A DNA stretch of 64,000 nucleotides from Diplolepis rosae (taxonomy: Eukaryota; Arthropoda; Insecta; Hymenoptera; Diplolepididae): NCBI GenBank assembly GCA_030998225.1, contig JAPYXD010000734.1:806001-870000 (forward strand), given 5' to 3'. A program made the translations under genes and the position numbers. This document shows, in pieces, positions 1-64,000 of this stretch; within the stretch, counting starts at the first letter, position 1, and each line of letters opens with the position of its first letter. Under the pieces are notes generated by a model, which saw nothing but the letters and a program-made list of their open reading frames with translations, had not been told where the DNA came from and made no database searches.

Positions 1-2322
1 ATTCGAACCTACACCAAACTGATGAATGTTGAGCGTTTTGTTCGAATAAACAATTAGATGACACAGATCGATATTTTTATAAACAATTGAAATTAACGAT
101 TTAAAGAATTCACTTGAATAAACAATTTTAAAGATTCGAACCTACACCAAACTGATGAATGTTGAGCTTTTGGTTCGAATAAACGTTTAGATCACACAGA
201 TCGATATATTTATAAACAATTGAAATTAACGATTTAAATGATTCACATGAATAAACAATTTTAAGGATTCGAACCTACACCAAACTGATGAATGTTGAGC
301 GTTTGGTTCGAATAAACATTAAGATGAGACAGATCTATATATTTAATAAACAATTAAAATTAACAATTTCAGTAATTCACTTGAATAACCAATTTTAAAG
401 ATTCGAACCTACACCAAACTGATGAATGTTGAGAGTTTGGTTCGAATAAACGTTTAGATGACACAGATCGATATTTTTAACAAACAATTAAAATTAACGA
501 TTTAAATAATTCACTTGAATAAACAATTTTAAAGATTCGAACCTACACCAAACTGATGAATGTTGAGCGTTTGGTTCGAATAAACATTTAGATGAGACAG
601 ATCTATATTTTTATAAACAATTGAAATTAACAATTTCAGTAATTCACTTGAATAAACAATTTTAAAGATTCGAACCTACACCAAACTGATGAATGTTGAG
701 CGTTTGTTTCGAATAAACGTTTAAATGACACAGATCGATATATTTATAAACAATTGAAATTAACGATCTAAATAATTCACTTGAATAAACAATTTTAAAG
801 ATTCGAAGCAACACCAAACTGATGAATGTTGAGCGTTTGGTTCGAATAAACATTTAGATGAGACAGATCGATATATTTATAAACAATTGAAATTAACGAT
901 TTAAATAATTCACTTGAATAAACAATTTTAAAGATTCGAACCTACACCAAACTGATGAATGTTGAGCTTTTGGTTCGAATAAACGTTTAGATCACACAGA
1001 TCGATATATTTATAAACAATTGAAATTAATGATTTGAATGATTCACATGAATAAACAATTTTAAGGATTCGAACCTACACCAAACTGATGAATGTTGAGC
1101 GTTTGGTTCGAATAAACATTTAGATGACACAGATCGATATATTTATAAACAATTGAAATTAACGATTAAAATAATTCACTTCAATAATCAATTTTCAAAG
1201 ATTCGAACCTACACCAAACTGATGAATGTTGAGCGTTTGGTTCGAATAAACGTTTAGATGACACAGATCGATATATTTATAAACAATTGAAATTAACGAT
1301 TTAAATAATTCACTTGAATAAACAATTTTAAGGATTCGAACCTACACCAAACTGATGAATGTTGAGCGTTTGGTTCGAATAAAAGTTTAGATGACACAGA
1401 TCGATATATTTATAAACAATTGAAATTAACGATCTAAATAATTCACTTGAATAAACAATTTTAAAGATTCGAACCTACACCAAACTGATAAATGTTGAGC
1501 GTTTGGTTCGAATAAACATTTAGATGACACAGATCGATATATTTATAAACAATTGAAATTAACGATCTAAATAATTCACTTGAATAAACAATTTTAAAGA
1601 TTCGAAGCAACACCAAACTGATGAATGTTGAGCGTTTGGTTCGAATAAACATTTAGATGACACAGATCGATATATTTATAAACAATTGAAATTAACGATT
1701 AAAATAATTCACTTCAATAACCAATTTTAAAGATTCGAACCTACACCAAACTGATGAATGTTGAGCGTTTGGTTCGAATAAACGTTTAGATGACACAGGT
1801 CGATATATTTATAAACAATTGAAATTAACGATTTAAATAATTCACTTGAATAAACAATTTTAAGGATTCGAACCTACACCAAACTGATGAATGTTGAGCG
1901 TTTGGTTCGAATAAACGATTAGATGACACAGATCGATATATTTATAAACAATTGAAATTAACGATCTAAATAATTCACTTGAATAAACAATTTTAAAGAT
2001 TCGAACCTACACCAAACTGATGGATGTTGAGCGTTTGGTTCGAATAAACATTTAGATGAGGCAGATCTATATTTTTAATAAACAATTACAATTAACGATT
2101 TAAATGATTCATTTGAATAAACAATTTTAAAGATTCGAACCTACACCAAACTGATGAATGATGAGCGTTTGGTTCGAATAAACAGTTAGATGACACAGAT
2201 CGATATATTCATAAACAATTGAAGTTAACGATTTAAATAATTCACTTGAATAAACAATTTTAAAGATTCGAACCTGCACCAAACTGATAAATGTTGAGCG
2301 TTTGGTTCGAATAAACATTTAG
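1..2322. repeat. 133-bp satellite array 1 (inside 3' LTR)
   Basis: About 17 head-to-tail monomers of 132-134 bp; monomer starts are seen near 1, 134, 267 and 401. Each monomer begins near ATTCGAACC and carries GGTTCGAAT about 35 bases later, forming an imperfect hairpin (CCAAAC pairs with GTTTGG around a 15-base loop). Monomers differ by a few substitutions each. Short open frames that span two monomers on the minus strand are by-products of the period and not genes. Confidence 0.97.
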
Positions 2323-3223
2323 AAAGATTGGATCGCAAATGAACAGCTTAAATCCTCTAAGAATAAAAATTGGAAAATTCGTTTAAATTCAGTTTTGTAA
2401 ACTTGAAATTATGTTTTCAGTTAATATTGAATTTTGAGTAATTAAAATTTGAAGTTGGGTTGCGATGGTTATGAAATTATAAGAGAAAAATTGTACTCAC
2501 TTTTAGAATTTTATTATTGTTGCAGATTGGAAATATAACAGTTGCTTATACTTGAAAACTTACAAATTTGGAAAATTTTAATTTTAGTTTAAGTAGTTTG
2601 GGGCTAGTTCTGCTAAGAACCAAACTCCCAGATCTTGACTGACTCTCGTGTTTTTTTTACGCGGTATATATATGATTTGGTCCCTATAAGGGCCGTGTGT
2701 AAGACGAAGAGAGTAAAAGGATAGATGATACTAATACCGGGTGTCCAGTTATTCTCTTAGTCTTTTACAGTTCTATTAGGTTATTTTTATTCGTGCATGA
2801 TTTGCTGATGCTGTATACATTAATTTGTATAATACGTAGTATTTGTAAATATACAATTTTCTATTTTGTTCTTATTTTCGCAACAAGTATGGTTTTCTTA
2901 TTTTAAACAAGTAAATCACTGTCTATATGTTTATTAATTACCGTAATTGTCCGTTACTATGTATGTAAATGCACATGTATATTGTACGCTTAGGTTTATT
3001 TAGTGAACGCATATTTCGCATTTTAACATAAATCTGGAATTGGAAAGTTTGATTTTTGTAAAGATGATATTTACCTTAAAATAATTTCGAAAGTAAATAG
3101 ATTCTGGACTCATCGAAAATAGAGATCTTACGCAATAGCACTTACAGTTTCCGTTGCGCTTATCTTAACTATGCAGTTTAATGAGTCGAAAGTCTGATAT
3201 TTCGTGTTTTTAAAAGGTTTTCC

Positions 3224-3232
3224 CTTTATATA
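3224..3232 (-). promoter_or_regulatory. TATA box of element A 3' LTR
   Basis: The minus strand reads TATATAAAGG about 100 bases inside the LTR, a usual place for a U3 TATA box. The same motif is kept in the 5' LTR at 14458-14466. Confidence 0.45.
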
Positions 3233-3332
3233 CTGGGTAGTACAAAATTCTTATATCTGATACGTTGTTTTTTTACATACAGAAATTATTGTTCTAATTC
3301 TTAACTATATCTAATACGTACTGGACGTAACA

Positions 3333-3343
3333 CCCCCACCCTT
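3333..3343 (-). promoter_or_regulatory. Polypurine tract of element A
   Basis: The minus strand reads AAGGGTGGGGG immediately before the TGTTACGTCC start of the 3' LTR. This is the expected position and composition of a plus-strand primer in an LTR retroelement. Confidence 0.7.
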
Positions 3344-3488
3344 AAACGCTTACTAGTAAATTTAATGTCTAGGAAGCGTACGCTGCGTAAATTAATCTGT
3401 TGTCGTGGTGATCGGCTTCCCAATCGGCTTTTAATGAAAAAGAAACAAAACAATGCTATGGCTACACTTGACCCTTCGAGTACAGTAG

Positions 3489-5360
3489 TTAGGCGCTGTA
3501 AGAGAAAAACCTTCCTCTATTTTCCCTCTCGGTTCCTTGATTGTCTGATGTAGTATCGCTTTGTGTTGTACTTGAGGCTGGGTTAGGCAGTAGCTCTGCT
3601 TGTACATCTATTTGTCCAAGTTCAATATCATTTTGTACTTTGTATCGTTTTGCCGGCGTAGGTTTAGTTGTTCGTCTTCCAAGTTGAATGAGACATTGAG
3701 TTACAGAGTCCCAAACAGCCCCAACCATGTGGATTGACCATCTGTATACACGATGTAACAGAAATCTGTTGATCATAATATCTATTATCATTTTTATGAC
3801 TTGAAGAATTATAAAAATTGCTATAATTCCTGCGCTAGCTGTGCCAAACGTCATGAATTTTTCCCAGGGCCTTGTTCCAGTTGATTCTACAATCTTGGCC
3901 ATGGAGTCTTCGTTTAGTAGTTTGGAAAGTGTTCCTTCATTGTTGGTCGTGATATGGCCGTGCATTTCTCGTGCCACATCGTTCAATAAAGAGGGTTTCT
4001 CAACAGGGAACATAATTCGTTCCCTTAGGTCATCTCAGTCTTTTTCTGTATAGATTCCACTTGTAGCTAGGGAGGCTGGGTTTGTATATTCCCAAGTTGA
4101 TTTGGATGAAGGTTGAATTGTGATTGGTTCCACACCTTCAGTTGGTGTTGGTAGTAATTTGTACCAGCTCCCTTCGATGAGATAATAGGAAGGTAAAATC
4201 GTGTTGCATGTGATTTTCGTTCCCCTCCCTTTAATTATGTGTGTTCTAGGTGTAAGATAGTAGGTCACATTTCTCATTGTTACTTGGAGTTCTGCGTAAC
4301 ATTCTTCTCCATGCTGGACCATTACATCTACTGGTATACACTTGATGATGTGTACTACCTCTCCGGCTGTTACTGCCATGTATCCAGGTCCCTTCATCAA
4401 ATTGTAAGCAAATTCGTCCGGTGCTTGTGTAGCATTAGCCAGTGCGTTCTTCAAAGTTTCCCTTTCTAAATTACATCGTTGTAGGAGGATATCTCTGTAT
4501 AAATTCCTAATTTGATTTTTTATATGTTTTTCTACGTATACAAACTTGGAGTTGACGTATGCGAATATGTCAAGGTTGTCTATACTAAGTTTATAATTGT
4601 CCGCGAATGATTCGCCTTTAACCGTTTCAAAAATAACTAGCTTAGGATGCTCAGTGCGTAATACAATATAGCCGCAAACGCTTACTGCGTTTTTGATCAT
4701 TAATGCAAAAGTTGTTTCCTCTGTTACCAATGAATATATAGTTTGTATGCGATTATTAACTAAATCCTCCACCTTGTTTGCGTAACCTTCATACAGGATG
4801 CTATATTGATAGAACTTACAATTAGTCGTAGGAATAGTATTCCAAAAGGTATGTCCGCCCTCAACATCTATGCATGCTGCATCAGAGAGAGTGCAAGGTG
4901 TACCGGAGCGCAAATATATTAAATCAGTATTAAGGTTTACTCTTGCATTCTGTTCCTGTATAGTTATTTTTAAAGTACCCTGTACAACCACAGATTCCCA
5001 ATCTCCGTAAGGATCCGAATATGCCGTCCCGTTACACCTTCCATCGTTACCTAAAAAACCCGCATAAAGCATGGGGTGAGTAGTTGTGCTATTTATTTTA
5101 ATTCCACTTATTACATGGTTATCAAATTGTAAAATTCCGGTGGAATGGTTTTTTTACAAGCTTCTCTACTTATATCGTATATATAATCTCGTTCGCCGTG
5201 CTTTACAATTGAAATATGTGAATACATCCCCCAATGATGCACTGTCCGATGTACCTCAAATTTACATTGTTGTTATATTTAGTGTTCGAGATCCGCAGTC
5301 ATATTCAACAAACGCTGTTGTGCATTGGACCAGCAAGACGAACGCGATTTTGAGCAACAT
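3489..5360 (-). pseudogene. env: Envelope glycoprotein of element A (env, broken)
   Basis: A membrane glycoprotein that would let the retroelement form an infectious or cell-to-cell particle. The start at 5360 is chosen because the ATG directly follows a splice-acceptor-like tract and opens a hydrophobic signal peptide. Several Cys residues and N-glycosylation sites follow. The C-terminal third has a long hydrophobic membrane segment (about 3750-3850) and a short tail. It is roughly half identical to the first envelope of element B (21934-23964), sharing motifs such as KGPGYM and ATSGIY. I read the family as chuvirus-like (Jingchuvirales-type) glycoprotein from motif memory; this is tentative. 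Damage: the N-terminal quarter (about 5300-5075) is decayed and shortened, and one in-frame stop lies near 4035. The downstream part stays open to 3489. Confidence 0.7.
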
Positions 5361-5374
5361 CTGTAATAAGAACA
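5361..5374 (-). promoter_or_regulatory. Splice acceptor before element A env
   Basis: The minus strand reads TGTTCTTATTACAG directly joined to the env ATG at 5360. A pyrimidine-rich tract plus AG in this place fits expression of env from a spliced subgenomic RNA, as in errantiviruses and retroviruses. Not tested. Confidence 0.45.
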
Positions 5375-5383
5375 TGAATTTGA

Positions 5384-6070
5384 TTATTCATTTTCTAAAT
5401 GGTTTTCCTTTGCTTTTCCTTTAATTTCTGCTTCGCAGTTAATATGCGATACTCTGAGTCTATTAGCATGGACTATCTTGCTGCTCCTTTTGAATTGATT
5501 TTTTACATTAAACTTGTTTATTACTTGCAAAATTTTATGAGGCCCAGTATAATGATCCCCGAATTTACCAGGTTTTGGTCCCTTCAGCAAAAAGACATAA
5601 TCACCCACCTTAAAATTTGCGCTGTTTACATTTTTGTCATAGTAGCCATTCGGCCAGGTTTCAGCCTCTACAAGATTGTTATACACTAGTGTTCTTATGT
5701 CAGTAAGGCGAGTGACCAAGTCTTTTATGTACCCTTGATACGTTGGTAATAAATCGTCCTCTCAGAGTGGTTTACATGAAGGTGATCTGGCTAAATGACC
5801 CAAAACCACTTCGAAAGGTGTATGTTTCCTGTATGCACGTATTATAATTGAATATAGCAATTTCTACCCACTGATCCCACTGGCAAATTTTTTCAGAATA
5901 TTGTTTTGAGAATTCGTCTACTGCATGATGTGAGCGTTCTAAACACCATTAGACGGAGGGTGAAATGGAGTGATTTTAACTCCTTTTATCTCAAATCTTT
6001 CTGCTATTTTCTGGATCAATTTGCTGAGGCATTTGGTAATGGTGTAGCAAGGCAAAATTTGGATAGTTTC
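5384..6070 (-). pseudogene. Integrase C-terminal part of pol, element A
   Basis: Minus-strand remnant of Ty3/gypsy integrase. Around 6050-5890 there is core-domain sequence including a recognisable FHPPSNG-type motif (normally just before the catalytic Glu) with stops and a frame change; 5880-5720 continues the core in shifted frames; 5719-5384 is an open C-terminal domain with GDYVFLLKGPKPGKFGDHYTGP and VHANRLR, the usual integrase tail. The pol stop lies only about 24 bases before the env ATG, so there is no extra gene between pol and env here, unlike element B. Everything upstream in pol is missing; the remnant begins abruptly where the leader repeats start. Confidence 0.75.
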
Positions 6071-6885
6071 AAGATTTTTAATTCTTTTGATCCATTTAAA
6101 AAAATTTGTTTAATTTTAGGATTCTTGTGATCCTTTTTAGAATTTTGTGATATAGGGTTTTTATAATCCTATTTAAAATTTGGAGATTTAGAAAAATTTA
6201 GAATTTGGATTCTTTGATCCATAGAAAATTTTAATAAATTTAGGATTCTTGTAATCCTTTTTGAAATTTTGAGATTTTAAAAAATTTAGGATTTGGATTC
6301 TTCCATAGAAAATTTAAATAAATTTCGGATTCTTGTAAACTTTTTTAACAATTTTGCAACATAGGATTTTTATAATCCTATTTAAAATCTGGAGATTTGA
6401 AAAATTTAGAATTTGGATTCTTTGATCCATAGAAAATTTAAATAAATTTAGGATTCTTGTAATACTTTTTTAGAATTTTGTAATATAGAATTTTTATATT
6501 CCTATTTAAAATTTGGAGATTTTGACAAATTTAGAATTTGGATTCTTTGATCCATAGAAAATTTAAATAAATTTAGGATTCTTGTAATCCTTTTTTTTTA
6601 CAATTTTGTAACATAGGATTTTTATATTCCTATTTAAAATCTGGAGATTTAGAAAAATTTAGAATTTGGATTCTTTGATCCATAGAAAATTGAAATAAAT
6701 TTAGGATTTTTGTAATCCCATTTGAAATTTTGAGATTTAGATATATTTGTAATTTGGATTCCTTTGATCCATTTGAAAATTTCATCTATTTTTAGGATTC
6801 TGTGATCCTTTTTAGAATTTTGTAATAAAGGATTTTTATAATCCTGTTTGAAATTTTTTTAGATTCAGAAAAATTTAGAATTTGA
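6071..6885. repeat. ~125-bp tandem repeat of small hairpins
   Basis: A degenerate tandem repeat (units start near 6117, 6242, 6326, 6450, 6570, 6700 and 6795). Each unit contains three short self-complementary motifs: GGATTCTTGTAATCC, ATAGGATTTTTATAATCCTAT-like and GGATTCTTTGATCC. Almost every GGATT is followed within about 5-8 bases by its complement AATCC. No open frame of interest is present. It occupies the leader or the deleted gag-pol part of element A. Confidence 0.85.
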
Positions 6886-7275
6886 TAATTAGAATAGAAT
6901 ATTTGACCTTTGTGAAATATCTAAATTTGGAGCCTTAGAATTTTGATATAAGAATAGAATATTTGATCTTCTCTCAAATATCTGAATTTTGAATTTTATA
7001 TATTGGAATAGAATATTTGAACCTTTTCAAACATCTGAATTTAGAACTTCATGTGCTGGAATAGAATATTTGATCCTATGTCAAATATCTGATTTTAGAT
7101 TTTTAGAATTTCGTATATAAGAGTAGAATATTTGAACTTTTGTCAAATATCTGAATTTAGAACTTGGAATTTGTGTTTTAGAATAAAATATTTGATCTTT
7201 TGTGACATATCTGAATTTAGAATTCGGAATTTTGTATTTTAGTATAGAATGCTTAATCTTTCGCCAAATATCTCA
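6886..7275. repeat. ~60-bp minisatellite of AATATTTGA hairpins
   Basis: Seven degenerate units (near 6891, 6951, 7005, 7058, 7119, 7178 and 7240) each contain AGAATAGAATATTTGAxC followed by CAAATATCTGAATTT, so that AATATTTGA and TCAAATATT face each other within one unit. It follows directly on the previous repeat and shares its hairpin design though not its sequence. Confidence 0.8.
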
Positions 7276-8240
7276 ATTTAGTATTTTATGATTTTATTCA
7301 ATGTTAAAATTTTGCTAGTTTTGGAAATATTCAACAATAATTCAGTTACTTTTTAGTAGATTTACGAAACAATTTCCTAATTTTCTCTTACAAAGTGTCG
7401 TTTTATTCTAATACTTGTATCGGGAAATTCTCAAGATTGCAACAAGTTAACGCTTTGGTTACCCGAAGTTTCGTACAATTACATGTTACTGAAAATTTTG
7501 TTTCAGTTTTGTAATTTTATCATAAATCAGTACATTGTTTTGCAACTTTAAAATATCTTCACTCAGAAACACCTTAAATATCGTCAACAATTTCAAATCA
7601 CCTTTGTAACACAAAAATTCTGTAAGTTTCCTGAAATTTCTAATAATGTAGAAGAGAATAGATTAGGCGAGTAGTGAAAACAAAATTTCCATAAAAAGGA
7701 AAATTTTTAAAGCTTTTGTCAAGAGCTAGTTTTATTCCAACACCTGCTTTGGAAAAACAAATATTGCTTTTCTGTTTTCTGAAAAAAAAAATTTTTCTAA
7801 TTGACTCATAACTAAAGGAAAACCTTTTTAGTTAGGCTATGCGTCATTCTTAAATTTTTCGTATACCTTATTTAAATTAAAAATTCGAAAGAAGATTGAA
7901 ATTGGCAAAATATGTAAAAAAAAATTACGCAATTACATTACATTTGGTATTTGTTAGATCAAGATTTTGAAATTTCCAACGATTTTATTACTTCCTTTAA
8001 ATTTTCCGCAATTTTTAAATATTTTCTTTAAATTCGTCTATTACTTTTGTTAAATTTCATTTGTCTTTATCAGGTTTTTATTTTCCTTTTCCAAATCTTT
8101 GAAATTTCATTCTAAATTTCCAATTTTATTTCATAAGTAATAAAACTACTTATGTAATTTATTACATAAAATTTATTAACAAAAGACGTGGGAGAAGACT
8201 TCGTTATGATTCGCAACCCTTTACAATCATCTGTAGTCAA
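7276..8240. other. AT-rich leader of element A without genes
   Basis: No open frame, RNA gene or repeat I can support. The position between the primer-binding-site candidate and the hairpin repeats suggests 5' untranslated leader of element A. Confidence 0.5.
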
Positions 8241-8242
8241 GA

Positions 8243-8260
8243 ATCCCCCCGGGGCCTCCA
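8243..8260 (-). promoter_or_regulatory. Candidate tRNA primer-binding site of element A
   Basis: The minus strand reads TGGAGGCCCCGGGGGGAT, starting 13 bases after the LTR end. It starts with TGG (complement of the tRNA CCA end), is GC-rich in an AT-rich setting and lies where a primer-binding site is expected. The matching tRNA could not be identified here. Confidence 0.5.
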
Positions 8261-8669
8261 AAAATTTATACTATGTTACGTCCGAAAACGCAGCATGCAA
8301 AATATAATTTCAATAGTGATCAACAAGTGTTGATCCCTTATTTTAGGGCAACGCCCACGCGCTATAACCTAGGAATCCAGACCTTGATGGTGCGATGCGC
8401 GAAACTCATAGACCGAAATAGAAGCCGTTAACGAAAAATAGAGAAAACCTCAAACAATTTTCATAAAACTTATATTACGATTACCTTCCTAAAATCGCTT
8501 ACAAAAATGCATACATTCGCCAATCCAAGACAACCTAAGGTTCCACATTGAAAGGTGGTATGTGAACATATTGAAAGCTGTCTTGATTGACTCCCAACGT
8601 TAGAGTCGATTGTTAAATAAAAAATTAACCATTAAAATAACCGACGTGAATAAAAAAATTGAGTGAACG

Positions 8670-11600
8670 ATTCGAACCTACACCAAACTGATGGATGTTG
8701 AGCGTTTGGTTCGAATAAACATTTAGATGAGGCAGATCTATATTTTTAATAAACAATTACAATTAACGATTTAAATGATTCATTTGAATAAACAATTTTA
8801 AAGATTCGAACCTACACCAAACTGATAAATGTTGAGCGTTTGGTTCGAATAAACATTAAGATGAGACAGATCTATATTTTTAATAAACAATTAAAATTAA
8901 CGATCTAAATAATTCACTTGAATAAACAATTTTAAAGATTCGAACCTACACCAAACTGATGAATGTTGAGCGTTTGGTTCGAATAAACATTTATATGACA
9001 CAGATCGATATATTTATAAACAATTGAAATTAACGATTAAAATAATTCACTTCAATAATCAATTTTTAAAGATTCGAACCTACACCAAACTGATGAATGT
9101 TGAGCTTTTGGTTCGAATAAACGTTTAGATCACACAGATCGATATATTTATAAACAATTGAAATTAACGATTTAAATAATTCACATGAATAAACAATTTT
9201 AAGGATTCGAACCTACACCAAACTGATGAATGTTGAGCGTTTGGTTCGAATAAACGTTTAGATGTCACAGATCGATATATTTATAAACAATTGAAATTAA
9301 CGATCTATATAATTCACTTGAATAAACAATTTTAAAGATTCGAACCTACACCAAACTGATAAATGTTGAGCGTTTGGTTCAAATAAACATTTAGATGACA
9401 CAGATCGATATATTTATAAACAATTGAAGTTAACGATTTAAATAAATCACTTGAATAAACAATTTTAAAGATTCGAACCCACTCCAAACTGATAAATGTT
9501 GAGCGTTTGGTTCGGATAAACATTTAGATGACACAGATCGATATATTTATAAACAATTGAAATTAACGATTAAAATAATTCACTTCAATAATCAATTTTT
9601 AAAGATTCGAACCTACACCAAACTGATAAATGTTGAGCGTTTGGTTCGGATAAACATTTAGATGACACAGATCGATATATTTATAAACAATTGAAATTAA
9701 CGATTAAAATAATTCACTTGAATAAACAATTTTAAGGATTCGAACCTACACCAAACTGATAAATGTTGAGCGTTTGGTTCGAATAAACGATTAGATGACA
9801 CAGATCGATATATTTATAAACAATTGAAATTAACGATTTAAATAATTCACTTGAATAAACAATTTTAAGGATTCGAACCTACACCAAACTGATAAATGTT
9901 GTGCGTTTGGTTCGAATAAACGATTAGATGACACAGATCGATATATTTATAAACAATTGAAATTAACGATCTAAATAATTCACTTGAATAAGCAATTTTA
10001 AAGATTCGAACCTACACCAAACTGATAAATGTTGAGCGTTTGGTTCGAATAAACATTTATATGACACAGAACGATATATTTATAAACAATTGAAATTAAC
10101 GATTAAAATAATTCACTTCAATAATCAATTTTTAAAGATTCGAACCTACACCAAACTGATAAATGTTGAGCGTTTGGTTCGAATAAACATTTAGATGACA
10201 CAGATCGATATTTTTATAAACAATTGAAATTAACGATTTGAATAATTCACTTGAATAAACAATTTTAAAGATTCGAACCTACACCAAACTGATAAATGTT
10301 GAGCGTTTGGTTCGAATAAACATTTAGATGACACAGATCGATATTTTTATAAACAATTGAAATTAACGATCTAAATAATTCACTTGAATAAACAATTTTA
10401 AAGATTCGAACCCACTCCAAACTGATAAATGTTGAGCGTTTGGTTCGAATAAACATTTAGATGACACAGATCGATATATTTATAAACAATTGAAATTAAC
10501 GATTTAAATAATTCACTTGAATAAACAATTTTAAAGATTCGAACCTACACCAAACTGATAAATGTTGAGCGTTTGGTTCGAATAAACATTTAGATGACAC
10601 AGATCGATATATTTATAAACAATTGAAATTAACGATTAAAATAATTCACTTGAATAAACAATTTTAAGGATTCGAACCTTCACCAAACTGATGAATGTTG
10701 AGCGTTTGGTTCGAATAAACATTTAGATGACACAGATCGATTTATTTATAAACAATTGAAATTAACGATTAAAATAATTCACTTCAATAATCAATTTTTA
10801 AAGATTCGAACCTACACCAAACTGATGAATGTTGAACGTTTGGTTCGAATGAACGTTTAGATGACACAGATCGATATATTTATAAACAATTGAAATTAAC
10901 GATTTATATAATTCACTTGAATAAACAATTTTAATGATTCGAACCTACACCAAACTGATAAATGTTGAGCGTTTGGTTCGAATAAACATTTAGATGACAC
11001 AGATAGATATTTTTATAAACAATTGAAATTAACGATTAAAATAATTCACTTCAATAATCAATTTTTAAAAATTCGAACCTACACCAAACTGATGAATGTT
11101 GAGCGTTTGGTTCGAATAAACATTTATATGACACAGAACGATATATTTATAAACAATTGAAATTAACGATCTAAATAATTCACTTGAATAAACAATTTTA
11201 AAGATTCGAACCCACACCAAGCTGATAAATGTTGAGCGTTTGGTTCGAATAAACATTTAGATGACACAGATCGATATATTTATAAACAATTGAAATTAAC
11301 GATTTAAATAATTCACTTGAATAAACAATTTTAAAGATTCGAACCTACACCAAACTGATAAATGTTGAGCGTTTGGTTCGAATAAACATTTAGATGACAC
11401 AGATCGATATATTTATAAACAATTGAAATTAACGATTAAAATAATTCACTTGAATAAACAATTTTAAGGATTCGAACCTTCACCAAACTGATGAATGTTG
11501 AGCGTTTGGTTCGAATAAACATTTAGATGACACAGATCGATTTATTTATAAACAATTGAAATTAACGATTAAAATAATTCACTTCAGTAATCAATTTTTA

Positions 11601-13528
11601 AAAATTCGAACCTACACCAAACTGATGAATGTTGAGCGTTTGGTTCGAATAAACATTTATATGACACAGAACGACATATTTATAAACAATTGAAATTAAC
11701 GATTAAAATAATTCACTTCAATAATCAATTTTTAAAGATTCGAACCTACACCAAACTGATAAATGTTGAGCGTTTGGTTTGAATAAACATTTAGATGACA
11801 CAGATCGATATTTTTATAAACAATTGAAATTAACGATTTAAATAATTCACTTGAATAAACAATTTTAAAGATTCGAACCTACACCAAACTGATAAATGTT
11901 GAGCGTTTGGTTCGAATAAACATTTAGATGACACAGATCGATATTTTTATAAACAATTGAAATTAACGATCTAAATAATTCACTTGAATAAACAATTTTA
12001 AAGATTCGAACCTACACCAAACTGATAAATGTTGAGCGTTTGGTTCGAATAAACATTTAGATGACACAGATCGATATATTTATACACAATTGAAATTAAC
12101 GATTAAAATAATTCACTTGAATAAACAATTTTAAGGATTCGAACCTTCACCAAACTGATGAATGTTGAGCGTTTGGTTCGAATAAACATTTAGATGACAC
12201 AGATCGATTTATTTATAAACAATTGAAATTAACGATTAAAATAATTCACTTCAATAATCAATTTTTAAAGATTCGAACCTACACCAAACTGATGAATGTT
12301 GAACGTTTGGTTCGAATGAACGTTTAGATGACACAGATCGATATATTTATAAACAATTGAAATTAACGATTTATATAATTCACTTGAATAAACAATTTTA
12401 ATGATTCGAACCTACACCAAACTGATAAATGTTGAGCGTTTGGTTCGAATAAACATTTAGATGACACAGATAGATATTTTTATAAACAATTGAAATTAAC
12501 GATTAAAATAATTCACTTCAATAATCAATTTTTAAAAATTCGAACCTACACCAAACTGATGAATGTTGAGCGTTTGGTTCGAATAAACATTTATATGACA
12601 CAGAACGATATATTTATAAACAATTGAAATTAACGATCTAAATAATTCACTTGAATAAACAATTTTAAAGATTCGAACCCACACCAAGCTGATAAATGTT
12701 GAGCGTTTGGTTCGAATAAACATTTAGATGACACAGATCGATATATTTATAAACAATTGAAATTAACGATTTAAATAATTCACTTGAATAAACAATTTTA
12801 AAGATTCGAACCTACACCAAACTGATAAATGTTGAGCGTTTGGTTCGAATAAACATTTAGATGACACAGATCGATATATTTATAAACAATTGAAATTAAC
12901 GATTAAAATAATTCACTTGAATAAACAATTTTAAGGATTCGAACCTTCACCAAACTGATGAATGTTGAGCGTTTGGTTCGAATAAACATTTAGATGACAC
13001 AGATCGATTTATTTATAAACAATTGAAATTAACGATTAAAATAATTCACTTCAGTAATCAATTTTTAAAAATTCGAACCTACACCAAACTGATGAATGTT
13101 GAGCGTTTGGTTCGAATAAACATTTATATGACACAGAACGACATATTTATAAACAATTGAAATTAACGATTAAAATAATTCACTTCAATAATCAATTTTT
13201 AAAGATTCGAACCTACACCAAACTGATAAATGTTGAGCGTTTGGTTTGAATAAACATTTAGATGACACAGATCGATATTTTTATAAACAATTGAAATTAA
13301 CGATTTAAATAATTCACTTGAATAAACAATTTTAAAGATTCGAACCTACACCAAACTGATAAATGTTGAGCGTTTGGTTCGAATAAACATTTAGATGACA
13401 CAGATCGATATTTTTATAAACAATTGAAATTAACGATCTAAATAATTCACTTGAATAAACAATTTTAAGGATTCGAACCTACACCAAACTGATGAATGTT
13501 GAGCGTTTGGTTCGAATAAACATTTAGA
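8670..13528. repeat. 133-bp satellite array 2 (inside 5' LTR)
   Basis: About 36 head-to-tail monomers of the same 133-bp unit as array 1. A higher-order period is present: 10530-11997 and 11998-13465 are nearly identical blocks of about 1467 bp, that is 11 monomers, sharing rare variants such as CTTCACCAAACTGATG, GAACGACATA and ACCAAGCTGATA at a constant offset of about 1467. Confidence 0.97.
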
Positions 13529-14457
13529 AAGATTGGATCGCAAATGAACAGCTTAAATCCTCTAAGAATAAAAATTTGAAAATTCGTTTAAATTCAGTTT
13601 TGTAAACTTGAAATTATGTTTTCAGTTAATATTGAATTTTGAGTAATTAAAATTTGAAGTTGGGTTGCGATGGTTATGAAATTATAAGAGAAAAATTGTA
13701 CTCACTTTTAGAATTTTATTATTGTTGCAGATTGGAAATATAACAGTTGCTTATGCTTGAAAACTTACAAATTTGGAAAATTTAAATTTTAGTTTAAGTA
13801 GTTTGGGGCTAGTTCTGCTAAGAACCAAACTCCCAGATCTTGACTGACTCTCGTGTTTTTTTTTACGCGGTATATATATGATTTGGTCCCTATAAGGGCC
13901 ATGTGTAAGACGAAGAGAGTAAAAGGATAGATGATACTAATACCGGGTGTCCAGTTATTCTCTTAGTCTTTTACAGTTCTATTAGGTTATTTTTATTCGT
14001 GCATGATTTGCTGATGCTGTATACATTAATTTGTATAATACGTAGTATTTGTAAATATACAATTTTCTATTTTGTTCTTATTTTCGCAACAAGTATGGTT
14101 TTCTTATTTTAAACAAGTAAATCACTGTCTATATGTTTATTAATTACCGTAATTGTCCGTTACTATGTATGTAAATGCACGTGTATATTAATATACATGT
14201 GCATATACATGAATATTGTACGCTTAGGTTCATTTGGTGAACGCATATTTCGCATTTTAACATAAATCTGGAATTGGAAAGTTTGATTTTTGTAAACATG
14301 ATATTTACCTTAAAATAATTTCGAAAGTAAATAGATTCTGGACTCATCGAAAATAGAGATCTTACGCAATAGCACTTACAGCTTCCGTTGCGCTTATCTT
14401 AACTATGCAGTTTAATGAGTCGAAAGTCTGATATTTCGTGTTTTTAAAAGGTTTTCC

Positions 14458-14466
14458 CTTTATATA
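14458..14466 (-). promoter_or_regulatory. TATA box of element A 5' LTR
   Basis: Minus-strand TATATAAAG, the counterpart of the motif at 3224-3232. It would be the main promoter of element A; the LTR start upstream of it is truncated. Confidence 0.45.
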
Positions 14467-14537
14467 CTGGGTAGTACAAAATTCTTATATCTGATACGTT
14501 GTTTTTTTACATACAGAAATTATTTTTCTAATTCTTA

Positions 14538-16067
14538 ACAATTAGAAATAGAGAATATTCAACTAATAATAAATGCCAAAATATCCCTGATCCAGTCCCT
14601 ACAGAACAAGAATTAGATAACACTCTTAAGTTAGATGATTCAAGTTTAGACAAGACTCTAATTAATATTCAAAGTATATCAAGTGAAAATTCAGAAAAAA
14701 CTAGCGGGTTTCATTCAAGTTTCTGTCCAGATTTAAGCATTGTAACAGGATCGAGTAATCAAGATCAAACTCTAACGAACGAATTATCTTATTTTGACGA
14801 ATTCAATTTGCTAAGCTCAACAGTAATAACAATAGATAATAAAACTTTGAAAGAAAGATTGGAAACCTCATTGGCACACGAATCTATAATTAGTAACAAC
14901 GACAGCGACGACGACAAAAGCGACACAGAAGTCATAACTCACATTTTATTGAGGGTTGCATGGAGGCAAAGGCAATGCTCCCGACACCTGCAGCTCAAGA
15001 AAACCTCGCAAGGTTATTAAGAGGTAAATTAACTGGAGAAGCTAGAAAATGCATTTTTGGTTCAACTTATGCAGCAATAGAAGAATTCATAGAAAAATTG
15101 AAAAGAGTATATGCCCCTGCGAAAAGCGTGTACCAGTTACAGGGAGAATTAGGTAATACATTTATGTGGGAATAATAATGCTCAATAATAATGGTCAGGT
15201 AGATAATAATTTTAAACTAAACCTTGAAAAGGACGTAATTCAATGTTTTATACGCGGTTTGCGTCCTGAGTTAGAAATTCGTGTTGAAGAAAAGGATACT
15301 TTTAAAGAAGTTATTAGCGACAGTATTGATATAGAACGAAGATTAGCTGCAAATTCCGCACTACGAAAAAATAAAAACATGGATTATTCAAAAAGTGACG
15401 AATCAACTAATAATAAAAATAATAAAACAACCCGATTTAACGTAGAACTTGATAACAAAACTATTTGTTTAATTTGTAAACAACCAGGTCACACAACTGA
15501 AAAATGTTTTTATTTAAGTAAAGCCCAAGAGGCAGTTCTTAATAATAAACAAAAAATTTTTTGCATCCTAACCAACAAAGATATAGTAATTTAAACGGTC
15601 AAAAAAGTAATAATAATAATTTTTCAAGAAACAATTACAATAATTTTCCGAATAACAATTTTTTAAGAAATAAAAATTATAATTTTAGTAACAATAACAA
15701 TAATAATTATAGAAACAATAATAATAATTTTTTACAACAAAGATACAACAATAATAATAATTTTCCTAGAAATGTTTACAATAATAACAATAGTGTTAAT
15801 AATAATAATAGACAATGGAATCCAGGACAGTATAAAAACTTTAACTCAGGACAGTTTCAAAATCGAAAGAAACCATATGAAAATAGATTTTTACAGAATA
15901 ATAACACTCAACAAAATTTAAATTATACTGAAAAAATTTGCAATTACTGTAAAAAACCCGGTCATTTAGTACGAGACTGCAAGATACGACCAAATAGCCA
16001 ATCACAAACAGCTCATCAGGAAAACTCTAAAGCTCTCTCCAGCACGGGTGCACTGAGGAAAGCATAA
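14538..16067 (+). pseudogene. gag: gag of element B (5'-truncated, frameshifted)
   Basis: Structural protein of the retroelement particle. The reading frame is open right up to the breakpoint at 14538, so the N-terminus is cut off rather than decayed. An acidic/Ser-rich N-terminal part (to about 14900) leads by frameshift into a capsid-like segment with ARLLRGKLTGEARK (about 14960-15175); another shift leads to 15166-15594 with a CCHC knuckle CLICKQPGHTTEKC; a third to 15561-16067 with an Asn-rich low-complexity run and a second knuckle CNYCKKPGHLVRDC. Two knuckles of the C-x2-C-x4-H-x4-C type are typical of nucleocapsid. At least three frame changes make it non-functional; any gag-pol frameshift site cannot be told from damage. 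Confidence 0.8.
15601..15830 (+). repeat. Asn-codon low-complexity tract (AAT/AAC repeats)
   Basis: Dense AAT/AAC triplets within gag encode a run rich in Asn with Phe, Tyr and Arg. Such prion-like composition in the nucleocapsid linker may help assembly; this is inference. Confidence 0.7.
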
Positions 16068-17250
16068 ATCGAGAACCACTGGCATCCACTTCTAACGATC
16101 ATACAACAACAACAATCAATATTTCAAAGTCCACTTCAATTCCATCAATTATAATATCAACGGAAGGTTTAAAAAATCCAACACACATGATGATTGATTC
16201 AATTCCTACTGTAGATGACGCTCCAATTTTTTCAAGACAATATAGATTTCCCCCAGTTCACAAGAAAGAAATTACAAGACAAGTCGATGAATTATTAAAA
16301 AATAAAATAATCAAGCCCTCACAATGACCATATAACCAGTGTGGATAGTTCCTAAAATACCTAATTCTCAAGGAAAAATAAAATGGAGAATGGTTCTTGA
16401 TTTTCGTAAATTATATGAAAAAACAATTGACGATTCGTATCCTTTACCTAATATAAACGATATACTTGATTCTGTAGGATCAGCAAAATATATTTCAGTG
16501 TTTGATTTAGCTACCGGTTTTCACCATATAAAAATGGACCCCAAAGACTCTCATAAAACCGCATTTTCCACACCTCACGGTCATTACGAATTCGATTGAA
16601 TGCCATTCGGTTTAAAAACTGCACCAGCCACATTTCATAGATTGATGGATTTAACATTAACTGGATTAATCGAAACGGAACTTTTTGTATATGTCGATGA
16701 CATAGTTATATATGCAAATACTCTAGAAGAGCACGAAATTAAATTTAACAATTTAGCAGAAAGACTTAGAAAAGCGAATCTTCATTTACAACCAGACAAA
16801 TGCGAATTTTTACGACCCGAAATAGGATATATAGGTCATACAATTGATAAAAATGGAGTACGTCCAGATCCAAAAAAGATAATAGCTGTAAAAAACTTCC
16901 CAGTCCCAAAACACAGAAAAATGTTAAATAATTTTTAGGCTTAGCAGGATATTACAGACGATTTATTGACGGACTTTCAAAAATTGCAATTTCTCTAAAT
17001 CAACTTCTAAAAAAAGATATACCTTTTAATTGGACAGAAAAACGACAAGCAGCTTTCGATATTTTAAAAGCAAAATTATGTGAAGAACCACTTTTACAAC
17101 GACCTGATTTTTCTCAACCTTTTATACTCACAACAGATGCCTCAGGATTTGCAATAGGAGGTATTTTATCACAAGGTAAAATAGGTAAAGATAAGCCAAT
17201 AGCATATGCTTCACGTAGTCTAAGTGATATTGAGAAAAAATTTGATACAT
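16068..17250 (+). pseudogene. pol: Protease stub and reverse transcriptase of element B
   Basis: Ty3/gypsy-type pol. A protease start (MMID, the lead-in to the usual D-S/T-G) at about 16185-16200 runs straight into the RT leader (APIFSRQYRFPPVHK), so most of the protease is deleted. RT follows with RMVLDFRKL, a GFHHIKM motif, MPFGLKTAPATF and the catalytic YVDD at about 16690. Stops occur at 16325 (TGA) and about 16597 (TGA at the Arg of RMPFG), and a frame change near 16925. Connection and RNase H sequence (LTTDASGFAIGGILSQG) follow until the solo LTR insertion at 17250. The RT is of the chromodomain-less, env-bearing gypsy type by similarity. Confidence 0.9.
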
Positions 17251-18677
17251 TGATATAAAACATTTGGCATTTAATAAGACTGTCACTTGCTCCTTTTAAT
17301 TCTAGGAACTCCGTCGACGGCTAACATAGCCAGACGGTATTGTTGGTAGCCAGCTAGCGCTTTCTCCTTGCGCGCCTTCTTCCTTCTCCTTGTCTCCTTC
17401 TTTCGCTCAAGCGCACTCTCCTTCTTTACTTATCTCCTCCTTTCGTTTTTCCCCTTTTCTTTTGATTGAAAGCGCTTCAAAACAGTCATTCTTTAAATTC
17501 CTTCGTTTTTAAATAAGTTGCAAATTATTTAAAAGCGTGGAAATTAAAGATTGATATCTAAAAATACATAGGCTTGGATTTTTAATTTAAGGATAATTAA
17601 TTTTACAAAATTAAATTTAATATTTTATTTTGAAACTAATAAAAGAAAAGTTATCTGTTTTAGCTTGGGGGATTCCTTTGAAAAATGCATTAATATTATC
17701 ATATTTTACTTTTATACATATATTTTACTTAATTAATTTAACAGTTATATTGTACTTTATTGATTTTATTTGAAGACAAATATTTTAAATGGAATTCGGA
17801 GAATTTCCTCAAGCTGGATTTAACCAGTAAAGACTCACCGCCTCGGGTTTCGAGCAACGAGCATTGGTCGTTGCTATGACGACGTTGACACGTCCGGCCA
17901 ATCGGATGCCTCAACTCGAAACTCGAGGAGGAGGAAATCGAGCCGATATAGGAAATCGTCAACGGAGAGTCAGTCGATCCTCGATCGAGACCTGGTACAG
18001 CAAAATTGATTTTACGACATGTGCTAATAATTAAAGTTGAGTTCTTTTAAACCCAGTGGCTTTTTTTTTAGTTCCTTCCTCCTACAAGCACGAGCGACGA
18101 GACCAGCGTTCCTGCGGATCCCGGAACTCTCCAGCCTCTCATCAAGATCCTTTCCGACTCCTGAGCCTGATCCAGTTGTCGCCTCCAGGATTGTACTGCT
18201 TCCGACTAGTGGTGTGTCGTGTCGTGTCGCGTAGTGCAGTGCGTAATTCGGTCGAACTCGTGATCTGTACTCAACGGGTGTCAAGAGGGCGGCGGGTAAG
18301 TCGACGGGTGTCGGACCTTTTAGGGCCATAACCGTCGATTTGCGTTGCCCTCACGGTCGATTGGGCGTGGGCTCTTTCGCCGCGCTCCTTGCCCCAACGC
18401 GATTCGAATTCCTGGCTAGTCGACAGGCGTCGAACTCTGCGAGGCCACGACCGTCGATTCAGCGCTTGGATCCTGCGCTACGCGCCTAAGTCATTTTCGG
18501 ATTCTTGATCGCGTATGATTTCCATCGGCCTAGTTATCTTCGCGATCGTGATTAATAAACGCATCTCTCTTTAATCCCTCTCAAACCTGGCCCTTCCTTG
18601 GCCGCGTAATCTAGTTCGGAAGCCTATTTAACGCCGTAACCCCAGAACGAACAAACCCTTAAAGCTCAGGGTTAACA
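17251..18677. mobile_element. Solo LTR inserted in RNase H of element B
   Basis: A 1427-bp insertion that begins TGATATAAAA and ends GTTAACA (TG...CA), flanked by the 4-bp duplication ACAT at 17247-17250 and 18678-18681. Removing insertion plus one ACAT restores the RNase H frame, so the borders are exact. The inside is GC-richer than its surroundings, has an AATAAA near 18553 and two degenerate ~46-base direct repeats starting GTCGAC (18300-18345 and 18419-18465). No coding region. A 4-bp duplication and TG...CA ends mean an LTR, left alone after LTR-LTR recombination. The open frames in it have no family resemblance. Confidence 0.85.
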
Positions 18678-19061
18678 ACATATGAGAAAGAAGCCCTTGC
18701 TATAATATTTTGTGTAACTTATTTTCGTCCTTATTTGTATGGAAGAAAATTTACTTTAGTGACTGATCACAAACCACTAGTTTGGTTTCAAAATTCTAAA
18801 GACCCTTGTTCACGAGTTTCACGTTGGAGATTGAAACTCGCAGAATATGATTTTGATGTAATTTACAAAGCAGGAAAAATGAATGTAAATGCAGACGCTC
18901 TCTCAAGAAACCCTATTGATGATAACAAAGAGAAATCAAGATATTTACAAGTTGATGACAATGATACTTTTATGACTTCTCAAGAAAAAATGTTTTCCAA
19001 GAAATCTTTTACAAGAAAAAAACAAGAAAACTCTAAAAATGAGGCAAGACCTTCAAAATGA
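18678..19061 (+). pseudogene. pol: RNase H C-terminal part of element B pol
   Basis: Continues the RNase H interrupted at 17250: YEKEALAIIFCV, YLYGRKFTLVTDHKPLVW, then SRVSRWRLKLAEYDFDVIYK and NVNADALSRNP, the hallmark end of Ty3/gypsy RNase H. It is in frame with the part before the solo LTR, showing that the solo LTR landed in an open gene. Confidence 0.9.
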
Positions 19062-20340
19062 AGAAACTTGAATCCAGAAATCGTACCAGACGACGTAAAT
19101 CGTTTTAGCGAAATTTCGGAAGCCCAAATATTAAATATCGACTCAAAAATCCCAGAATATTTTCAGGAATTTCTTAGTGAAGAAATATTTAGTGAGATTG
19201 GTAAGAATATTTTAAAATACACAAATTTATTAAAAAATATGGCTTCCAGACTTATTTTTATGAGAATATTTTTATTAAGTCCAATGTTTTCCAAAAAATA
19301 CTAAAATTTACCATGGAAAACTATTACTACAAGAGCTCAAAAGAGAATACAACAAGAAAAAGAAAAAAATTTGAATGGAAATGACACTCAAGAAAAATTA
19401 GACGAAAATTTTTCTTCTAAACCTCTTGTGAAAAAATCACGAGGCAGGCCAAGAAAAAAACTACTTACAAATTTGAAAAATATTCCCTCTCAAAAAAAAA
19501 GAAAGAGAGGTAGACCAAGAAAACAAATATATAAAGATGAATTACCAGAAATAAATTTGTAAAAGGGAAGCCGAACAAAAGTAGAATCAGATTTCGACTC
19601 TGATCCTGATTATTTAGATTATTTGAAACAAACTCAAGCAAAAAACAAAACGAAGAATGCCAAGAAGCCAAAAAATATTAATGGAATTAATTTGGAAGAG
19701 AATTTTGAAGATGATCTTGAAGACAATTTCGAACAGAATTTCGAACCGAATTTTGAAGAAAATTTTGATGACAATCTTGAGGAAAATTTTGAAGAAAAGT
19801 TTGCAGAAAACCAAGAAGAAAACTTGAAAGAAAAATTTGAAGAGCCTTATTTTAATGAAAATTTGAAACTAAACCGAAGGTCTCAAATAAATTCTGGAAA
19901 AAACGATAACGATCATGATAATTATAATCGTCCACCCCCAGAACCTTCTCCTATAAACTCTCAAACAGAAAAAGTTATAACAAGGAAAAATTTAGTTAAA
20001 TGTCGCGATCAATTAACTATGCGAAAAGATAATTATGTATATTTTGTTACAACAAATGGAACTCCTCGCGACAACGGATCAAAATCATTAGAAAAACGTG
20101 AAACTTTACCAAAATTTAAAAATTTACAAAAGGGAATAGCAAAAGAGATTAAAAAAGGAAACTACCACCATTTTGCACCTCCAATTGAAGAAGAAGCTAA
20201 GGACAATTTATCAGAAACTTTAAATAATATAAAATTATCAATTCACTCATTACATGAATTATCTCAAAAATTTAAATTACGATCAATTAGTATTTCTAAA
20301 ACTTCCAGAATTAATCATATACCTTGAGAAGAAGTGAAAT
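19062..20340 (+). pseudogene. Pol spacer with two AT-hooks and acidic repeats
   Basis: Between RNase H and integrase lies about 1.2 kb that is not standard pol. The part 19371-19562 is Lys/Arg-rich with two AT-hook-like cores, SRGRPRKK and KRGRPRKQ, about 22 residues apart. The part 19623-19900 has about ten degenerate copies of an acidic 6-8-residue unit of the form NFEENFE/DDLEDNFE. The part 20000-20327 leads into integrase. AT-hooks bind the minor groove of AT-rich DNA, so a role in target choice or preintegration-complex retention is possible; the acidic run could balance charge or bind histones. This is inference. Stops near 19059, 19303 and 19560 break the frame. Confidence 0.6.
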
Positions 20341-21319
20341 CAATTTTCGATTCAATTTTTTCAAATTCAACTACAAAAATTATTGTTTGCAATGGAATAA
20401 CGCAATATCCAACAAAGGAACAACGAACTCATTTAATTGAAGAAGCTCATTCTTCAAAACAAAAAATCCTATGGTAATCACCCACTACTGCTTTTGAAAA
20501 AATATCAATGGACATTGTTGGTCCACTACCAGAAACGAAATCTGGTAACTTATATATTCTAACGATACAAGACAATTTCACCAAATATTCTTTAGCAATG
20601 CCTCTTCCTAATCACCAAGCTAGTACGATAGCAGATGCTTTCGTGAAAAAATTTATTTGCATATTTGGATCACCGAAAGGAGTACTTACTGACCAAGGCA
20701 GAGATTTTTTAAGTAACCTATTAAAAAGATTGACAAAACGTTTTAGAATTAAACAATTTCGTACCACAGCTTTTCACCCTCAATCAAACGGGTCATTAGA
20801 ATGTTCACATCATGTTTTAGGAGAATATCTCAAACAATTTGTTGCAAAAAATTCAGAATGGGATGACTGGCTTGAATTATCGATGTTCTCATATAATACT
20901 AGTGTACATGAAGGCACAAAATGCACACCGTATGAATTGGTTTTTGGTAAACTAGCTCGTGAACCTTCCAGTGAACCTTTATCACAACAAGAAAAATTAC
21001 AAACATATGATGATTATTTAATTAATTTCGTAACACAACTACATGAAATGCGAACACAAGCAAGAGAGAATCCTATTTCAGCAAAAGAAAAATCGAAAAT
21101 ATATTATGATAAAAAAATAAATCCTTTAGAAGAAAAAATTGGAGATAACGTATTTTTATTAAAAGGAGGTAAAATTAAAAAGTTGACAGCCATTATACAG
21201 GGCCTTATGAAATATTGGAAGTATTAAGAAAAGGGAATGTGAAAATAAGCTATAAAGGCAAACCTACTGTAGTTCACATTAATAGACTAAAACGCTCACA
21301 TGTGAAAGTAAAAAATTAA
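20341..21319 (+). pseudogene. pol: Integrase of element B
   Basis: DDE integrase of Ty3/gypsy type. N-terminal zinc-finger region: only its first His-containing stretch (THLIEEAHSS, about 20430) remains and then jumps into the linker before the core, so most of the HHCC finger is deleted. Core: SMDIVGPLP (first Asp, about 20510), LTDQGRDF (second Asp, about 20690), FHPQSNGSLECSHH (Glu, about 20790). The C-terminal domain with GDNVFLLKGGK changes frame at about 21185 and ends with VVHINRLKRSHVKVKN at 21319. The core is intact from 20508 to about 21185. Without the finger it is unlikely to integrate. Confidence 0.9.
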
Positions 21320-21518
21320 TAAAAATAAAACAAAATATCTTTACTTTAATTATAAAATATATATATACATATCAGTTTAAATAAAGATATAGAAATTTTA
21401 TTTTGACGATAAATAGTAAAAATATAAAAAATAAAAAAATTTTTTTATGAAAATATATGTTTTATATATAAAATAAAAAATATATGAAACAAAATAAAAA
21501 TGAAACTTCAGACGTAAC
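21320..21518. other. Very AT-rich gap between pol and CARD ORF
   Basis: About 200 bases of A/T-dominated sequence with no gene. In element A the same interval is only about 24 bases, so this gap came with the extra ORF. Confidence 0.5.
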
Positions 21519-21530
21519 ACATTATTCCAG
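21519..21530 (+). promoter_or_regulatory. Splice acceptor before CARD ORF
   Basis: ACATTATTCCAG lies five bases before the ATG at 21536, one of a series of pyrimidine-AG motifs placed before the 3' ORFs of element B. Confidence 0.4.
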
Positions 21531-21535
21531 ACATA

Positions 21536-21815
21536 ATGGAACAAATTCATCGCAAACGCATAGATGATCTCATTGAAACAGTTCCCTGTTTTATCGACAT
21601 GGTAGCTCTCTGGCCATACTTAATTCAAACTGGAATTTTTAAGCAAGACGACTGTAATATCCCCACATGGAGCAGAAACCTAAACAATCCAGAAATAATA
21701 AGACATTTTTTCAACAATCAAAACAAGAGGACCGGACGCAAACAAAAATTTAATTCTCAGTTTACGGCTATCAAATCACATTGTCATAGCCGACATGTTG
21801 GATATAATGAACTAG
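21536..21815 (+). pseudogene. CARD-like small protein encoded between pol and env
   Basis: About 93 residues, the size of one stand-alone CARD (caspase recruitment domain). The first frame opens with MEQIHRKRIDDLIE and then LWPYLIQTGIFKQDDCNI, resembling CARD helices 1-3 of insect initiator caspases (Dronc) or Apaf-1-like proteins. Near 21716 the frame changes by one base and the next frame gives TRGPDA followed by LILSLRLSNH and IADML, resembling the RGP-A-F signature and helix 5 of CARDs, then a stop at 21813-21815. That both halves match the same fold across a one-base frame change argues against chance. CARDs bind other CARDs; a free CARD could block apoptosome or caspase recruitment (inference). 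It is absent from element A. Alternatives: another death-fold domain or a chance match. The frame damage makes this copy non-functional. Confidence 0.6.
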
Positions 21816-21920
21816 GAACGCAAAATACAAAAAGTAAATCAATAACTTCAAAAATATACATATGTAACGATAAAACATTTTTCTATTCTTATATTACAAG
21901 CAAGCTGCTAATTGGAACCT

Positions 21921-21933
21921 CCTTTTTCCAGAG
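21921..21933 (+). promoter_or_regulatory. Splice acceptor at env start
   Basis: CCTTTTTCCAGAG ends at the base before the env ATG at 21934, a strong pyrimidine tract plus AG, matching the arrangement in element A env. Confidence 0.5.
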
Positions 21934-23964
21934 ATGGGATTACGAGGCTTCCTTTTGGCACTGCTTACTTGCAACTTCAACTATATAACAACAGTCTACG
22001 CCATCATAGGATTCGATTGCGGTTCAAATCAATCAAATATTACGACATTATCTTTAATAGAGGTAGGAGAATGTGATCTACCTCGATCTCAAGTACATGT
22101 TGAAAGAACTTATATACAACTTTTACAATTAACTGGATTTCCAAATACAAAAGTAATACAATGCAAAATAGAAATTCGACGCGCCATCTCTCATTGTGGT
22201 ATGCATTCTCACAGTTCCATAGTTGCAAATGGCCACAGTGAATATATACATGATGTTACACGAGATCAATGTAATCAAATGCACACAATAGGAAGATTTT
22301 TAGTAACCCCTTCTCTTCAGATATCAAAGTTAAAAGTAAACGAAACTTCATTTCCTAGCGTTACTTTAGCAGGTTCTGTAACACCTAACGGAGACTGTAC
22401 TAGTACACAATTTTCTGACCCATATGGAACATGGAATAATGTCGTAGTCCAAGCAATATTCAAAATAACTTTAAAAGAACATTATGCTACTATTAATTTA
22501 AATTCAAATAAAATTCAATTAGGATCTGGAATAATATGCACACTTTCAGACACATTCTGTACAGACGTAGAATATGGACAAACATTCTGGGATACATTAC
22601 CTAATGACGTATGTAATTTTAACAAATATGAAATTACTTATGAAGGACCAGCAAATAAAACTTATGACAACACGACAGACAATTCTGAAACCTTTTATTC
22701 TTTAACGACTGAAGATATAACCTTCGTACTGGCTGAAAAAACAAGAAAACCAGTTTGCAGTTACGTTTTAATACAAACTGAACATCCAAAATTATTAATT
22801 TTTGAAACCAGACCTGGAAATTCATTTTTAGAAAATAAACATTTAGAAGTTCAAAATGTGGACATTTTTACATACGTTAACTCTAAATTCATATATGTGG
22901 AATGACACATACGCACTGAAATAAATAGACTTTATCACGACGTTCTTACTCAACGATGTATACTTGAACAGCAAGTTTTTAGAAATACATTAACCTTAGC
23001 AACCCAATCACCAGACGAATTTGCATATCATTTAATGAAAGGCCCAGGATATATGTCAGTAATTGCAGGAGAAGTAGTACATATCGTAAAATGTATACCG
23101 GTTGAAGTAAAATATCGCAAAACTGAAGAATGTTATCTACAACTACCAATATTTAGAGGAAGTCAACCCTTTTTCCTTTCTCCAGGAACTCATATATTAA
23201 CAAAATCCGGTATCCAAACAAATTGCAATTCTTTCCTTCCACCAATGTACCTTTTTGGAGAAACCTGGTACAAATTACTTCCAAATCCTGTCGAATCCAT
23301 AGCACCAACTATAGTTAAACCTCTCACAAAAGCAACCTGGAAATACACAAATCCTTCATCTTTAGCAACAAGTGGCATTTATTCTCAATCTGATCTTGAT
23401 AAACTGCGAGATCATATTATGTTTCCAGCAGAAAAACCGATGATTCTAAATTCCTTAGCTAGAGAAATAACAGGACATCCAACTATTAATCAAGGAATAT
23501 CATTAACGAATTTATTTAATGAAGATGTAATTGATAAAATTGCTGAATCCGCATGGGGTAGATTTTGGACAATTTTTACAAATTTTGGAACTACTAGTGC
23601 AGGCCCAATTGGATTAATAATAATAATTAGAGGGATTAAATTGATAGCTGATACCATTATTCATGGATATGCGCTACACAGATTATTTGGATGGTCTCTC
23701 CATCTACTAGGCGCCTTCTGGGATTCGGTCACTAACCTCTTATTACACTTAGGTACCCATCGACCTTCTGGACATCCTGCTGAGAGCCATCAAGAACTGC
23801 TAACAGCTTCAGCGCCACAAAGCTCGAAAGAGGCACCTAAAAGTCCATCGTATTACGCAAATACTACTACCGGTAAAGATCACAATAATACAAACACAAC
23901 TCTTTATCCTCACTCTGAACTAAAGGAAGAACTTAGTAGAACCCACTACTCTATCCAAATCTAA
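21934..23964 (+). pseudogene. env: First envelope glycoprotein of element B (one stop)
   Basis: About 676 codons with a single in-frame stop near 22903; otherwise open. Residues 1-25 form a signal peptide; the ectodomain has many Cys residues and N-x-S/T sites. Shared with element A env are SDPYG, TCDVE-like cysteine contexts, KGPGYM-VIAGEVVHI and LATSGIY. Near the C-terminus (about 23590-23680) a hydrophobic membrane segment is followed by a HRLFGWSLHLLGAFWDSV stretch and a Ser/Pro/Asn-rich tail. I consider it a chuvirus-like glycoprotein by remembered motif pattern, to be confirmed. It would mediate entry or cell-to-cell spread. Divergence from element A env (about half identical) shows these are different lineages. 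Confidence 0.75.
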
Positions 23965-23965
23965 C

Positions 23966-25300
23966 ATCTTCAGAAAGTCGCATGTTCCATTTACAACCTT
24001 ATTAAACAAAATTATTCAACAAAGAGGAGATCCACCCCTCATTTATGAGATACTCATTGAACAAACCAATAATAATGAATGTCTATTTCACGTTAATTTA
24101 CAATATAAAAATTATATAATAATGAATAGTGGCAAAGATAAAGAAAATGTAAAGCAAAAGGTAGCACAAAATTTATATAATGCCTTAATTAATGAATCAA
24201 AGGAAACAAATCAAAACGTCCAACCAAATTCTATTAGTAAAAATTGCAAAAAATTAAACGAAATTTTCGCTCAAAATAAATTTGAGTATCCAAAATATAC
24301 AGTATTGCGAATAAAAACCTCATCAAAAGACTCTACATAGCAATTTGTTTCATTAACAACATTGAACAAATAGGAATAGCAAACTCGATAGTAACAGCTA
24401 AGGATTTTGCTGCCATAAAAGTTATTAATTCTCTTTCGCATAAAGACGAAAAATGTGAACTAAGTTTGATAAACTCACTAGAACATTTGCATGTAACAAT
24501 TCAAGAATCATCTATAAACGATCCAAAATCTTCAGCGAGTAGCCAAATAACAAAATCTATTACTTCAAATAACAACCGTGTTGAAAATACAAATTCATAT
24601 AAAATTAAAACAAATAATAATCATACTGCATCATCTTTCTCTACGAATAGCTTTAAAAAATGTTTTAAATACGGATATAGACCTCCCAACCAGTACAATA
24701 AATTCGAATATAAACATTCCATACCGATTCAGGAAATCAACTTTAATGGAGCATTTCTACGACGAGCCTACCCACGTACCAACTTACCAAAAAAAGATAT
24801 ACAGAACAGACTCCATGGGATTTTTAAATCATGTAGAAATTTTAAGAAACTTCACGATAAAATATGGACTGCGGTTACCGCAATATACAGTCTATCCTGA
24901 TCCGAATTCGAAAACAAACTCATTTTTTCTCGCACAAATTAATATAAATGAACATTTCGCAGAAAACAGAGCAGCTTTCAAATTACTATTACTACTAATG
25001 AGATCATACGATCTCTGCGACGAAAAATTGTATAATAATGATGATAAAATAATGCAAAAAACCAAAAATCAAAGTATTCAAACCGATCCAAGACCAAAAT
25101 TAATACCTTGAGAAAATTCCTGTAGATTTTGTAACACTCAAATGTATGCTACAAAAGAGTGCCGTAGACGAAATATTTTTAAAGTAGACAAATCAACCCA
25201 ATTTCCCCCTCCAGTTCCACCAAGAAACTCCTCAACATTTAGTAGACTTTTTTCCCCTTTTCTTCAAAAAACTTCTAGACCTAAATCCAACCATATGTAA
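23966..25300 (+). pseudogene. Protein with three dsRNA-binding-like domains and a zinc knuckle
   Basis: Three dsRBD-like units in a row. Unit 1 (about 23995-24215): FTTLLNKIIQQRGDPPLIYE, a central strand FHVNLQYKNYII and a C-terminal helix VKQKVAQNLYNAL. Unit 2 (about 24255-24440, frame change near 24320): KLNEIFAQNKFEYPKYTV, then AKDFAAIKVINSL. Unit 3 (about 24800-25000, another frame): ILRNFTIKYGLRLPQYTV, then AENRAAFKLLLLL. A Ser/Asn-rich linker separates units 2 and 3. A Cys-rich CRFCNTQMYATKEC motif follows a stop near 25110, then a Pro-rich tail to about 25300. dsRBDs bind duplex RNA; in insect viruses such proteins suppress RNA interference. The frame overlaps the env C-terminus and lacks a clear ATG. 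At least two frame changes and two stops. Confidence 0.6.
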
Positions 25301-25330
25301 ACATCCTATTTTATCCAATATTAATCCTAC

Positions 25331-25343
25331 TTTTCTTTTTCAG
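25331..25343 (+). promoter_or_regulatory. Splice acceptor before F-like env
   Basis: TTTTCTTTTTCAG is the strongest acceptor-like sequence in the element and lies 16 bases before the ATG at 25360. Confidence 0.5.
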
Positions 25344-26150
25344 CCTTCCGAGAAGCCTAATGAATTTCCTTAATCAACTAGCATCCAGACTGCATTTAAT
25401 TTTAATTCCACTCCTTTTCTCCAAAGCAGAAAAATACTTCATAGACTCACAATTTTCTCATTCTTCCGGGATTTATTTTTAACCAATTTCAAAAGTTCGT
25501 CTTTTGTCTGAAAAATATTATTTTATATCTTATATCGATATCTTTCAGGCAGACGTACTTGAATACAAAATAATAGATTTCTCACATAAATTATATGAAT
25601 ATTGCATACTTTCAAATATTGCCAATAATTGTAATTTATACGATCATCAGACACAACTTGATTTTATAGAACAACGAATCAACTATTTTCTTGAAGAAAT
25701 ATCATTTATATCTAGAGTAGCTCGTAATATCACGAATATTTCTAAAACTAATGATCAATTCTCGCAACAGATACAAAAAGTATATTTAGAATTGAGAATG
25801 AGACAGTAAACCTCCCTTTACTGGCCCAAAGAAAATTTATTTCTACTTCCAAACCCATTTTTTCAAAAAGTTACAAAATTTTCTTCAAAACTTGACAACA
25901 TTATGACCTACAAAAAATGGCAATTCTCATCTATATCGAATATTAGCAGCAAATTTCTCAATCTTTTCTTTTACTCCTTCACCAACTTACAGAAGCTATT
26001 ACCCATGCCGCAAGTAAGAAAGTAAATAAGTACTTGACTTTTCATAGATCATGAAGTTGATGTTGAAAACGTCTGAGAATCCATATTGTGAGAAGGTAAG
26101 AAAGGTAGCAAAACGACTTCTTCAGACTATAATAAATACTGAGTTATATT

Positions 26151-26190
26151 CGACGTTTCGAAGTCATGTACGACTTCCTCATCAGGACGA
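26151..26190 (-). ncRNA. Hammerhead ribozyme motif, left arm
   Basis: The minus strand reads CTGATGAG, a 6-bp stem GAAGTC/GACTTC with loop GTACAT, then GAAAC and GTC: all conserved core bases of the hammerhead are present. It mirrors the motif in the right arm. Confidence 0.75.
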
Positions 26191-26835
26191 AAATTAACAT
26201 TAGTCAGTTGTAAAAATTTGAGTGTATCAACAGTCACCTCCAGGAATGAAAATATGTGAAGCGTCAATAATGATTATTAAAAATATTCAGTATTCGTCTC
26301 TCTGTATGAAAGAAAGAGATTAGAGAGGATAATATAAAATTAATAACATAAAGTTTTAACAAAAAAAACCGCTGAACAGATATTAAATTAATAACTAGTA
26401 TAAACATAAAAATTAATTACCTAAAATTCCATGTGAGGTCATTATAATAATAAAAGATTTTTTTGTAAAAATGACAGAGACTAATAGAACTAAACAAGTA
26501 ACAATAACTATTTGTTTTGCACATCATATTAAAGAAATAGAAATAAATATATAATAACTGTTAACGAGACAAGAGATCAAGCTATACTGAAAGACGAGTA
26601 GTGACAACAGAAATTTATAAACAAACAAAGAGTAGGTAACATGTTAAACTAAGAAAATGGAAAGTGATGTAATGTAAAATGAGATATATTATAAATACTA
26701 AATAAATTCGTATTGAAATTAAAATTGAATATAAAATAAGAATATAAATTGATAATAAGACGGAGGAAATTAATGAAGACATGGAAACAAAGAATGAAAA
26801 AGAAATTTTCTTTTTTTTAAATTTTTTTATTATTA

Positions 26836-27434
26836 TTAACATTTGGAATTTAAGAGTTGTTCCAAGATCACATTATATGAAGGAATATAATTCTTTAAGT
26901 CTGTAATAACATTCAAGCAATTATTTCCTTCCTTTTTTATGTAAAAAATTTCCGCTAAGTATCTCTTAAAATAATTATTTTCTTTGTGTAAAATTAATAA
27001 GTTATCCCAGTCAAAATCATGGTCAAATTCCAATATATGCTTAGTAACAACGTTATGATATTTCTCATTTAGTTTAATATTATTACGATGTTCATTTCGT
27101 CTAGTTCGGAGCAATCTACCAGTCTGGCCTATATATGTTTTTTTACATTGTTTACAGGTGATCTTGTAAACCACATTGGATTGTTCAAAAATATCCAAGG
27201 GATCTTTACCAAGTTTGATCATAATGTCCAACTTTGAATCAATTCTAAAAATTGTATTTAAATTGAAATCAGATAATATTCTTTTTATTGAAAATGAGAT
27301 ATTACCAAAAAATGGAATAGATACCAGTCTTTTAGAATCAAATTTTTTATTATCATCATTATCATTATTATTAGTAAAATTATTGTTATTATTGTAATTA
27401 TATAAAATTCTACGTTGTATATGATAGTCTATGA
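26836..27434 (-). pseudogene. GIY-YIG endonuclease domain of Penelope-like element
   Basis: Minus-strand segment with VVYKITCKQCKKTYIGQTGR (the Y...YIGQT signature plus a Cys-x2-Cys in the first strand, as in Penelope endonucleases) followed by RRNEHR, the usual Arg/His region, to a stop at 26836. The part 27434-27232 links it to the RT domain (Asn-rich linker) after a frame change near 27430. The domain would nick target DNA; it looks intact but lacks a complete protein. Confidence 0.85.
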
Positions 27435-28098
27435 ATTTAGCTGGATTAAGCGAGGGTGGTAGGAGTTGAACTTCTGTAAGACATAATCAATTTTATCATT
27501 AGGAATAATGAGAAAGGTATCATCAACATAACGATAATAAGTATGTAAATGAAAATCTAAATTATCGAAAACTTTTTGTTCAAGATCTTGCATTACAATA
27601 TCAGCTAGAATAGGAGAAATAGGAGAACCCATAGGGGTACCAAAAATTTGTTTGTAAAAAGATTTGTTGAACTGAAAATAAGTATGTTCCATAAGAAATT
27701 CAACACCTTTGATAAATTCAGACTTAGGCAAACGAGTATTCATCTCTAGAAGAGGCCATCTATTTATTATACTTTCTTTAATTAATTCAAGAGGAATGTT
27801 AGTAAATAAGGAAGTCACATCAAAAGAGATCATCACATGGTCTGCCGGAACCGTTTTAGAAATAATGACATCCCTAAAAATAAAAGAGTTTTTTATTTGT
27901 GTAAGCGGGGTTTTTAGGGATTTTTTGAAGAAATCATTAAATAGTTTTGCCATATAAAACGTAGGTGAATTAATCAATGAAACTACTGGACGTAGTGGAC
28001 AGTTTTGTTTATGTTTTTTAGGAAGTCCATAAATTCGAGGTAAGTTGGTATTTTCACATAAAATATCTTTACGTTTTAAATAATTTTTAATTTTTTAC
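27435..28098 (-). pseudogene. Reverse transcriptase of Penelope-like element (5'-truncated)
   Basis: Minus strand: LPRIYGLPKKHK then RPVVSLINSP, SFDVTSLFTNIPLE, GTPMGSPISPILADIVM and the catalytic YRYVDDTFLI at about 27540. These are RT motifs of Penelope-like elements. The N-terminal part of the protein is missing and the sequence turns into an inverted copy of the element's own 3' end just beyond 28098. Confidence 0.88.
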
Positions 28099-28204
28099 AT
28101 AAAAAAGGAAGGAAATAATTGCTTGAATGTTATTACAGACTTAAAGAATTATATTCCTTCATATAATGTGATCTTGGAACAACTCTTAAATTCCAAATGT
28201 TAAT

Positions 28205-28302
28205 AATAATATTTAAAGAATTTGAAAATCTTTCTGTGGAAAAAATGACGCTTTCGACTGCGCTGGGATTCGAGCCCAGGTCTTTCGATTGCCGGTCGAC
28301 TG
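28205..28302 (-). other. tRNA-like module within the Penelope-like element
   Basis: The minus strand contains CCTGGGCTCGAATCCCAG, which has the stem, loop and box B (GCTCGAATCC) of a tRNA T-arm, preceded by a rough anticodon-arm-like stem. A second copy of this ~90-bp module, with the same flank TTCAAATTCTTTAAATATT, is at 59165-59240. Too degenerate to be a tRNA gene; perhaps a tRNA-derived end. Confidence 0.4.
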
Positions 28303-28944
28303 CTAAAAAAATTTAAAAAAAAGAAAATTTCTTTTTCATTCTTTGTTTCCATGTCTTCATTAATTTCCTCCGTCTTATTATCAATTTATATTCTTATTTT
28401 ATATTCAATTTTAATTTCAATACGAATTTATTTAGTATTTATAATATATCTCATTTTACATTACATCACTTTCCATTTTCTTAGTTTAACATGTTACCTA
28501 CTCTTTGTTTGTTTATAAATTTCTGTTGTCACTACTCGTCTTTCAGTATAGCTTGATCTCTTGTCTCGTTAACAGTTATTATATATTTATTTCTATTTCT
28601 TTAATATGATGTGCAAAACAAATAGTTATTGTTACTTGTTTAGTTCTATTAGTCTCTGTCATTTTTACAAAAAAATCTTTTATTATTATAATGACCTCAC
28701 ATGGAATTTTAGGTAATTAATTTTTATGTTTATACTAGTTATTAATTTAATATCTGTTCAGCGGTTTTTTTTGTTAAAACTTTATGTTATTAATTTTATA
28801 TTATCCTCTCTAATCTCTTTCTTTCATACAGAGAGACGAATACTGAATATTTTTAATAATCATTCTTGACGCTTCACATATTTTCATTCCTGGAGGTGAC
28901 TGTTGATACACTCAAATTTTTACAACTGACTAATGTCAATTTTT

Positions 28945-28982
28945 GTCCTGATGAGGAAGTCGTACATGACTTCGAAACGTCG
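28945..28982 (+). ncRNA. Hammerhead ribozyme motif, right arm
   Basis: CTGATGAG (28948-28955), stem II GAAGTC/GACTTC around loop GTACAT, GAAAC (28974-28978) and GTC at 28979-28981, the expected cleavage triplet. All core bases are kept. Hammerheads in Penelope-like terminal repeats are an established feature of the class. Confidence 0.78.
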
Positions 28983-29951
28983 AATATAACTCAGTATTTA
29001 TTATAGTATTCATACTTGACTTTTATTATGACTATACCAATCCCATCTGCTGAAGAATTTCAATTATGTAAACCACATCCAATTCCAATACATCTCGACT
29101 TTAATACTGACGTAATGTCCTCTATTTACATAAAACCTCAAAATTCTTATCTCGCTATTTCTTCAAATAACCAATCATACTTTACAACAAATGAAAATGT
29201 CCTCAATGCATGTTATCAAAATGGATTCCAAACATTTTGTCACCCACCAAGATCTATATCTAATATCGATAACAATCCTATTTGCGAAACATCAATGTTT
29301 CTAAATTCTCAACCATACAAGTGTGAAATATTCACCAGTTTTAGTGAATAAACCTTTCTAACACCATTGCAATTTCATCATGGATGGCTATACTCAACTA
29401 TTTTCCCCCGACAAATTTTCTTATCATGTCAAAAAAACTCTAAGACCCTAATCACACTCCAAGGAATAGTAATTTTGCAAACAAAATCACGTTGCAATCT
29501 CGATTCATCGACTCCATATTACCATCTTCAAAACCATTTGAATATAATGGATAATTCAATTCCAGTTAGCAAATCAACCACTTCTCTTGCTATAATTTCA
29601 CTATTTTTATATAATATTTCCATTCAAGAGCCTCACTTACTAAAAAAGGTATTACTTCTTCTTCAGCAAAAAGAAGACATGCCATTATCAATCTTCGAAA
29701 ACCATGTCTTTATCCTTACAAAGTATGCAAACATTCAAAAACTCATTCCATCTATTTTTATTTCTAGTGCACATAAATTAACATTAGCACTAATCATTAT
29801 CACTTTACTTATGATTACAATTTTAGGATTATTACTATTGAAAATTCAAAAATTATCAAAAAAAAAACAAAACGCCAACACGTATAGAACTTACACAAAA
29901 AACTCCTCTAAGCTCAGTGACAAAATTTTCACTGGCCGACTTGACGTTTAA

Positions 29952-30249
29952 CTTTCGACCTTTCCTTTATTCCATCTTTCACCCTTTACTTTAATAGACT
30001 CGAAGTCAATTCACAAAATTTTTCAGATACAGGTACGTTCCGTCCTTACCTTCCTCAAAACCACGTGCATGAACGTTGTAAATCCTATACCGTCAGAAGG
30101 ACAGGTTTTGTACCCACGCCTTTAATATTTCTTACTAAAGAAAAAACAAACTGTAATATAAAAGTTGTTTTTCTGACGGAAAGTAAAATACTTTTAGCAA
30201 AATCTTTTACCTTGCATGATTAGAAAATGTATACAAAGTTATTATTCAA
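29952..30249. other. Gap between F-like env and first Cys-rich ORF
   Basis: AT-rich, no long frame. It contains ATTTTTCAG near 30020, another acceptor-like motif, and no other recognisable signal. Confidence 0.4.
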
Positions 30250-30261
30250 CCTCCTTATCAG
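30250..30261 (+). promoter_or_regulatory. Splice acceptor before first Cys-rich ORF
   Basis: CCTCCTTATCAG about 40 bases before the ATG at 30301. Confidence 0.4.
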
Positions 30262-30300
30262 ACCTTAATAAAATAAATCTATTCAAACAATTAGTAGAAA

Positions 30301-30708
30301 ATGATACCAACTCCAAGTGAACCTGTTGTTAACCATCTTGGACCAGTAGACGGTGTATGTCCGCAAGACTATCCGATAGCATACGCGCACTTATTACAGA
30401 GTTATTGCTTCGAACTAGAACCCTCAACATTGTTTTTATATTATAATCACCAAACCACAAAAAGATATTGTCAATTCTGTTTCGAGAAATTAGATCAGGA
30501 AACTCAAAATAACTGTGAATTTTTTACTTCATGACATTCCATTTGTAAATTGGAATGCATATATATGAATTGTTACGGTTGTCAAGAACTATTAATTACT
30601 CTGCGAAAAAGAGCAGCTGATTGTAGAGAATGTATCAAACAATATTTAAATAATAAATTCAAAATTAGTCAAGGAAACGAAGTTCTAGTAGAAAATATCC
30701 CTGCATGA
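30301..30708 (+). pseudogene. Cys-rich zinc-binding-like protein 1
   Basis: Unrecognised family. 135 codons from ATG to TGA with one internal TGA at about 30532, otherwise in one frame. The N-terminal half is neutral; the rest contains Cys pairs CQFC, then CKLEC, CYGC and CREC spaced like two four-Cys zinc sites. The spacing from CYGC through the Arg-rich helix to CREC matches the next ORF (CSLC to CVTC, both followed by a helix), so the two are probably diverged duplicates. A RING- or zinc-ribbon-like adaptor would fit; no function is claimed. Confidence 0.5.
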
Positions 30709-30828
30709 TTATACGTATCTACCTTCTACGCATGTGATCACGCATGAAATTTTTTTTTAAATTTAATAAAATCCTCAATACTAAAAAATTGTAAATTTTG
30801 AAAATATTTCCAATTCCTCAAATATTGT

Positions 30829-30840
30829 AAATTTCCCCAG
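30829..30840 (+). promoter_or_regulatory. Splice acceptor before second Cys-rich ORF
   Basis: TAAATTTCCCCAG ends at 30840, seven bases before the ATG at 30848; a second CAG follows directly. Confidence 0.4.
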
Positions 30841-30847
30841 CAGAAAA

Positions 30848-31279
30848 ATGCTGCCCCAAGAAAACGAAACAATCGAAGCAGAAGAAGTCCGAGCAAGCGA
30901 GCAGGATGTTCAGTCGTATTTTGAACATCAATTATGGTCGGAATACTGCTGCACAACCCTGGTCGAGAATTTCTACATGAATGTTCTTGAAAAAAAACAT
31001 GTTTGCGAGGATTGTTGGATGACAGAACTTAGCTTCTTTGAAACCGAAGTAACATTACCCGTCCGAATAGATCACATAGTTACTAAAGACTTATATTGTA
31101 CCTTAAAACTATCTAGCCTCGACTGCTCCCTTTGCAATACACAAATTTTTTACATGCGGCAAAGAGCAGTTTTATGCGTAACTTGTGCTGAACGTGTAAT
31201 TCATTTATACCAACAAGAAGCATTGTATAACGAAGTCGATTCCGAAGCATCCACCATTATTTATAATAACAACGAATAA
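30848..31279 (+). CDS. Cys-rich zinc-binding-like protein 2 (intact)
   Basis: A complete 143-residue frame, the only undamaged accessory ORF of element B. Acidic N-terminus, then CCTT, CEDC, a His-containing middle, and CSLC...RQRAVLCVTC, followed by an acidic Asn-ending tail. The Cys pairs could hold two zinc ions. It resembles the ORF just upstream in Cys pattern and in the Arg-Ala-Cys helix. No signal peptide or membrane segment, so probably cytosolic or nuclear. I do not recognise the family; possibilities are a RING-like E3 adaptor or transcription cofactor of viral style. Confidence 0.55.
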   Translation: MLPQENETIEAEEVRASEQDVQSYFEHQLWSEYCCTTLVENFYMNVLEKKHVCEDCWMTELSFFETEVTLPVRIDHIVTKDLYCTLKLSSLDCSLCNTQIFYMRQRAVLCVTCAERVIHLYQQEALYNEVDSEASTIIYNNNE

Positions 31280-31380
31280 TAATAATAAATCAAAACATAT
31301 TTTTTATTATTCTTTTTTCTAAATATAAATAACTTTCGTTAAAAAATGTTTTCCTTTTTATTCGTTGTTTAAAATCATAT

Positions 31381-33018
31381 TGCATATGGGTGATTTCATG
31401 GGAGATTTACAGTCAAAAATTTTTTTTCGACGAAACATTTTTTTTTGCCTTTTTACTTCGAAAATAATGGACACGTATTTTTTTTTCAATGTGATACTTG
31501 AAAATTTCGAGATATAATTCTTTTAATTTTGGCACTAGGGCAAAATTTTTTTCTTTCAACAGCTCATTGTAAAAGCAGTTTTGAATATAAAATGTAACCC
31601 TTGCACTTGAAATGCGCGAAAGAGTACAAGCTTTCAAAAAAGTTATAGCACACATTTCGTTGTTTTTTTTTGTAATAACAATATAGTACATTTTTATAAA
31701 CAATTGAATTTTTTTTAAATTTGGAACTAATTTTTTTCCGATTTTTTGTTTCTAAATCTTTTTTGGAGTTTTTACAATATGCATGCAAAATTTTGGAATG
31801 CAAAAATGAAAACTGTAGGTGTAATTAATTTATAAAATCTGCCCCGCGCGTTGCAACGAGCAACCTCGCACGCTGCAACTACGCTTAAGCTTGATTAGAC
31901 ATGCTGGGACTTAAAGCACGTGTGGCAGTGAATGCTGTGACCGCTGTTTTAGTTTTCTGTGAATGTTCCTCAAGTGTTCACCTATTTCAAATTAATACAG
32001 AAATGCCAAGCTCTCGATTTAAACATGTCTGCTGCAATCCGTTTAATAAAAAAAAATCATAGTGGAAGAAAGCAAAAAAAAAAATTGCGTCTTAAGTGTA
32101 TCATTTAGAGTAATTTTATCGTAAAACTTGACTCATCAATTCATCATTATAACTAATGATACGTTTTGAAATAGTCTACGCACTAGTTTGAATGTACTTA
32201 CAACAAAAATCTTCCATCTCCATTTCATTTGCTTCTATTTTGCATTGTGTACAAGAAACATCATCCGGTTTGAAAATGTTCAATTTTTCAAGTATCGAGG
32301 ACGAAACGCGACGCAAATTTTTTTTTGTTGCTTTTTTCCACTATGATTTTTTTTTATTAAACGGATTGCAGCAGACATGTTTAAATCGAGAGCTTGGCAT
32401 TTCTGTATTAATTTGAAATAGGTGAACACTTGAGGAACATTCACAGAAAACTAAAACAGCGGTCACAGCATTCACTGCCACACGTGCTTTAAGTCCCAGC
32501 ATGTCTAATCAAGCTTAAGCGTAGTTGCAGCGTGCGAGGTTGCTCGTTGCAACGCGCGGGGCAGATTTTATAAATTAATTACACCTACAGTTTTCATTTT
32601 TGCATTCCAAAATTTTGCATGCATATTGTAAAAACTCCAAAAAAGATTTAGAAACAAAAAATCGGAAAAAAATTAGTTCCAAATTTAAAAAAAATTCAAT
32701 TGTTTATAAAAATGTACTATATTGTTATTACAAAAAAAAACAACGAAATGTGTGCTATAACTTTTTTGAAAGCTTGTACTCTTTCGCGCATTTCAAGTGC
32801 AAGGGGTTACACTTTATATTCAGAACTGCTTTTACAGTGAGCTGTTGAAAAAAAAATTTTGCGCGAGTGCCAAAATTAAAAAAATTATATCTCGAAATTT
32901 TCAAGTATCACATTGAAAAAAATACGTGTCGATTATTTTCGAAGTAAAAAGGCAAAAAAAATTTTTCGTCGAAAAAAAATTTGTGACTGTAAATCTCCCA
33001 TGAAATCATCCATATGCA
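31381..33018. mobile_element. 1.64-kb inverted-repeat element
   Basis: Two arms of about 680 bp (31381-32062 and 32338-33018) are inverted copies of each other with some divergence, around a ~275-bp AT-rich middle. Outer ends are GCATATGG and CCATATGC. The apparent protein frames on opposite strands (31564-31803 and 32600-32848) are the same arm read twice. No transposase. It lies between the second Cys-rich ORF and the last dsRBD ORF of element B. No clear target duplication found. Confidence 0.85.
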
Positions 33019-33254
33019 TCACTACTTTTCCGTAACCGCCATAATATAACGACAAACCTTAATAAATTAAAATGTTCTATCGGCGAGAAAACAAACTTTT
33101 TTTGTACATCTTAAAGCAGGCCACTGTTCTCTCTGCATGAAATATCTCTTTGAGTTAGCAAGCGCGGAAAATGAATATATCAAGAAACACAAAATTATTA
33201 ACCAAAAAACTTACTTTAGAATTTTAATAAATTTAATCATCAACTCAAACAGGT

Positions 33255-33267
33255 AATTCTTTTGCAG
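33255..33267 (+). promoter_or_regulatory. Splice acceptor before last ORF
   Basis: AATTCTTTTGCAG, ten bases before the ATG at 33277. Confidence 0.45.
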
Positions 33268-33276
33268 ATCAAAACA

Positions 33277-33724
33277 ATGGCCCTGCAGACAAGAGACCTA
33301 TCGAAAGGTACTGCTGTACAAGTTTTGAATGAGATAAGCATAGAGTATGATTTCTCCGAACCCTCATATTGTAAAATCGCTTGGAAAACACCAAGAACTG
33401 CCACCGTTCCAAGCAACTTGCGAAATCTTTAAAAATAAAATAACTTTTTCTTGTATTGGGGAACCAGCCCCTCAAAAAAAGTCTTCAAAGCAAAATGCAG
33501 CAACTAAACTCTTAGAAATGCTTTCCACAAGATATGTATTTTTAGAAGAAATAGAAGGAAAAAGCTTGATCCCGGAATCCAAAATTTTCAAAATAAGTAA
33601 TGAAATCAGTAAAGAAACCTTGCAAAAATGGACTAATGCATGTGAAAGGTGTTTTCAAAGAGGACATTTCGCTCATAACTGCCGCAACCCTTTACGTAAT
33701 AAAAAATATAAAAATAATTCGTGA
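33277..33724 (+). pseudogene. dsRNA-binding domain plus zinc-knuckle protein
   Basis: Begins MALQTRDLSK with a first helix VQVLNEISIEY and then EPSY; the frame changes by one base near 33370 and continues with FQATCEIFKNKITFSC and PQKKSSKQNAATKLLEML, a close match to the last strand and the KK-x-AK/AA-helix of a dsRBD. The C-terminal part has a CCHC knuckle CERCFQRGHFAHNC and a basic end at 33724. The same two-part plan (dsRBD plus CCHC knuckle) occurs in the protein at 23966-25300, so they are probably related. RNA-silencing suppression or RNA packaging are reasonable roles (inference). One frame change only. Confidence 0.65.
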
Positions 33725-34166
33725 AAAAAAAATTTTTTTTTACTAATCTACGCCATCATAAAATTACGTTTTATATTGCAGCATATTATTTATAATTTAC
33801 GAATATGAAATAAAAAAATTATTGATGTATTTAGTTATATAACAAAAAATCATATGTAACCTTATGTTAAGTTCATACTATTTAAAAAAAAACTATGTAA
33901 TTATTTATAACAAAAAAAATTATAATATTAAGATAATATAAATTTTTGACATAAAAAAAAAAAAAAATGTTCGATATTGGAATGTATCAAATAGTAAAAT
34001 GCAAAGAATACAAATTGTAAAACAGACGCCGAAATGAATGTTGTATTTATCATTCATATTTTGTTACTATATCAGAAAAAGAATTTGAATGTATCTCTTC
34101 AAAAACATTAATGAATGTATTCTTCTTCCGAAGATTCGATCGCGGATGCTTCACCCCCGCGCTCGA
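33725..34166. other. AT-rich 3' untranslated part of element B
   Basis: Poly-A/T-rich sequence without genes between the last ORF and the polypurine tract. Confidence 0.5.
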
Positions 34167-34180
34167 ACTAGGGGGGGAGG
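34167..34180 (+). promoter_or_regulatory. Polypurine tract of element B
   Basis: ACTAGGGGGGGAGG directly precedes the TGTCACGTCC start of the 3' LTR. Confidence 0.75.
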
Positions 34181-34343
34181 TGTCACGTCCCGCGACGCAT
34201 TAGAATGTACTATAGGCATAGGCTAGGTCTAGAGAGAAATCTGGGGAAATTACTAAAAGAGAGAGAAAACCACCTATTGAAAAGAGAGGTATAACTACGT
34301 CACACGCTGCGGGAGACTGCGCAACGCGTGACGTCACCAAAAA

Positions 34344-34358
34344 ATATAATATAAAAAG
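34344..34358 (+). promoter_or_regulatory. TATA box of element B LTR
   Basis: TATAATATAAAAAGG about 165 bases into the LTR; a CRE-like TGACGTCA sequence sits just upstream near 34329-34336. Confidence 0.5.
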
Positions 34359-34568
34359 GACACGCCGCCAAGGGAAAACTAGTCTTGTGAGCAGAATTTA
34401 AGTGCGGCATTTTCTAAAAAACTAAAAAGGATTCTCAGCGTGAGACAATTATACCGTGTATTTAGACAGTGTAAAGACCCGAGAGTCATAAATTTACCGT
34501 GGTCCGTTTTACTATCCTTGAAGGGATCTTAGACTCAGTGCCAAAAAGGGTGAATAGTTGTTGCGTCC

Positions 34569-34642
34569 TTGTCACACCTGTGGGATATTCACTCTATCGC
34601 AGTCACACCTGTGGGAATCGCATCTCAGTCACGCCTGTGAGG
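34569..34642 (+). repeat. Three short direct repeats in the LTR
   Basis: GTCACACCTGTGGGA (about 34571), GTCACACCTGTGGGA (about 34601) and GTCACGCCTGTGAGGA (about 34628), spaced about 27-30 bp. CACCTG is an E-box core, so these may be regulatory sites. Confidence 0.6.
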
Positions 34643-34831
34643 ATTATACTTAAGGGAACTAATAAGGTACAGAAAATCTCTCTCTCTCTGTCTATTTCTC
34701 TGTCTCTCTCTCTCTGTCTCTCTCTTGTTAGTTTGTTATTTTACCAATTGCCCGTGACATATTGTATGCATCGATTAGTTATATGGATTGACTTTTATAT
34801 TTAACTTTATAATTTTATAATTTATAATTCA

Positions 34832-34837
34832 AATAAA
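34832..34837 (+). terminator. Polyadenylation signal of element B LTR
   Basis: AATAAA within the LTR, about 480 bases after the TATA box. Confidence 0.45.
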
Positions 34838-34861
34838 CTTAATTTCCCGAGTCGAACTATT

Positions 34862-35100
34862 GATTCTCTTTTGCTTCTCTTGATACTCTCTTGATTCTCT
34901 TTTGCTTCTCTTGATACTCTCTAGATTCTCTTTTGCTTCTCTTGATACTCTTTTGATTCTCTTTTGCTTCTCTTTATACTCTCTTGATTCTCTTTTGCTT
35001 CTCTTGATACTCTTTTGATTCTCTTTTGCTTCTCTTTATACTCTCTTGATTCTCTTTTGCTTCTCTTCATACTCTTTTGATTCTCTTTTGCTTTTCTATT
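34862..35100. repeat. ~31-bp tandem repeat TTGATTCTCTTTTGCTTCTC
   Basis: About seven to eight copies of a CT-rich 31-bp unit with ATACTCT as a second half, subterminal in the foldback element. Confidence 0.9.
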
Positions 35101-35111
35101 TTCTCTAACTA

Positions 35112-35913
35112 TTAGAGATTTTTGAACTTTTTTTTTTAATGAAAGTACATTTAAAGGACTATGGCGCAATTACCAAGGCGATTTAGTAGCGTTCGAATCG
35201 TCGGAGAGAGCAGACGTGAGTCATAATGCGTTCTGTGTACGCGAAACGTTTTAAAGCGGTCTTCTTGTGTACCCATCCAAAGGGACCACTTATGTCCTAT
35301 ACAGCCGCTGCTAAATACATCAAAAAGTCGAAATCGTTCGTGAACAAGTGGGTTGAGCGTTATAAAGCCAATAAAAAACACCCCGTGAAGGTCCATGTTT
35401 GGGGATGCTTCTCACAGCGCGGTTTTGGGTGTTTAGAGCTCTTCAACGAGAACTTGAATGCTCAGAAAATGCTCCAAATATATGAACGTGGTCTTCTAAG
35501 GTCTGCTACAAAAATGTTTGGAACCGATACGGCCGATTGGATCTTACAAGAAAATAACGACCCGAAGCATCGAAGCCGTCTCTGCACCGCCTGGAAAACA
35601 GAAAATGGCATCACAACTTTGGACTAGCCATCACAGACCCCCGATGCGAATCCAATCGAAAATGTCTGGAGTGTTTTAAAGAGGAAGCTTGCGGGAAAAT
35701 GTGTGTTCACGCTGAAACAGCTCCCGTAAAAAATCAGGAAGATATGGCAAGAATTACCAACGGACTACGCTGAAAAATTAGTGGAAAGCATGCCGAAAAG
35801 GTGCCACGCCATTCTGGACAACGATGGGGACTGGACTATCTATTAGATAGTAGCGCCGTAGTCCTTTGAGAGTACTTTTATTTAAAAAAAACAAAACGTT
35901 TCAAAATCTCTGA
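35112..35913 (+). mobile_element. Deleted Tc1/mariner-like transposon
   Basis: About 800 bp with ~57-bp terminal inverted repeats starting TTAGAGATTTTT and ending AAAATCTCTGA, flanked by TA at 35110-35111 and 35914-35915. The transposase is a fusion after internal deletion: an N-terminal helix-turn-helix (AAAKYIKKSKSFVNKWVERY, about 35300-35365), then VHVWGCFSQRGFG, a DDE-type QENNDPKH (about 35550) and, past a stop at 35626, PDANPIENVW carrying the last catalytic position. The catalytic first Asp region is deleted, so the element cannot move itself. Confidence 0.85.
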
Positions 35914-35974
35914 TAGTTTTCGAAAAATCGAGGACTCGCTCTTGTTGAACCCTTTTCATTCTGGTACTTGAGGG

Positions 35975-36410
35975 TATGTGATGCGTAATGACGTCACAAA
36001 TGACCAAACATTTTATATTATTTATATTCATCGGGTTGATTAGGACAGGAATGTAAATATAATCATGAAATTGTAGGCAACAATGAGGAATCCATCAAAA
36101 AATCAATCTCCGGTACCATTTGGATTTTTATTTCGAAAAATAAAATTTCTCAAAATTAATTTGTAGATATGTTGTTACCGGTATTGTAATTTGCACAGTA
36201 AAATGGATGGACTTTCCATCCATTTTACTGTCCAAATTTCAAAATTAATGTTTTCAAAACAAAATTCGACATGTACCAGACATTGATACTTTGATACATT
36301 CCTCATTATTTTCCAAAAGTCTGGTACTATATTTTCGTTTCTCTTTTAATCAACACGATAAATATAAATAATAATAAACGATTGCTAATTCCTGACGTCA
36401 TTAGGAATTA
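35975..36410. repeat. Long imperfect palindrome
   Basis: Sequence from ATGACGTCA near 35990 to ATGACGTCA-complement near 36400 folds on itself, centred on a perfect stem CAGTAAAATGGATGG/CCATCCATTTTACTG at about 36200-36230. A MITE-like foldback within the larger complex. Confidence 0.75.
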
Positions 36411-36739
36411 AATACTTTTAAAAATGGAGTATCATAGAGGAGGTAAGGAGAATCTTCGTTGCTACTCTTTAAGATCCTCCAAGGTGCCGAAACGGAAATA
36501 TCTGCAGGAGAAGAGCATCAACAGAGGATCAAAATTACATTGATTTAAACAGCTAATACGCCTCTTTTGATTCTCTCAAGTCCTCGAAAATGGAGCATCT
36601 TAGAGAATCAATAGAGAATCAATAGTTCGACTCGAGTTGTCTTATTTTATAATCATTGTGCCTGCGAGGATCATTCGATCCTAACTTAAAACGAGGAATC
36701 TTCGATCAAAGTAAGTATTTACGTACTTGTGACGTAACA

Positions 36740-37021
36740 CCACTTTAAATTCGCTTCGCAACTTTAATATAGTGAATTTCAAATTCTCGTTGGTTTTATA
36801 ACAGATAGTAAAACACATATTCTATTTATACAAACGAAAATATCAACTTTGCCCCTTGAAAACCACTATATTAATTTCTGATACGTAAACCCTGCTTGCC
36901 TCACTTTGAAACGATATTATACTAAAATATGATTCACTTTTACGATTTATTCTAACGAAAAGTCTCTCAGTGTGTGAACAACTTTTGGTTCAATTTCAAC
37001 GGACTTGCATCCAAAATACGT
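36740..37021. other. No supported feature
   Basis: AT-rich sequence directly after the LTR of element B; I see no gene or repeat structure in it. Confidence 0.5.
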
Positions 37022-37220
37022 AACATTTTGTTTTCAAAATTTGGGAAATAGTAGAGAATATAAAAATTGACGTAGATAGCTTACTTTTGGTTCTGATAAT
37101 GAAAAAAAATGTCCTATGGATTTTGCTAAAATTGGACTTCTTATTCATTTTTCAAACTTAAAGTTTGCTATCTACGTCCATTTTTATCTTCTCTAGCATT
37201 TTTCAGAATTTGAAAACAAT
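37022..37220. mobile_element. Short inverted-repeat MITE, copy 1
   Basis: Ends ACATTTTGTTTTCAAAATTT and the inverse GAATTTGAAAACAATAGT; both arms carry GACGTAGATAGC. A second copy is at 61945-62155, so this is a repeat family. Confidence 0.75.
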
Positions 37221-37222
37221 AG

Positions 37223-37622
37223 TATATTACATTACAAGGGGCGAAACAGAGCGATTGCATGAGTGTGAAGTTTGCTGCCCGAGTGAAACGAGGGCTGCAA
37301 TCACACGAAATGCTTTCGCTGTGTTTTGTTTCGAGTAATGTATACTATTTTTCATAGCGTCTCCTTTGAAAATCCGATTTTCGGTACCTGTAGAGCGGGT
37401 TTAAACTACGATTTTCAACCCTAGGGTTGAAAGTCGCTGTTTCAACCCGCTCCACAGTTACAGCCAATCAGATTCTCAAAAGAGTTGCTATGAAAAATAG
37501 TATACATTACTCGAAACAAAACACAGCGAAAGCATTTCGTGTGAATGCAGCCCTCGTTTCACTCGGGCAGCAAACTTCACACTCATGCAATCGCTCTGTT
37601 TCGCCCCTTGTAATGTAATATA
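37223..37622. mobile_element. 400-bp palindromic MITE
   Basis: Arms TATATTACATTACAAGGGGC at the left and the inverse at the right enclose two ~190-bp inverse arms centred on CAACCCTAGGGTTG near 37420. The arm sequence GAGTGTGAAGTTTGCTGCCC recurs at about 40020, 58480 and 58840 in this window. The frames read in it are palindrome by-products. Confidence 0.85.
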
Positions 37623-37679
37623 CAATTTCATAGCAACTCTTTTGAGAATCTGATTGGCTGTAAGTAACTATATACAAAA

Positions 37680-37985
37680 TTGGTAAATTTATGCAGTTTT
37701 CATAAAATTACATCATTGATACTCATAATGTATACATTTTTTTATAATGTACACTTTACTAAAAAACTATATGAAAATTTTACAAAGTTGAGAGTTTTTA
37801 TAAAGAATCGTACCTTTATAAAAAGACAAAACGTTATAAAAGTCAGTAATTTCATAAAGTTTTGTATTTTTATAAAAAAAACGCATTTCATAAAGACAAT
37901 TTTTATAAAAATTTTCATAAAGTTGACTTCATAAAAAGTCACTAATTTTATAACATTTTTATTTTCAAAAAGTGGCTTTATAAAG
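37680..37985. repeat. TTTATAAAGT-type degenerate repeat
   Basis: Irregular copies of TTTATAAA and TTCATAAAG every 15-25 bases. Frames on both strands (for example 37742-38143 minus) are lysine/phenylalanine-rich artefacts of this composition. Confidence 0.6.
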
Positions 37986-38144
37986 TTTTTAATTACTAAG
38001 GACCATCTGTATATAGCTATGTAGAATCTACATTTAGAACAAAGAATTTGTTTTTTACGGTTGGGAAGCGATTTCATCAACAACAGTAAGGTTTTTCGAA
38101 GTAAAACTCGTAAGAAAATGGGGCATCTGAGGCTGTGGGTCATG

Positions 38145-38250
38145 TAACTAATAATCGAAGTGTCGATGGAATGGTTTCACAGGTCAGCGGTCTACGTTCT
38201 AGCCTACGGACCACGAGTGCGCGAGTTCGAACCCAGCTTGGAGCAGAATT
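38145..38250 (+). other. tRNA-like (SINE head?) sequence
   Basis: GAGTTCGAACCC at about 38225 is a good box B (tRNA T-loop) preceded by a GGTCAGCGGTCTACG/CGGACC stem and an A-box-like TGGTTTCACAGG about 50 bases upstream. This fits a tRNA-derived SINE head or decayed tRNA, not a functional tRNA. Confidence 0.35.
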
Positions 38251-38975
38251 ATTTTCAGATTTCTTCAGCTTTACCACATAAATGTTCAAATTTCCTAATA
38301 TAATTACTAACATTGTTTCAAAATTGTGCATGATAATGAAAATCTGAATAATTTCTCCTTTCACACAGGTTGTCAATGATAAGTAGAAAAATGAAGGTAG
38401 ACACGTTGTAAAGAGAAGAGGGAAGAAGGAGAAAAGGATCGATAAAAGGAAAAATACATTTTTGCTTTTTTTTTGCGTCGAAAAAGTCCGATAAAAAGGA
38501 GGAAAAATTCTGACAAATTTATATGTACTTTTTAGTGTTCCAATCACGGGAAAAAGTCCGATAAAAACAGTAAAAATTTCGGAATCAAAACAGCGATATT
38601 TTACTATTTTGAAAAAGTATCAATTAGACATTTAAGTAGGAAATTATATGATGTTTTTTTCGGAAAAAGCCCCCTATTTTATAGCACAATTTCCGATGGT
38701 AAGTAAAGTCCGATAAAAAATAGGAAAATGTTCTATAAGGATTTTCTGGGGTTAAAATGCCATAAATTATAGGAGAATTTCGCCTAAAAAAAGAAGAAAC
38801 TAAGATACATTTTTCTCAGTGTAGTTTGAAAAGTATTTTTAAGGAGGTTCGATACATTAATATAACCTCAAACTAAAGAACAGTTTATAGAGGTGAGAAA
38901 AGTAGAACTAAAATTTACACTTATTAGAAAAAATTGGTTTGAGTCAAAATTATGTGTATAATAATAGTTATTCTA
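38251..38975. other. No supported feature
   Basis: AT-rich. AAAAAGTCCGATAAAAA recurs at about 38484, 38551 and 38706, suggesting a weak dispersed repeat; no gene. Confidence 0.4.
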
Positions 38976-38984
38976 GCGGACCCG

Positions 38985-39035
38985 GTGGAGTGAACGGTCA
39001 GAGTATTCTCTGACCGTTCTCTCAACCAGGTCCGG
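38985..39035. repeat. Strong hairpin GAACGGTCAGAG
   Basis: GAACGGTCAGAG TATT CTCTGACCGTTC is a 12-bp perfect stem with a 4-base loop, flanked by imperfect inverse GGACCCGGT/ACCAGGTCC. Probably the middle of a palindromic MITE. Confidence 0.6.
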
Positions 39036-39282
39036 TAGGGTATTAAACATTTTGTATTTTTTCTTTGTTCTTACTAAACATCTGTAATTTTTATCCAATT
39101 CTAATGAACAATAGTACACTGAGAAAAAATACTGGGCATAGTGATGTTGTATATGTAGTTGAAAATGTCCTTAACTACTTTTTGTGGTTTAATTCAAGCA
39201 ATGGTGGACCCGTCAGTGTAGGTACTAAAAGTGGTCGCCGTGACTAAGTAAAGTAGTCACAGCGACTATGTAATGTTCTCAC

Positions 39283-39584
39283 CAGGGACGGATCCAGGGG
39301 GGTGGTCCTGGGGGTCCGGAGCACCCCCGAAATATCAGACTCCCTCAAATCTCAATACCCGTACAGCACACGATCCTTCAACCGTAAGAGACGGTCTCCG
39401 GATTTGTGGAAATGAAACTCAAATAACGCAAATAAACACATAATTTAATAAGCAATCACTAGCGAAAAAATTCGAGTTTGTCTAACACAATTCTAACGTC
39501 ACGTTTTGTGAAAGCCAAAATATCTTTTATTTTTAAATTTTTCGATCGGACCCCCCCCAAATTTTTTTTCTAGATTCGTCCCTG
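39283..39584. mobile_element. 302-bp hAT-type MITE
   Basis: Terminal inverted repeats CAGGGACGGATC... and ...GATTCGTCCCTG, flanked by the perfect 8-bp duplication GTTCTCAC (39275-39282 and 39585-39592). CAGGG termini with 8-bp duplications are typical of the hAT superfamily. No coding region, so it was mobilised in trans. It landed inside a CACAGCGACTATG repeat. Confidence 0.9.
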
Positions 39585-39649
39585 GTTCTCACAGTCACTA
39601 TATGTAAGTATCAACTATAAAGTTATGTAAAATCAAATGCATGAAATCA

Positions 39650-40050
39650 CTACGTGGAACATTGTATATTTCATTGCACCTCCTTTGAAAATCTCATTTT
39701 CGGTATCTGTAGAGCGGGTTGAAATTCTAAAAGTAGGATTAAAAATCAAATTTTCAACCCGCTCTACAGTCACATCAAATTCGTGCCTAGGCGCACAATG
39801 AGGGTTATTGCGTGACGTCCCGGCCATTTTAATTTTATTGATCTTGTGTAGTAGTAATGGATTTTATGTGCCACCGGCGCGCAAACTCGTTTTTTCGCTA
39901 CAGTTAACAGTAGCACAATGTAGTATATTGCGCTACAGAGGAATGAAATGTAAAAATTGAACTGCGCATGCGTCTATTAAAATAATATGCGTTACTCGAA
40001 ACAATATACAACGGATTCAACGAGTGTGAAGTTTGCTGTCCTGGTTATAG
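39650..40050. repeat. Fragments related to the 400-bp palindromic MITE
   Basis: 39660-39775 holds TGTAGAGCGGGTTGAAA and its inverse around a short middle, as in 37380-37460; 40000-40045 holds ACTCGAAACAATAT and GAGTGTGAAGTTTGCTG, arm sequence of 37223-37622. Confidence 0.6.
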
Positions 40051-40638
40051 CGACTACGTGGACTACGTTATTCTAGACATAAGAACTCAACGTTTCATGT
40101 AGTCCAAGCAACAGGGCATTTATTATGAATGATTTATGACATTATTTATTTCAGAATACGGACTGCGCCATCAGAAGAAAGGTTGGTCAAAGAGTAATTG
40201 TGTCATGTTTTGGACAACGAAATATGATTTATAAATTTTTTATCAACATTTAAGACCAAAAAATCGCACTTTTTTTAGTTTTTTGTTTATAACATTAAAG
40301 GTACACTGAGAGACTTTTTGTAGTAAACAATGTAAAAAATCACAGTACATTTTACTATTTTGAGGTAGCAAAGTAGGGAAAATAGGGAACTATTGTAATT
40401 ATTAGCACTTTGAGTAGTAATTTCCAGAATTACTAAATTGATAATAATAAAATCCAAAAATATTGCATTTATTTCAAAAAAGTTTTTTAATATTTGCAAA
40501 ATTCTGTAGTAAAATTACAAGTGGTTCATCGCAGCCACTTACTAAGTCAGATAGGATAAAACTCAAAACTTATTACATTTATATCTATAGAAGGTTGCAG
40601 TGTTTACAAAGGACTATAGTAATTTGACAATTTTTCAC

Positions 40639-40641
<3 letters not shown>

Positions 40642-40670
<29 letters not shown>
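40642..40670. repeat. (TA)n microsatellite
   Basis: About 14 uninterrupted TA units. Confidence 0.95.
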
Positions 40671-40673
<3 letters not shown>

Positions 40674-40679
40674 TACTTA

Positions 40680-41981
40680 ACGTATATAATAACGCCTTTA
40701 CTAAAGTAAATCGCCACGCCGCACGCTTAATACATATATACGTAGTTTAACCTCTTCTATACCTAATCGCATACACTAACTATATACAACGCAAGTTACA
40801 TATCGTTCGTTCGAGCTTAGTTTCCTTATATACTAATGTAAGAATGTTTCACCGCCTGCAAGAACATTTTCTCTACTAGAGATCTCAGTAGCCACCTATT
40901 AAGAAAAGAACGTACTAAATTCAAATTCGAAATAAGAATCACAAGAATACAAACTACAAAACGTCAATAAAACGTCGCAACTCCGATCGATCTGCAACAT
41001 TTTGGGGATTCAAAAAACGCCAATCAAAATTTTAGAATTAAAAACTCAAATCTCAACAAAATTAATATCAGTTTGACAATTTGATAGTAAATGCCGAAAT
41101 ACCTTGAAAGGTAAAAATTATTTTTTGTCTACTTTTTAAAATCTGTAATTTCTGGAGAATCACGGTTCTGAAAAGTAAAATATTTTAATAACAAATAAAA
41201 AAACATAAAGATTTTTTAATTAATTAAGATGTGTGACAAAACAAACTGACTTTTGAAAATGTGCCATCAGAAGCAATTCCTTCGGTGAACAAACGTCCAG
41301 AATCCAAATTTTGATAAGTCAGATTCTGCAATAAATTTATGTATACGCAAAAAAGACAAATTAATAATTTCTGGTTTAAATTATATTCCATTCAATTTTG
41401 AATTTGATTCAACAAAATTTTTAAAAATAAAAAAAGTCTGTTTTTGTGAATACCATTTTTTGAAGAACTTATATACACATTTCGAAAGTAAATTATAATT
41501 TGGCGATTATTTGCGTTTGCCTAGATGGATTGGTAATTTTTTCTACGTCGCTTACCTCGTATTATCCAGGAAGCTGTAACTCGTCGTTTATCATTATGCT
41601 GCATAAATTCAAAAACAGTCAGAATTTTCCCAAATAAAAGATGACTTAAGCGTGAAAATTATTGTTTTGAAAACTTCTGCTTTTAAATTAGAACAAATTT
41701 TTCTGCCATATAAATTTTAGACTACTACTATTACAATATATTTCTCTTTTTGTAACTAAACAAGATTGTATTTTGCGAGTTCAACCTAAAAATATTCATT
41801 ATTTTTATTTTACTTATTTACCATTTAAAAACACAAATTTATAAATAAAAACTCATATTCCCATCATAAAAATTTAATATTACTGCTAACAGAAAAATTT
41901 ATCTTTTTGTATTGAATGGAAATCGTATACGGCAATCCTAACTTAAAACTTATCATTATTTTCGTTTCTATCATTTCTAAT
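40680..41981. other. No supported feature inside the TIR element
   Basis: AT-rich interior of the element; no protein family or repeat recognised in 1.3 kb. Confidence 0.4.
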
Positions 41982-41991
41982 AATAAAAAGC

Positions 41992-43821
41992 TACCCGGTC
42001 CTGCATTGGTTTCTTCGGAAACCGATCAGGGGGCCCTAGAACAGGCCACCGGGCGCGTCCTCAGGTTGCGGATAGAGGGGCCCTGTACCGAGGGTTACTG
42101 CTGAATACGGATACAAAACTAAATAAGCAGTCACGGACAATATTCCAGGGATGGTCCCGAAGGAATAACCCCCAAGCCAAGGTGTTAACTACCGTGCCGA
42201 GGGCTGCATGGCACCAGGGAGTGGTGTCTCACACGGTGTCTCTAGGAAACCAGGCCACCTCCTAGAGTATTGAGGCCTTACCCCTGCATGCGGGGCTCTG
42301 CAGGGGCGGACCGAATACTTCCCTAGCTAATCGTGGGAACAATCATGGAGCATTACAATTTAAGTAAAGCGATGTGTGAGGAGATGTTTGGAGGGGAGTT
42401 AGATGTGACGGAGGAGACGCCGGATCCGTTCGAGACGGATAAATCTCAGGTACGGCAGTACCGGAACCGGGCAGTACCGTTGCGGTACGACATCGACGAT
42501 ACCGTCTGCTACCTCGACTCCTTCGAATACCTTATGAGAGGCCTGTTGGTCAAAAAAATAAAGGAGGTGAAGCCACCCAAAAACAAGGGAGTTGTGGATG
42601 AGGGTAGCCAAACCCTCCCACAGCCGGCTGCGAGGTCCACGCCGGACACGCGCAAGCGGCATAGAGAGCCGACAGCGAGTCCGGAGGTTTCAGTGGTAAA
42701 GAAACCGGCGGAGAAAAGGCCTAAAGCCTCCAAAAAAGAAGAGGAGTGGGTCGAGGTCCCCAAGAAGAAGGACCTCCGGAAAAAAAAGGAAAGAAGACTT
42801 TTAAAACGCCGGAGAAACCACGCCGTGCGCGCCGAGAGGCGGTGCTCATCAAACCGGTAGAGGGGATGAGCTACGCCTCAATCCTGCGCGAATTGAAGAA
42901 GAGCGTTAACCCTGCGGAACTGGGCGACACAGTCCAGGGAATCAGGGAGACGCGCTCCAAAGATCTGCTGGTGGAACTGGAATGTTCCACAAAATGCATA
43001 GGGAGGCTAGACACTGCCTTCAAAGAAGCGATTGGAGCCAAGGGGACGGCACGCCATCTCATCCCCAGGATCGAGGTTGAAATCACCGACCTGGAACCAA
43101 CCATTGGAACCGGAGACGTCGAGGAGGCTGTGAGAGGCTTCTTCGAGCAAGAGTCGGAGATAGAGCTCACCGTCTCCCTAACGAAGAGACCCTACAGGGG
43201 AAACAGGAAGGCGTTTGTTCTCTTAGAGGAAGGAAAAGCCTTGAAACTTCTGAAGGCGGCCCACATAAAAATGGCTGGGTATCATGCAGGGTTCGCAGGA
43301 AGAAGGAGATTAACCGGTGCTATCGCTGCCTTGGCTTCGGCCACATAGCAGTGGACTGTCGTGGACCAGACCGAAGTAGGTGCTGCTGGAGATGCGGCGA
43401 GGAGGGTCATACCGCGGGGTCCTGCACAAGGCAACCGCGGTGCTACCTCTGTACGGCAATGGAAGAAAAGCCCCGGAATGATCATATACCGGGGACTATT
43501 CGCTGTACGGACTATGCGGGAGGCAGCCCCCAACAGGAAGCCTTAGGAGGGCCGCCATGGAGAAGAGATCTGGAGGTGCAAGTCCAGGAAATGAGACGAA
43601 GAAGCACGAAGTAGAGGTTAACATCGTCTCAAGATGGCCCCCACCCTGAAGTAATGCCTAACGGCGGTTCCGGGATGGGATTCCACGGCCTAGAGACAGG
43701 GAGGGAGTTTTAGTGGGTAGGGCTGCGCGAGCAGCAGAGTCCCACACACCAGGGGGGCACGGAGTCCCCTTGACGGTGCATAAAGCATTTCTCCCTTCCT
43801 CAAAAAAAAAATAAATAAATA
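41992..43821 (+). mobile_element. R1-type non-LTR element reduced to ORF1
   Basis: GC-rich insertion with a 5' leader, ORF1, a short 3' part and a (TAAA)n tail, flanked by the 10-bp duplication AATAAAAAGC (41982-41991 and 43822-43831). ORF2 (endonuclease, RT) is missing, so this is an internal-deletion derivative moved by a full-length relative. Confidence 0.8.
42345..43614 (+). pseudogene. ORF1 (gag-like) of R1-type element
   Basis: Nucleic-acid-binding particle protein of the element. First frame from the ATG 42345: acidic start, then a Lys/Arg-rich region to about 42860. A frame change near 42770 leads to a segment with EGMSYASILRELKK and the RNA-recognition-like middle (to about 43290), the usual ORF1 centre in the R1/jockey group. 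A second frame change near 43300 gives three Cys-rich knuckles: CYRCLGFGHIAVDC, CWRCGEEGHTAGSC and a CYLC start. At least two frame changes; codons are much GC-richer than the surroundings. Confidence 0.85.
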
Positions 43822-43865
43822 AATAAAAAGCACAATATATATTTAATTATACATTTGAAATACTT

Positions 43866-44226
43866 ACACTCAGAAAAATGATTTGATTGAATCAAAGAAA
43901 ATGATTTGTTTGAACGACTTTCTTTAATTTAAAGAAATGATTTGTTCAAATGAAATAAAATTTGTTTGATTCAAACAAAATATCTTTGAACCAAATAAAT
44001 ATTTGTTTGAATCAAATCAATTTTTCTTCAAAACATAGAAATTAATGCATTGATATGTGGTCAAAGATATAATTTATTTGATCCGAACAAATATTTATTT
44101 AGTCTAAAGATATTTTATTTGAATCAAACAAATTTTTTTTCATTAAAGGAAAACATTTCTTTACATCAATGAAAGTGTTTCAAACAAATAATTTTTTTGA
44201 TTCAATCAAATATTTTTTCTGAGTGT
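43866..44226. mobile_element. ACTCAG palindromic MITE, copy 1
   Basis: Inverted ends ACACTCAGAAAAATGATTTG and ...CAAATATTTTTTCTGAGTGT with a whole body of TTTGATTCAAA-type inverse motifs. About 85-90% like 50604-50987 by eye. Confidence 0.85.
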
Positions 44227-45180
44227 ACGCTCTTTCAGTTTCCAAATGATCTTATGTGAGCACAAAATCAATTATTAATATTAAATAGCTTATATTGAAA
44301 ACATTTTTATAAAACACTCACGTTCTTACAGACGATAGTAATTTATCTTATCATTTTAGCTATTTTTAATGCTTTAAATACTTATTTCCTCTATTATTTT
44401 TGTATAATTAAATAATTTACTTACTAATTAATCCTGCTTACTAATTTTCCTACCGAAAATATTAAAAGTTGCTACTTTGAAAAAGAACAAGTCGAAATAA
44501 AAGTAGTACATCTTGATACTTCAACAATAAATAATCACATAGTTCTCTACTTTCCCTACTTTGCTACCTCAAAATAGTAAAATTTACGGTGATTTTTTAC
44601 ATAGATTACTACAAAAAGTCTCTCCGTGTAACTATCCAATCTTGATGACATTAATTGAAAAGTTGTAGGTAATTGAATTGCCAACAAAATGACCCGTCGT
44701 TCGATCTGATTGAATAATTAGAAGCGGAAAAAATTCGGAAAACCCGGCAAATTTAGCTTTTGTTAAACAAATTAATATCTCGGTTAATTTCTAACTTTTT
44801 AGGTTGAGGTTTGGTGGAAAAGTAGCAGACTTTATGCTCTTCACATTTGTAGAAAAACGGACACTTTAAGATAATAGGTTTCCGCGCTATTGACACTTTA
44901 ATTTATTTAATGCGTTAATTGTAAAATGCCTGCTTGCCGCAGAGGTGGTCCGATTTTTATTTTGAAAACGGCTTTTAAAAATATAAATCAAGCACAAAAG
45001 AACGTCAATCTTGGTTTTCGCTAAAATGTTGCAAAGTTCATTAAAAAAAGGCCCAAACATGACTTCAAACTCCCGAAAGCAGCAAAGTGACAGTGGTGGG
45101 GGGAGAAGGCGAGTAGGCTCACTGAGTCACTTTGCTGCGTTCACGCGTTTGGAGCCATGTATGGGACTTTTTTAAATAAA

Positions 45181-46200
45181 CTCAAATTCTCTACATCAAC
45201 TTCAACTTCTTGCATGACCTAGGGAAAATTTTTCCAAAATCTGAAAAGTATACGACATAGAATCTAAAATCTTATTTTTAATTTAAGGTGACTTCGGCGT
45301 TTTTGAAAAAAATTACAGACTGCTCTGAAACTTAGAGATTACCTTAATAAAATATACTAGATTCATTTGGAAAAAAGAAATACCGTGGTTGACGATGTCA
45401 TTGCCTGAAAAATCGCTACCGAAAAAATGTCAGTTTAACACGAAGTCTTATGGGAATCCTTATAAAAATCGGTGAAACTCCAGAACAAAATCACAAGTCC
45501 CCATAAATCAAATATATACTAGTACTTTCGATTTCGAAGAATCTATTAGTATTATAAAAACATGGGTTGACGACTTCAATCAAGAGAAAATTGCGAGAAT
45601 AGTACAGAATATAAAAATCGCCTCGAGCTGAAACTAATAAATTTTTACTATCGCTTTTTCCTGGGGACATTTCCGCGATTTCTTACCCTTCTACTCGGAT
45701 AATATTTGTGATTATTAAAAATTATTTAAATCCAATATTATCCCCATATTAACAAATATAACAATGATATGTAAACATTATTTATTTCTTAAAATTCTTA
45801 TAAACTAGAACATCAATAAAAATTTTAATAGTCATTGTAAATATCAACTAAGAATGAAAGGAAAGGAAATAAAGAAAACACGTTCTTGGATCAAGGAATA
45901 TATAAGACAGCTCCACTTAAGCGCCACCTTTGTGCGTGGCCTATTCGGTCCTGCCTCAACGAAGGAGGCGAGCAACACACCGGCCGAGAACCGTGATTGT
46001 CGATTAAAATTCAACTCAGATCCGATTGAACATTTTTAATCGTATCTCGGGAACCCATTAATATTTTTGAAGTTTTCTGGGCTTAAATTAAAGATAAGAT
46101 TTTAGACTCTATGTCGTTTAATTTTCAGATTTTGGAAAAATTTTCCCTAGGTCATGCAAAAAGTTGAAGTTGAGGTAGAGAATTTGAGAAAATCTTGAAT
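45181..46200. repeat. ~1-kb element with 110-bp inverted ends
   Basis: CTCAAATTCTCTACATCAAC...TTCCAAAATCTGAAAA at 45181-45290 is the inverse of 46075-46200. The middle has no recognised gene. Confidence 0.65.
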
Positions 46201-47080
46201 TTTTTTTTTAACTCCTCACGTGTTGCATTATTTTCAGAAGGTCAAAAAAATATTTTTTGAGCATCGCTAGACGTGGAATTTCATAAGCTTTCCAACTGTT
46301 TTAAAAAAAATGCCCTATCTCTTTTTTTCACCGAGATATCATGATTGAAAGTCAGCAGTGATTTTTAATAGCGCTCACAAGCACCGTGCGCACAATTTCC
46401 GACGGTAGTGTATTACTACTTGTAGTATAATTATAAAAAGCCAGTTTTTTATTAAATCACCAAAATAGTAGAGCTTTCCCTTCATTCTAGTCTACGCTTT
46501 AATCGAGAGTTGAGTAAATCGTAAACCGCAAGATTTATTCCACCAGCTATATCCATTTACGCAGGATCGAATGAAAGTATTCTGCACCTTGGGCACATAT
46601 AAAAAATGGTTAATTTAAAAAAGGTGTTGAATTTTCAGCGAACTGATGTTCCAAGCTATAGCATACAAAATACAATTACAGTTTATTTGAGTACTCTCTA
46701 AATCCAAAATAGTGGATTCCACTTATAAACCAGTGATTTTAAAAATTCATCGTACTGCAGTCGTGTTTGATCGTGTTTTGTCTGTTCGCCACGAAGCTTT
46801 CGTACATACATACTAGTTTATATAACTTAAGTTTTTTAAATTAAATTGGTACTTTTTGATAATAATGCAATTTTTTAATGTACATTTCAAACTTTAGTTT
46901 CATTAAACTTCATACGTAGATATAATAAAAATGTATACTAAATATTGATGATTTTCAAATTAATTGGTTGAGTTTGAATTATTAATTATATTATATATAT
47001 CAACAATCATAATTATAATAATTAATTAATTATTTATATTAATTTAAAAAAATATTAATTAATATTAATTTTTAAAAAAA
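46201..47080. other. No supported feature
   Basis: AT-rich sequence with no gene, repeat or element border recognised. Confidence 0.5.
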
Positions 47081-48495
47081 TGGGTTGCTGAGTGAATGGG
47101 CTGCGGCCGGCGCCTGGTGGATATTCCCGATAGACTAGCCAAGGGAGGAGTAGTAGCCTCCCGACCAGGGTAGGACGCGATGTCAGTACCTTACCTCTGT
47201 GAAAGTAATATGGGTAAATGTAAGTCACTCCGATGTTCGGCCGCGAAGGGCAAAGATCCCTTGAAACCACATGTTAAACTGGGAAAACCGCTCACGTTTC
47301 TACTGTCTGGAGCCAATTTTGGGGTTGAAATCATGGACGCTGGGGCGCAGGAATGAAGGATTACCTGGTCAGTATTTCCTTATATCCGACGCTGCGTAGG
47401 ATTAATCGCACACCGCTTAGCCTGAAGTGCATGTTAGGTGTCGGGGCGGACCCGGCACCGCTCGGTCGATAGGGGCGACGTTAAACCTTTAGCATCATTA
47501 TGACGCGGGGCTATCCCGTAACCTTTTTACTAGCTTCATTTAATGAGCTGATAGGATCAACCATCCGATAGGCCGCCTCTCAGTTTCAGCGCACATAACT
47601 AGGGATCTATACACGTGGGCATAGTAGCCCTACTGCGGTAGGGCTTCCATGATGGGCGAACCGTCTTATGACACGACGGCATTATTATGAATCGTTTAAT
47701 GAACAAAGTATTTGAAGAGGTGAAGTCGCCATATACGCCCTCACGCACTCCTCCAGGGGCTGAGGGATGGAAAGACGTCGTTCAGCTTTTGAAGGAGCAA
47801 AGTGCTAAAATGGAGAAGTTGGCCAGGGTTCTCAGTGTCATCCAGCAGGGTATGCTGAGAAATAACCCTCGCGATGTAAAGGATAGTGTAAAGGAGGCCT
47901 CAGAGGTGTTGAGCGGCATGCTCAACACCCATAAATGCCTTCTAGAAAGCGGGGTAGAAATCCAGAAGAATCTCAAGGAAGAGATGACATGTGTCGACGA
48001 GTGCTGTGCTGGTCCTAGCGAGCGTCCCGCCAATTGACTTATTGGCGGAGGAAAGGAAAGAGACCTTTCAGCTCCGTACGGAGCTCACCTGCTTAACCAA
48101 CCAGCAGGAAATTGCTCGCGCGAAGGAGGCCATCCACAAGGATGGCAGGCGCAGACTTGTCGAGAAATGGCAGACGAGATGGCATGGTGACCAATCCGGG
48201 AGATGGACACACCGTCTAATCCCGGACATCGCCACCTGGCTGGATAGAAAGCACGGTCAAGTCGGCTTTTACCTGGCGCAAGCGCTTTCCGGCTGCTTTA
48301 ATACTTACGATGGTCTCTCTCATGCTCCAGTCTGAAGTTTAAAGTCGAAAGGCGGTCCCGCGGGCGGTGTATTGGTTCGAGAGAGGGGTTTTTTTTGGCT
48401 TTAACAGGTATGCCTAGAGACCCGACCTAGGAGAGTCCTTTATAACGTAAATAAAAGATTTTGCCATTTTTCCTCCTCATCAAAAAAAAAAAAAA
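47081..48495 (+). mobile_element. R1-type non-LTR element with ORF1-ORF2 fusion by deletion
   Basis: GC-rich 5' leader (47083-47686), an ORF1 start, then a jump into the C-terminal end of ORF2, a 3' part and a poly-A tail at 48481-48495. The ORF2 end (47985-48335) is nearly identical to 61360-61660 of another copy here. Confidence 0.85.
47687..48335 (+). pseudogene. Fused ORF1 start / ORF2 end
   Basis: 47687-47985: MNRLMNKVFEEVK, a helical coiled-coil-like region rich in Lys/Glu, the N-terminus of an ORF1. At about 47985 the sequence switches, without a gap, to ORF2 C-terminal sequence beginning STSAVLVLASVPPIDLL in another frame and ending at 48335. The frame changes at the join, so ORF1 ends shortly after it (48036). 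The deletion removes about the whole rest of ORF1 and nearly all of ORF2. Confidence 0.8.
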
Positions 48496-48756
48496 GTTTG
48501 AAACTCCTCAAGCGTTGGTGATATACTAATACATTTCATGTCAATCGACTGACGAATGTTGATGCCCTGTCGTCGATAGGTTTTACTCAACTGCTTACTA
48601 TTTGCTATGTAACGCTTATTGTTATTCACTTTGGGTGAATTAGGTATTCATCAAATTCATTTTATCCGACTAGGATTTATTAAATACTCAAATGTCCTCA
48701 TGTCCCAAGTTCAATCGACTGAGTTGAGTAAAATTACCTCAACTTTTTTTTCCGTG
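48496..48756. other. Gap before mariner
   Basis: Contains CAATCGACTGA twice (about 48542 and 48712) and ends TTTTTTTTCCGTG, the same end as several TIR elements in the window, so it may be part of a small MITE. Confidence 0.4.
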
Positions 48757-48758
48757 TA

Positions 48759-50011
48759 GGTGTACAAGTTTGCTTCTGCCACTTTTTAATAGATGGCTGT
48801 AGCCGTGCAGCGGTATGTGCTGGTGGAAATAGGCAGATTGAAAATGTCACACAGTAAGCTTGGACATCTGTCAACATAACGACAGCACCACATTAGTGAA
48901 TCTGTGTTTGCATCATAAATTTATTCTCGATCAAAGATGTCAGTTTTCGAGCCAAATTCTCTTCATGAGCGGGAAATTTTCATTTTCTGTTTTCATTTGC
49001 GAAGAAAACTGCGGCTCAGGCTCACCGAATGCTCTCAAGTACTTACGGTGAGGCTTCTTTTAGTGAATGAATGTTTCGTGAGTGGTTTCAACACTTCAAG
49101 AGCGGTGATATTGATGTTGAGGACCAGCGTGGCGGTAGAAAAGAGAAAATTTTCCAAAATTCCGAATTGGAGGCATTAATTGCTGAAGATTCGTGCCAAA
49201 TGCAAGAAGAATTGACAGAATCATTTGGAGTGACTCAACAAGCCATTTTGATACGCCTCAAAGTCATGGGAATGATTCAGAAGCAAGGAAATTGGATTCC
49301 GTACGAGTTTAAGCCAAGAGATGTTGAACGGCGTTTCTTTGCTTGTGAAGAGCTGCTTCAAAAACAGAATCGGAAGAAGTTTTTACATCGCATTGTGACT
49401 GGCGACGGAAAATGAGTTCACTACGATAACCTCAAGCGTAGAAAATCATGGCGAATGCCCGAATATGCCTCCACGTCGACGGCCAGATCGAATATTCGCG
49501 GTGCCAAGGTTATGCTCTGCATTTGGTGGGACCAGCTCGATGTGGTGTATTATGAACTGTTGAAATCAAGTGAAACCATCACAGGGGATCGGTATCGAAC
49601 GCAATTGATGTGTTTGAGCCGAACATTGAAGGAGAAACGGCCACAGTACCAAGGGAGACAGCATGACAATGCTGGGCCACGTATCGCAAGACCGGTCAAG
49701 ACATGCTTGGAAACGCTGAAATGAGGGGTCTTACCCCATGCACTCCTTCCGACTACCATTTGTTTCGATCGATGGCACACGGCCTGGCTCATCAGCATTT
49801 CCGCTCTTATGAAGAAGTCAAAAATGGATCGATTCGTGGTGTTCCTCAAAAGGCGTATTATTTTTTCGAGATAGTATCCGACAATTGCCAGAACGATGGG
49901 AAAAAGTATTGGCTAGCGACGGAAAGTACTTTGAACCATAAATAGGTAATCACATTTTAAGAATAAAGCTTTAAATGTTGGGAAAAAACGGCAGAAGCAA
50001 AGTTGTACACC
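48759..50011 (+). mobile_element. mariner transposon (degenerate)
   Basis: 1253 bp, normal mariner length, with inverted ends GGTGTACAAGTTTGCTTCTG and its inverse, flanked by TA (48757-48758 and 50012-50013). Confidence 0.95.
48937..49943 (+). pseudogene. mariner transposase
   Basis: DD34D transposase. Helix-turn-helix region around FREWFQHFKSGD (49071 on), RIVTGDGK with the first catalytic Asp (about 49400) directly followed by a stop (TGG to TGA, 49412), VMLCIWWDQL, then HDNAGPR with the second Asp (about 49665) and APSDYHLF-type sequence (written PSDYHLFRSM, about 49745) with the third Asp. Frame changes near 49060, 49725 and 49830. The catalytic triad residues survive but the gene is broken in several places. 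Confidence 0.9.
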
Positions 50012-50013
50012 TA

Positions 50014-50603
50014 ATATTTTTAATAAAATTCAATGAACAATATTGTATAAAATGTTCTTAAGAATAAAATGAGCTATTGTTCATTGAAATTGGATAGAAA
50101 TAACAGATGTTTAGTAAGATTCAAGAAAAAAAGACAAAGTATTGAATAACTATTATTGTAAATATAATTTTTTTAGGAAAAAAGTTCTCTACAACATGAC
50201 CGTTTCATATTTTTGAAATTGAATGAATTATTATCAAATACAGCAATTTGTTTATACAAATTTTGTTTTGAAAAATTGATTTTTTATGATTTCAGCCATT
50301 AAAGAATTCATTTTCTAAAATTGGAAATGGTCAAGTTGTAGAGAATCTTTTTCCTAAGAAAATGAACCATGATTTATTAGAATCGCATCATGTTTAAAAA
50401 TTTGGCTCAAAGCGATAAGAAAATAAGTTTGGGCAAAAATAAAATTTATTAATAAAATTTTTTTTCTGTGTTTCAAATTTTTTTCATGAAAAATAGTCTT
50501 CCCTCCAATAATAATATTGCTATTCTTGAAAGCAAAGGTTACAAGTATATCCTGGAATTTCTCTCTGTGTAGAAAAAATTTGCCCACTTCGCGGGCACAT
50601 TCT
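50014..50603. other. No supported feature
   Basis: AT-rich, no gene or clear repeat. Confidence 0.5.
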
Positions 50604-50987
50604 CACGCTCAGAAAAAAGATTTGATTGAATCAAAGAAAATGATTTTTTTGAACGACTATCTTTGATTTAAAGAAATGATTTGATTAAATGAAATAAAAT
50701 TTGTTTGATTCAAACAAAATATCTTTGAACCAAATGAATATTTGTTTGAATCAAATTAATTTTTCTTCAAAACAAAGAAATTAATTCATTGATATATGGT
50801 CAAAGATATCATTTGTTTGATTTAAGGCAGAAATTTATTTGATTCGAACAAATATTTATTTGGTCCAAAGATATTTTTTTTGAATCAAACAAATTTTTTT
50901 TCATTAAAAAAAAATATTTCTTTACTTTAAAGAAAGTGTTTCAAACAAATAATTTTTTTGATTCAATCAAATATTTTTTCTGAGTGG
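50604..50987. mobile_element. ACTCAG palindromic MITE, copy 2
   Basis: Inverted ends GCTCAGAAAAAAGATTTGAT and ...TCAAATATTTTTTCTGAGTG; same family as 43866-44226. Confidence 0.85.
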
Positions 50988-51087
50988 ATCGCGCGCTTCT
51001 ACGCTACGCTTAGCGCTCGGTCTTATCCTCTTCGCATACATTTAAGTTTATTTCTTATAATTTGATACTGAAGCTCGAATCAATTTT

Positions 51088-52466
51088 ACACTGAGAAAAA
51101 AGAATATTTGAATCAAAGAATATTTCTTTGATTCAAATAAATGGTTGAGCTGGATGGTGACGAATAAATATTTTTTTAGATCAAATAAATATTTTTATTG
51201 TCTTTAAAAAATGAATAATTAAAGCAAAAAAATGTTTTTCTAGTACTATTAAATATTCATTAGATTGAATAAATATATTATTAACATTGTGTAGCAATTA
51301 TTTGATAAGAGAAGTAAATTCTTTGATGTAAAATGATGTGATGCATTTTCAAAGAAACAATGGATTAATTCAAAAAAATTTGCATTGGTTCAAGTAAATT
51401 TGTTTCCCATTCCAATATATGATTCCTTGTTTGTAATGAGCGTATTGTAAATTGAGAGAAATATTTCTTTGAAATGAGGAGATAATTTTTGGTAGAATTA
51501 AATAATTATTTGCTCCGAAGATGTGAATTACTGTTTAAAATGAGTATAATAAAAATTTATTTATTTATTATTATTATAATTTATTTATTTATTATACTCA
51601 ATATAAAATTGAGTATAATAATGGATGCAAAGAACGATAATATTGCCTATGGTAAGTTAGAGATTTGTGCCAAAAAGATGTTATTGATATGAATAAACGT
51701 GTTTTGAAATTTAAGAAATATTTCTTGAATTTAAAGTAATATAAACTTCATGAATTGTAAGGAGTTAAGTAAAACGTTGTGATGGTTCTTTTAAATAACA
51801 AAAAAATTTATACCTCGAACCTGCCATTAGTCATCCGATACATACATATGGGTCATTCCATATTAGATTGACAGTCGATGTCGCAGATTTGAACGAGATC
51901 ATTTTTTTTCGGTTCTTTATCAACAATAAAAACATTTCTTCCAACTAATAAAGAAATAAATATTTATATAAACACAATATTTTATTTATATAAAGAAACG
52001 TTACATTGATATACATGTGTCAACTCTTTGAATCGAATAAATATCTTCCTAAATTGATTAATGAATGCCTTAATTAAATTAATATTTCCTTGATTTAACT
52101 AAACCTAAAGTTTGATTCATCCATGGAAAAATTATTTGATTCAAATGCGTATTGTTGAATTAAAAAAATGGGACTTCTTGAATCAAATAAATATTTCTTT
52201 GAGTGCGAAAACAAGATTCAAATAAACTAGGTACTTCGTTTCAAAGACATGGATTCGGTTGAGTTAATTCGTTTACATTCACAAGCAAAGAAATATTTCT
52301 TTGTATTGAAGAAATGCCTATCAAATAAATTATTTCTTTGAATAAAAGTACGTGTTTCATGCTTCTAAACAATAATTAATTGAATTGGGCAACGAATTGT
52401 TTGATACAAAGAAATGGAATCAATTAAATACATTTCTTTGGATCTAAGAGTCTTTTTTCTCAGTGT
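51088..52466. mobile_element. 1.4-kb TIR element related to the CACTGAG MITEs
   Basis: Ends ACACTGAGAAAAAAGA and TCTTTTTTCTCAGTGT, flanked by TA. Interior is rich in ATTTCTTTGAATCAAA motifs in both directions. No transposase. Possibly a longer relative of the short MITEs. Confidence 0.6.
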
Positions 52467-52549
52467 ATAATATTACAGATGATGTGTATTACACATTTTC
52501 TCAAAGTCACTAAATTTGTTTTTGAGTTTAAGTGAAACAGGATATTCAA

Positions 52550-53560
52550 TTCACTTAAGGCTCTATCGGCCTTAAGGAACATATTCTCATCATGATACTC
52601 GCGCTTCGCGCTCGATTTTCTGTATACATTTCTGTAACTTTTTAATAAACATATCACATATTTAGTCTACAAAATGGAAATTTTTCAATAGTGTTTCTTA
52701 TAATCAAAACATAAAATATACATTCTGTCGAGAAGTGTCTTGATGAGAATTTGTAGACCTCATTTAGGCAAATAATTTTCCATATAAACGTTTTTTTTGT
52801 ATCTCACATATTTTGTCTATAAAATGGAATTTTTGAATTTTAATCGTATTTTTGGAATTGAAACGAAAAATATGTTTTATCCGAAACTGTGTAAGATAAA
52901 AATTGTAGATCTTTTTAAAACGAACAACTTTGCATCCTTACGTTTTTTCGTATTTCACATATTATTGTTAAAAAAACTGAATTTTGGATTTTCAATAGTA
53001 TTTTTTAAATTAAAAAGAAAAATATACATCTCATGAAAAAATGTTGCCAATTCAAATATGTAGATCTTCATGTAGAAAATAATTTTGTATGATAACTTTT
53101 TTTCATATCTCGTATAATTGAACTGGAAAATGGAGTTTTGATATTGACTTTTTTCAAGTTTTAAGATGCTGTAACATTTATAATTTTGATTTAATCGAAA
53201 AATGTTATTGGGATAATTAGTGGAGATTTATGAGCACTTTCAAAAACCAGTATTGAAATATTTGATTTTTTCAAAAACACAAAAAATGGTCTAGTCTATT
53301 CAATCTAATAATTTTATCAAGAGTTATTGAGTGTACAACCTTACTGCAGACAGACAGACAGACAGACACTTCCGTAAAAACCACTTTTCCTGACTCAGGG
53401 GGTCTCAAAACGTAAAGATTTGATGAAAATTTCGAAAGTTATTTTTCACTTAAAACTAATACCTTCTCATCCATGATGAAAATGTAAAAAAACATTGCAA
53501 AAAATGAAAGGAAGCAGTAGAGAGTATTGAGGATATTCAAATATTAAGGAATTTGAAAAT
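52550..53560. repeat. Dispersed repeat with CTCGCGCTTCGCGCTCGAT
   Basis: 52560-52640 matches 62222-62310 (TTAAGGAACA, ACTCGCG-TTCGCGCTCGAT, TTTCTGTATACATTTC), and the following AT-rich part matches 62400-62640 in patches. The GCGCTTCGCGC core is a small palindrome. No coding capacity. Confidence 0.65.
53346..53368. repeat. (CAGA)n microsatellite
   Basis: Five to six CAGA units. Confidence 0.9.
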
Positions 53561-55315
53561 CTTTCTAAATAATGAAATTATATTTATCATAATATATTTT
53601 AAATATTAATCGTAAGAAAATTAAGTGAGTTTACGTTAAAGTAATTTACTTAAATTTTTTCTTACCTCCAAAGAAGAGAAAAAGAAGACATTTTAGGGAT
53701 ACTAAATTAGGGTTGAAGATTTTACTGCAAGGTGTTTCTTTCGGTAAATCTGCTATCGACGTCATTATGCTCCCAATTTTCTAGTATAATAACGATTATC
53801 ATTAAATGTCAGATGATTGATTATGCCTTCCATTAATCTTCCTCGAAATCAATAGCTTTCCTTCTTTGTTCCATCCTCGCGCCTTAATTACTATCTATAA
53901 CAAGTAGTTAAATTCGCAATAAGAAATCACTTACATAACTGATAATTCGGTTAATTCTTATACATATATATAAATATCGATTTTTTTTCTAAATAACAAT
54001 TTTAATAAATATACTGCGAAAATTTGTTTAAATCTTTTTCATAAGTAATTCTAAAAACTATATTATAAGGAGAAACAATTTCAGAAATTTCTTGCGTTTA
54101 TCATGTGTATTGTGACAACAATAACCTTTGAATTCTACACAGTTAAAAGATTTTCATATATCACATATACGCAGAATGCTTAATATGCATTTATAAGCGA
54201 CGTTTTATTGAACTGTGTAAACTTGTGTCACTTACCTATATTTTAACGGAAAATATTTTATTATTATTATTATTTTAATAATTATACATCATAACCCACT
54301 AAAATTTAAAATGACATTCAACTTAAATCTGCTGATAATTAAGTTTCAAGTAAATTGAATTTTAATTAATCTTTATTGCAAAGTTCAATCGAATTCAGTG
54401 ATTTTAATATTTGCTGAATAAGAATGGGAAAAATGAAGTTTTATCTGGTTCTATAGCAAAAGATAATCATGGATTTAACTAGGTCTTTCTCTTGAAATGA
54501 CTAACTATATAAAACAAATAGAGTATTATTATTATATTATAATTATAAATTAAAATTAATATTCATATACTGAAGATAATTATTTCTTTATTTACTTGGT
54601 ATATAATTAATTAATAGTGCTAATTAGAGATCTGACATTTACTTAAAGGCGCCTATATATTTTTATATCCTTTATCTATCCGCGTTAATTATTTCCTATT
54701 CTCCTCTCCATCAAGCTAATCTTTCTCTATCCCTCGAATATCCAGACCATTCCTTTTCTATCTTATTTTTAATCTAATACTGCAGTGCCTACCTTTTTAA
54801 ATTATTTTTCCCATCTATGTCTATTCCCTTTCTAATCATTATAATACTTTTGTAGTTTTTGAAAAATGCTTCTATCCGTTTTAATCCTTATTTTTCTATA
54901 CAAGTCTATCCTTCGTTTAGTTTTTTAAACAGACAGTAGACGCGATAGTAAATAGAAAAGTTTGATATGGATGTGGGGAAAGGATTAACTTATTGTTAGA
55001 TACAAATATAGAGATTTAAAAATATAGACATAAGATACTCGATTAATAATTTCGATTTTCGAGAAGTTCTGATCTCATTATTCTCTTCTCAGAATACAGA
55101 TAAAAGATTTTGAAAACAAAAACAAGTCTCAATTTGCTCTTTTTCTTGTTTCTCATATTTCATAAGAGACACGAGATAGTCTCTTATAGCATTTGTTATT
55201 ATCTAATTAATGATGAGCTAGATCAACCACTTAATTAACGTTCTTCGACAAATCACATTAATATCTGTTTTTCAATGTCATAAGAATATCACGAAAGTCA
55301 TTCAAAATTGTGCTG
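53561..55315. other. No supported feature
   Basis: 1.75 kb of AT-rich sequence without a gene, RNA or repeat that I can support. It is the longest such stretch and could be host intergenic DNA. Confidence 0.5.
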
Positions 55316-55503
55316 CACTGAGAAAAAAATGCTATTGAATCAAAAGCATTTCTTTCCAAAAGCATGTATACTATGAATTCATAAAAATATACTACAAGAA
55401 CCAATAAATATGTTACTAATTCTATAGCATATTGATTTCAATTTATGATATGCATGCTTTTGGAAAGAAATGCTTTTGATTCAATAGCATTTTTTTCTCA
55501 GTG
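55316..55503. mobile_element. CACTGAG palindromic MITE
   Basis: 188 bp; CACTGAGAAAAAAATGCTAT at one end and its inverse at the other, with an inner inverse pair AAAGCATTTCTTTCCAAAAG. Confidence 0.85.
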
Positions 55504-55739
55504 TACATATCCTGCTAAAAATAATTTTTTGTCTCGAATAATGTTAAATTATATTTCAGCCCTCGTTCTCTGAGATAACAACTATAATTCTGTTACAGAA
55601 ATGTGGAAAGATATCACTTGCGATAAATTCTTTTTGCAATGTATTAAGAGTTAAAATATACCGTTTTGAAAATTATAAATTAATTATATTTTTGTATATA
55701 ATGTATAGTAATGTTATAAAATGTAGAGTAAAAAAAAAA

Positions 55740-55802
55740 GTAGATACACGACTCAGTCGTGAAGTCGAGCAGCAATACTACAGAGTAGTGCAGACGGCAC
55801 TA
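55740..55802. repeat. Left part of a CGACTCAGTCGTG element
   Basis: ACACGACTCAGTCGTG is a small palindrome; a related ACAACTTAGTCGTGTAG occurs at about 57225, on the other side of the palindrome 55803-57149, which was therefore inserted into this element. Confidence 0.5.
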
Positions 55803-57149
55803 TAGTCCAAGCAACAGGGAATTTGTTATGAATGATTTAGGACATTATTTATTTCAGAAAACGGACTGCGCCATCAGAAGAAAGGTTGGTCGTAGAATAA
55901 TTGTGTCATGTTTTGGACAACGAAATATGATTTATAAATTTTTTATTAACATTTAAGATAAAAAAATCGCACTTTTTTTAGTTTTGTGTTTATAACATAA
56001 AAGGTAATTATCCAATCTTAATAACATCAATTGAAAATTTGTAGACAATTAAATTGCGAACAAAATGAGCTGTCGTTTGATCTGATTGGATGATTAGAAG
56101 CGGCGAAAATTCAGCTTTTGTTAAACAAATTAATATCTCAGTTAATTTTTAACTTTTTAGGTTGAGGTTTGGTCGAAAAGTAGCAGACTTTATGCTCTTT
56201 AAATTTATAGAAAAACGGACACTTTAAGACAATAGGTTTCCGCGCTATTGACACTTGAATTTATTTAATGCGTTAATTGTAAAATGTCTGCTTGCCGCAG
56301 AGGTGGTCAGATTTTTATTTTGAAAACGGCTTTTAAAAATATAAATCAAGCACAACAGAACGTCAAACTTAGTTTTTCGCTAAAATGTTGCAAAGTTTAT
56401 TTTAAAAAGCCCCAAACATGGCTCCAAACGCGTGAACGCAGCAAAGTGACTCAGTGAGCCACTCGCCTTCTCCCCCCACCACTGTCACTTTGCTGCTTTC
56501 AGGAGTTTGAAGTCATGTTTGGGCCTTTTTTTAATTAACTTTGCAACATTTTAGCGAAAAACCAAGATTGACGTTCTTTCGTGCTTGATTTATATTTTTA
56601 AAAGCCGTTTTCAAAATAAAAATCGGACCACCTCTGCGGCAAGCAGACATTTTACAATTAACGCATTAAATAAATTAAAGTGTCAATAGCGCGGAAACCT
56701 ATTATCTTAAAGTGTCCGTTTTTCTATAAATTTGAAGAGCATAAAGTCTGCTACTTTCCCACCAAATCTCAACCTAAAAAGTTAAAAATTAACCGAGATA
56801 TTAATTTGTTTAACAAAAGCTGAATTTCCTGGTTTTTCCGAATTTTCGCCGCTTCTAATAATCCAATCAGATTAAACGACAGCTCATTTTGTTCGCAATT
56901 CAATTGTCTACAAATTTTCAATTGATGTTATTAAGATTGGATAATTACCTTTTATGTTATAAACACAAAACTAAAAAAAGTGCGATTTTTTTATCTTAAA
57001 TGTTAATAAAAAATTTATAAATCATATTTCGTTGTCCAAAACATGACACAATTATTCTACGACCAACCTTTCTTCTGATGGCGCAGTCCGTTTTCTGAAA
57101 TAAATAATGTCCTAAATCATTCATAACAAATTCCCTGTTGCTTGGACTA
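55803..57149. mobile_element. 1.35-kb near-perfect palindromic element
   Basis: Begins TAGTCCAAGCAACAGGG and ends CCCTGTTGCTTGGACTA; the arms are inverse over their entire length and meet at about 56470 (TTTGCTGC...GCAGCAAAG). Flanked by TA. No gene. It shows the uninterrupted form of 40101-45180. Confidence 0.9.
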
Positions 57150-57269
57150 CTACTCTTAACTGTAGCAGCATACGTGTGGCTGACACGAATAGTTACTGCC
57201 GAAAAACGATTGATTCGTGCCACTACACAACTTAGTCGTGTAGAAAGAAGTAACCAGTAGTGTAGAATT

Positions 57270-58430
57270 TTCTCCGTGTACGGTCAAAGAAAAGTTTCTT
57301 TTTTAAAAAAAAACTTGATTGTTTTTTTTCTATGAATTAAAGAAATAAATGTTTGCACAGTCGCATAGTACATACGTAATATGACTCATAGAAATATTTT
57401 CTTTAATTTAAAGAAAAAATTGTCTTTGTTAAAAAATAATAAAATTAAATGAATTTTTTCCGTAGTTTTTTCCAGTATTGTATTTGAATTAAAAAAATAC
57501 TTTTTCAATCGAATAAATAATGTTAAAAAAGTAATTTTCCTCATTTAAAAAAAGCTAAAAACGTGATTTATGAAATTCAGATAAATTTATATTTGTTTTA
57601 AAAGTGTTTGATTATTAATCATACATAATACGCGGTGAATATATAGGAGTCATTAAAGACAATCAAGTTCAAATTTAAAGTATAAGTCTCAAAGTGTAAA
57701 ATTTGAGTCGTTTTCATAGAGAAAAAAGGTGTCTTTCACTGAAAGCAAAGCCTCTCCCGAAAAAAGTTCTGTTTCAATTAAACTCTGCCTGTCTGCTCCA
57801 GTTAAGTGTAAGTCGTTTACACTGACAAATTGGACTGTTCTTAAATTTTAACAACTTGAAGGAAGTGCCCACATATTCAGCAAGTATGTCATTCTTAACA
57901 AGCATATACATCCTACCCTCTCTAAATCTGAATTAGTTACAATTTGACTAACTAAATTAGTACATTTTTCCAACCGGATACCAATTCAATTACTAATCTT
58001 TTTCTACACATTTTATTAATTTTAAATCAGATGGTTGAGTTCGAAATTACGTTTTATTACCAGTAAACATATCCATACAATTTAAATTACTTGTACTTGA
58101 TTAGAAATTATTGGTTAAACCTAGGGAAGAAAACAATGAGGGGGATGAAAATGAAGGGTAACATAACAAGAAGTAAAATTATGTCAAGGTTACGGTATTG
58201 TTAAATATTGGTTATCGTTTTAGCACATCTTCTCGAATTGCAAAACTACAAGATTTCCGTTCAGGGTGTTTCCGTTAGGAAGCCAAGGAATAAAATCACA
58301 TTAAGGTCATATGTTAAGAAGGTCACATCACGTCAGTGATTATATTAACAGATCTGTAAGGTTATTACAAAACTATTAACAAAAATTAATTTTTCTACTA
58401 CTAGTAGAAACAAAATCATGGGCGATACAT
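57270..58430. other. No supported gene; minor AAAGAAA-type repeats
   Basis: 57270-57640 has TTTAATTTAAAGAAA-type MITE-like inverse motifs; the rest is AT-rich without recognised features. Confidence 0.4.
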
Positions 58431-58439
58431 GATAAAAAT

Positions 58440-58900
58440 TAATTTTATTCGTGTGGTTGTTACCCTTGTTTTGCTCGGGCATCAAACTTCACACTCGCAA
58501 AATATTGTAATTTTTTTTTTCCCTAGTTACACAATATACTATTTCCTACCAGCGGGTCTTAAAGTGAATTTTATGGCCTCCTGTGGGACAAACAATAGCT
58601 TATTGTGCAACTTAGGGAAAGTAAATGTTTTCCCGATGTTGCATACGATTTTTTTTCCTACTGGGGGGGCGAAAAATTGATTTTTTTTGCCTCGCAGGGA
58701 TCAATAAAATGCACTTTATGACTCGCTAGTAAAAAGATCCATTTTTTGACCTCCAAGTAGAAAAAATTCCGTGTGCAACACGGAAAAAACATTTTTTTTA
58801 CTCGTGTGATTGTTGCCCTCGCGCCTTGCTCAGACATCAAACGTCACGCATTCGCAAAATAAACTTCTCTTTCCCTAGTTCAACAATAAACTATTTATGT
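58440..58900. repeat. Two direct copies of MITE arm sequence
   Basis: CGTGTGGTTGTTACCC...CATCAAACTTCACACTCGCAAAAT (58448-58505) and CGTGTGATTGTTGCCC...CATCAAACGTCACGC (58802-58855), each followed by TTCCCTAGTT. Same arm family as 37223-37622, minus orientation. Confidence 0.6.
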
Positions 58901-59099
58901 GAACACTACATAAAAGCTATTAAATCTGTAGCAAGCGTACCCTGGTGAAAGTAACGGCTTAGATTTCATTCCGCACTATTCCGTTCTATAATAATGAACA
59001 GGACTTATATCGACCCTTAGTATTAATATTAAATTCAAATTAATTAGGTGAGTTTTAAATTTTTGTCACTGCCTACATTATCGGAGGTTCACTAGTCGC

Positions 59100-59735
59100 G
59101 TATCAGATAGGATACGTTGTCGACAGGTGTCCTCGTAGACAATTTCAAACTCTTATATCGCAAATAAGGCTCGAATCCTAGCGCAGTCGAAAGCGTCTTT
59201 TTTTCCACAGAAAGATTTTCAAATTCTTTAAATATTAATATTAAATATTGTTTATGTTCTTAGTCAGCTTTAGAGTCCAGAAAAAATGTAACTCAAGGAT
59301 TCATAGTTTCAAAATTAATTTTTACCCATGTATTTTTCTGGCTACTTGAAAAATAACAATTTTATTGTGATGAGATCACAGATTTTTAGACATATTTGTT
59401 CTGGAATAATTACTCTCAATTTCTTCTTAAAATCTACAATTGTATATATAATCTTTCTTAGGGTAGATATTTTTTTGTACAATTTTTATTTGTAAATTTA
59501 GTTGTTTAGACTAATTTTATTATTTCACACGTGTAATTCATTTATATCGTTTTTTACCACAATGTTTCTCCGTCACATGTGCAATTTTGTAAGATTCTCC
59601 CCTTTGTATATTTTTATAGAAATAAATTCTGACTGATGAGGACTCCAATCAGAGTCAAAACGTTTGAAAATATGAAACCTTGGGTTATATTTTTTCTGGA
59701 CCCTAAAGCCAACTAAGAACACCAACAATATTTAT
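59100..59735. mobile_element. Penelope-type remnant with inverted ends
   Basis: 59240-59310 (GTTCTTAGTCAGCTTTAGAG) is the inverse of 59660-59735, and 59165-59240 repeats the tRNA-like module of the Penelope-like element at 28205-28302. A hammerhead-like motif lies in the right arm. No ORF: a short non-autonomous or truncated form. Confidence 0.6.
59633..59664 (+). ncRNA. Hammerhead-like motif with changed core
   Basis: CTGATGAG, stem GACTC/GAGTC with loop CAATCA, then AAAAC instead of the conserved GAAAC. The G-to-A change hits an essential core base, so the motif is probably inactive. Confidence 0.55.
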
Positions 59736-60231
59736 AAAGATTTTCAACCTCGGTCGATGCAAATTGGTTGAAAATATATTTAATTCAATTCGAGAATTCA
59801 AATCCGAATGAATCCGAAAAAAAATTTCAATCCAACTCAAATAATGAATCAATGAAATTGAATTGAAATTTATTATGGATTCATTCGAACTGGAATTCTT
59901 GAATTGGGTCAGCTAGATTTTCAACCGATTTGAATCAAGTGAGATCGACAACTTTTTTTTTAATCGGATTGAGTTTGATTTTCAATAGATGTTTAAATAT
60001 TTCGAGCACTTATTACAAGGGAAATGAGGACAAAGATATATGGGAAAGTCTTTTTCCCACTTACGAAACGGAAGTAAAAACTGCACGAAAAGAAATAGTT
60101 CAATAAATTTCATAGAACTGTTTAAGAATTAAGGGGACTGAGCGAAAAATGGGGCCGGAATTCGAGCGCTCACGGTATACATGCATTTTCTCGGTCAATA
60201 CTACTTGGATTTTGATAAATTCTTTTTCATT
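59736..60231. other. No supported feature
   Basis: AT-rich with an AATTCAAATCCGAATGAATCCG-like irregular repeat; no gene. Confidence 0.4.
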
Positions 60232-61938
60232 TTGTTCAAGACACTCTGTACCCGGAGATCCTCCTAGAAGTCTTCAACTCTTGTCTTCGGGAGGGGAGAT
60301 TCTTCGCAGACTGGAAGAAGCAGAGGTTGGTCCTGCTGAGGAAGGGCAACAAACCTCTAGGGGATGCCTCATCGTACAGACCAATATGTTTATTGGATAC
60401 GATGGGGAAACTTCTGGAGGAAATGATCCTACAAAGACTACAGGGTCACATGGTCCGCGAGAATGGTCTCTCGGAAAACCAGTTCGGCTTTCGGAAAGGC
60501 AGGTCCACAGTGGACGCCATCCAGGCAGTGGTGGACATCACCACTAAAGCAAGAAAAGGAACTGGTAAGCGCAAAGGATTCTGCGCGTTGATCAGCATTG
60601 ACATACGCAATGCGTTCAGTACCGCGAGATGGAATATCTGCATCGAGGCGATGGTGCGGAAAAAGGTCCCAGACTACCTGCTGCGAATGATAGATGACTA
60701 TCTGAGCGACAGGTGGGTGATATACGAGGACGCAACTGGTCTCTCAAGGAAGAGATGACATTTGGCGCCCTCAAGGGTCGCGGGTGGGTCCACTCGTTTG
60801 GAACGTCATGTACGACGATTTCCTGTGAATGGACCTGCCTGCTGGAACGAGCATCGTCGGCTTCGCGAATGACGCACTTGTCGTGTGCGCCGCTGACGAC
60901 GTCAAAATCCTGGAGCTGAGGATCAATGACAGTCTGTGGCGGGCAAAGCGTTGGTTGGATAGCAGATGCCTGAAAATGGCCCCTGAAAAGACCGAGGCTT
61001 TGCTGGTCACGGACAGGAGATCCTTCAAATACCCGAGGATCGTTCTCGGGGAACATGAAATAAAGTGGAAAAAGAGCATAAAGTACCTGGGTGTGCAGTT
61101 GGATCGAAGGCTTAGCTTCGGCAAACACCTGCAGATCGCGACTGCCAAAGCTATCCAATGTGGGGCCGCCCTGACTCAGCTCATGCCCAACAATGGTGGA
61201 CCCAGGGAAGCTAAGAGAAGGCTGGTGGCGAGCGTGGTAAACTCGAAGCTGCTATATGCAGCTCCGATCTGGACAAGTGCCCTTAACAACCATGCTATCC
61301 TGAAGAAGCTGTTCTCGGCACAGAGAGATGTGGTGATGACAATTGTCTCAGCATACCGAACTATGTCGACGAGTGCTGTGCTGGTCCTGGCGAGCGTCCC
61401 GCCAATTGACTTATTGGCGGAGGAAAGGAAAGAGAACTTTCAGCTCCGTAAGGAGCTCACCTGCCTAACAAACCTGCAGGAAATCGCTCGCCCGAAGGAG
61501 GCCATCCGCAAGGATGGAAGGCGCAGACTCGTCGAGAAATGGCAGGCGAGATGGCATGGTGACCAATCCGGGAGATGGACACACCGCCTAATCCCGGAGC
61601 TCACCACCTGGCTGGATAGAAAGCACGGTCAAGTCGGCTTTTACCTGGCGAAAGGGCTTTCAGGCCATGACTGCTTTAATGCGTACCTGAAGCGCTTCAT
61701 GAAGAGAGACGACGAGTCGTGTAGCTACTGCGGATCCCTTGTGGACAATGCAGAGCACGCACTCTTTTTCTGTTCCAGGTGGGGCGTGTCAAGAGAGGAT
61801 GTCGGTCAGAAAGTGGGCGCACAACTCACCCCTGACACGATGGTGTCTCTCATGATCCAGTCTGAACGGAAATGGATGCTTATCGAGTCATTCGTCACCC
61901 TGGTGATGAAGACGAGGGGGCTCGATGGGCGCGTGTAA
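60232..61938 (+). pseudogene. ORF2 (reverse transcriptase) of R1-type non-LTR element, truncated at both ends
   Basis: RT motifs in order: LVLLRKGNKPLGDASSYRPI (60327 on), NQFGFRKGRSTVDAI, a strand with LISIDIRNAFSTARW carrying the first catalytic Asp (about 60600), a shifted PQGS region near 60770, then GFANDALVVCAADD (about 60860), where the usual F-A-D-D is F-A-N-D. The thumb and C-terminal region is open from 60829 to 61938, including a CSYCG...H...C knuckle (about 61715-61775). Endonuclease and 5' end are missing, and the 3' end stops in a MITE without poly-A tail. Two frame changes near 60760 and one stop near 60758. GC-rich, unlike its surroundings. Confidence 0.9.
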
Positions 61939-61944
61939 ATAAAG

Positions 61945-62155
61945 CGTTGTTTTCAAAATTCGAGAAATAGTAGAAAAGATTAAAACGGACGTAGATAGAC
62001 TACTATTGGTTTTGACGATGAAAAAAAAGTTTCCAATGTCTTTTGCTAAAACTGAACTTTTTTTGAATTTCGAAACCAGAAGTAGTTTATCTTCGTCCGT
62101 TTTTATCTTCTCTAACGTTTCCTAAATTTTGGAAACAAAATTTTACGTATTTTGG
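61945..62155. mobile_element. Short inverted-repeat MITE, copy 2
   Basis: GTTGTTTTCAAAATTCGAGAAATAG with GACGTAGATAG at the left and the inverse at the right; same family as 37022-37220. It sits directly on the truncated end of the R1-type ORF2. Confidence 0.75.
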
Positions 62156-62221
62156 AGACAAACATGTAGAAACCTAAAATCAATAATATTTGCTAATTTT
62201 CTAAGAACCACATTCCCTTAA

Positions 62222-63200
62222 GCCTCCATCACCCTTAAGGAACACATTCTCAGCATGACACTCGCGTTTCGCGCTCGATTTTCTGTATACATTTCCGTAA
62301 CATTCTAATAATTTACATGATTAAACAAAATTTATCTTCTTTTAAATATCTTAAACAGAAAAAAAAATCGTAGAATGTTTTCAAGCAAACCATTTTTTAT
62401 TTTAACGCTTATTTTGTATCTCACATATTTTGGATAAATAATGGAATTTTTGAACTTTAGTCGTTAAATGTTGCAATTCAAACTGTTAGATTTTTATTTA
62501 TTAAACAATTTTGTATAATAACTTTCTATCGTATTGTGTATAATTTAACTGAAAAATAGAATTTAGATATCGACTTTTTTCTAGTTTAGACATACTGTAA
62601 CGTTCCTAATTTTGGTTTAATTAAAAAATGTTATTAGGATAATAATAATAAATAAATTTTTTGTGTTTTGGAAAAATCCAAAATTCGAATACTGGTTTCT
62701 GATAGTGCTCATAATTCGCTCTTAATTATCCTAATAATATTTTTCGATTAAACCAAAATTAGGAAAGTTACAGTATGTTAAAACTTGAAAAAAATCAATA
62801 TCTAAATTTTATTTTCCAGTTAAATTATACAAGATACGACAAAACATTATTATACAAAACTGTTCACTATAAAAAGATTTTAACTAAATGTTTTTAACTA
62901 TAATAATTCAATAATTCCCTTTTTTAAACAAAATATGTGAGATACGAAAAAAACGTTGATATAGAGAATTATATGTCTAAATGAGGTTTACAAATTCTCA
63001 GAAAGACATTTTTTAACAAGATGTATATTTTATGTTTTGATTTTAAAAAAAAACACCATTGAAAATAAAAAATTTCATTTTTTAACCAAAACATGTGACA
63101 CAAAATAAGCGTTAAAATAAAAAATTGTTTGCTTAAAAACAGTCTACGAATTATTTTCCTTTTTGAATAAAAAACCGGAAAAAATGAAAAAAACATAAAA
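62222..63200. repeat. Foldback repeat related to 52550-53560
   Basis: The two halves are inverse around about 62680 (ATTCGAATACTGG centre); arms contain AAAAATATTATTAGGATAAT and ACTTGAAAAAAATC in both directions. No ORF beyond low-complexity Phe/Lys frames. Confidence 0.65.
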
Positions 63201-64000
63201 ATTGTTTTGCCCAATTGGTGATTAATGACAAAACGCGAACAAGGTTTAAATTTTCAAAACTTTTCTTGAGGATTCTGTTACCGGAGTCTCTAACAGAATG
63301 ATCTGAACTGTTTTAAAAACCGACTCAGGACATGTGGCTTTGCTGACTGACAACTTTGTTTTTTAAAAGTAATCCTGAGAGGTTCTTTCCCTCCTTGAAG
63401 AAGACTATTGCCCTAAACCTAGTTAAGAAATTCGAGACGTTTATGGTGATTTTTACGAGTGGACGAAAGCGTGTATTTTTCAAGAAAATTTTTCTAGAAA
63501 AGATGTGCAATTAACTGCAATAAAAGTGTTAATGAATGTTCCATTTATATTCTTTCTAAAAAGATGTTGAAAGAGTTCGTAATTGTCCTATATTAATTTT
63601 AATAATGTTTGCGGACCCAAAGGCATAGAAAAGATTGGTAGGCGCTTTCAATGAATAATAACAGTCTTTATTTCCATAGATTACAATGACAGAGAACTAC
63701 TCCTATGACTCTGAGTTCTCTTCCGGCCGCCAGTGGCGCACTAGTCGGAGTGACGTCACCTAATGTCCTAATTACCACCGTCCGTGGTTTGCAAAATAAT
63801 ACTAACGTCGCTAACCTAAATACCTTTCAGGTTGACCGGTGGCGCTGGTATCACAATAGAACAAATCGTAAATAAACATAATTCCAATCACTCAAGCTTC
63901 CCTCGCGTATCTGTATTATCGTAGAATATATTTCTAATTAGTCTTTTCTGACAATGCGTAGATGGCGCTAATGTCGCGCTGAAATAGATAAAGAACTCAG
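63201..64000. other. No supported feature
   Basis: The last 360 bases become less AT-rich (GCCGCCAGTGGCGCACTAG, GGTGGCGCTGG), perhaps the edge of another element that runs off the window. I could not assign it. Confidence 0.4.

What the first reader, a model, noticed from the sequence alone, without database searches (positions are those of the whole stretch)
14538..36739. Virus-like gene complement in one retroelement: two envelopes and five accessory ORFs
After removal of nested inserts the element is about 14.4 kb and encodes gag, pol, CARD, two unrelated envelope types, two Cys-rich proteins and two dsRBD proteins, all on one strand between gag and a polypurine tract/LTR. That is far more than the gag-pol-env of known errantiviruses and looks like a complex retrovirus evolved independently in insects.
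Basis: partly seen in the sequence, partly recalled or inferred. Interest (0 to 1): 0.92.

Follow-up and report, generated by a model that had tools for sequence, protein, structure and literature searches.

The report
Ten-gene LTR retroelement with two envelopes
The window holds one worn copy of a large virus-like jumping gene, probably of an insect, that carries ten genes (two unrelated membrane-fusion proteins and up to three double-stranded-RNA-binding proteins among them) where one to three are usual, and young copies with both ends exist elsewhere in the same genome.

Summary
In the source genome the same gene set sits between two LTRs: 7 of 10 copies gave LTR pairs 98.0-100% identical, 7 of 8 have identical 4-nt target-site duplications, 6 of 7 span 17,586-17,762 bp. 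Env1 and F-env stand in order in 16 of 20 stretches. Nine genes (pol untested) have pN/pS 0.15-0.58 in the coding frame. Seven of seven genes tested have a YAG close before the start codon, six with a pyrimidine tract (P 8e-6). Corrections: a third dsRBD-type protein (dsrm E 9e-4, under Pfam's cut-off); about 17.6 kb, not 14.4; no 5' LTR in the window copy; the CARD is only weakly supported (E 0.022, under its cut-off). A simpler relative in the window goes integrase-envelope-PPT-LTR without the extra genes. Best reading: an env-bearing Ty3/gypsy-type LTR retroelement with a complex-retrovirus-like layout. Roles of the accessory genes (silencing suppression, apoptosis control) are inferred; no RNA, protein or RT phylogeny was examined.

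The parts
14543..16067 (+). gag (5'-truncated in this copy, frameshifted), with CCHC zinc knuckle
   Evidence: PF00098 E 1.3e-4; closed frames of 620-626 codons in 6 of 11 relatives
16031..17258 (+). pol: RT and first half of RNase H, with stops and an internal loss in this copy; a protease remnant at its start is read by eye
   Evidence: PF00078 E 5.3e-18, PF17919 E 6.1e-23
18663..19061 (+). pol: second half of RNase H, after a nested GC-rich insert of about 1.4 kb
   Evidence: PF17917 E 6.6e-19; the two halves are adjacent in relatives
19563..20327 (+). pol: conserved insert between RNase H and integrase, no Pfam family above cut-off
   Evidence: found in 8 of 9 pol stretches of relatives
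20478..21310 (+). pol: integrase core and C-terminus
   Evidence: PF00665 E 2.3e-13; C-terminus by similarity to element B
21536..21812 (+). CARD-like ORF (two frames in this copy; one 99-codon frame in 8 of 10 relatives)
   Evidence: in relatives PF00619 CARD is the best Pfam match, E 0.022, below cut-off
21934..23964 (+). Env1: fusion glycoprotein of the Monjiviricetes/chuvirus type, one in-frame stop in this copy
   Evidence: PF24664 E 3.7e-111 and 1.5e-121
23975..24711 (+). dsRBD1: two dsRBDs plus C-terminal CxxC, frameshifted in this copy
   Evidence: PF00035 E 2.7e-5; 5.7e-11 with two stretches in P0090
24746..25297 (+). second dsRBD-type protein (dsL2), with Cys cluster and proline-rich tail
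   Evidence: no Pfam match in the window; dsrm E 0.0009, below cut-off, in a relative
25360..26125 (+). Env2 (F-type), N-terminal part, up to the Penelope-like insert
   Evidence: within about 0.7 kb of the C-terminal part in 18 of 18 relatives that have both; Baculo_F E 2.9e-22 for a relative's frame
29007..29951 (+). Env2 (F-type), C-terminal part, one in-frame stop in this copy
   Evidence: PF12259 Baculo_F E 3.5e-11; PDB fusion protein 9w4d E 0.0014
30301..30708 (+). Cys-rich protein 1, one in-frame stop in this copy
   Evidence: 136-codon frame in 6 of 14 relatives
30848..31279 (+). Cys-rich protein 2, possible paralogue of 1
   Evidence: 31 homologues; similarity to the second half of Cys1 reached by 1 of 1000 shuffles, to the first half by 78 of 1000
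33277..33724 (+). dsRBD3: dsRBD plus CCHC knuckle, 149 aa in relatives
   Evidence: PF00035 E 3.1e-5; 57 homologues; 150 of 150 scored places in the genome
34170..34180 (+). polypurine tract
34181..34849 (+). 3' LTR, first part (TATA motif 34350, AATAAA 34832)
   Evidence: relatives have a matching 5' LTR
36637..36739 (+). 3' LTR, last part, after a nested DNA transposon 34850-36636
   Evidence: ends ACGTAACA like the relatives
3332..6100 (-). Element B, simpler relative: integrase end, Env, PPT (3333-3343) and first bases of its LTR (from 3332)

Best explanation
The window holds a decayed, 5'-truncated copy of one LTR retroelement of the Ty3/gypsy (Metaviridae) type. Its relatives with both LTRs in the same genome are about 17.6 kb: LTR - candidate primer-binding site - gag - pol (protease, RT, RNase H, insert, integrase) - CARD-like - Env1 (chuvirus type) - dsRBD1 - second dsRBD-type protein - Env2 (F-type) - Cys-rich 1 - Cys-rich 2 - dsRBD3/CCHC - polypurine tract - LTR. 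Shown here: one transposing unit (LTR pairs, target-site duplications, near-constant span, recurring gene order), many copies, recent copies, a protein-level constraint signal on nine of the ten genes (pol not tested), an acceptor-like site before seven genes. Inferred: full-length RNA makes gag-pol, and splicing to the separate acceptors makes the envelope and accessory mRNAs; Env1 and/or Env2 coat particles that pass between cells, for instance from gonad soma to germ line as known errantiviruses do; the dsRNA-binding proteins shield element RNA from Dicer-2 or piRNA-type silencing, or act as RNA chaperones; the CARD-like protein, if it is one, modulates apoptosis or innate signalling; the Cys-rich pair are zinc-binding regulators. 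Probability: one element about 0.97; spliced multi-gene expression about 0.8; two working envelopes about 0.55; silencing suppression about 0.5; CARD-based apoptosis or immune control about 0.3.
For: LTR pairs in 7 of 10 copies tried: 99.708, 98.003, 99.705, 99.451, 99.592, 100 and 99.858% over 557-751 nt (in 6 of the 7 the 5' piece begins inside the LTR). 4-nt duplications identical in 7 of 8 copies with both flanks read. LTR-to-LTR spans 17,586-17,762 in 6 of 7 copies, 18,724 in the other. PBS-like TGGTGCATCGGCCGGGAA 13-14 nt after the 5' LTR in 7 of 7. Env1 and F-env in order on one strand in 16 of 20 stretches, all five markers Env1-dsRBD1-dsL2-F(N)-F(C) in 14 of 20; integrase-CARD-Env1 in 8 of 9; Cys2-dsRBD3 in 16 of 19, with Cys1 also in 15 of 19; an LTR match downstream of dsRBD3 in 18 of 19. 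Two of the duplication-bearing copies checked in the middle carry Env1-dsRBD1. pN/pS 0.15-0.58 in the coding frame against 0.75-2.21 in the other sense frames. Acceptor-like sites before 7 of 7 genes (P 8e-4), 6 of 7 with 6 or more of 10 pyrimidines (P 8e-6). Independently, exact contig lengths of database hits link Cys2 with dsRBD3 (3167 and 10089) and Cys2 with dsRBD1 (7902). Element B shows the simple layout with a homologous PPT/LTR start (0 of 2000 shuffles).
Against: The window copy is broken in most genes and has no 5' LTR. The CARD match is below Pfam's cut-off (E 0.022), window pieces gave none, no CARD chain of the PDB was hit and the single-sequence model was poor (pLDDT 43). The middle dsRBD-type protein is below Pfam's cut-off and its window piece compares weakly with dsRBD1 (hhalign E 0.007, probability 5.5%). 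The Cys-rich proteins match no family above cut-off and their model is meaningless (pLDDT 40). The protease is below cut-off (E 0.022). Cys1 lacks a good pyrimidine tract (0 of 12), and in the window copy alone the acceptor test was weak (4 of 8, P 0.027; with a stricter tract 2 of 8, P 0.10). The F-env pN/pS (0.58) is the least constrained; for CARD an antisense frame is lower than the coding frame (0.44 against 0.53) and for dsL2 one is equal (0.48). No dsRBD3 hit shared a contig length with a dsRBD1 hit. One of 8 copies has unequal flanks (GATA, TATA). Several stretches are rearranged or fall elsewhere (L023, L032, L035, L037, L075). No transcript, protein or particle evidence; RT phylogeny not made.
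Confidence: 0.83

Rival explanations
1. A composite: a gag-pol-chuvirus-type-env element and a second element or viral insert with F-env and accessory genes, fused by recombination or nesting at this locus only.
For: The window is full of nested inserts, and the Penelope-like element separates the F-env halves.
Against: The same order recurs in 14-16 of 20 other stretches, with the F-env halves adjacent, and the ends of such copies are LTR pairs with target-site duplications.
Confidence: 0.02
2. Passenger cargo: a genuine single element, but the extra genes are captured host or viral genes that merely hitch-hike and do little for its life cycle.
For: No function was measured; closed frames in the copies are often shorter than the usual length.
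Against: All eight envelope and accessory genes, and gag, show lower pN/pS in the coding frame than in the other two sense frames, and acceptor-like sites stand before the seven tested.
Confidence: 0.12
3. A recently endogenised exogenous retrovirus of insects, still or until recently infectious as particles, rather than a long-resident retrotransposon.
For: Two fusion proteins, long open frames in some copies and near-identical LTR pairs; 31 of 150 scored dsRBD3 places share one score.
Against: 1930 first-look candidates (150 scored) and diverged, decayed copies, among them this window's, suggest long residence; no relatives were found in the three viral-contig scans made.
Confidence: 0.25

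Closest known systems
Errantivirus / gypsy of Drosophila (Metaviridae)
   Same: LTR, PPT, gag with CCHC knuckle, RT-RNase H-integrase order, envelope after the integrase; the F-type envelope matches PF12259, the baculovirus F family (that errantivirus envelopes are of this kind: PMC12440569, part read, and recalled)
   Different: ICTV describes one to three genes; here there are ten, with a second unrelated envelope, dsRBD proteins, a Cys-rich pair and a CARD-like ORF
Anakin (BEL/Pao element with a chuvirus glycoprotein, mosquitoes; PMC7642597, passages read)
   Same: captured a chuvirus-type glycoprotein
   Different: BEL/Pao pol; no F-type env, dsRBD or Cys-rich genes in the passages read
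Gypsy elements with type III fusion glycoproteins (PMC13172572, passages read, citing Chary and Hayashi 2025, which is not held)
   Same: gypsy pol with a type III envelope
   Different: the passages read mention only gag, pol and env; the cited survey could not be read
Jingchuvirales glycoprotein EVEs near Gypsy fragments in Hymenoptera and Coleoptera (PMC10084718, abstract, Results and Discussion read)
   Same: same glycoprotein type, Gypsy neighbourhood
   Different: those authors report no clear capture by Gypsy elements; here the glycoprotein gene lies in copies with LTR pairs and target-site duplications
Complex retroviruses of vertebrates (lentiviruses, deltaretroviruses, spumaviruses; recalled)
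   Same: accessory genes, acceptor-like sites that suggest several spliced mRNAs
   Different: one envelope there, unrelated accessory proteins, different family; the likeness would be convergent
Element B of this window (3332-6100, - strand)
   Same: integrase and Env homologous (Env 48-54% identical by piece), homologous PPT/LTR start
   Different: about 65 nt between integrase and Env, about 150 nt between Env and PPT, none of the accessory genes there

Membership tests
Metaviridae (Ty3/gypsy LTR retroelements) | internal region between two homologous LTRs, with a PBS and a PPT | tested here: met
   PPT and LTR in the window; LTR pairs in 7 of 10 relatives; PBS-like site in 7 of 7. That this site matches tRNA-Gly is recalled, not tested
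Metaviridae (Ty3/gypsy LTR retroelements) | pol with RT, RNase H and integrase in that order | tested here: met
   relative L073, searched in pieces: RVT_1 1.8e-36, RT_RNaseH 3.4e-39, Integrase_H2C2 3.6e-21, rve 5e-12
Metaviridae (Ty3/gypsy LTR retroelements) | protease domain before RT | tested here: inconclusive
   PF13975 at E 0.022, 15.8 bits against a cut-off of 28.2
Metaviridae (Ty3/gypsy LTR retroelements) | RT groups with Ty3/gypsy in a phylogeny | not tested
   no reference set was built; the domain order alone does not exclude BEL/Pao
LTR retrotransposons in general | TG...CA termini and 4-6 bp target-site duplications | tested here: met
   TGTCACG...GTAACA; identical 4-nt flanks in 7 of 8 copies
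ICTV description of a canonical Metaviridae genome (a description, not a defining feature) | one to three genes (gag-pol; gag, pol; gag, pol, env) | tested here: not met
   ten genes; ICTV text read in full
Errantivirus (genus) | envelope gene downstream of integrase | tested here: met
   two envelope genes
Errantivirus (genus) | RT within the monophyletic errantivirus clade | not tested
   no RT phylogeny was made, so the genus is not claimed
Anakin (BEL/Pao with chuvirus glycoprotein) | chuvirus-type glycoprotein | tested here: met
   PF24664
Anakin (BEL/Pao with chuvirus glycoprotein) | BEL/Pao-type pol | tested here: inconclusive
   Pfam matches of the pol pieces name no BEL/Pao family; no phylogeny
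CARD protein | CARD domain above curated threshold | tested here: not met
   best-ranked match PF00619 at 15.2 bits against a cut-off of 23.9
dsRNA-binding protein (dsRBD): dsRBD1 and dsRBD3 | dsrm domain above curated threshold (23 bits) | tested here: met
   dsRBD1 25.1 bits, 43.3 in P0090; dsRBD3 24.9, 29.4 in a relative
dsRNA-binding protein (dsRBD): dsL2 | dsrm domain above curated threshold (23 bits) | tested here: not met
   20.2 bits, E 0.0009, in a relative; called dsRBD-type only

The most novel reading that the evidence does not exclude
This is a complex retrovirus of insects, perhaps the first: a Ty3/gypsy lineage that independently assembled a lentivirus-like genome of ten genes with several spliced mRNAs, two working fusion proteins of different class (perhaps for different cells or different transmission steps), a battery of up to three dsRNA-binding silencing suppressors and a viral CARD, and that is still amplifying in its host.
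Probability: 0.4. Interest if true: 0.95.

Novelty: new variant of a known kind. Interest (0 to 1): 0.88.

Why it matters
Complex retroviruses are known from vertebrates (recalled), whereas ICTV describes Metaviridae with one to three genes. Ten searches of the held library listed, by titles and abstract starts, no insect LTR element with two envelopes or dsRBD genes; the most relevant survey, Chary and Hayashi 2025, could not be read. An element that kept two unrelated fusogens and several dsRNA-binding genes under constraint would make testable whether transposons encode suppressors of the small-RNA silencing that normally controls them, and why an agent would need two envelopes. It also documents, with LTR pairs and target-site duplications, a chuvirus-type glycoprotein inside a gypsy-type element, which PMC10084718 looked for without clear evidence and which passages of PMC13172572 say exists, and it offers a simple-to-complex comparison (elements B and A) in one window.

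Tried and rejected
Composite or nested-element reading: rejected on relatives. X repeat (2401-3308 and 13606-14542, 95.8%) as an LTR of element A: rejected, no match to the LTR at 34181 at E up to 0.1, and the repeat runs on into the 133-bp satellites. CARD: Pfam and PDB searches of the window pieces gave no CARD, the single-sequence model was poor, a relative's frame hit no CARD chain in the PDB; only Pfam on relatives gave a sub-threshold hit. Cys-rich structure: useless model. No fold search was run on either model. F-env N-terminal piece alone: no Pfam match and no meaningful PDB match. Viral-contig scans and a prokaryote-genome scan for relatives: none found (75). Splice acceptors in the window copy alone: weak, strong only with relatives.

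Sampling: one search listed 150 scored places of 1930 candidates for dsRBD3. I used the best 20 with 1.5-kb flanks (L001-L020; L001 is the window itself, so counts use 19), upstream stretches of 20 places (11 of the 31 equal-score places, 9 others), end pieces of 10 of the 31, and pol stretches of 9 places (8 of the 31, 1 other). All were chosen through dsRBD3, so copies that lack dsRBD3 are not sampled. The pN/pS sets use stop-to-stop frames above a length limit only, which favours intact copies and includes some codons outside the genes. The background ATGs come from overlapping, related loci, so its P values are rough.

Full report
WHAT IS IN THE WINDOW. Open reading frames and Pfam confirm a one-strand series from 14.5 to 36.7 kb: gag with a CCHC knuckle; RT, RNase H and integrase pieces; a CARD-like ORF; a glycoprotein of the Monjiviricetes (chuvirus) type (PF24664, E 3.7e-111 and 1.5e-121 for the two pieces on either side of an in-frame stop); a dsRBD protein; a second dsRBD-type ORF; an F-type envelope (PF12259, E 3.5e-11 for the piece after the insert); two Cys-rich ORFs; a dsRBD+CCHC protein; a polypurine tract AGGGGGGGAGG at 34170-34180 and an LTR from 34181 to 36739 (TGTCACG...GTAACA) that is split by a DNA transposon. 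Nested inserts are the GC-rich piece at about 17.26-18.66 kb, a Penelope-like element with 704-nt inverted arms (26126-29007, RT and a GIY-YIG match just below its cut-off on the minus strand) inside the F-env gene, and a palindromic element (31381-33018). The copy starts at about 14543 without a 5' LTR, against a 937-bp sequence that recurs at 2401-3308 next to the same 133-bp satellite. So the window copy is truncated and decayed; between gag and RT it is also about 0.8 kb shorter than relatives L073 and L074.

ONE ELEMENT OR SEVERAL. Three protein searches gave 57 homologues of dsRBD3, 31 of Cys2 and 45 of dsRBD1. Exact contig lengths of the hits coincided twice for dsRBD3 with Cys2 (3167 and 10089) and once for Cys2 with dsRBD1 (7902); with lengths jittered by up to 15%, at least one match of 5000 or more had probability 0.003 and 0.001 for those two pairs of lists. 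No length was shared by dsRBD3 and dsRBD1. Then the source genome answered (757.7 Mb, 428 contigs; 1930 candidates for dsRBD3, 150 scored, all 150 matching; 31 of these have the same score, a sign of recent amplification). In the 19 relatives of that list taken with flanks, Cys2-dsRBD3 stand in order on one strand in 16, with Cys1 in 15, and an LTR match lies downstream of dsRBD3 in 18. In 20 upstream stretches Env1 and F-env stand in order in 16, and all of Env1-dsRBD1-dsL2-F(N)-F(C) in 14; the 18 stretches that have both F-env halves have them about 0.6-0.7 kb apart, without the Penelope-like insert. In 9 further stretches integrase-CARD-Env1 stand in order in 8, and with RNase H in 7. The exceptions: L023 and L075 show only gag or a shifted or rearranged copy; L032 has only F-env, L037 lacks Env1, L035 lacks CARD, Env1 and dsRBD1; L033 lacks the F-env N-terminal part and L034 the two dsRBD genes.

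TRANSPOSITION UNIT. For 10 copies I read only a 5' and a 3' piece. Seven gave an LTR pair over 557-751 nt, 98.0-100% identical; in six of these the 5' piece begins inside the LTR, and in the seventh (98.0%) the alignment runs slightly past the LTR ends. Of the other three, two 5' pieces were too short (further pieces then showed a TGTCACGTCC start for both; they were not aligned as pairs), and the third (L047) gave only a 152-nt match at 94.1% and a 229-nt match at 78.2% and has another element's 3' end upstream. Identical 4-nt flanks, different from copy to copy, were seen in 7 of 8 copies (TATA, AATG, ATTG, TAAT, GATG, ATAC, GTAC); the eighth has GATA against TATA; for a ninth the 3' LTR end was not found. 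LTR-to-LTR spans are 17,586 to 17,762 bp in six copies and 18,724 in a seventh. A PBS-like TGGTGCATCGGCCGGGAA lies 13-14 nt after the 5' LTR in 7 of 7; its match to tRNA-Gly is recalled. Two of these copies were checked in the middle and carry the end of Env1 followed by dsRBD1; for the others the middle is inferred from the span. I take this as settling that the blocks move as one element.

GENES ARE REAL GENES. Closed stop-to-stop frames in relatives recur at the same length: gag 620-626 codons (6 of 11 loci with a hit), pol 1652 (one), CARD-like 99 (8 of 10), Env1 769 (one closed frame; others run off the fetched piece), dsRBD1 262 (13 of 17), dsL2 240 (4 of 16), F-env 618 (4 of 19), Cys1 136 (6 of 14), Cys2 164 (4 of 16), dsRBD3 168 (7 of 20). 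Pfam on relatives' frames: dsRBD1 dsrm 1.8e-10, dsL2 dsrm 9e-4 (below cut-off), F-env Baculo_F 2.9e-22, dsRBD3 dsrm 1.2e-6, CARD 0.022 (below cut-off), Cys1 and Cys2 nothing. pN/pS among open copies (7-17 per gene) is 0.53 (CARD), 0.46 (dsRBD1), 0.48 (dsL2), 0.58 (F-env), 0.41 (Cys1), 0.33 (Cys2), 0.38 (dsRBD3), 0.32 (gag) and 0.15 (Env1) in the coding frame; the other two sense frames give 0.75-2.21. One antisense frame is also low for each gene (0.21-0.70), as expected where third positions coincide; for CARD it is lower than the coding frame and for dsL2 equal, and both sets are small (8 and 7 copies). pol was not tested.

EXPRESSION. In relatives each of the seven genes tested (CARD-like, Env1, dsRBD1, F-env, Cys1, Cys2, dsRBD3) has, by the median of its copies, a YAG within 20 nt before its start codon: 7 of 7 against 36% of 4195 background ATGs (P 8e-4), and 6 of 7 with at least 6 of 10 pyrimidines against 10.4% (P 8e-6). 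The exception is Cys1 (YAG in 10 of 12, good tract in 0 of 12). dsL2 was not in this test. In the window copy alone the signal is weak (4 of 8, P 0.027; 2 of 8, P 0.10 with a stricter tract). This is what a retrovirus with several singly spliced messages would show; no RNA was examined and no donor was sought.

SIMPLE RELATIVE. Element B on the minus strand (about 6100 to 3332) has an integrase end and, about 65 nt further, an Env (48-54% identical to Env1 by piece), then about 150 nt and a PPT/LTR start homologous to that of A (0 of 2000 shuffles reach the score). It has neither a CARD-like ORF between integrase and Env nor room for the genes that in A follow Env1. A is therefore best seen as an expanded member of a chuvirus-env gypsy lineage; the F-type envelope and most accessory genes lie in the interval that is nearly empty in B. 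That B is the ancestral layout, rather than a reduced one, is inference.

HOW IT MOST LIKELY WORKS. Shown: one LTR-bounded mobile unit with constrained genes. Inferred from named families: gag-pol drives particle formation, reverse transcription and integration as in Metaviridae; both glycoprotein types are membrane-fusion proteins, so particles may pass from cell to cell; dsRBD proteins bind dsRNA and in insect viruses commonly block Dicer-2 (recalled), so suppression of small-RNA silencing is the leading guess, with RNA packaging (zinc-knuckle-like Cys clusters in them) as the alternative; the CARD-like protein could dampen apoptosis or immune signalling; the Cys-rich pair, possible paralogues (second half of Cys1: 1 of 1000 shuffles, first half: 78 of 1000; hhalign E 0.011 at a probability of 4%), look like zinc proteins. 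dsRBD1 and dsRBD3 may be related too (hhalign E 7e-4, probability 26%).

WHAT IS KNOWN. ICTV's Metaviridae profile (read in full) gives one to three genes. A chuvirus glycoprotein in BEL/Pao (Anakin) is in PMC7642597 (passages). PMC10084718 (abstract, Results and Discussion) found Gypsy fragments beside such glycoproteins in Hymenoptera and Coleoptera but no clear capture. PMC13172572 (passages) states that gypsy elements with type III fusion glycoproteins exist, and cites Chary and Hayashi 2025, which is not held and may already contain relatives of this element. PMC12440569 (first of five parts) gives TG...CA ends and 4-6 bp duplications as usual for LTR elements. PMC12992720 (searched for six terms) has no occurrence of accessory, additional ORF, second envelope or class III. 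Ten paper searches listed, by titles and abstract starts, no insect LTR element with two envelopes or with dsRBD genes. I therefore call it a new variant of a known kind, with the reservation that the key survey was not readable.

LIMITS. No RT tree, no RNA, no protein data. All copies were found through dsRBD3. The CARD label and the third dsRBD are tentative.

Noticed in passing
window 3332-6100 (- strand): Element B: a simpler gypsy-type relative with a chuvirus-type Env directly after integrase and a homologous PPT/LTR start; cut off by tandem repeats on one side and by the 937-bp repeat on the other.
   Followed up: yes
window 1-2323 and 8669-13528: Arrays of a 133-bp satellite, each followed by the same flank; satellite plus flank form a direct repeat of at least 3.3 kb at about 94% identity.
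   Followed up: partly
window 26126-29007: Penelope-like element (RT and a GIY-YIG match just below cut-off) with 704-nt inverted arms at 99.6-100%, inserted in the F-env gene.
   Followed up: partly
window 31381-33018: Palindromic element with arms of about 700 nt at 97% identity, inserted between Cys-rich 2 and dsRBD3.
   Followed up: no
window 34850-36636: DNA transposon with matching termini (CGAGTCGAACTATTGATTCTC), a 31-bp minisatellite and a transposase-like ORF fragment with a weak HTH match (E 0.0024, below cut-off), sitting inside the 3' LTR.
   Followed up: partly
window 19563-20327: Conserved pol insert of about 250 aa between RNase H and integrase with no Pfam match above cut-off and no PDB match; present in 8 of 9 relatives' pol stretches.
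   Followed up: partly
window 25001-30000: Strong depletion of G on the coding strand (GC skew -0.35 at 25-26 kb and -0.45 at 29-30 kb) and A-rich gag-pol, reminiscent of the biased base composition of some retroviruses (the likeness is recalled).
   Followed up: no
L047, sense-strand positions 1 to about 1300: The 3' end of a more distant dsRBD3-bearing element (70% identical) lies just upstream of a copy, a hint of older subfamilies.
   Followed up: no
window 42327-43614 and 60116-61938: GC-rich ORFs with a CCHC motif and a weak RT match (both below cut-off), outside the finding.
   Followed up: no
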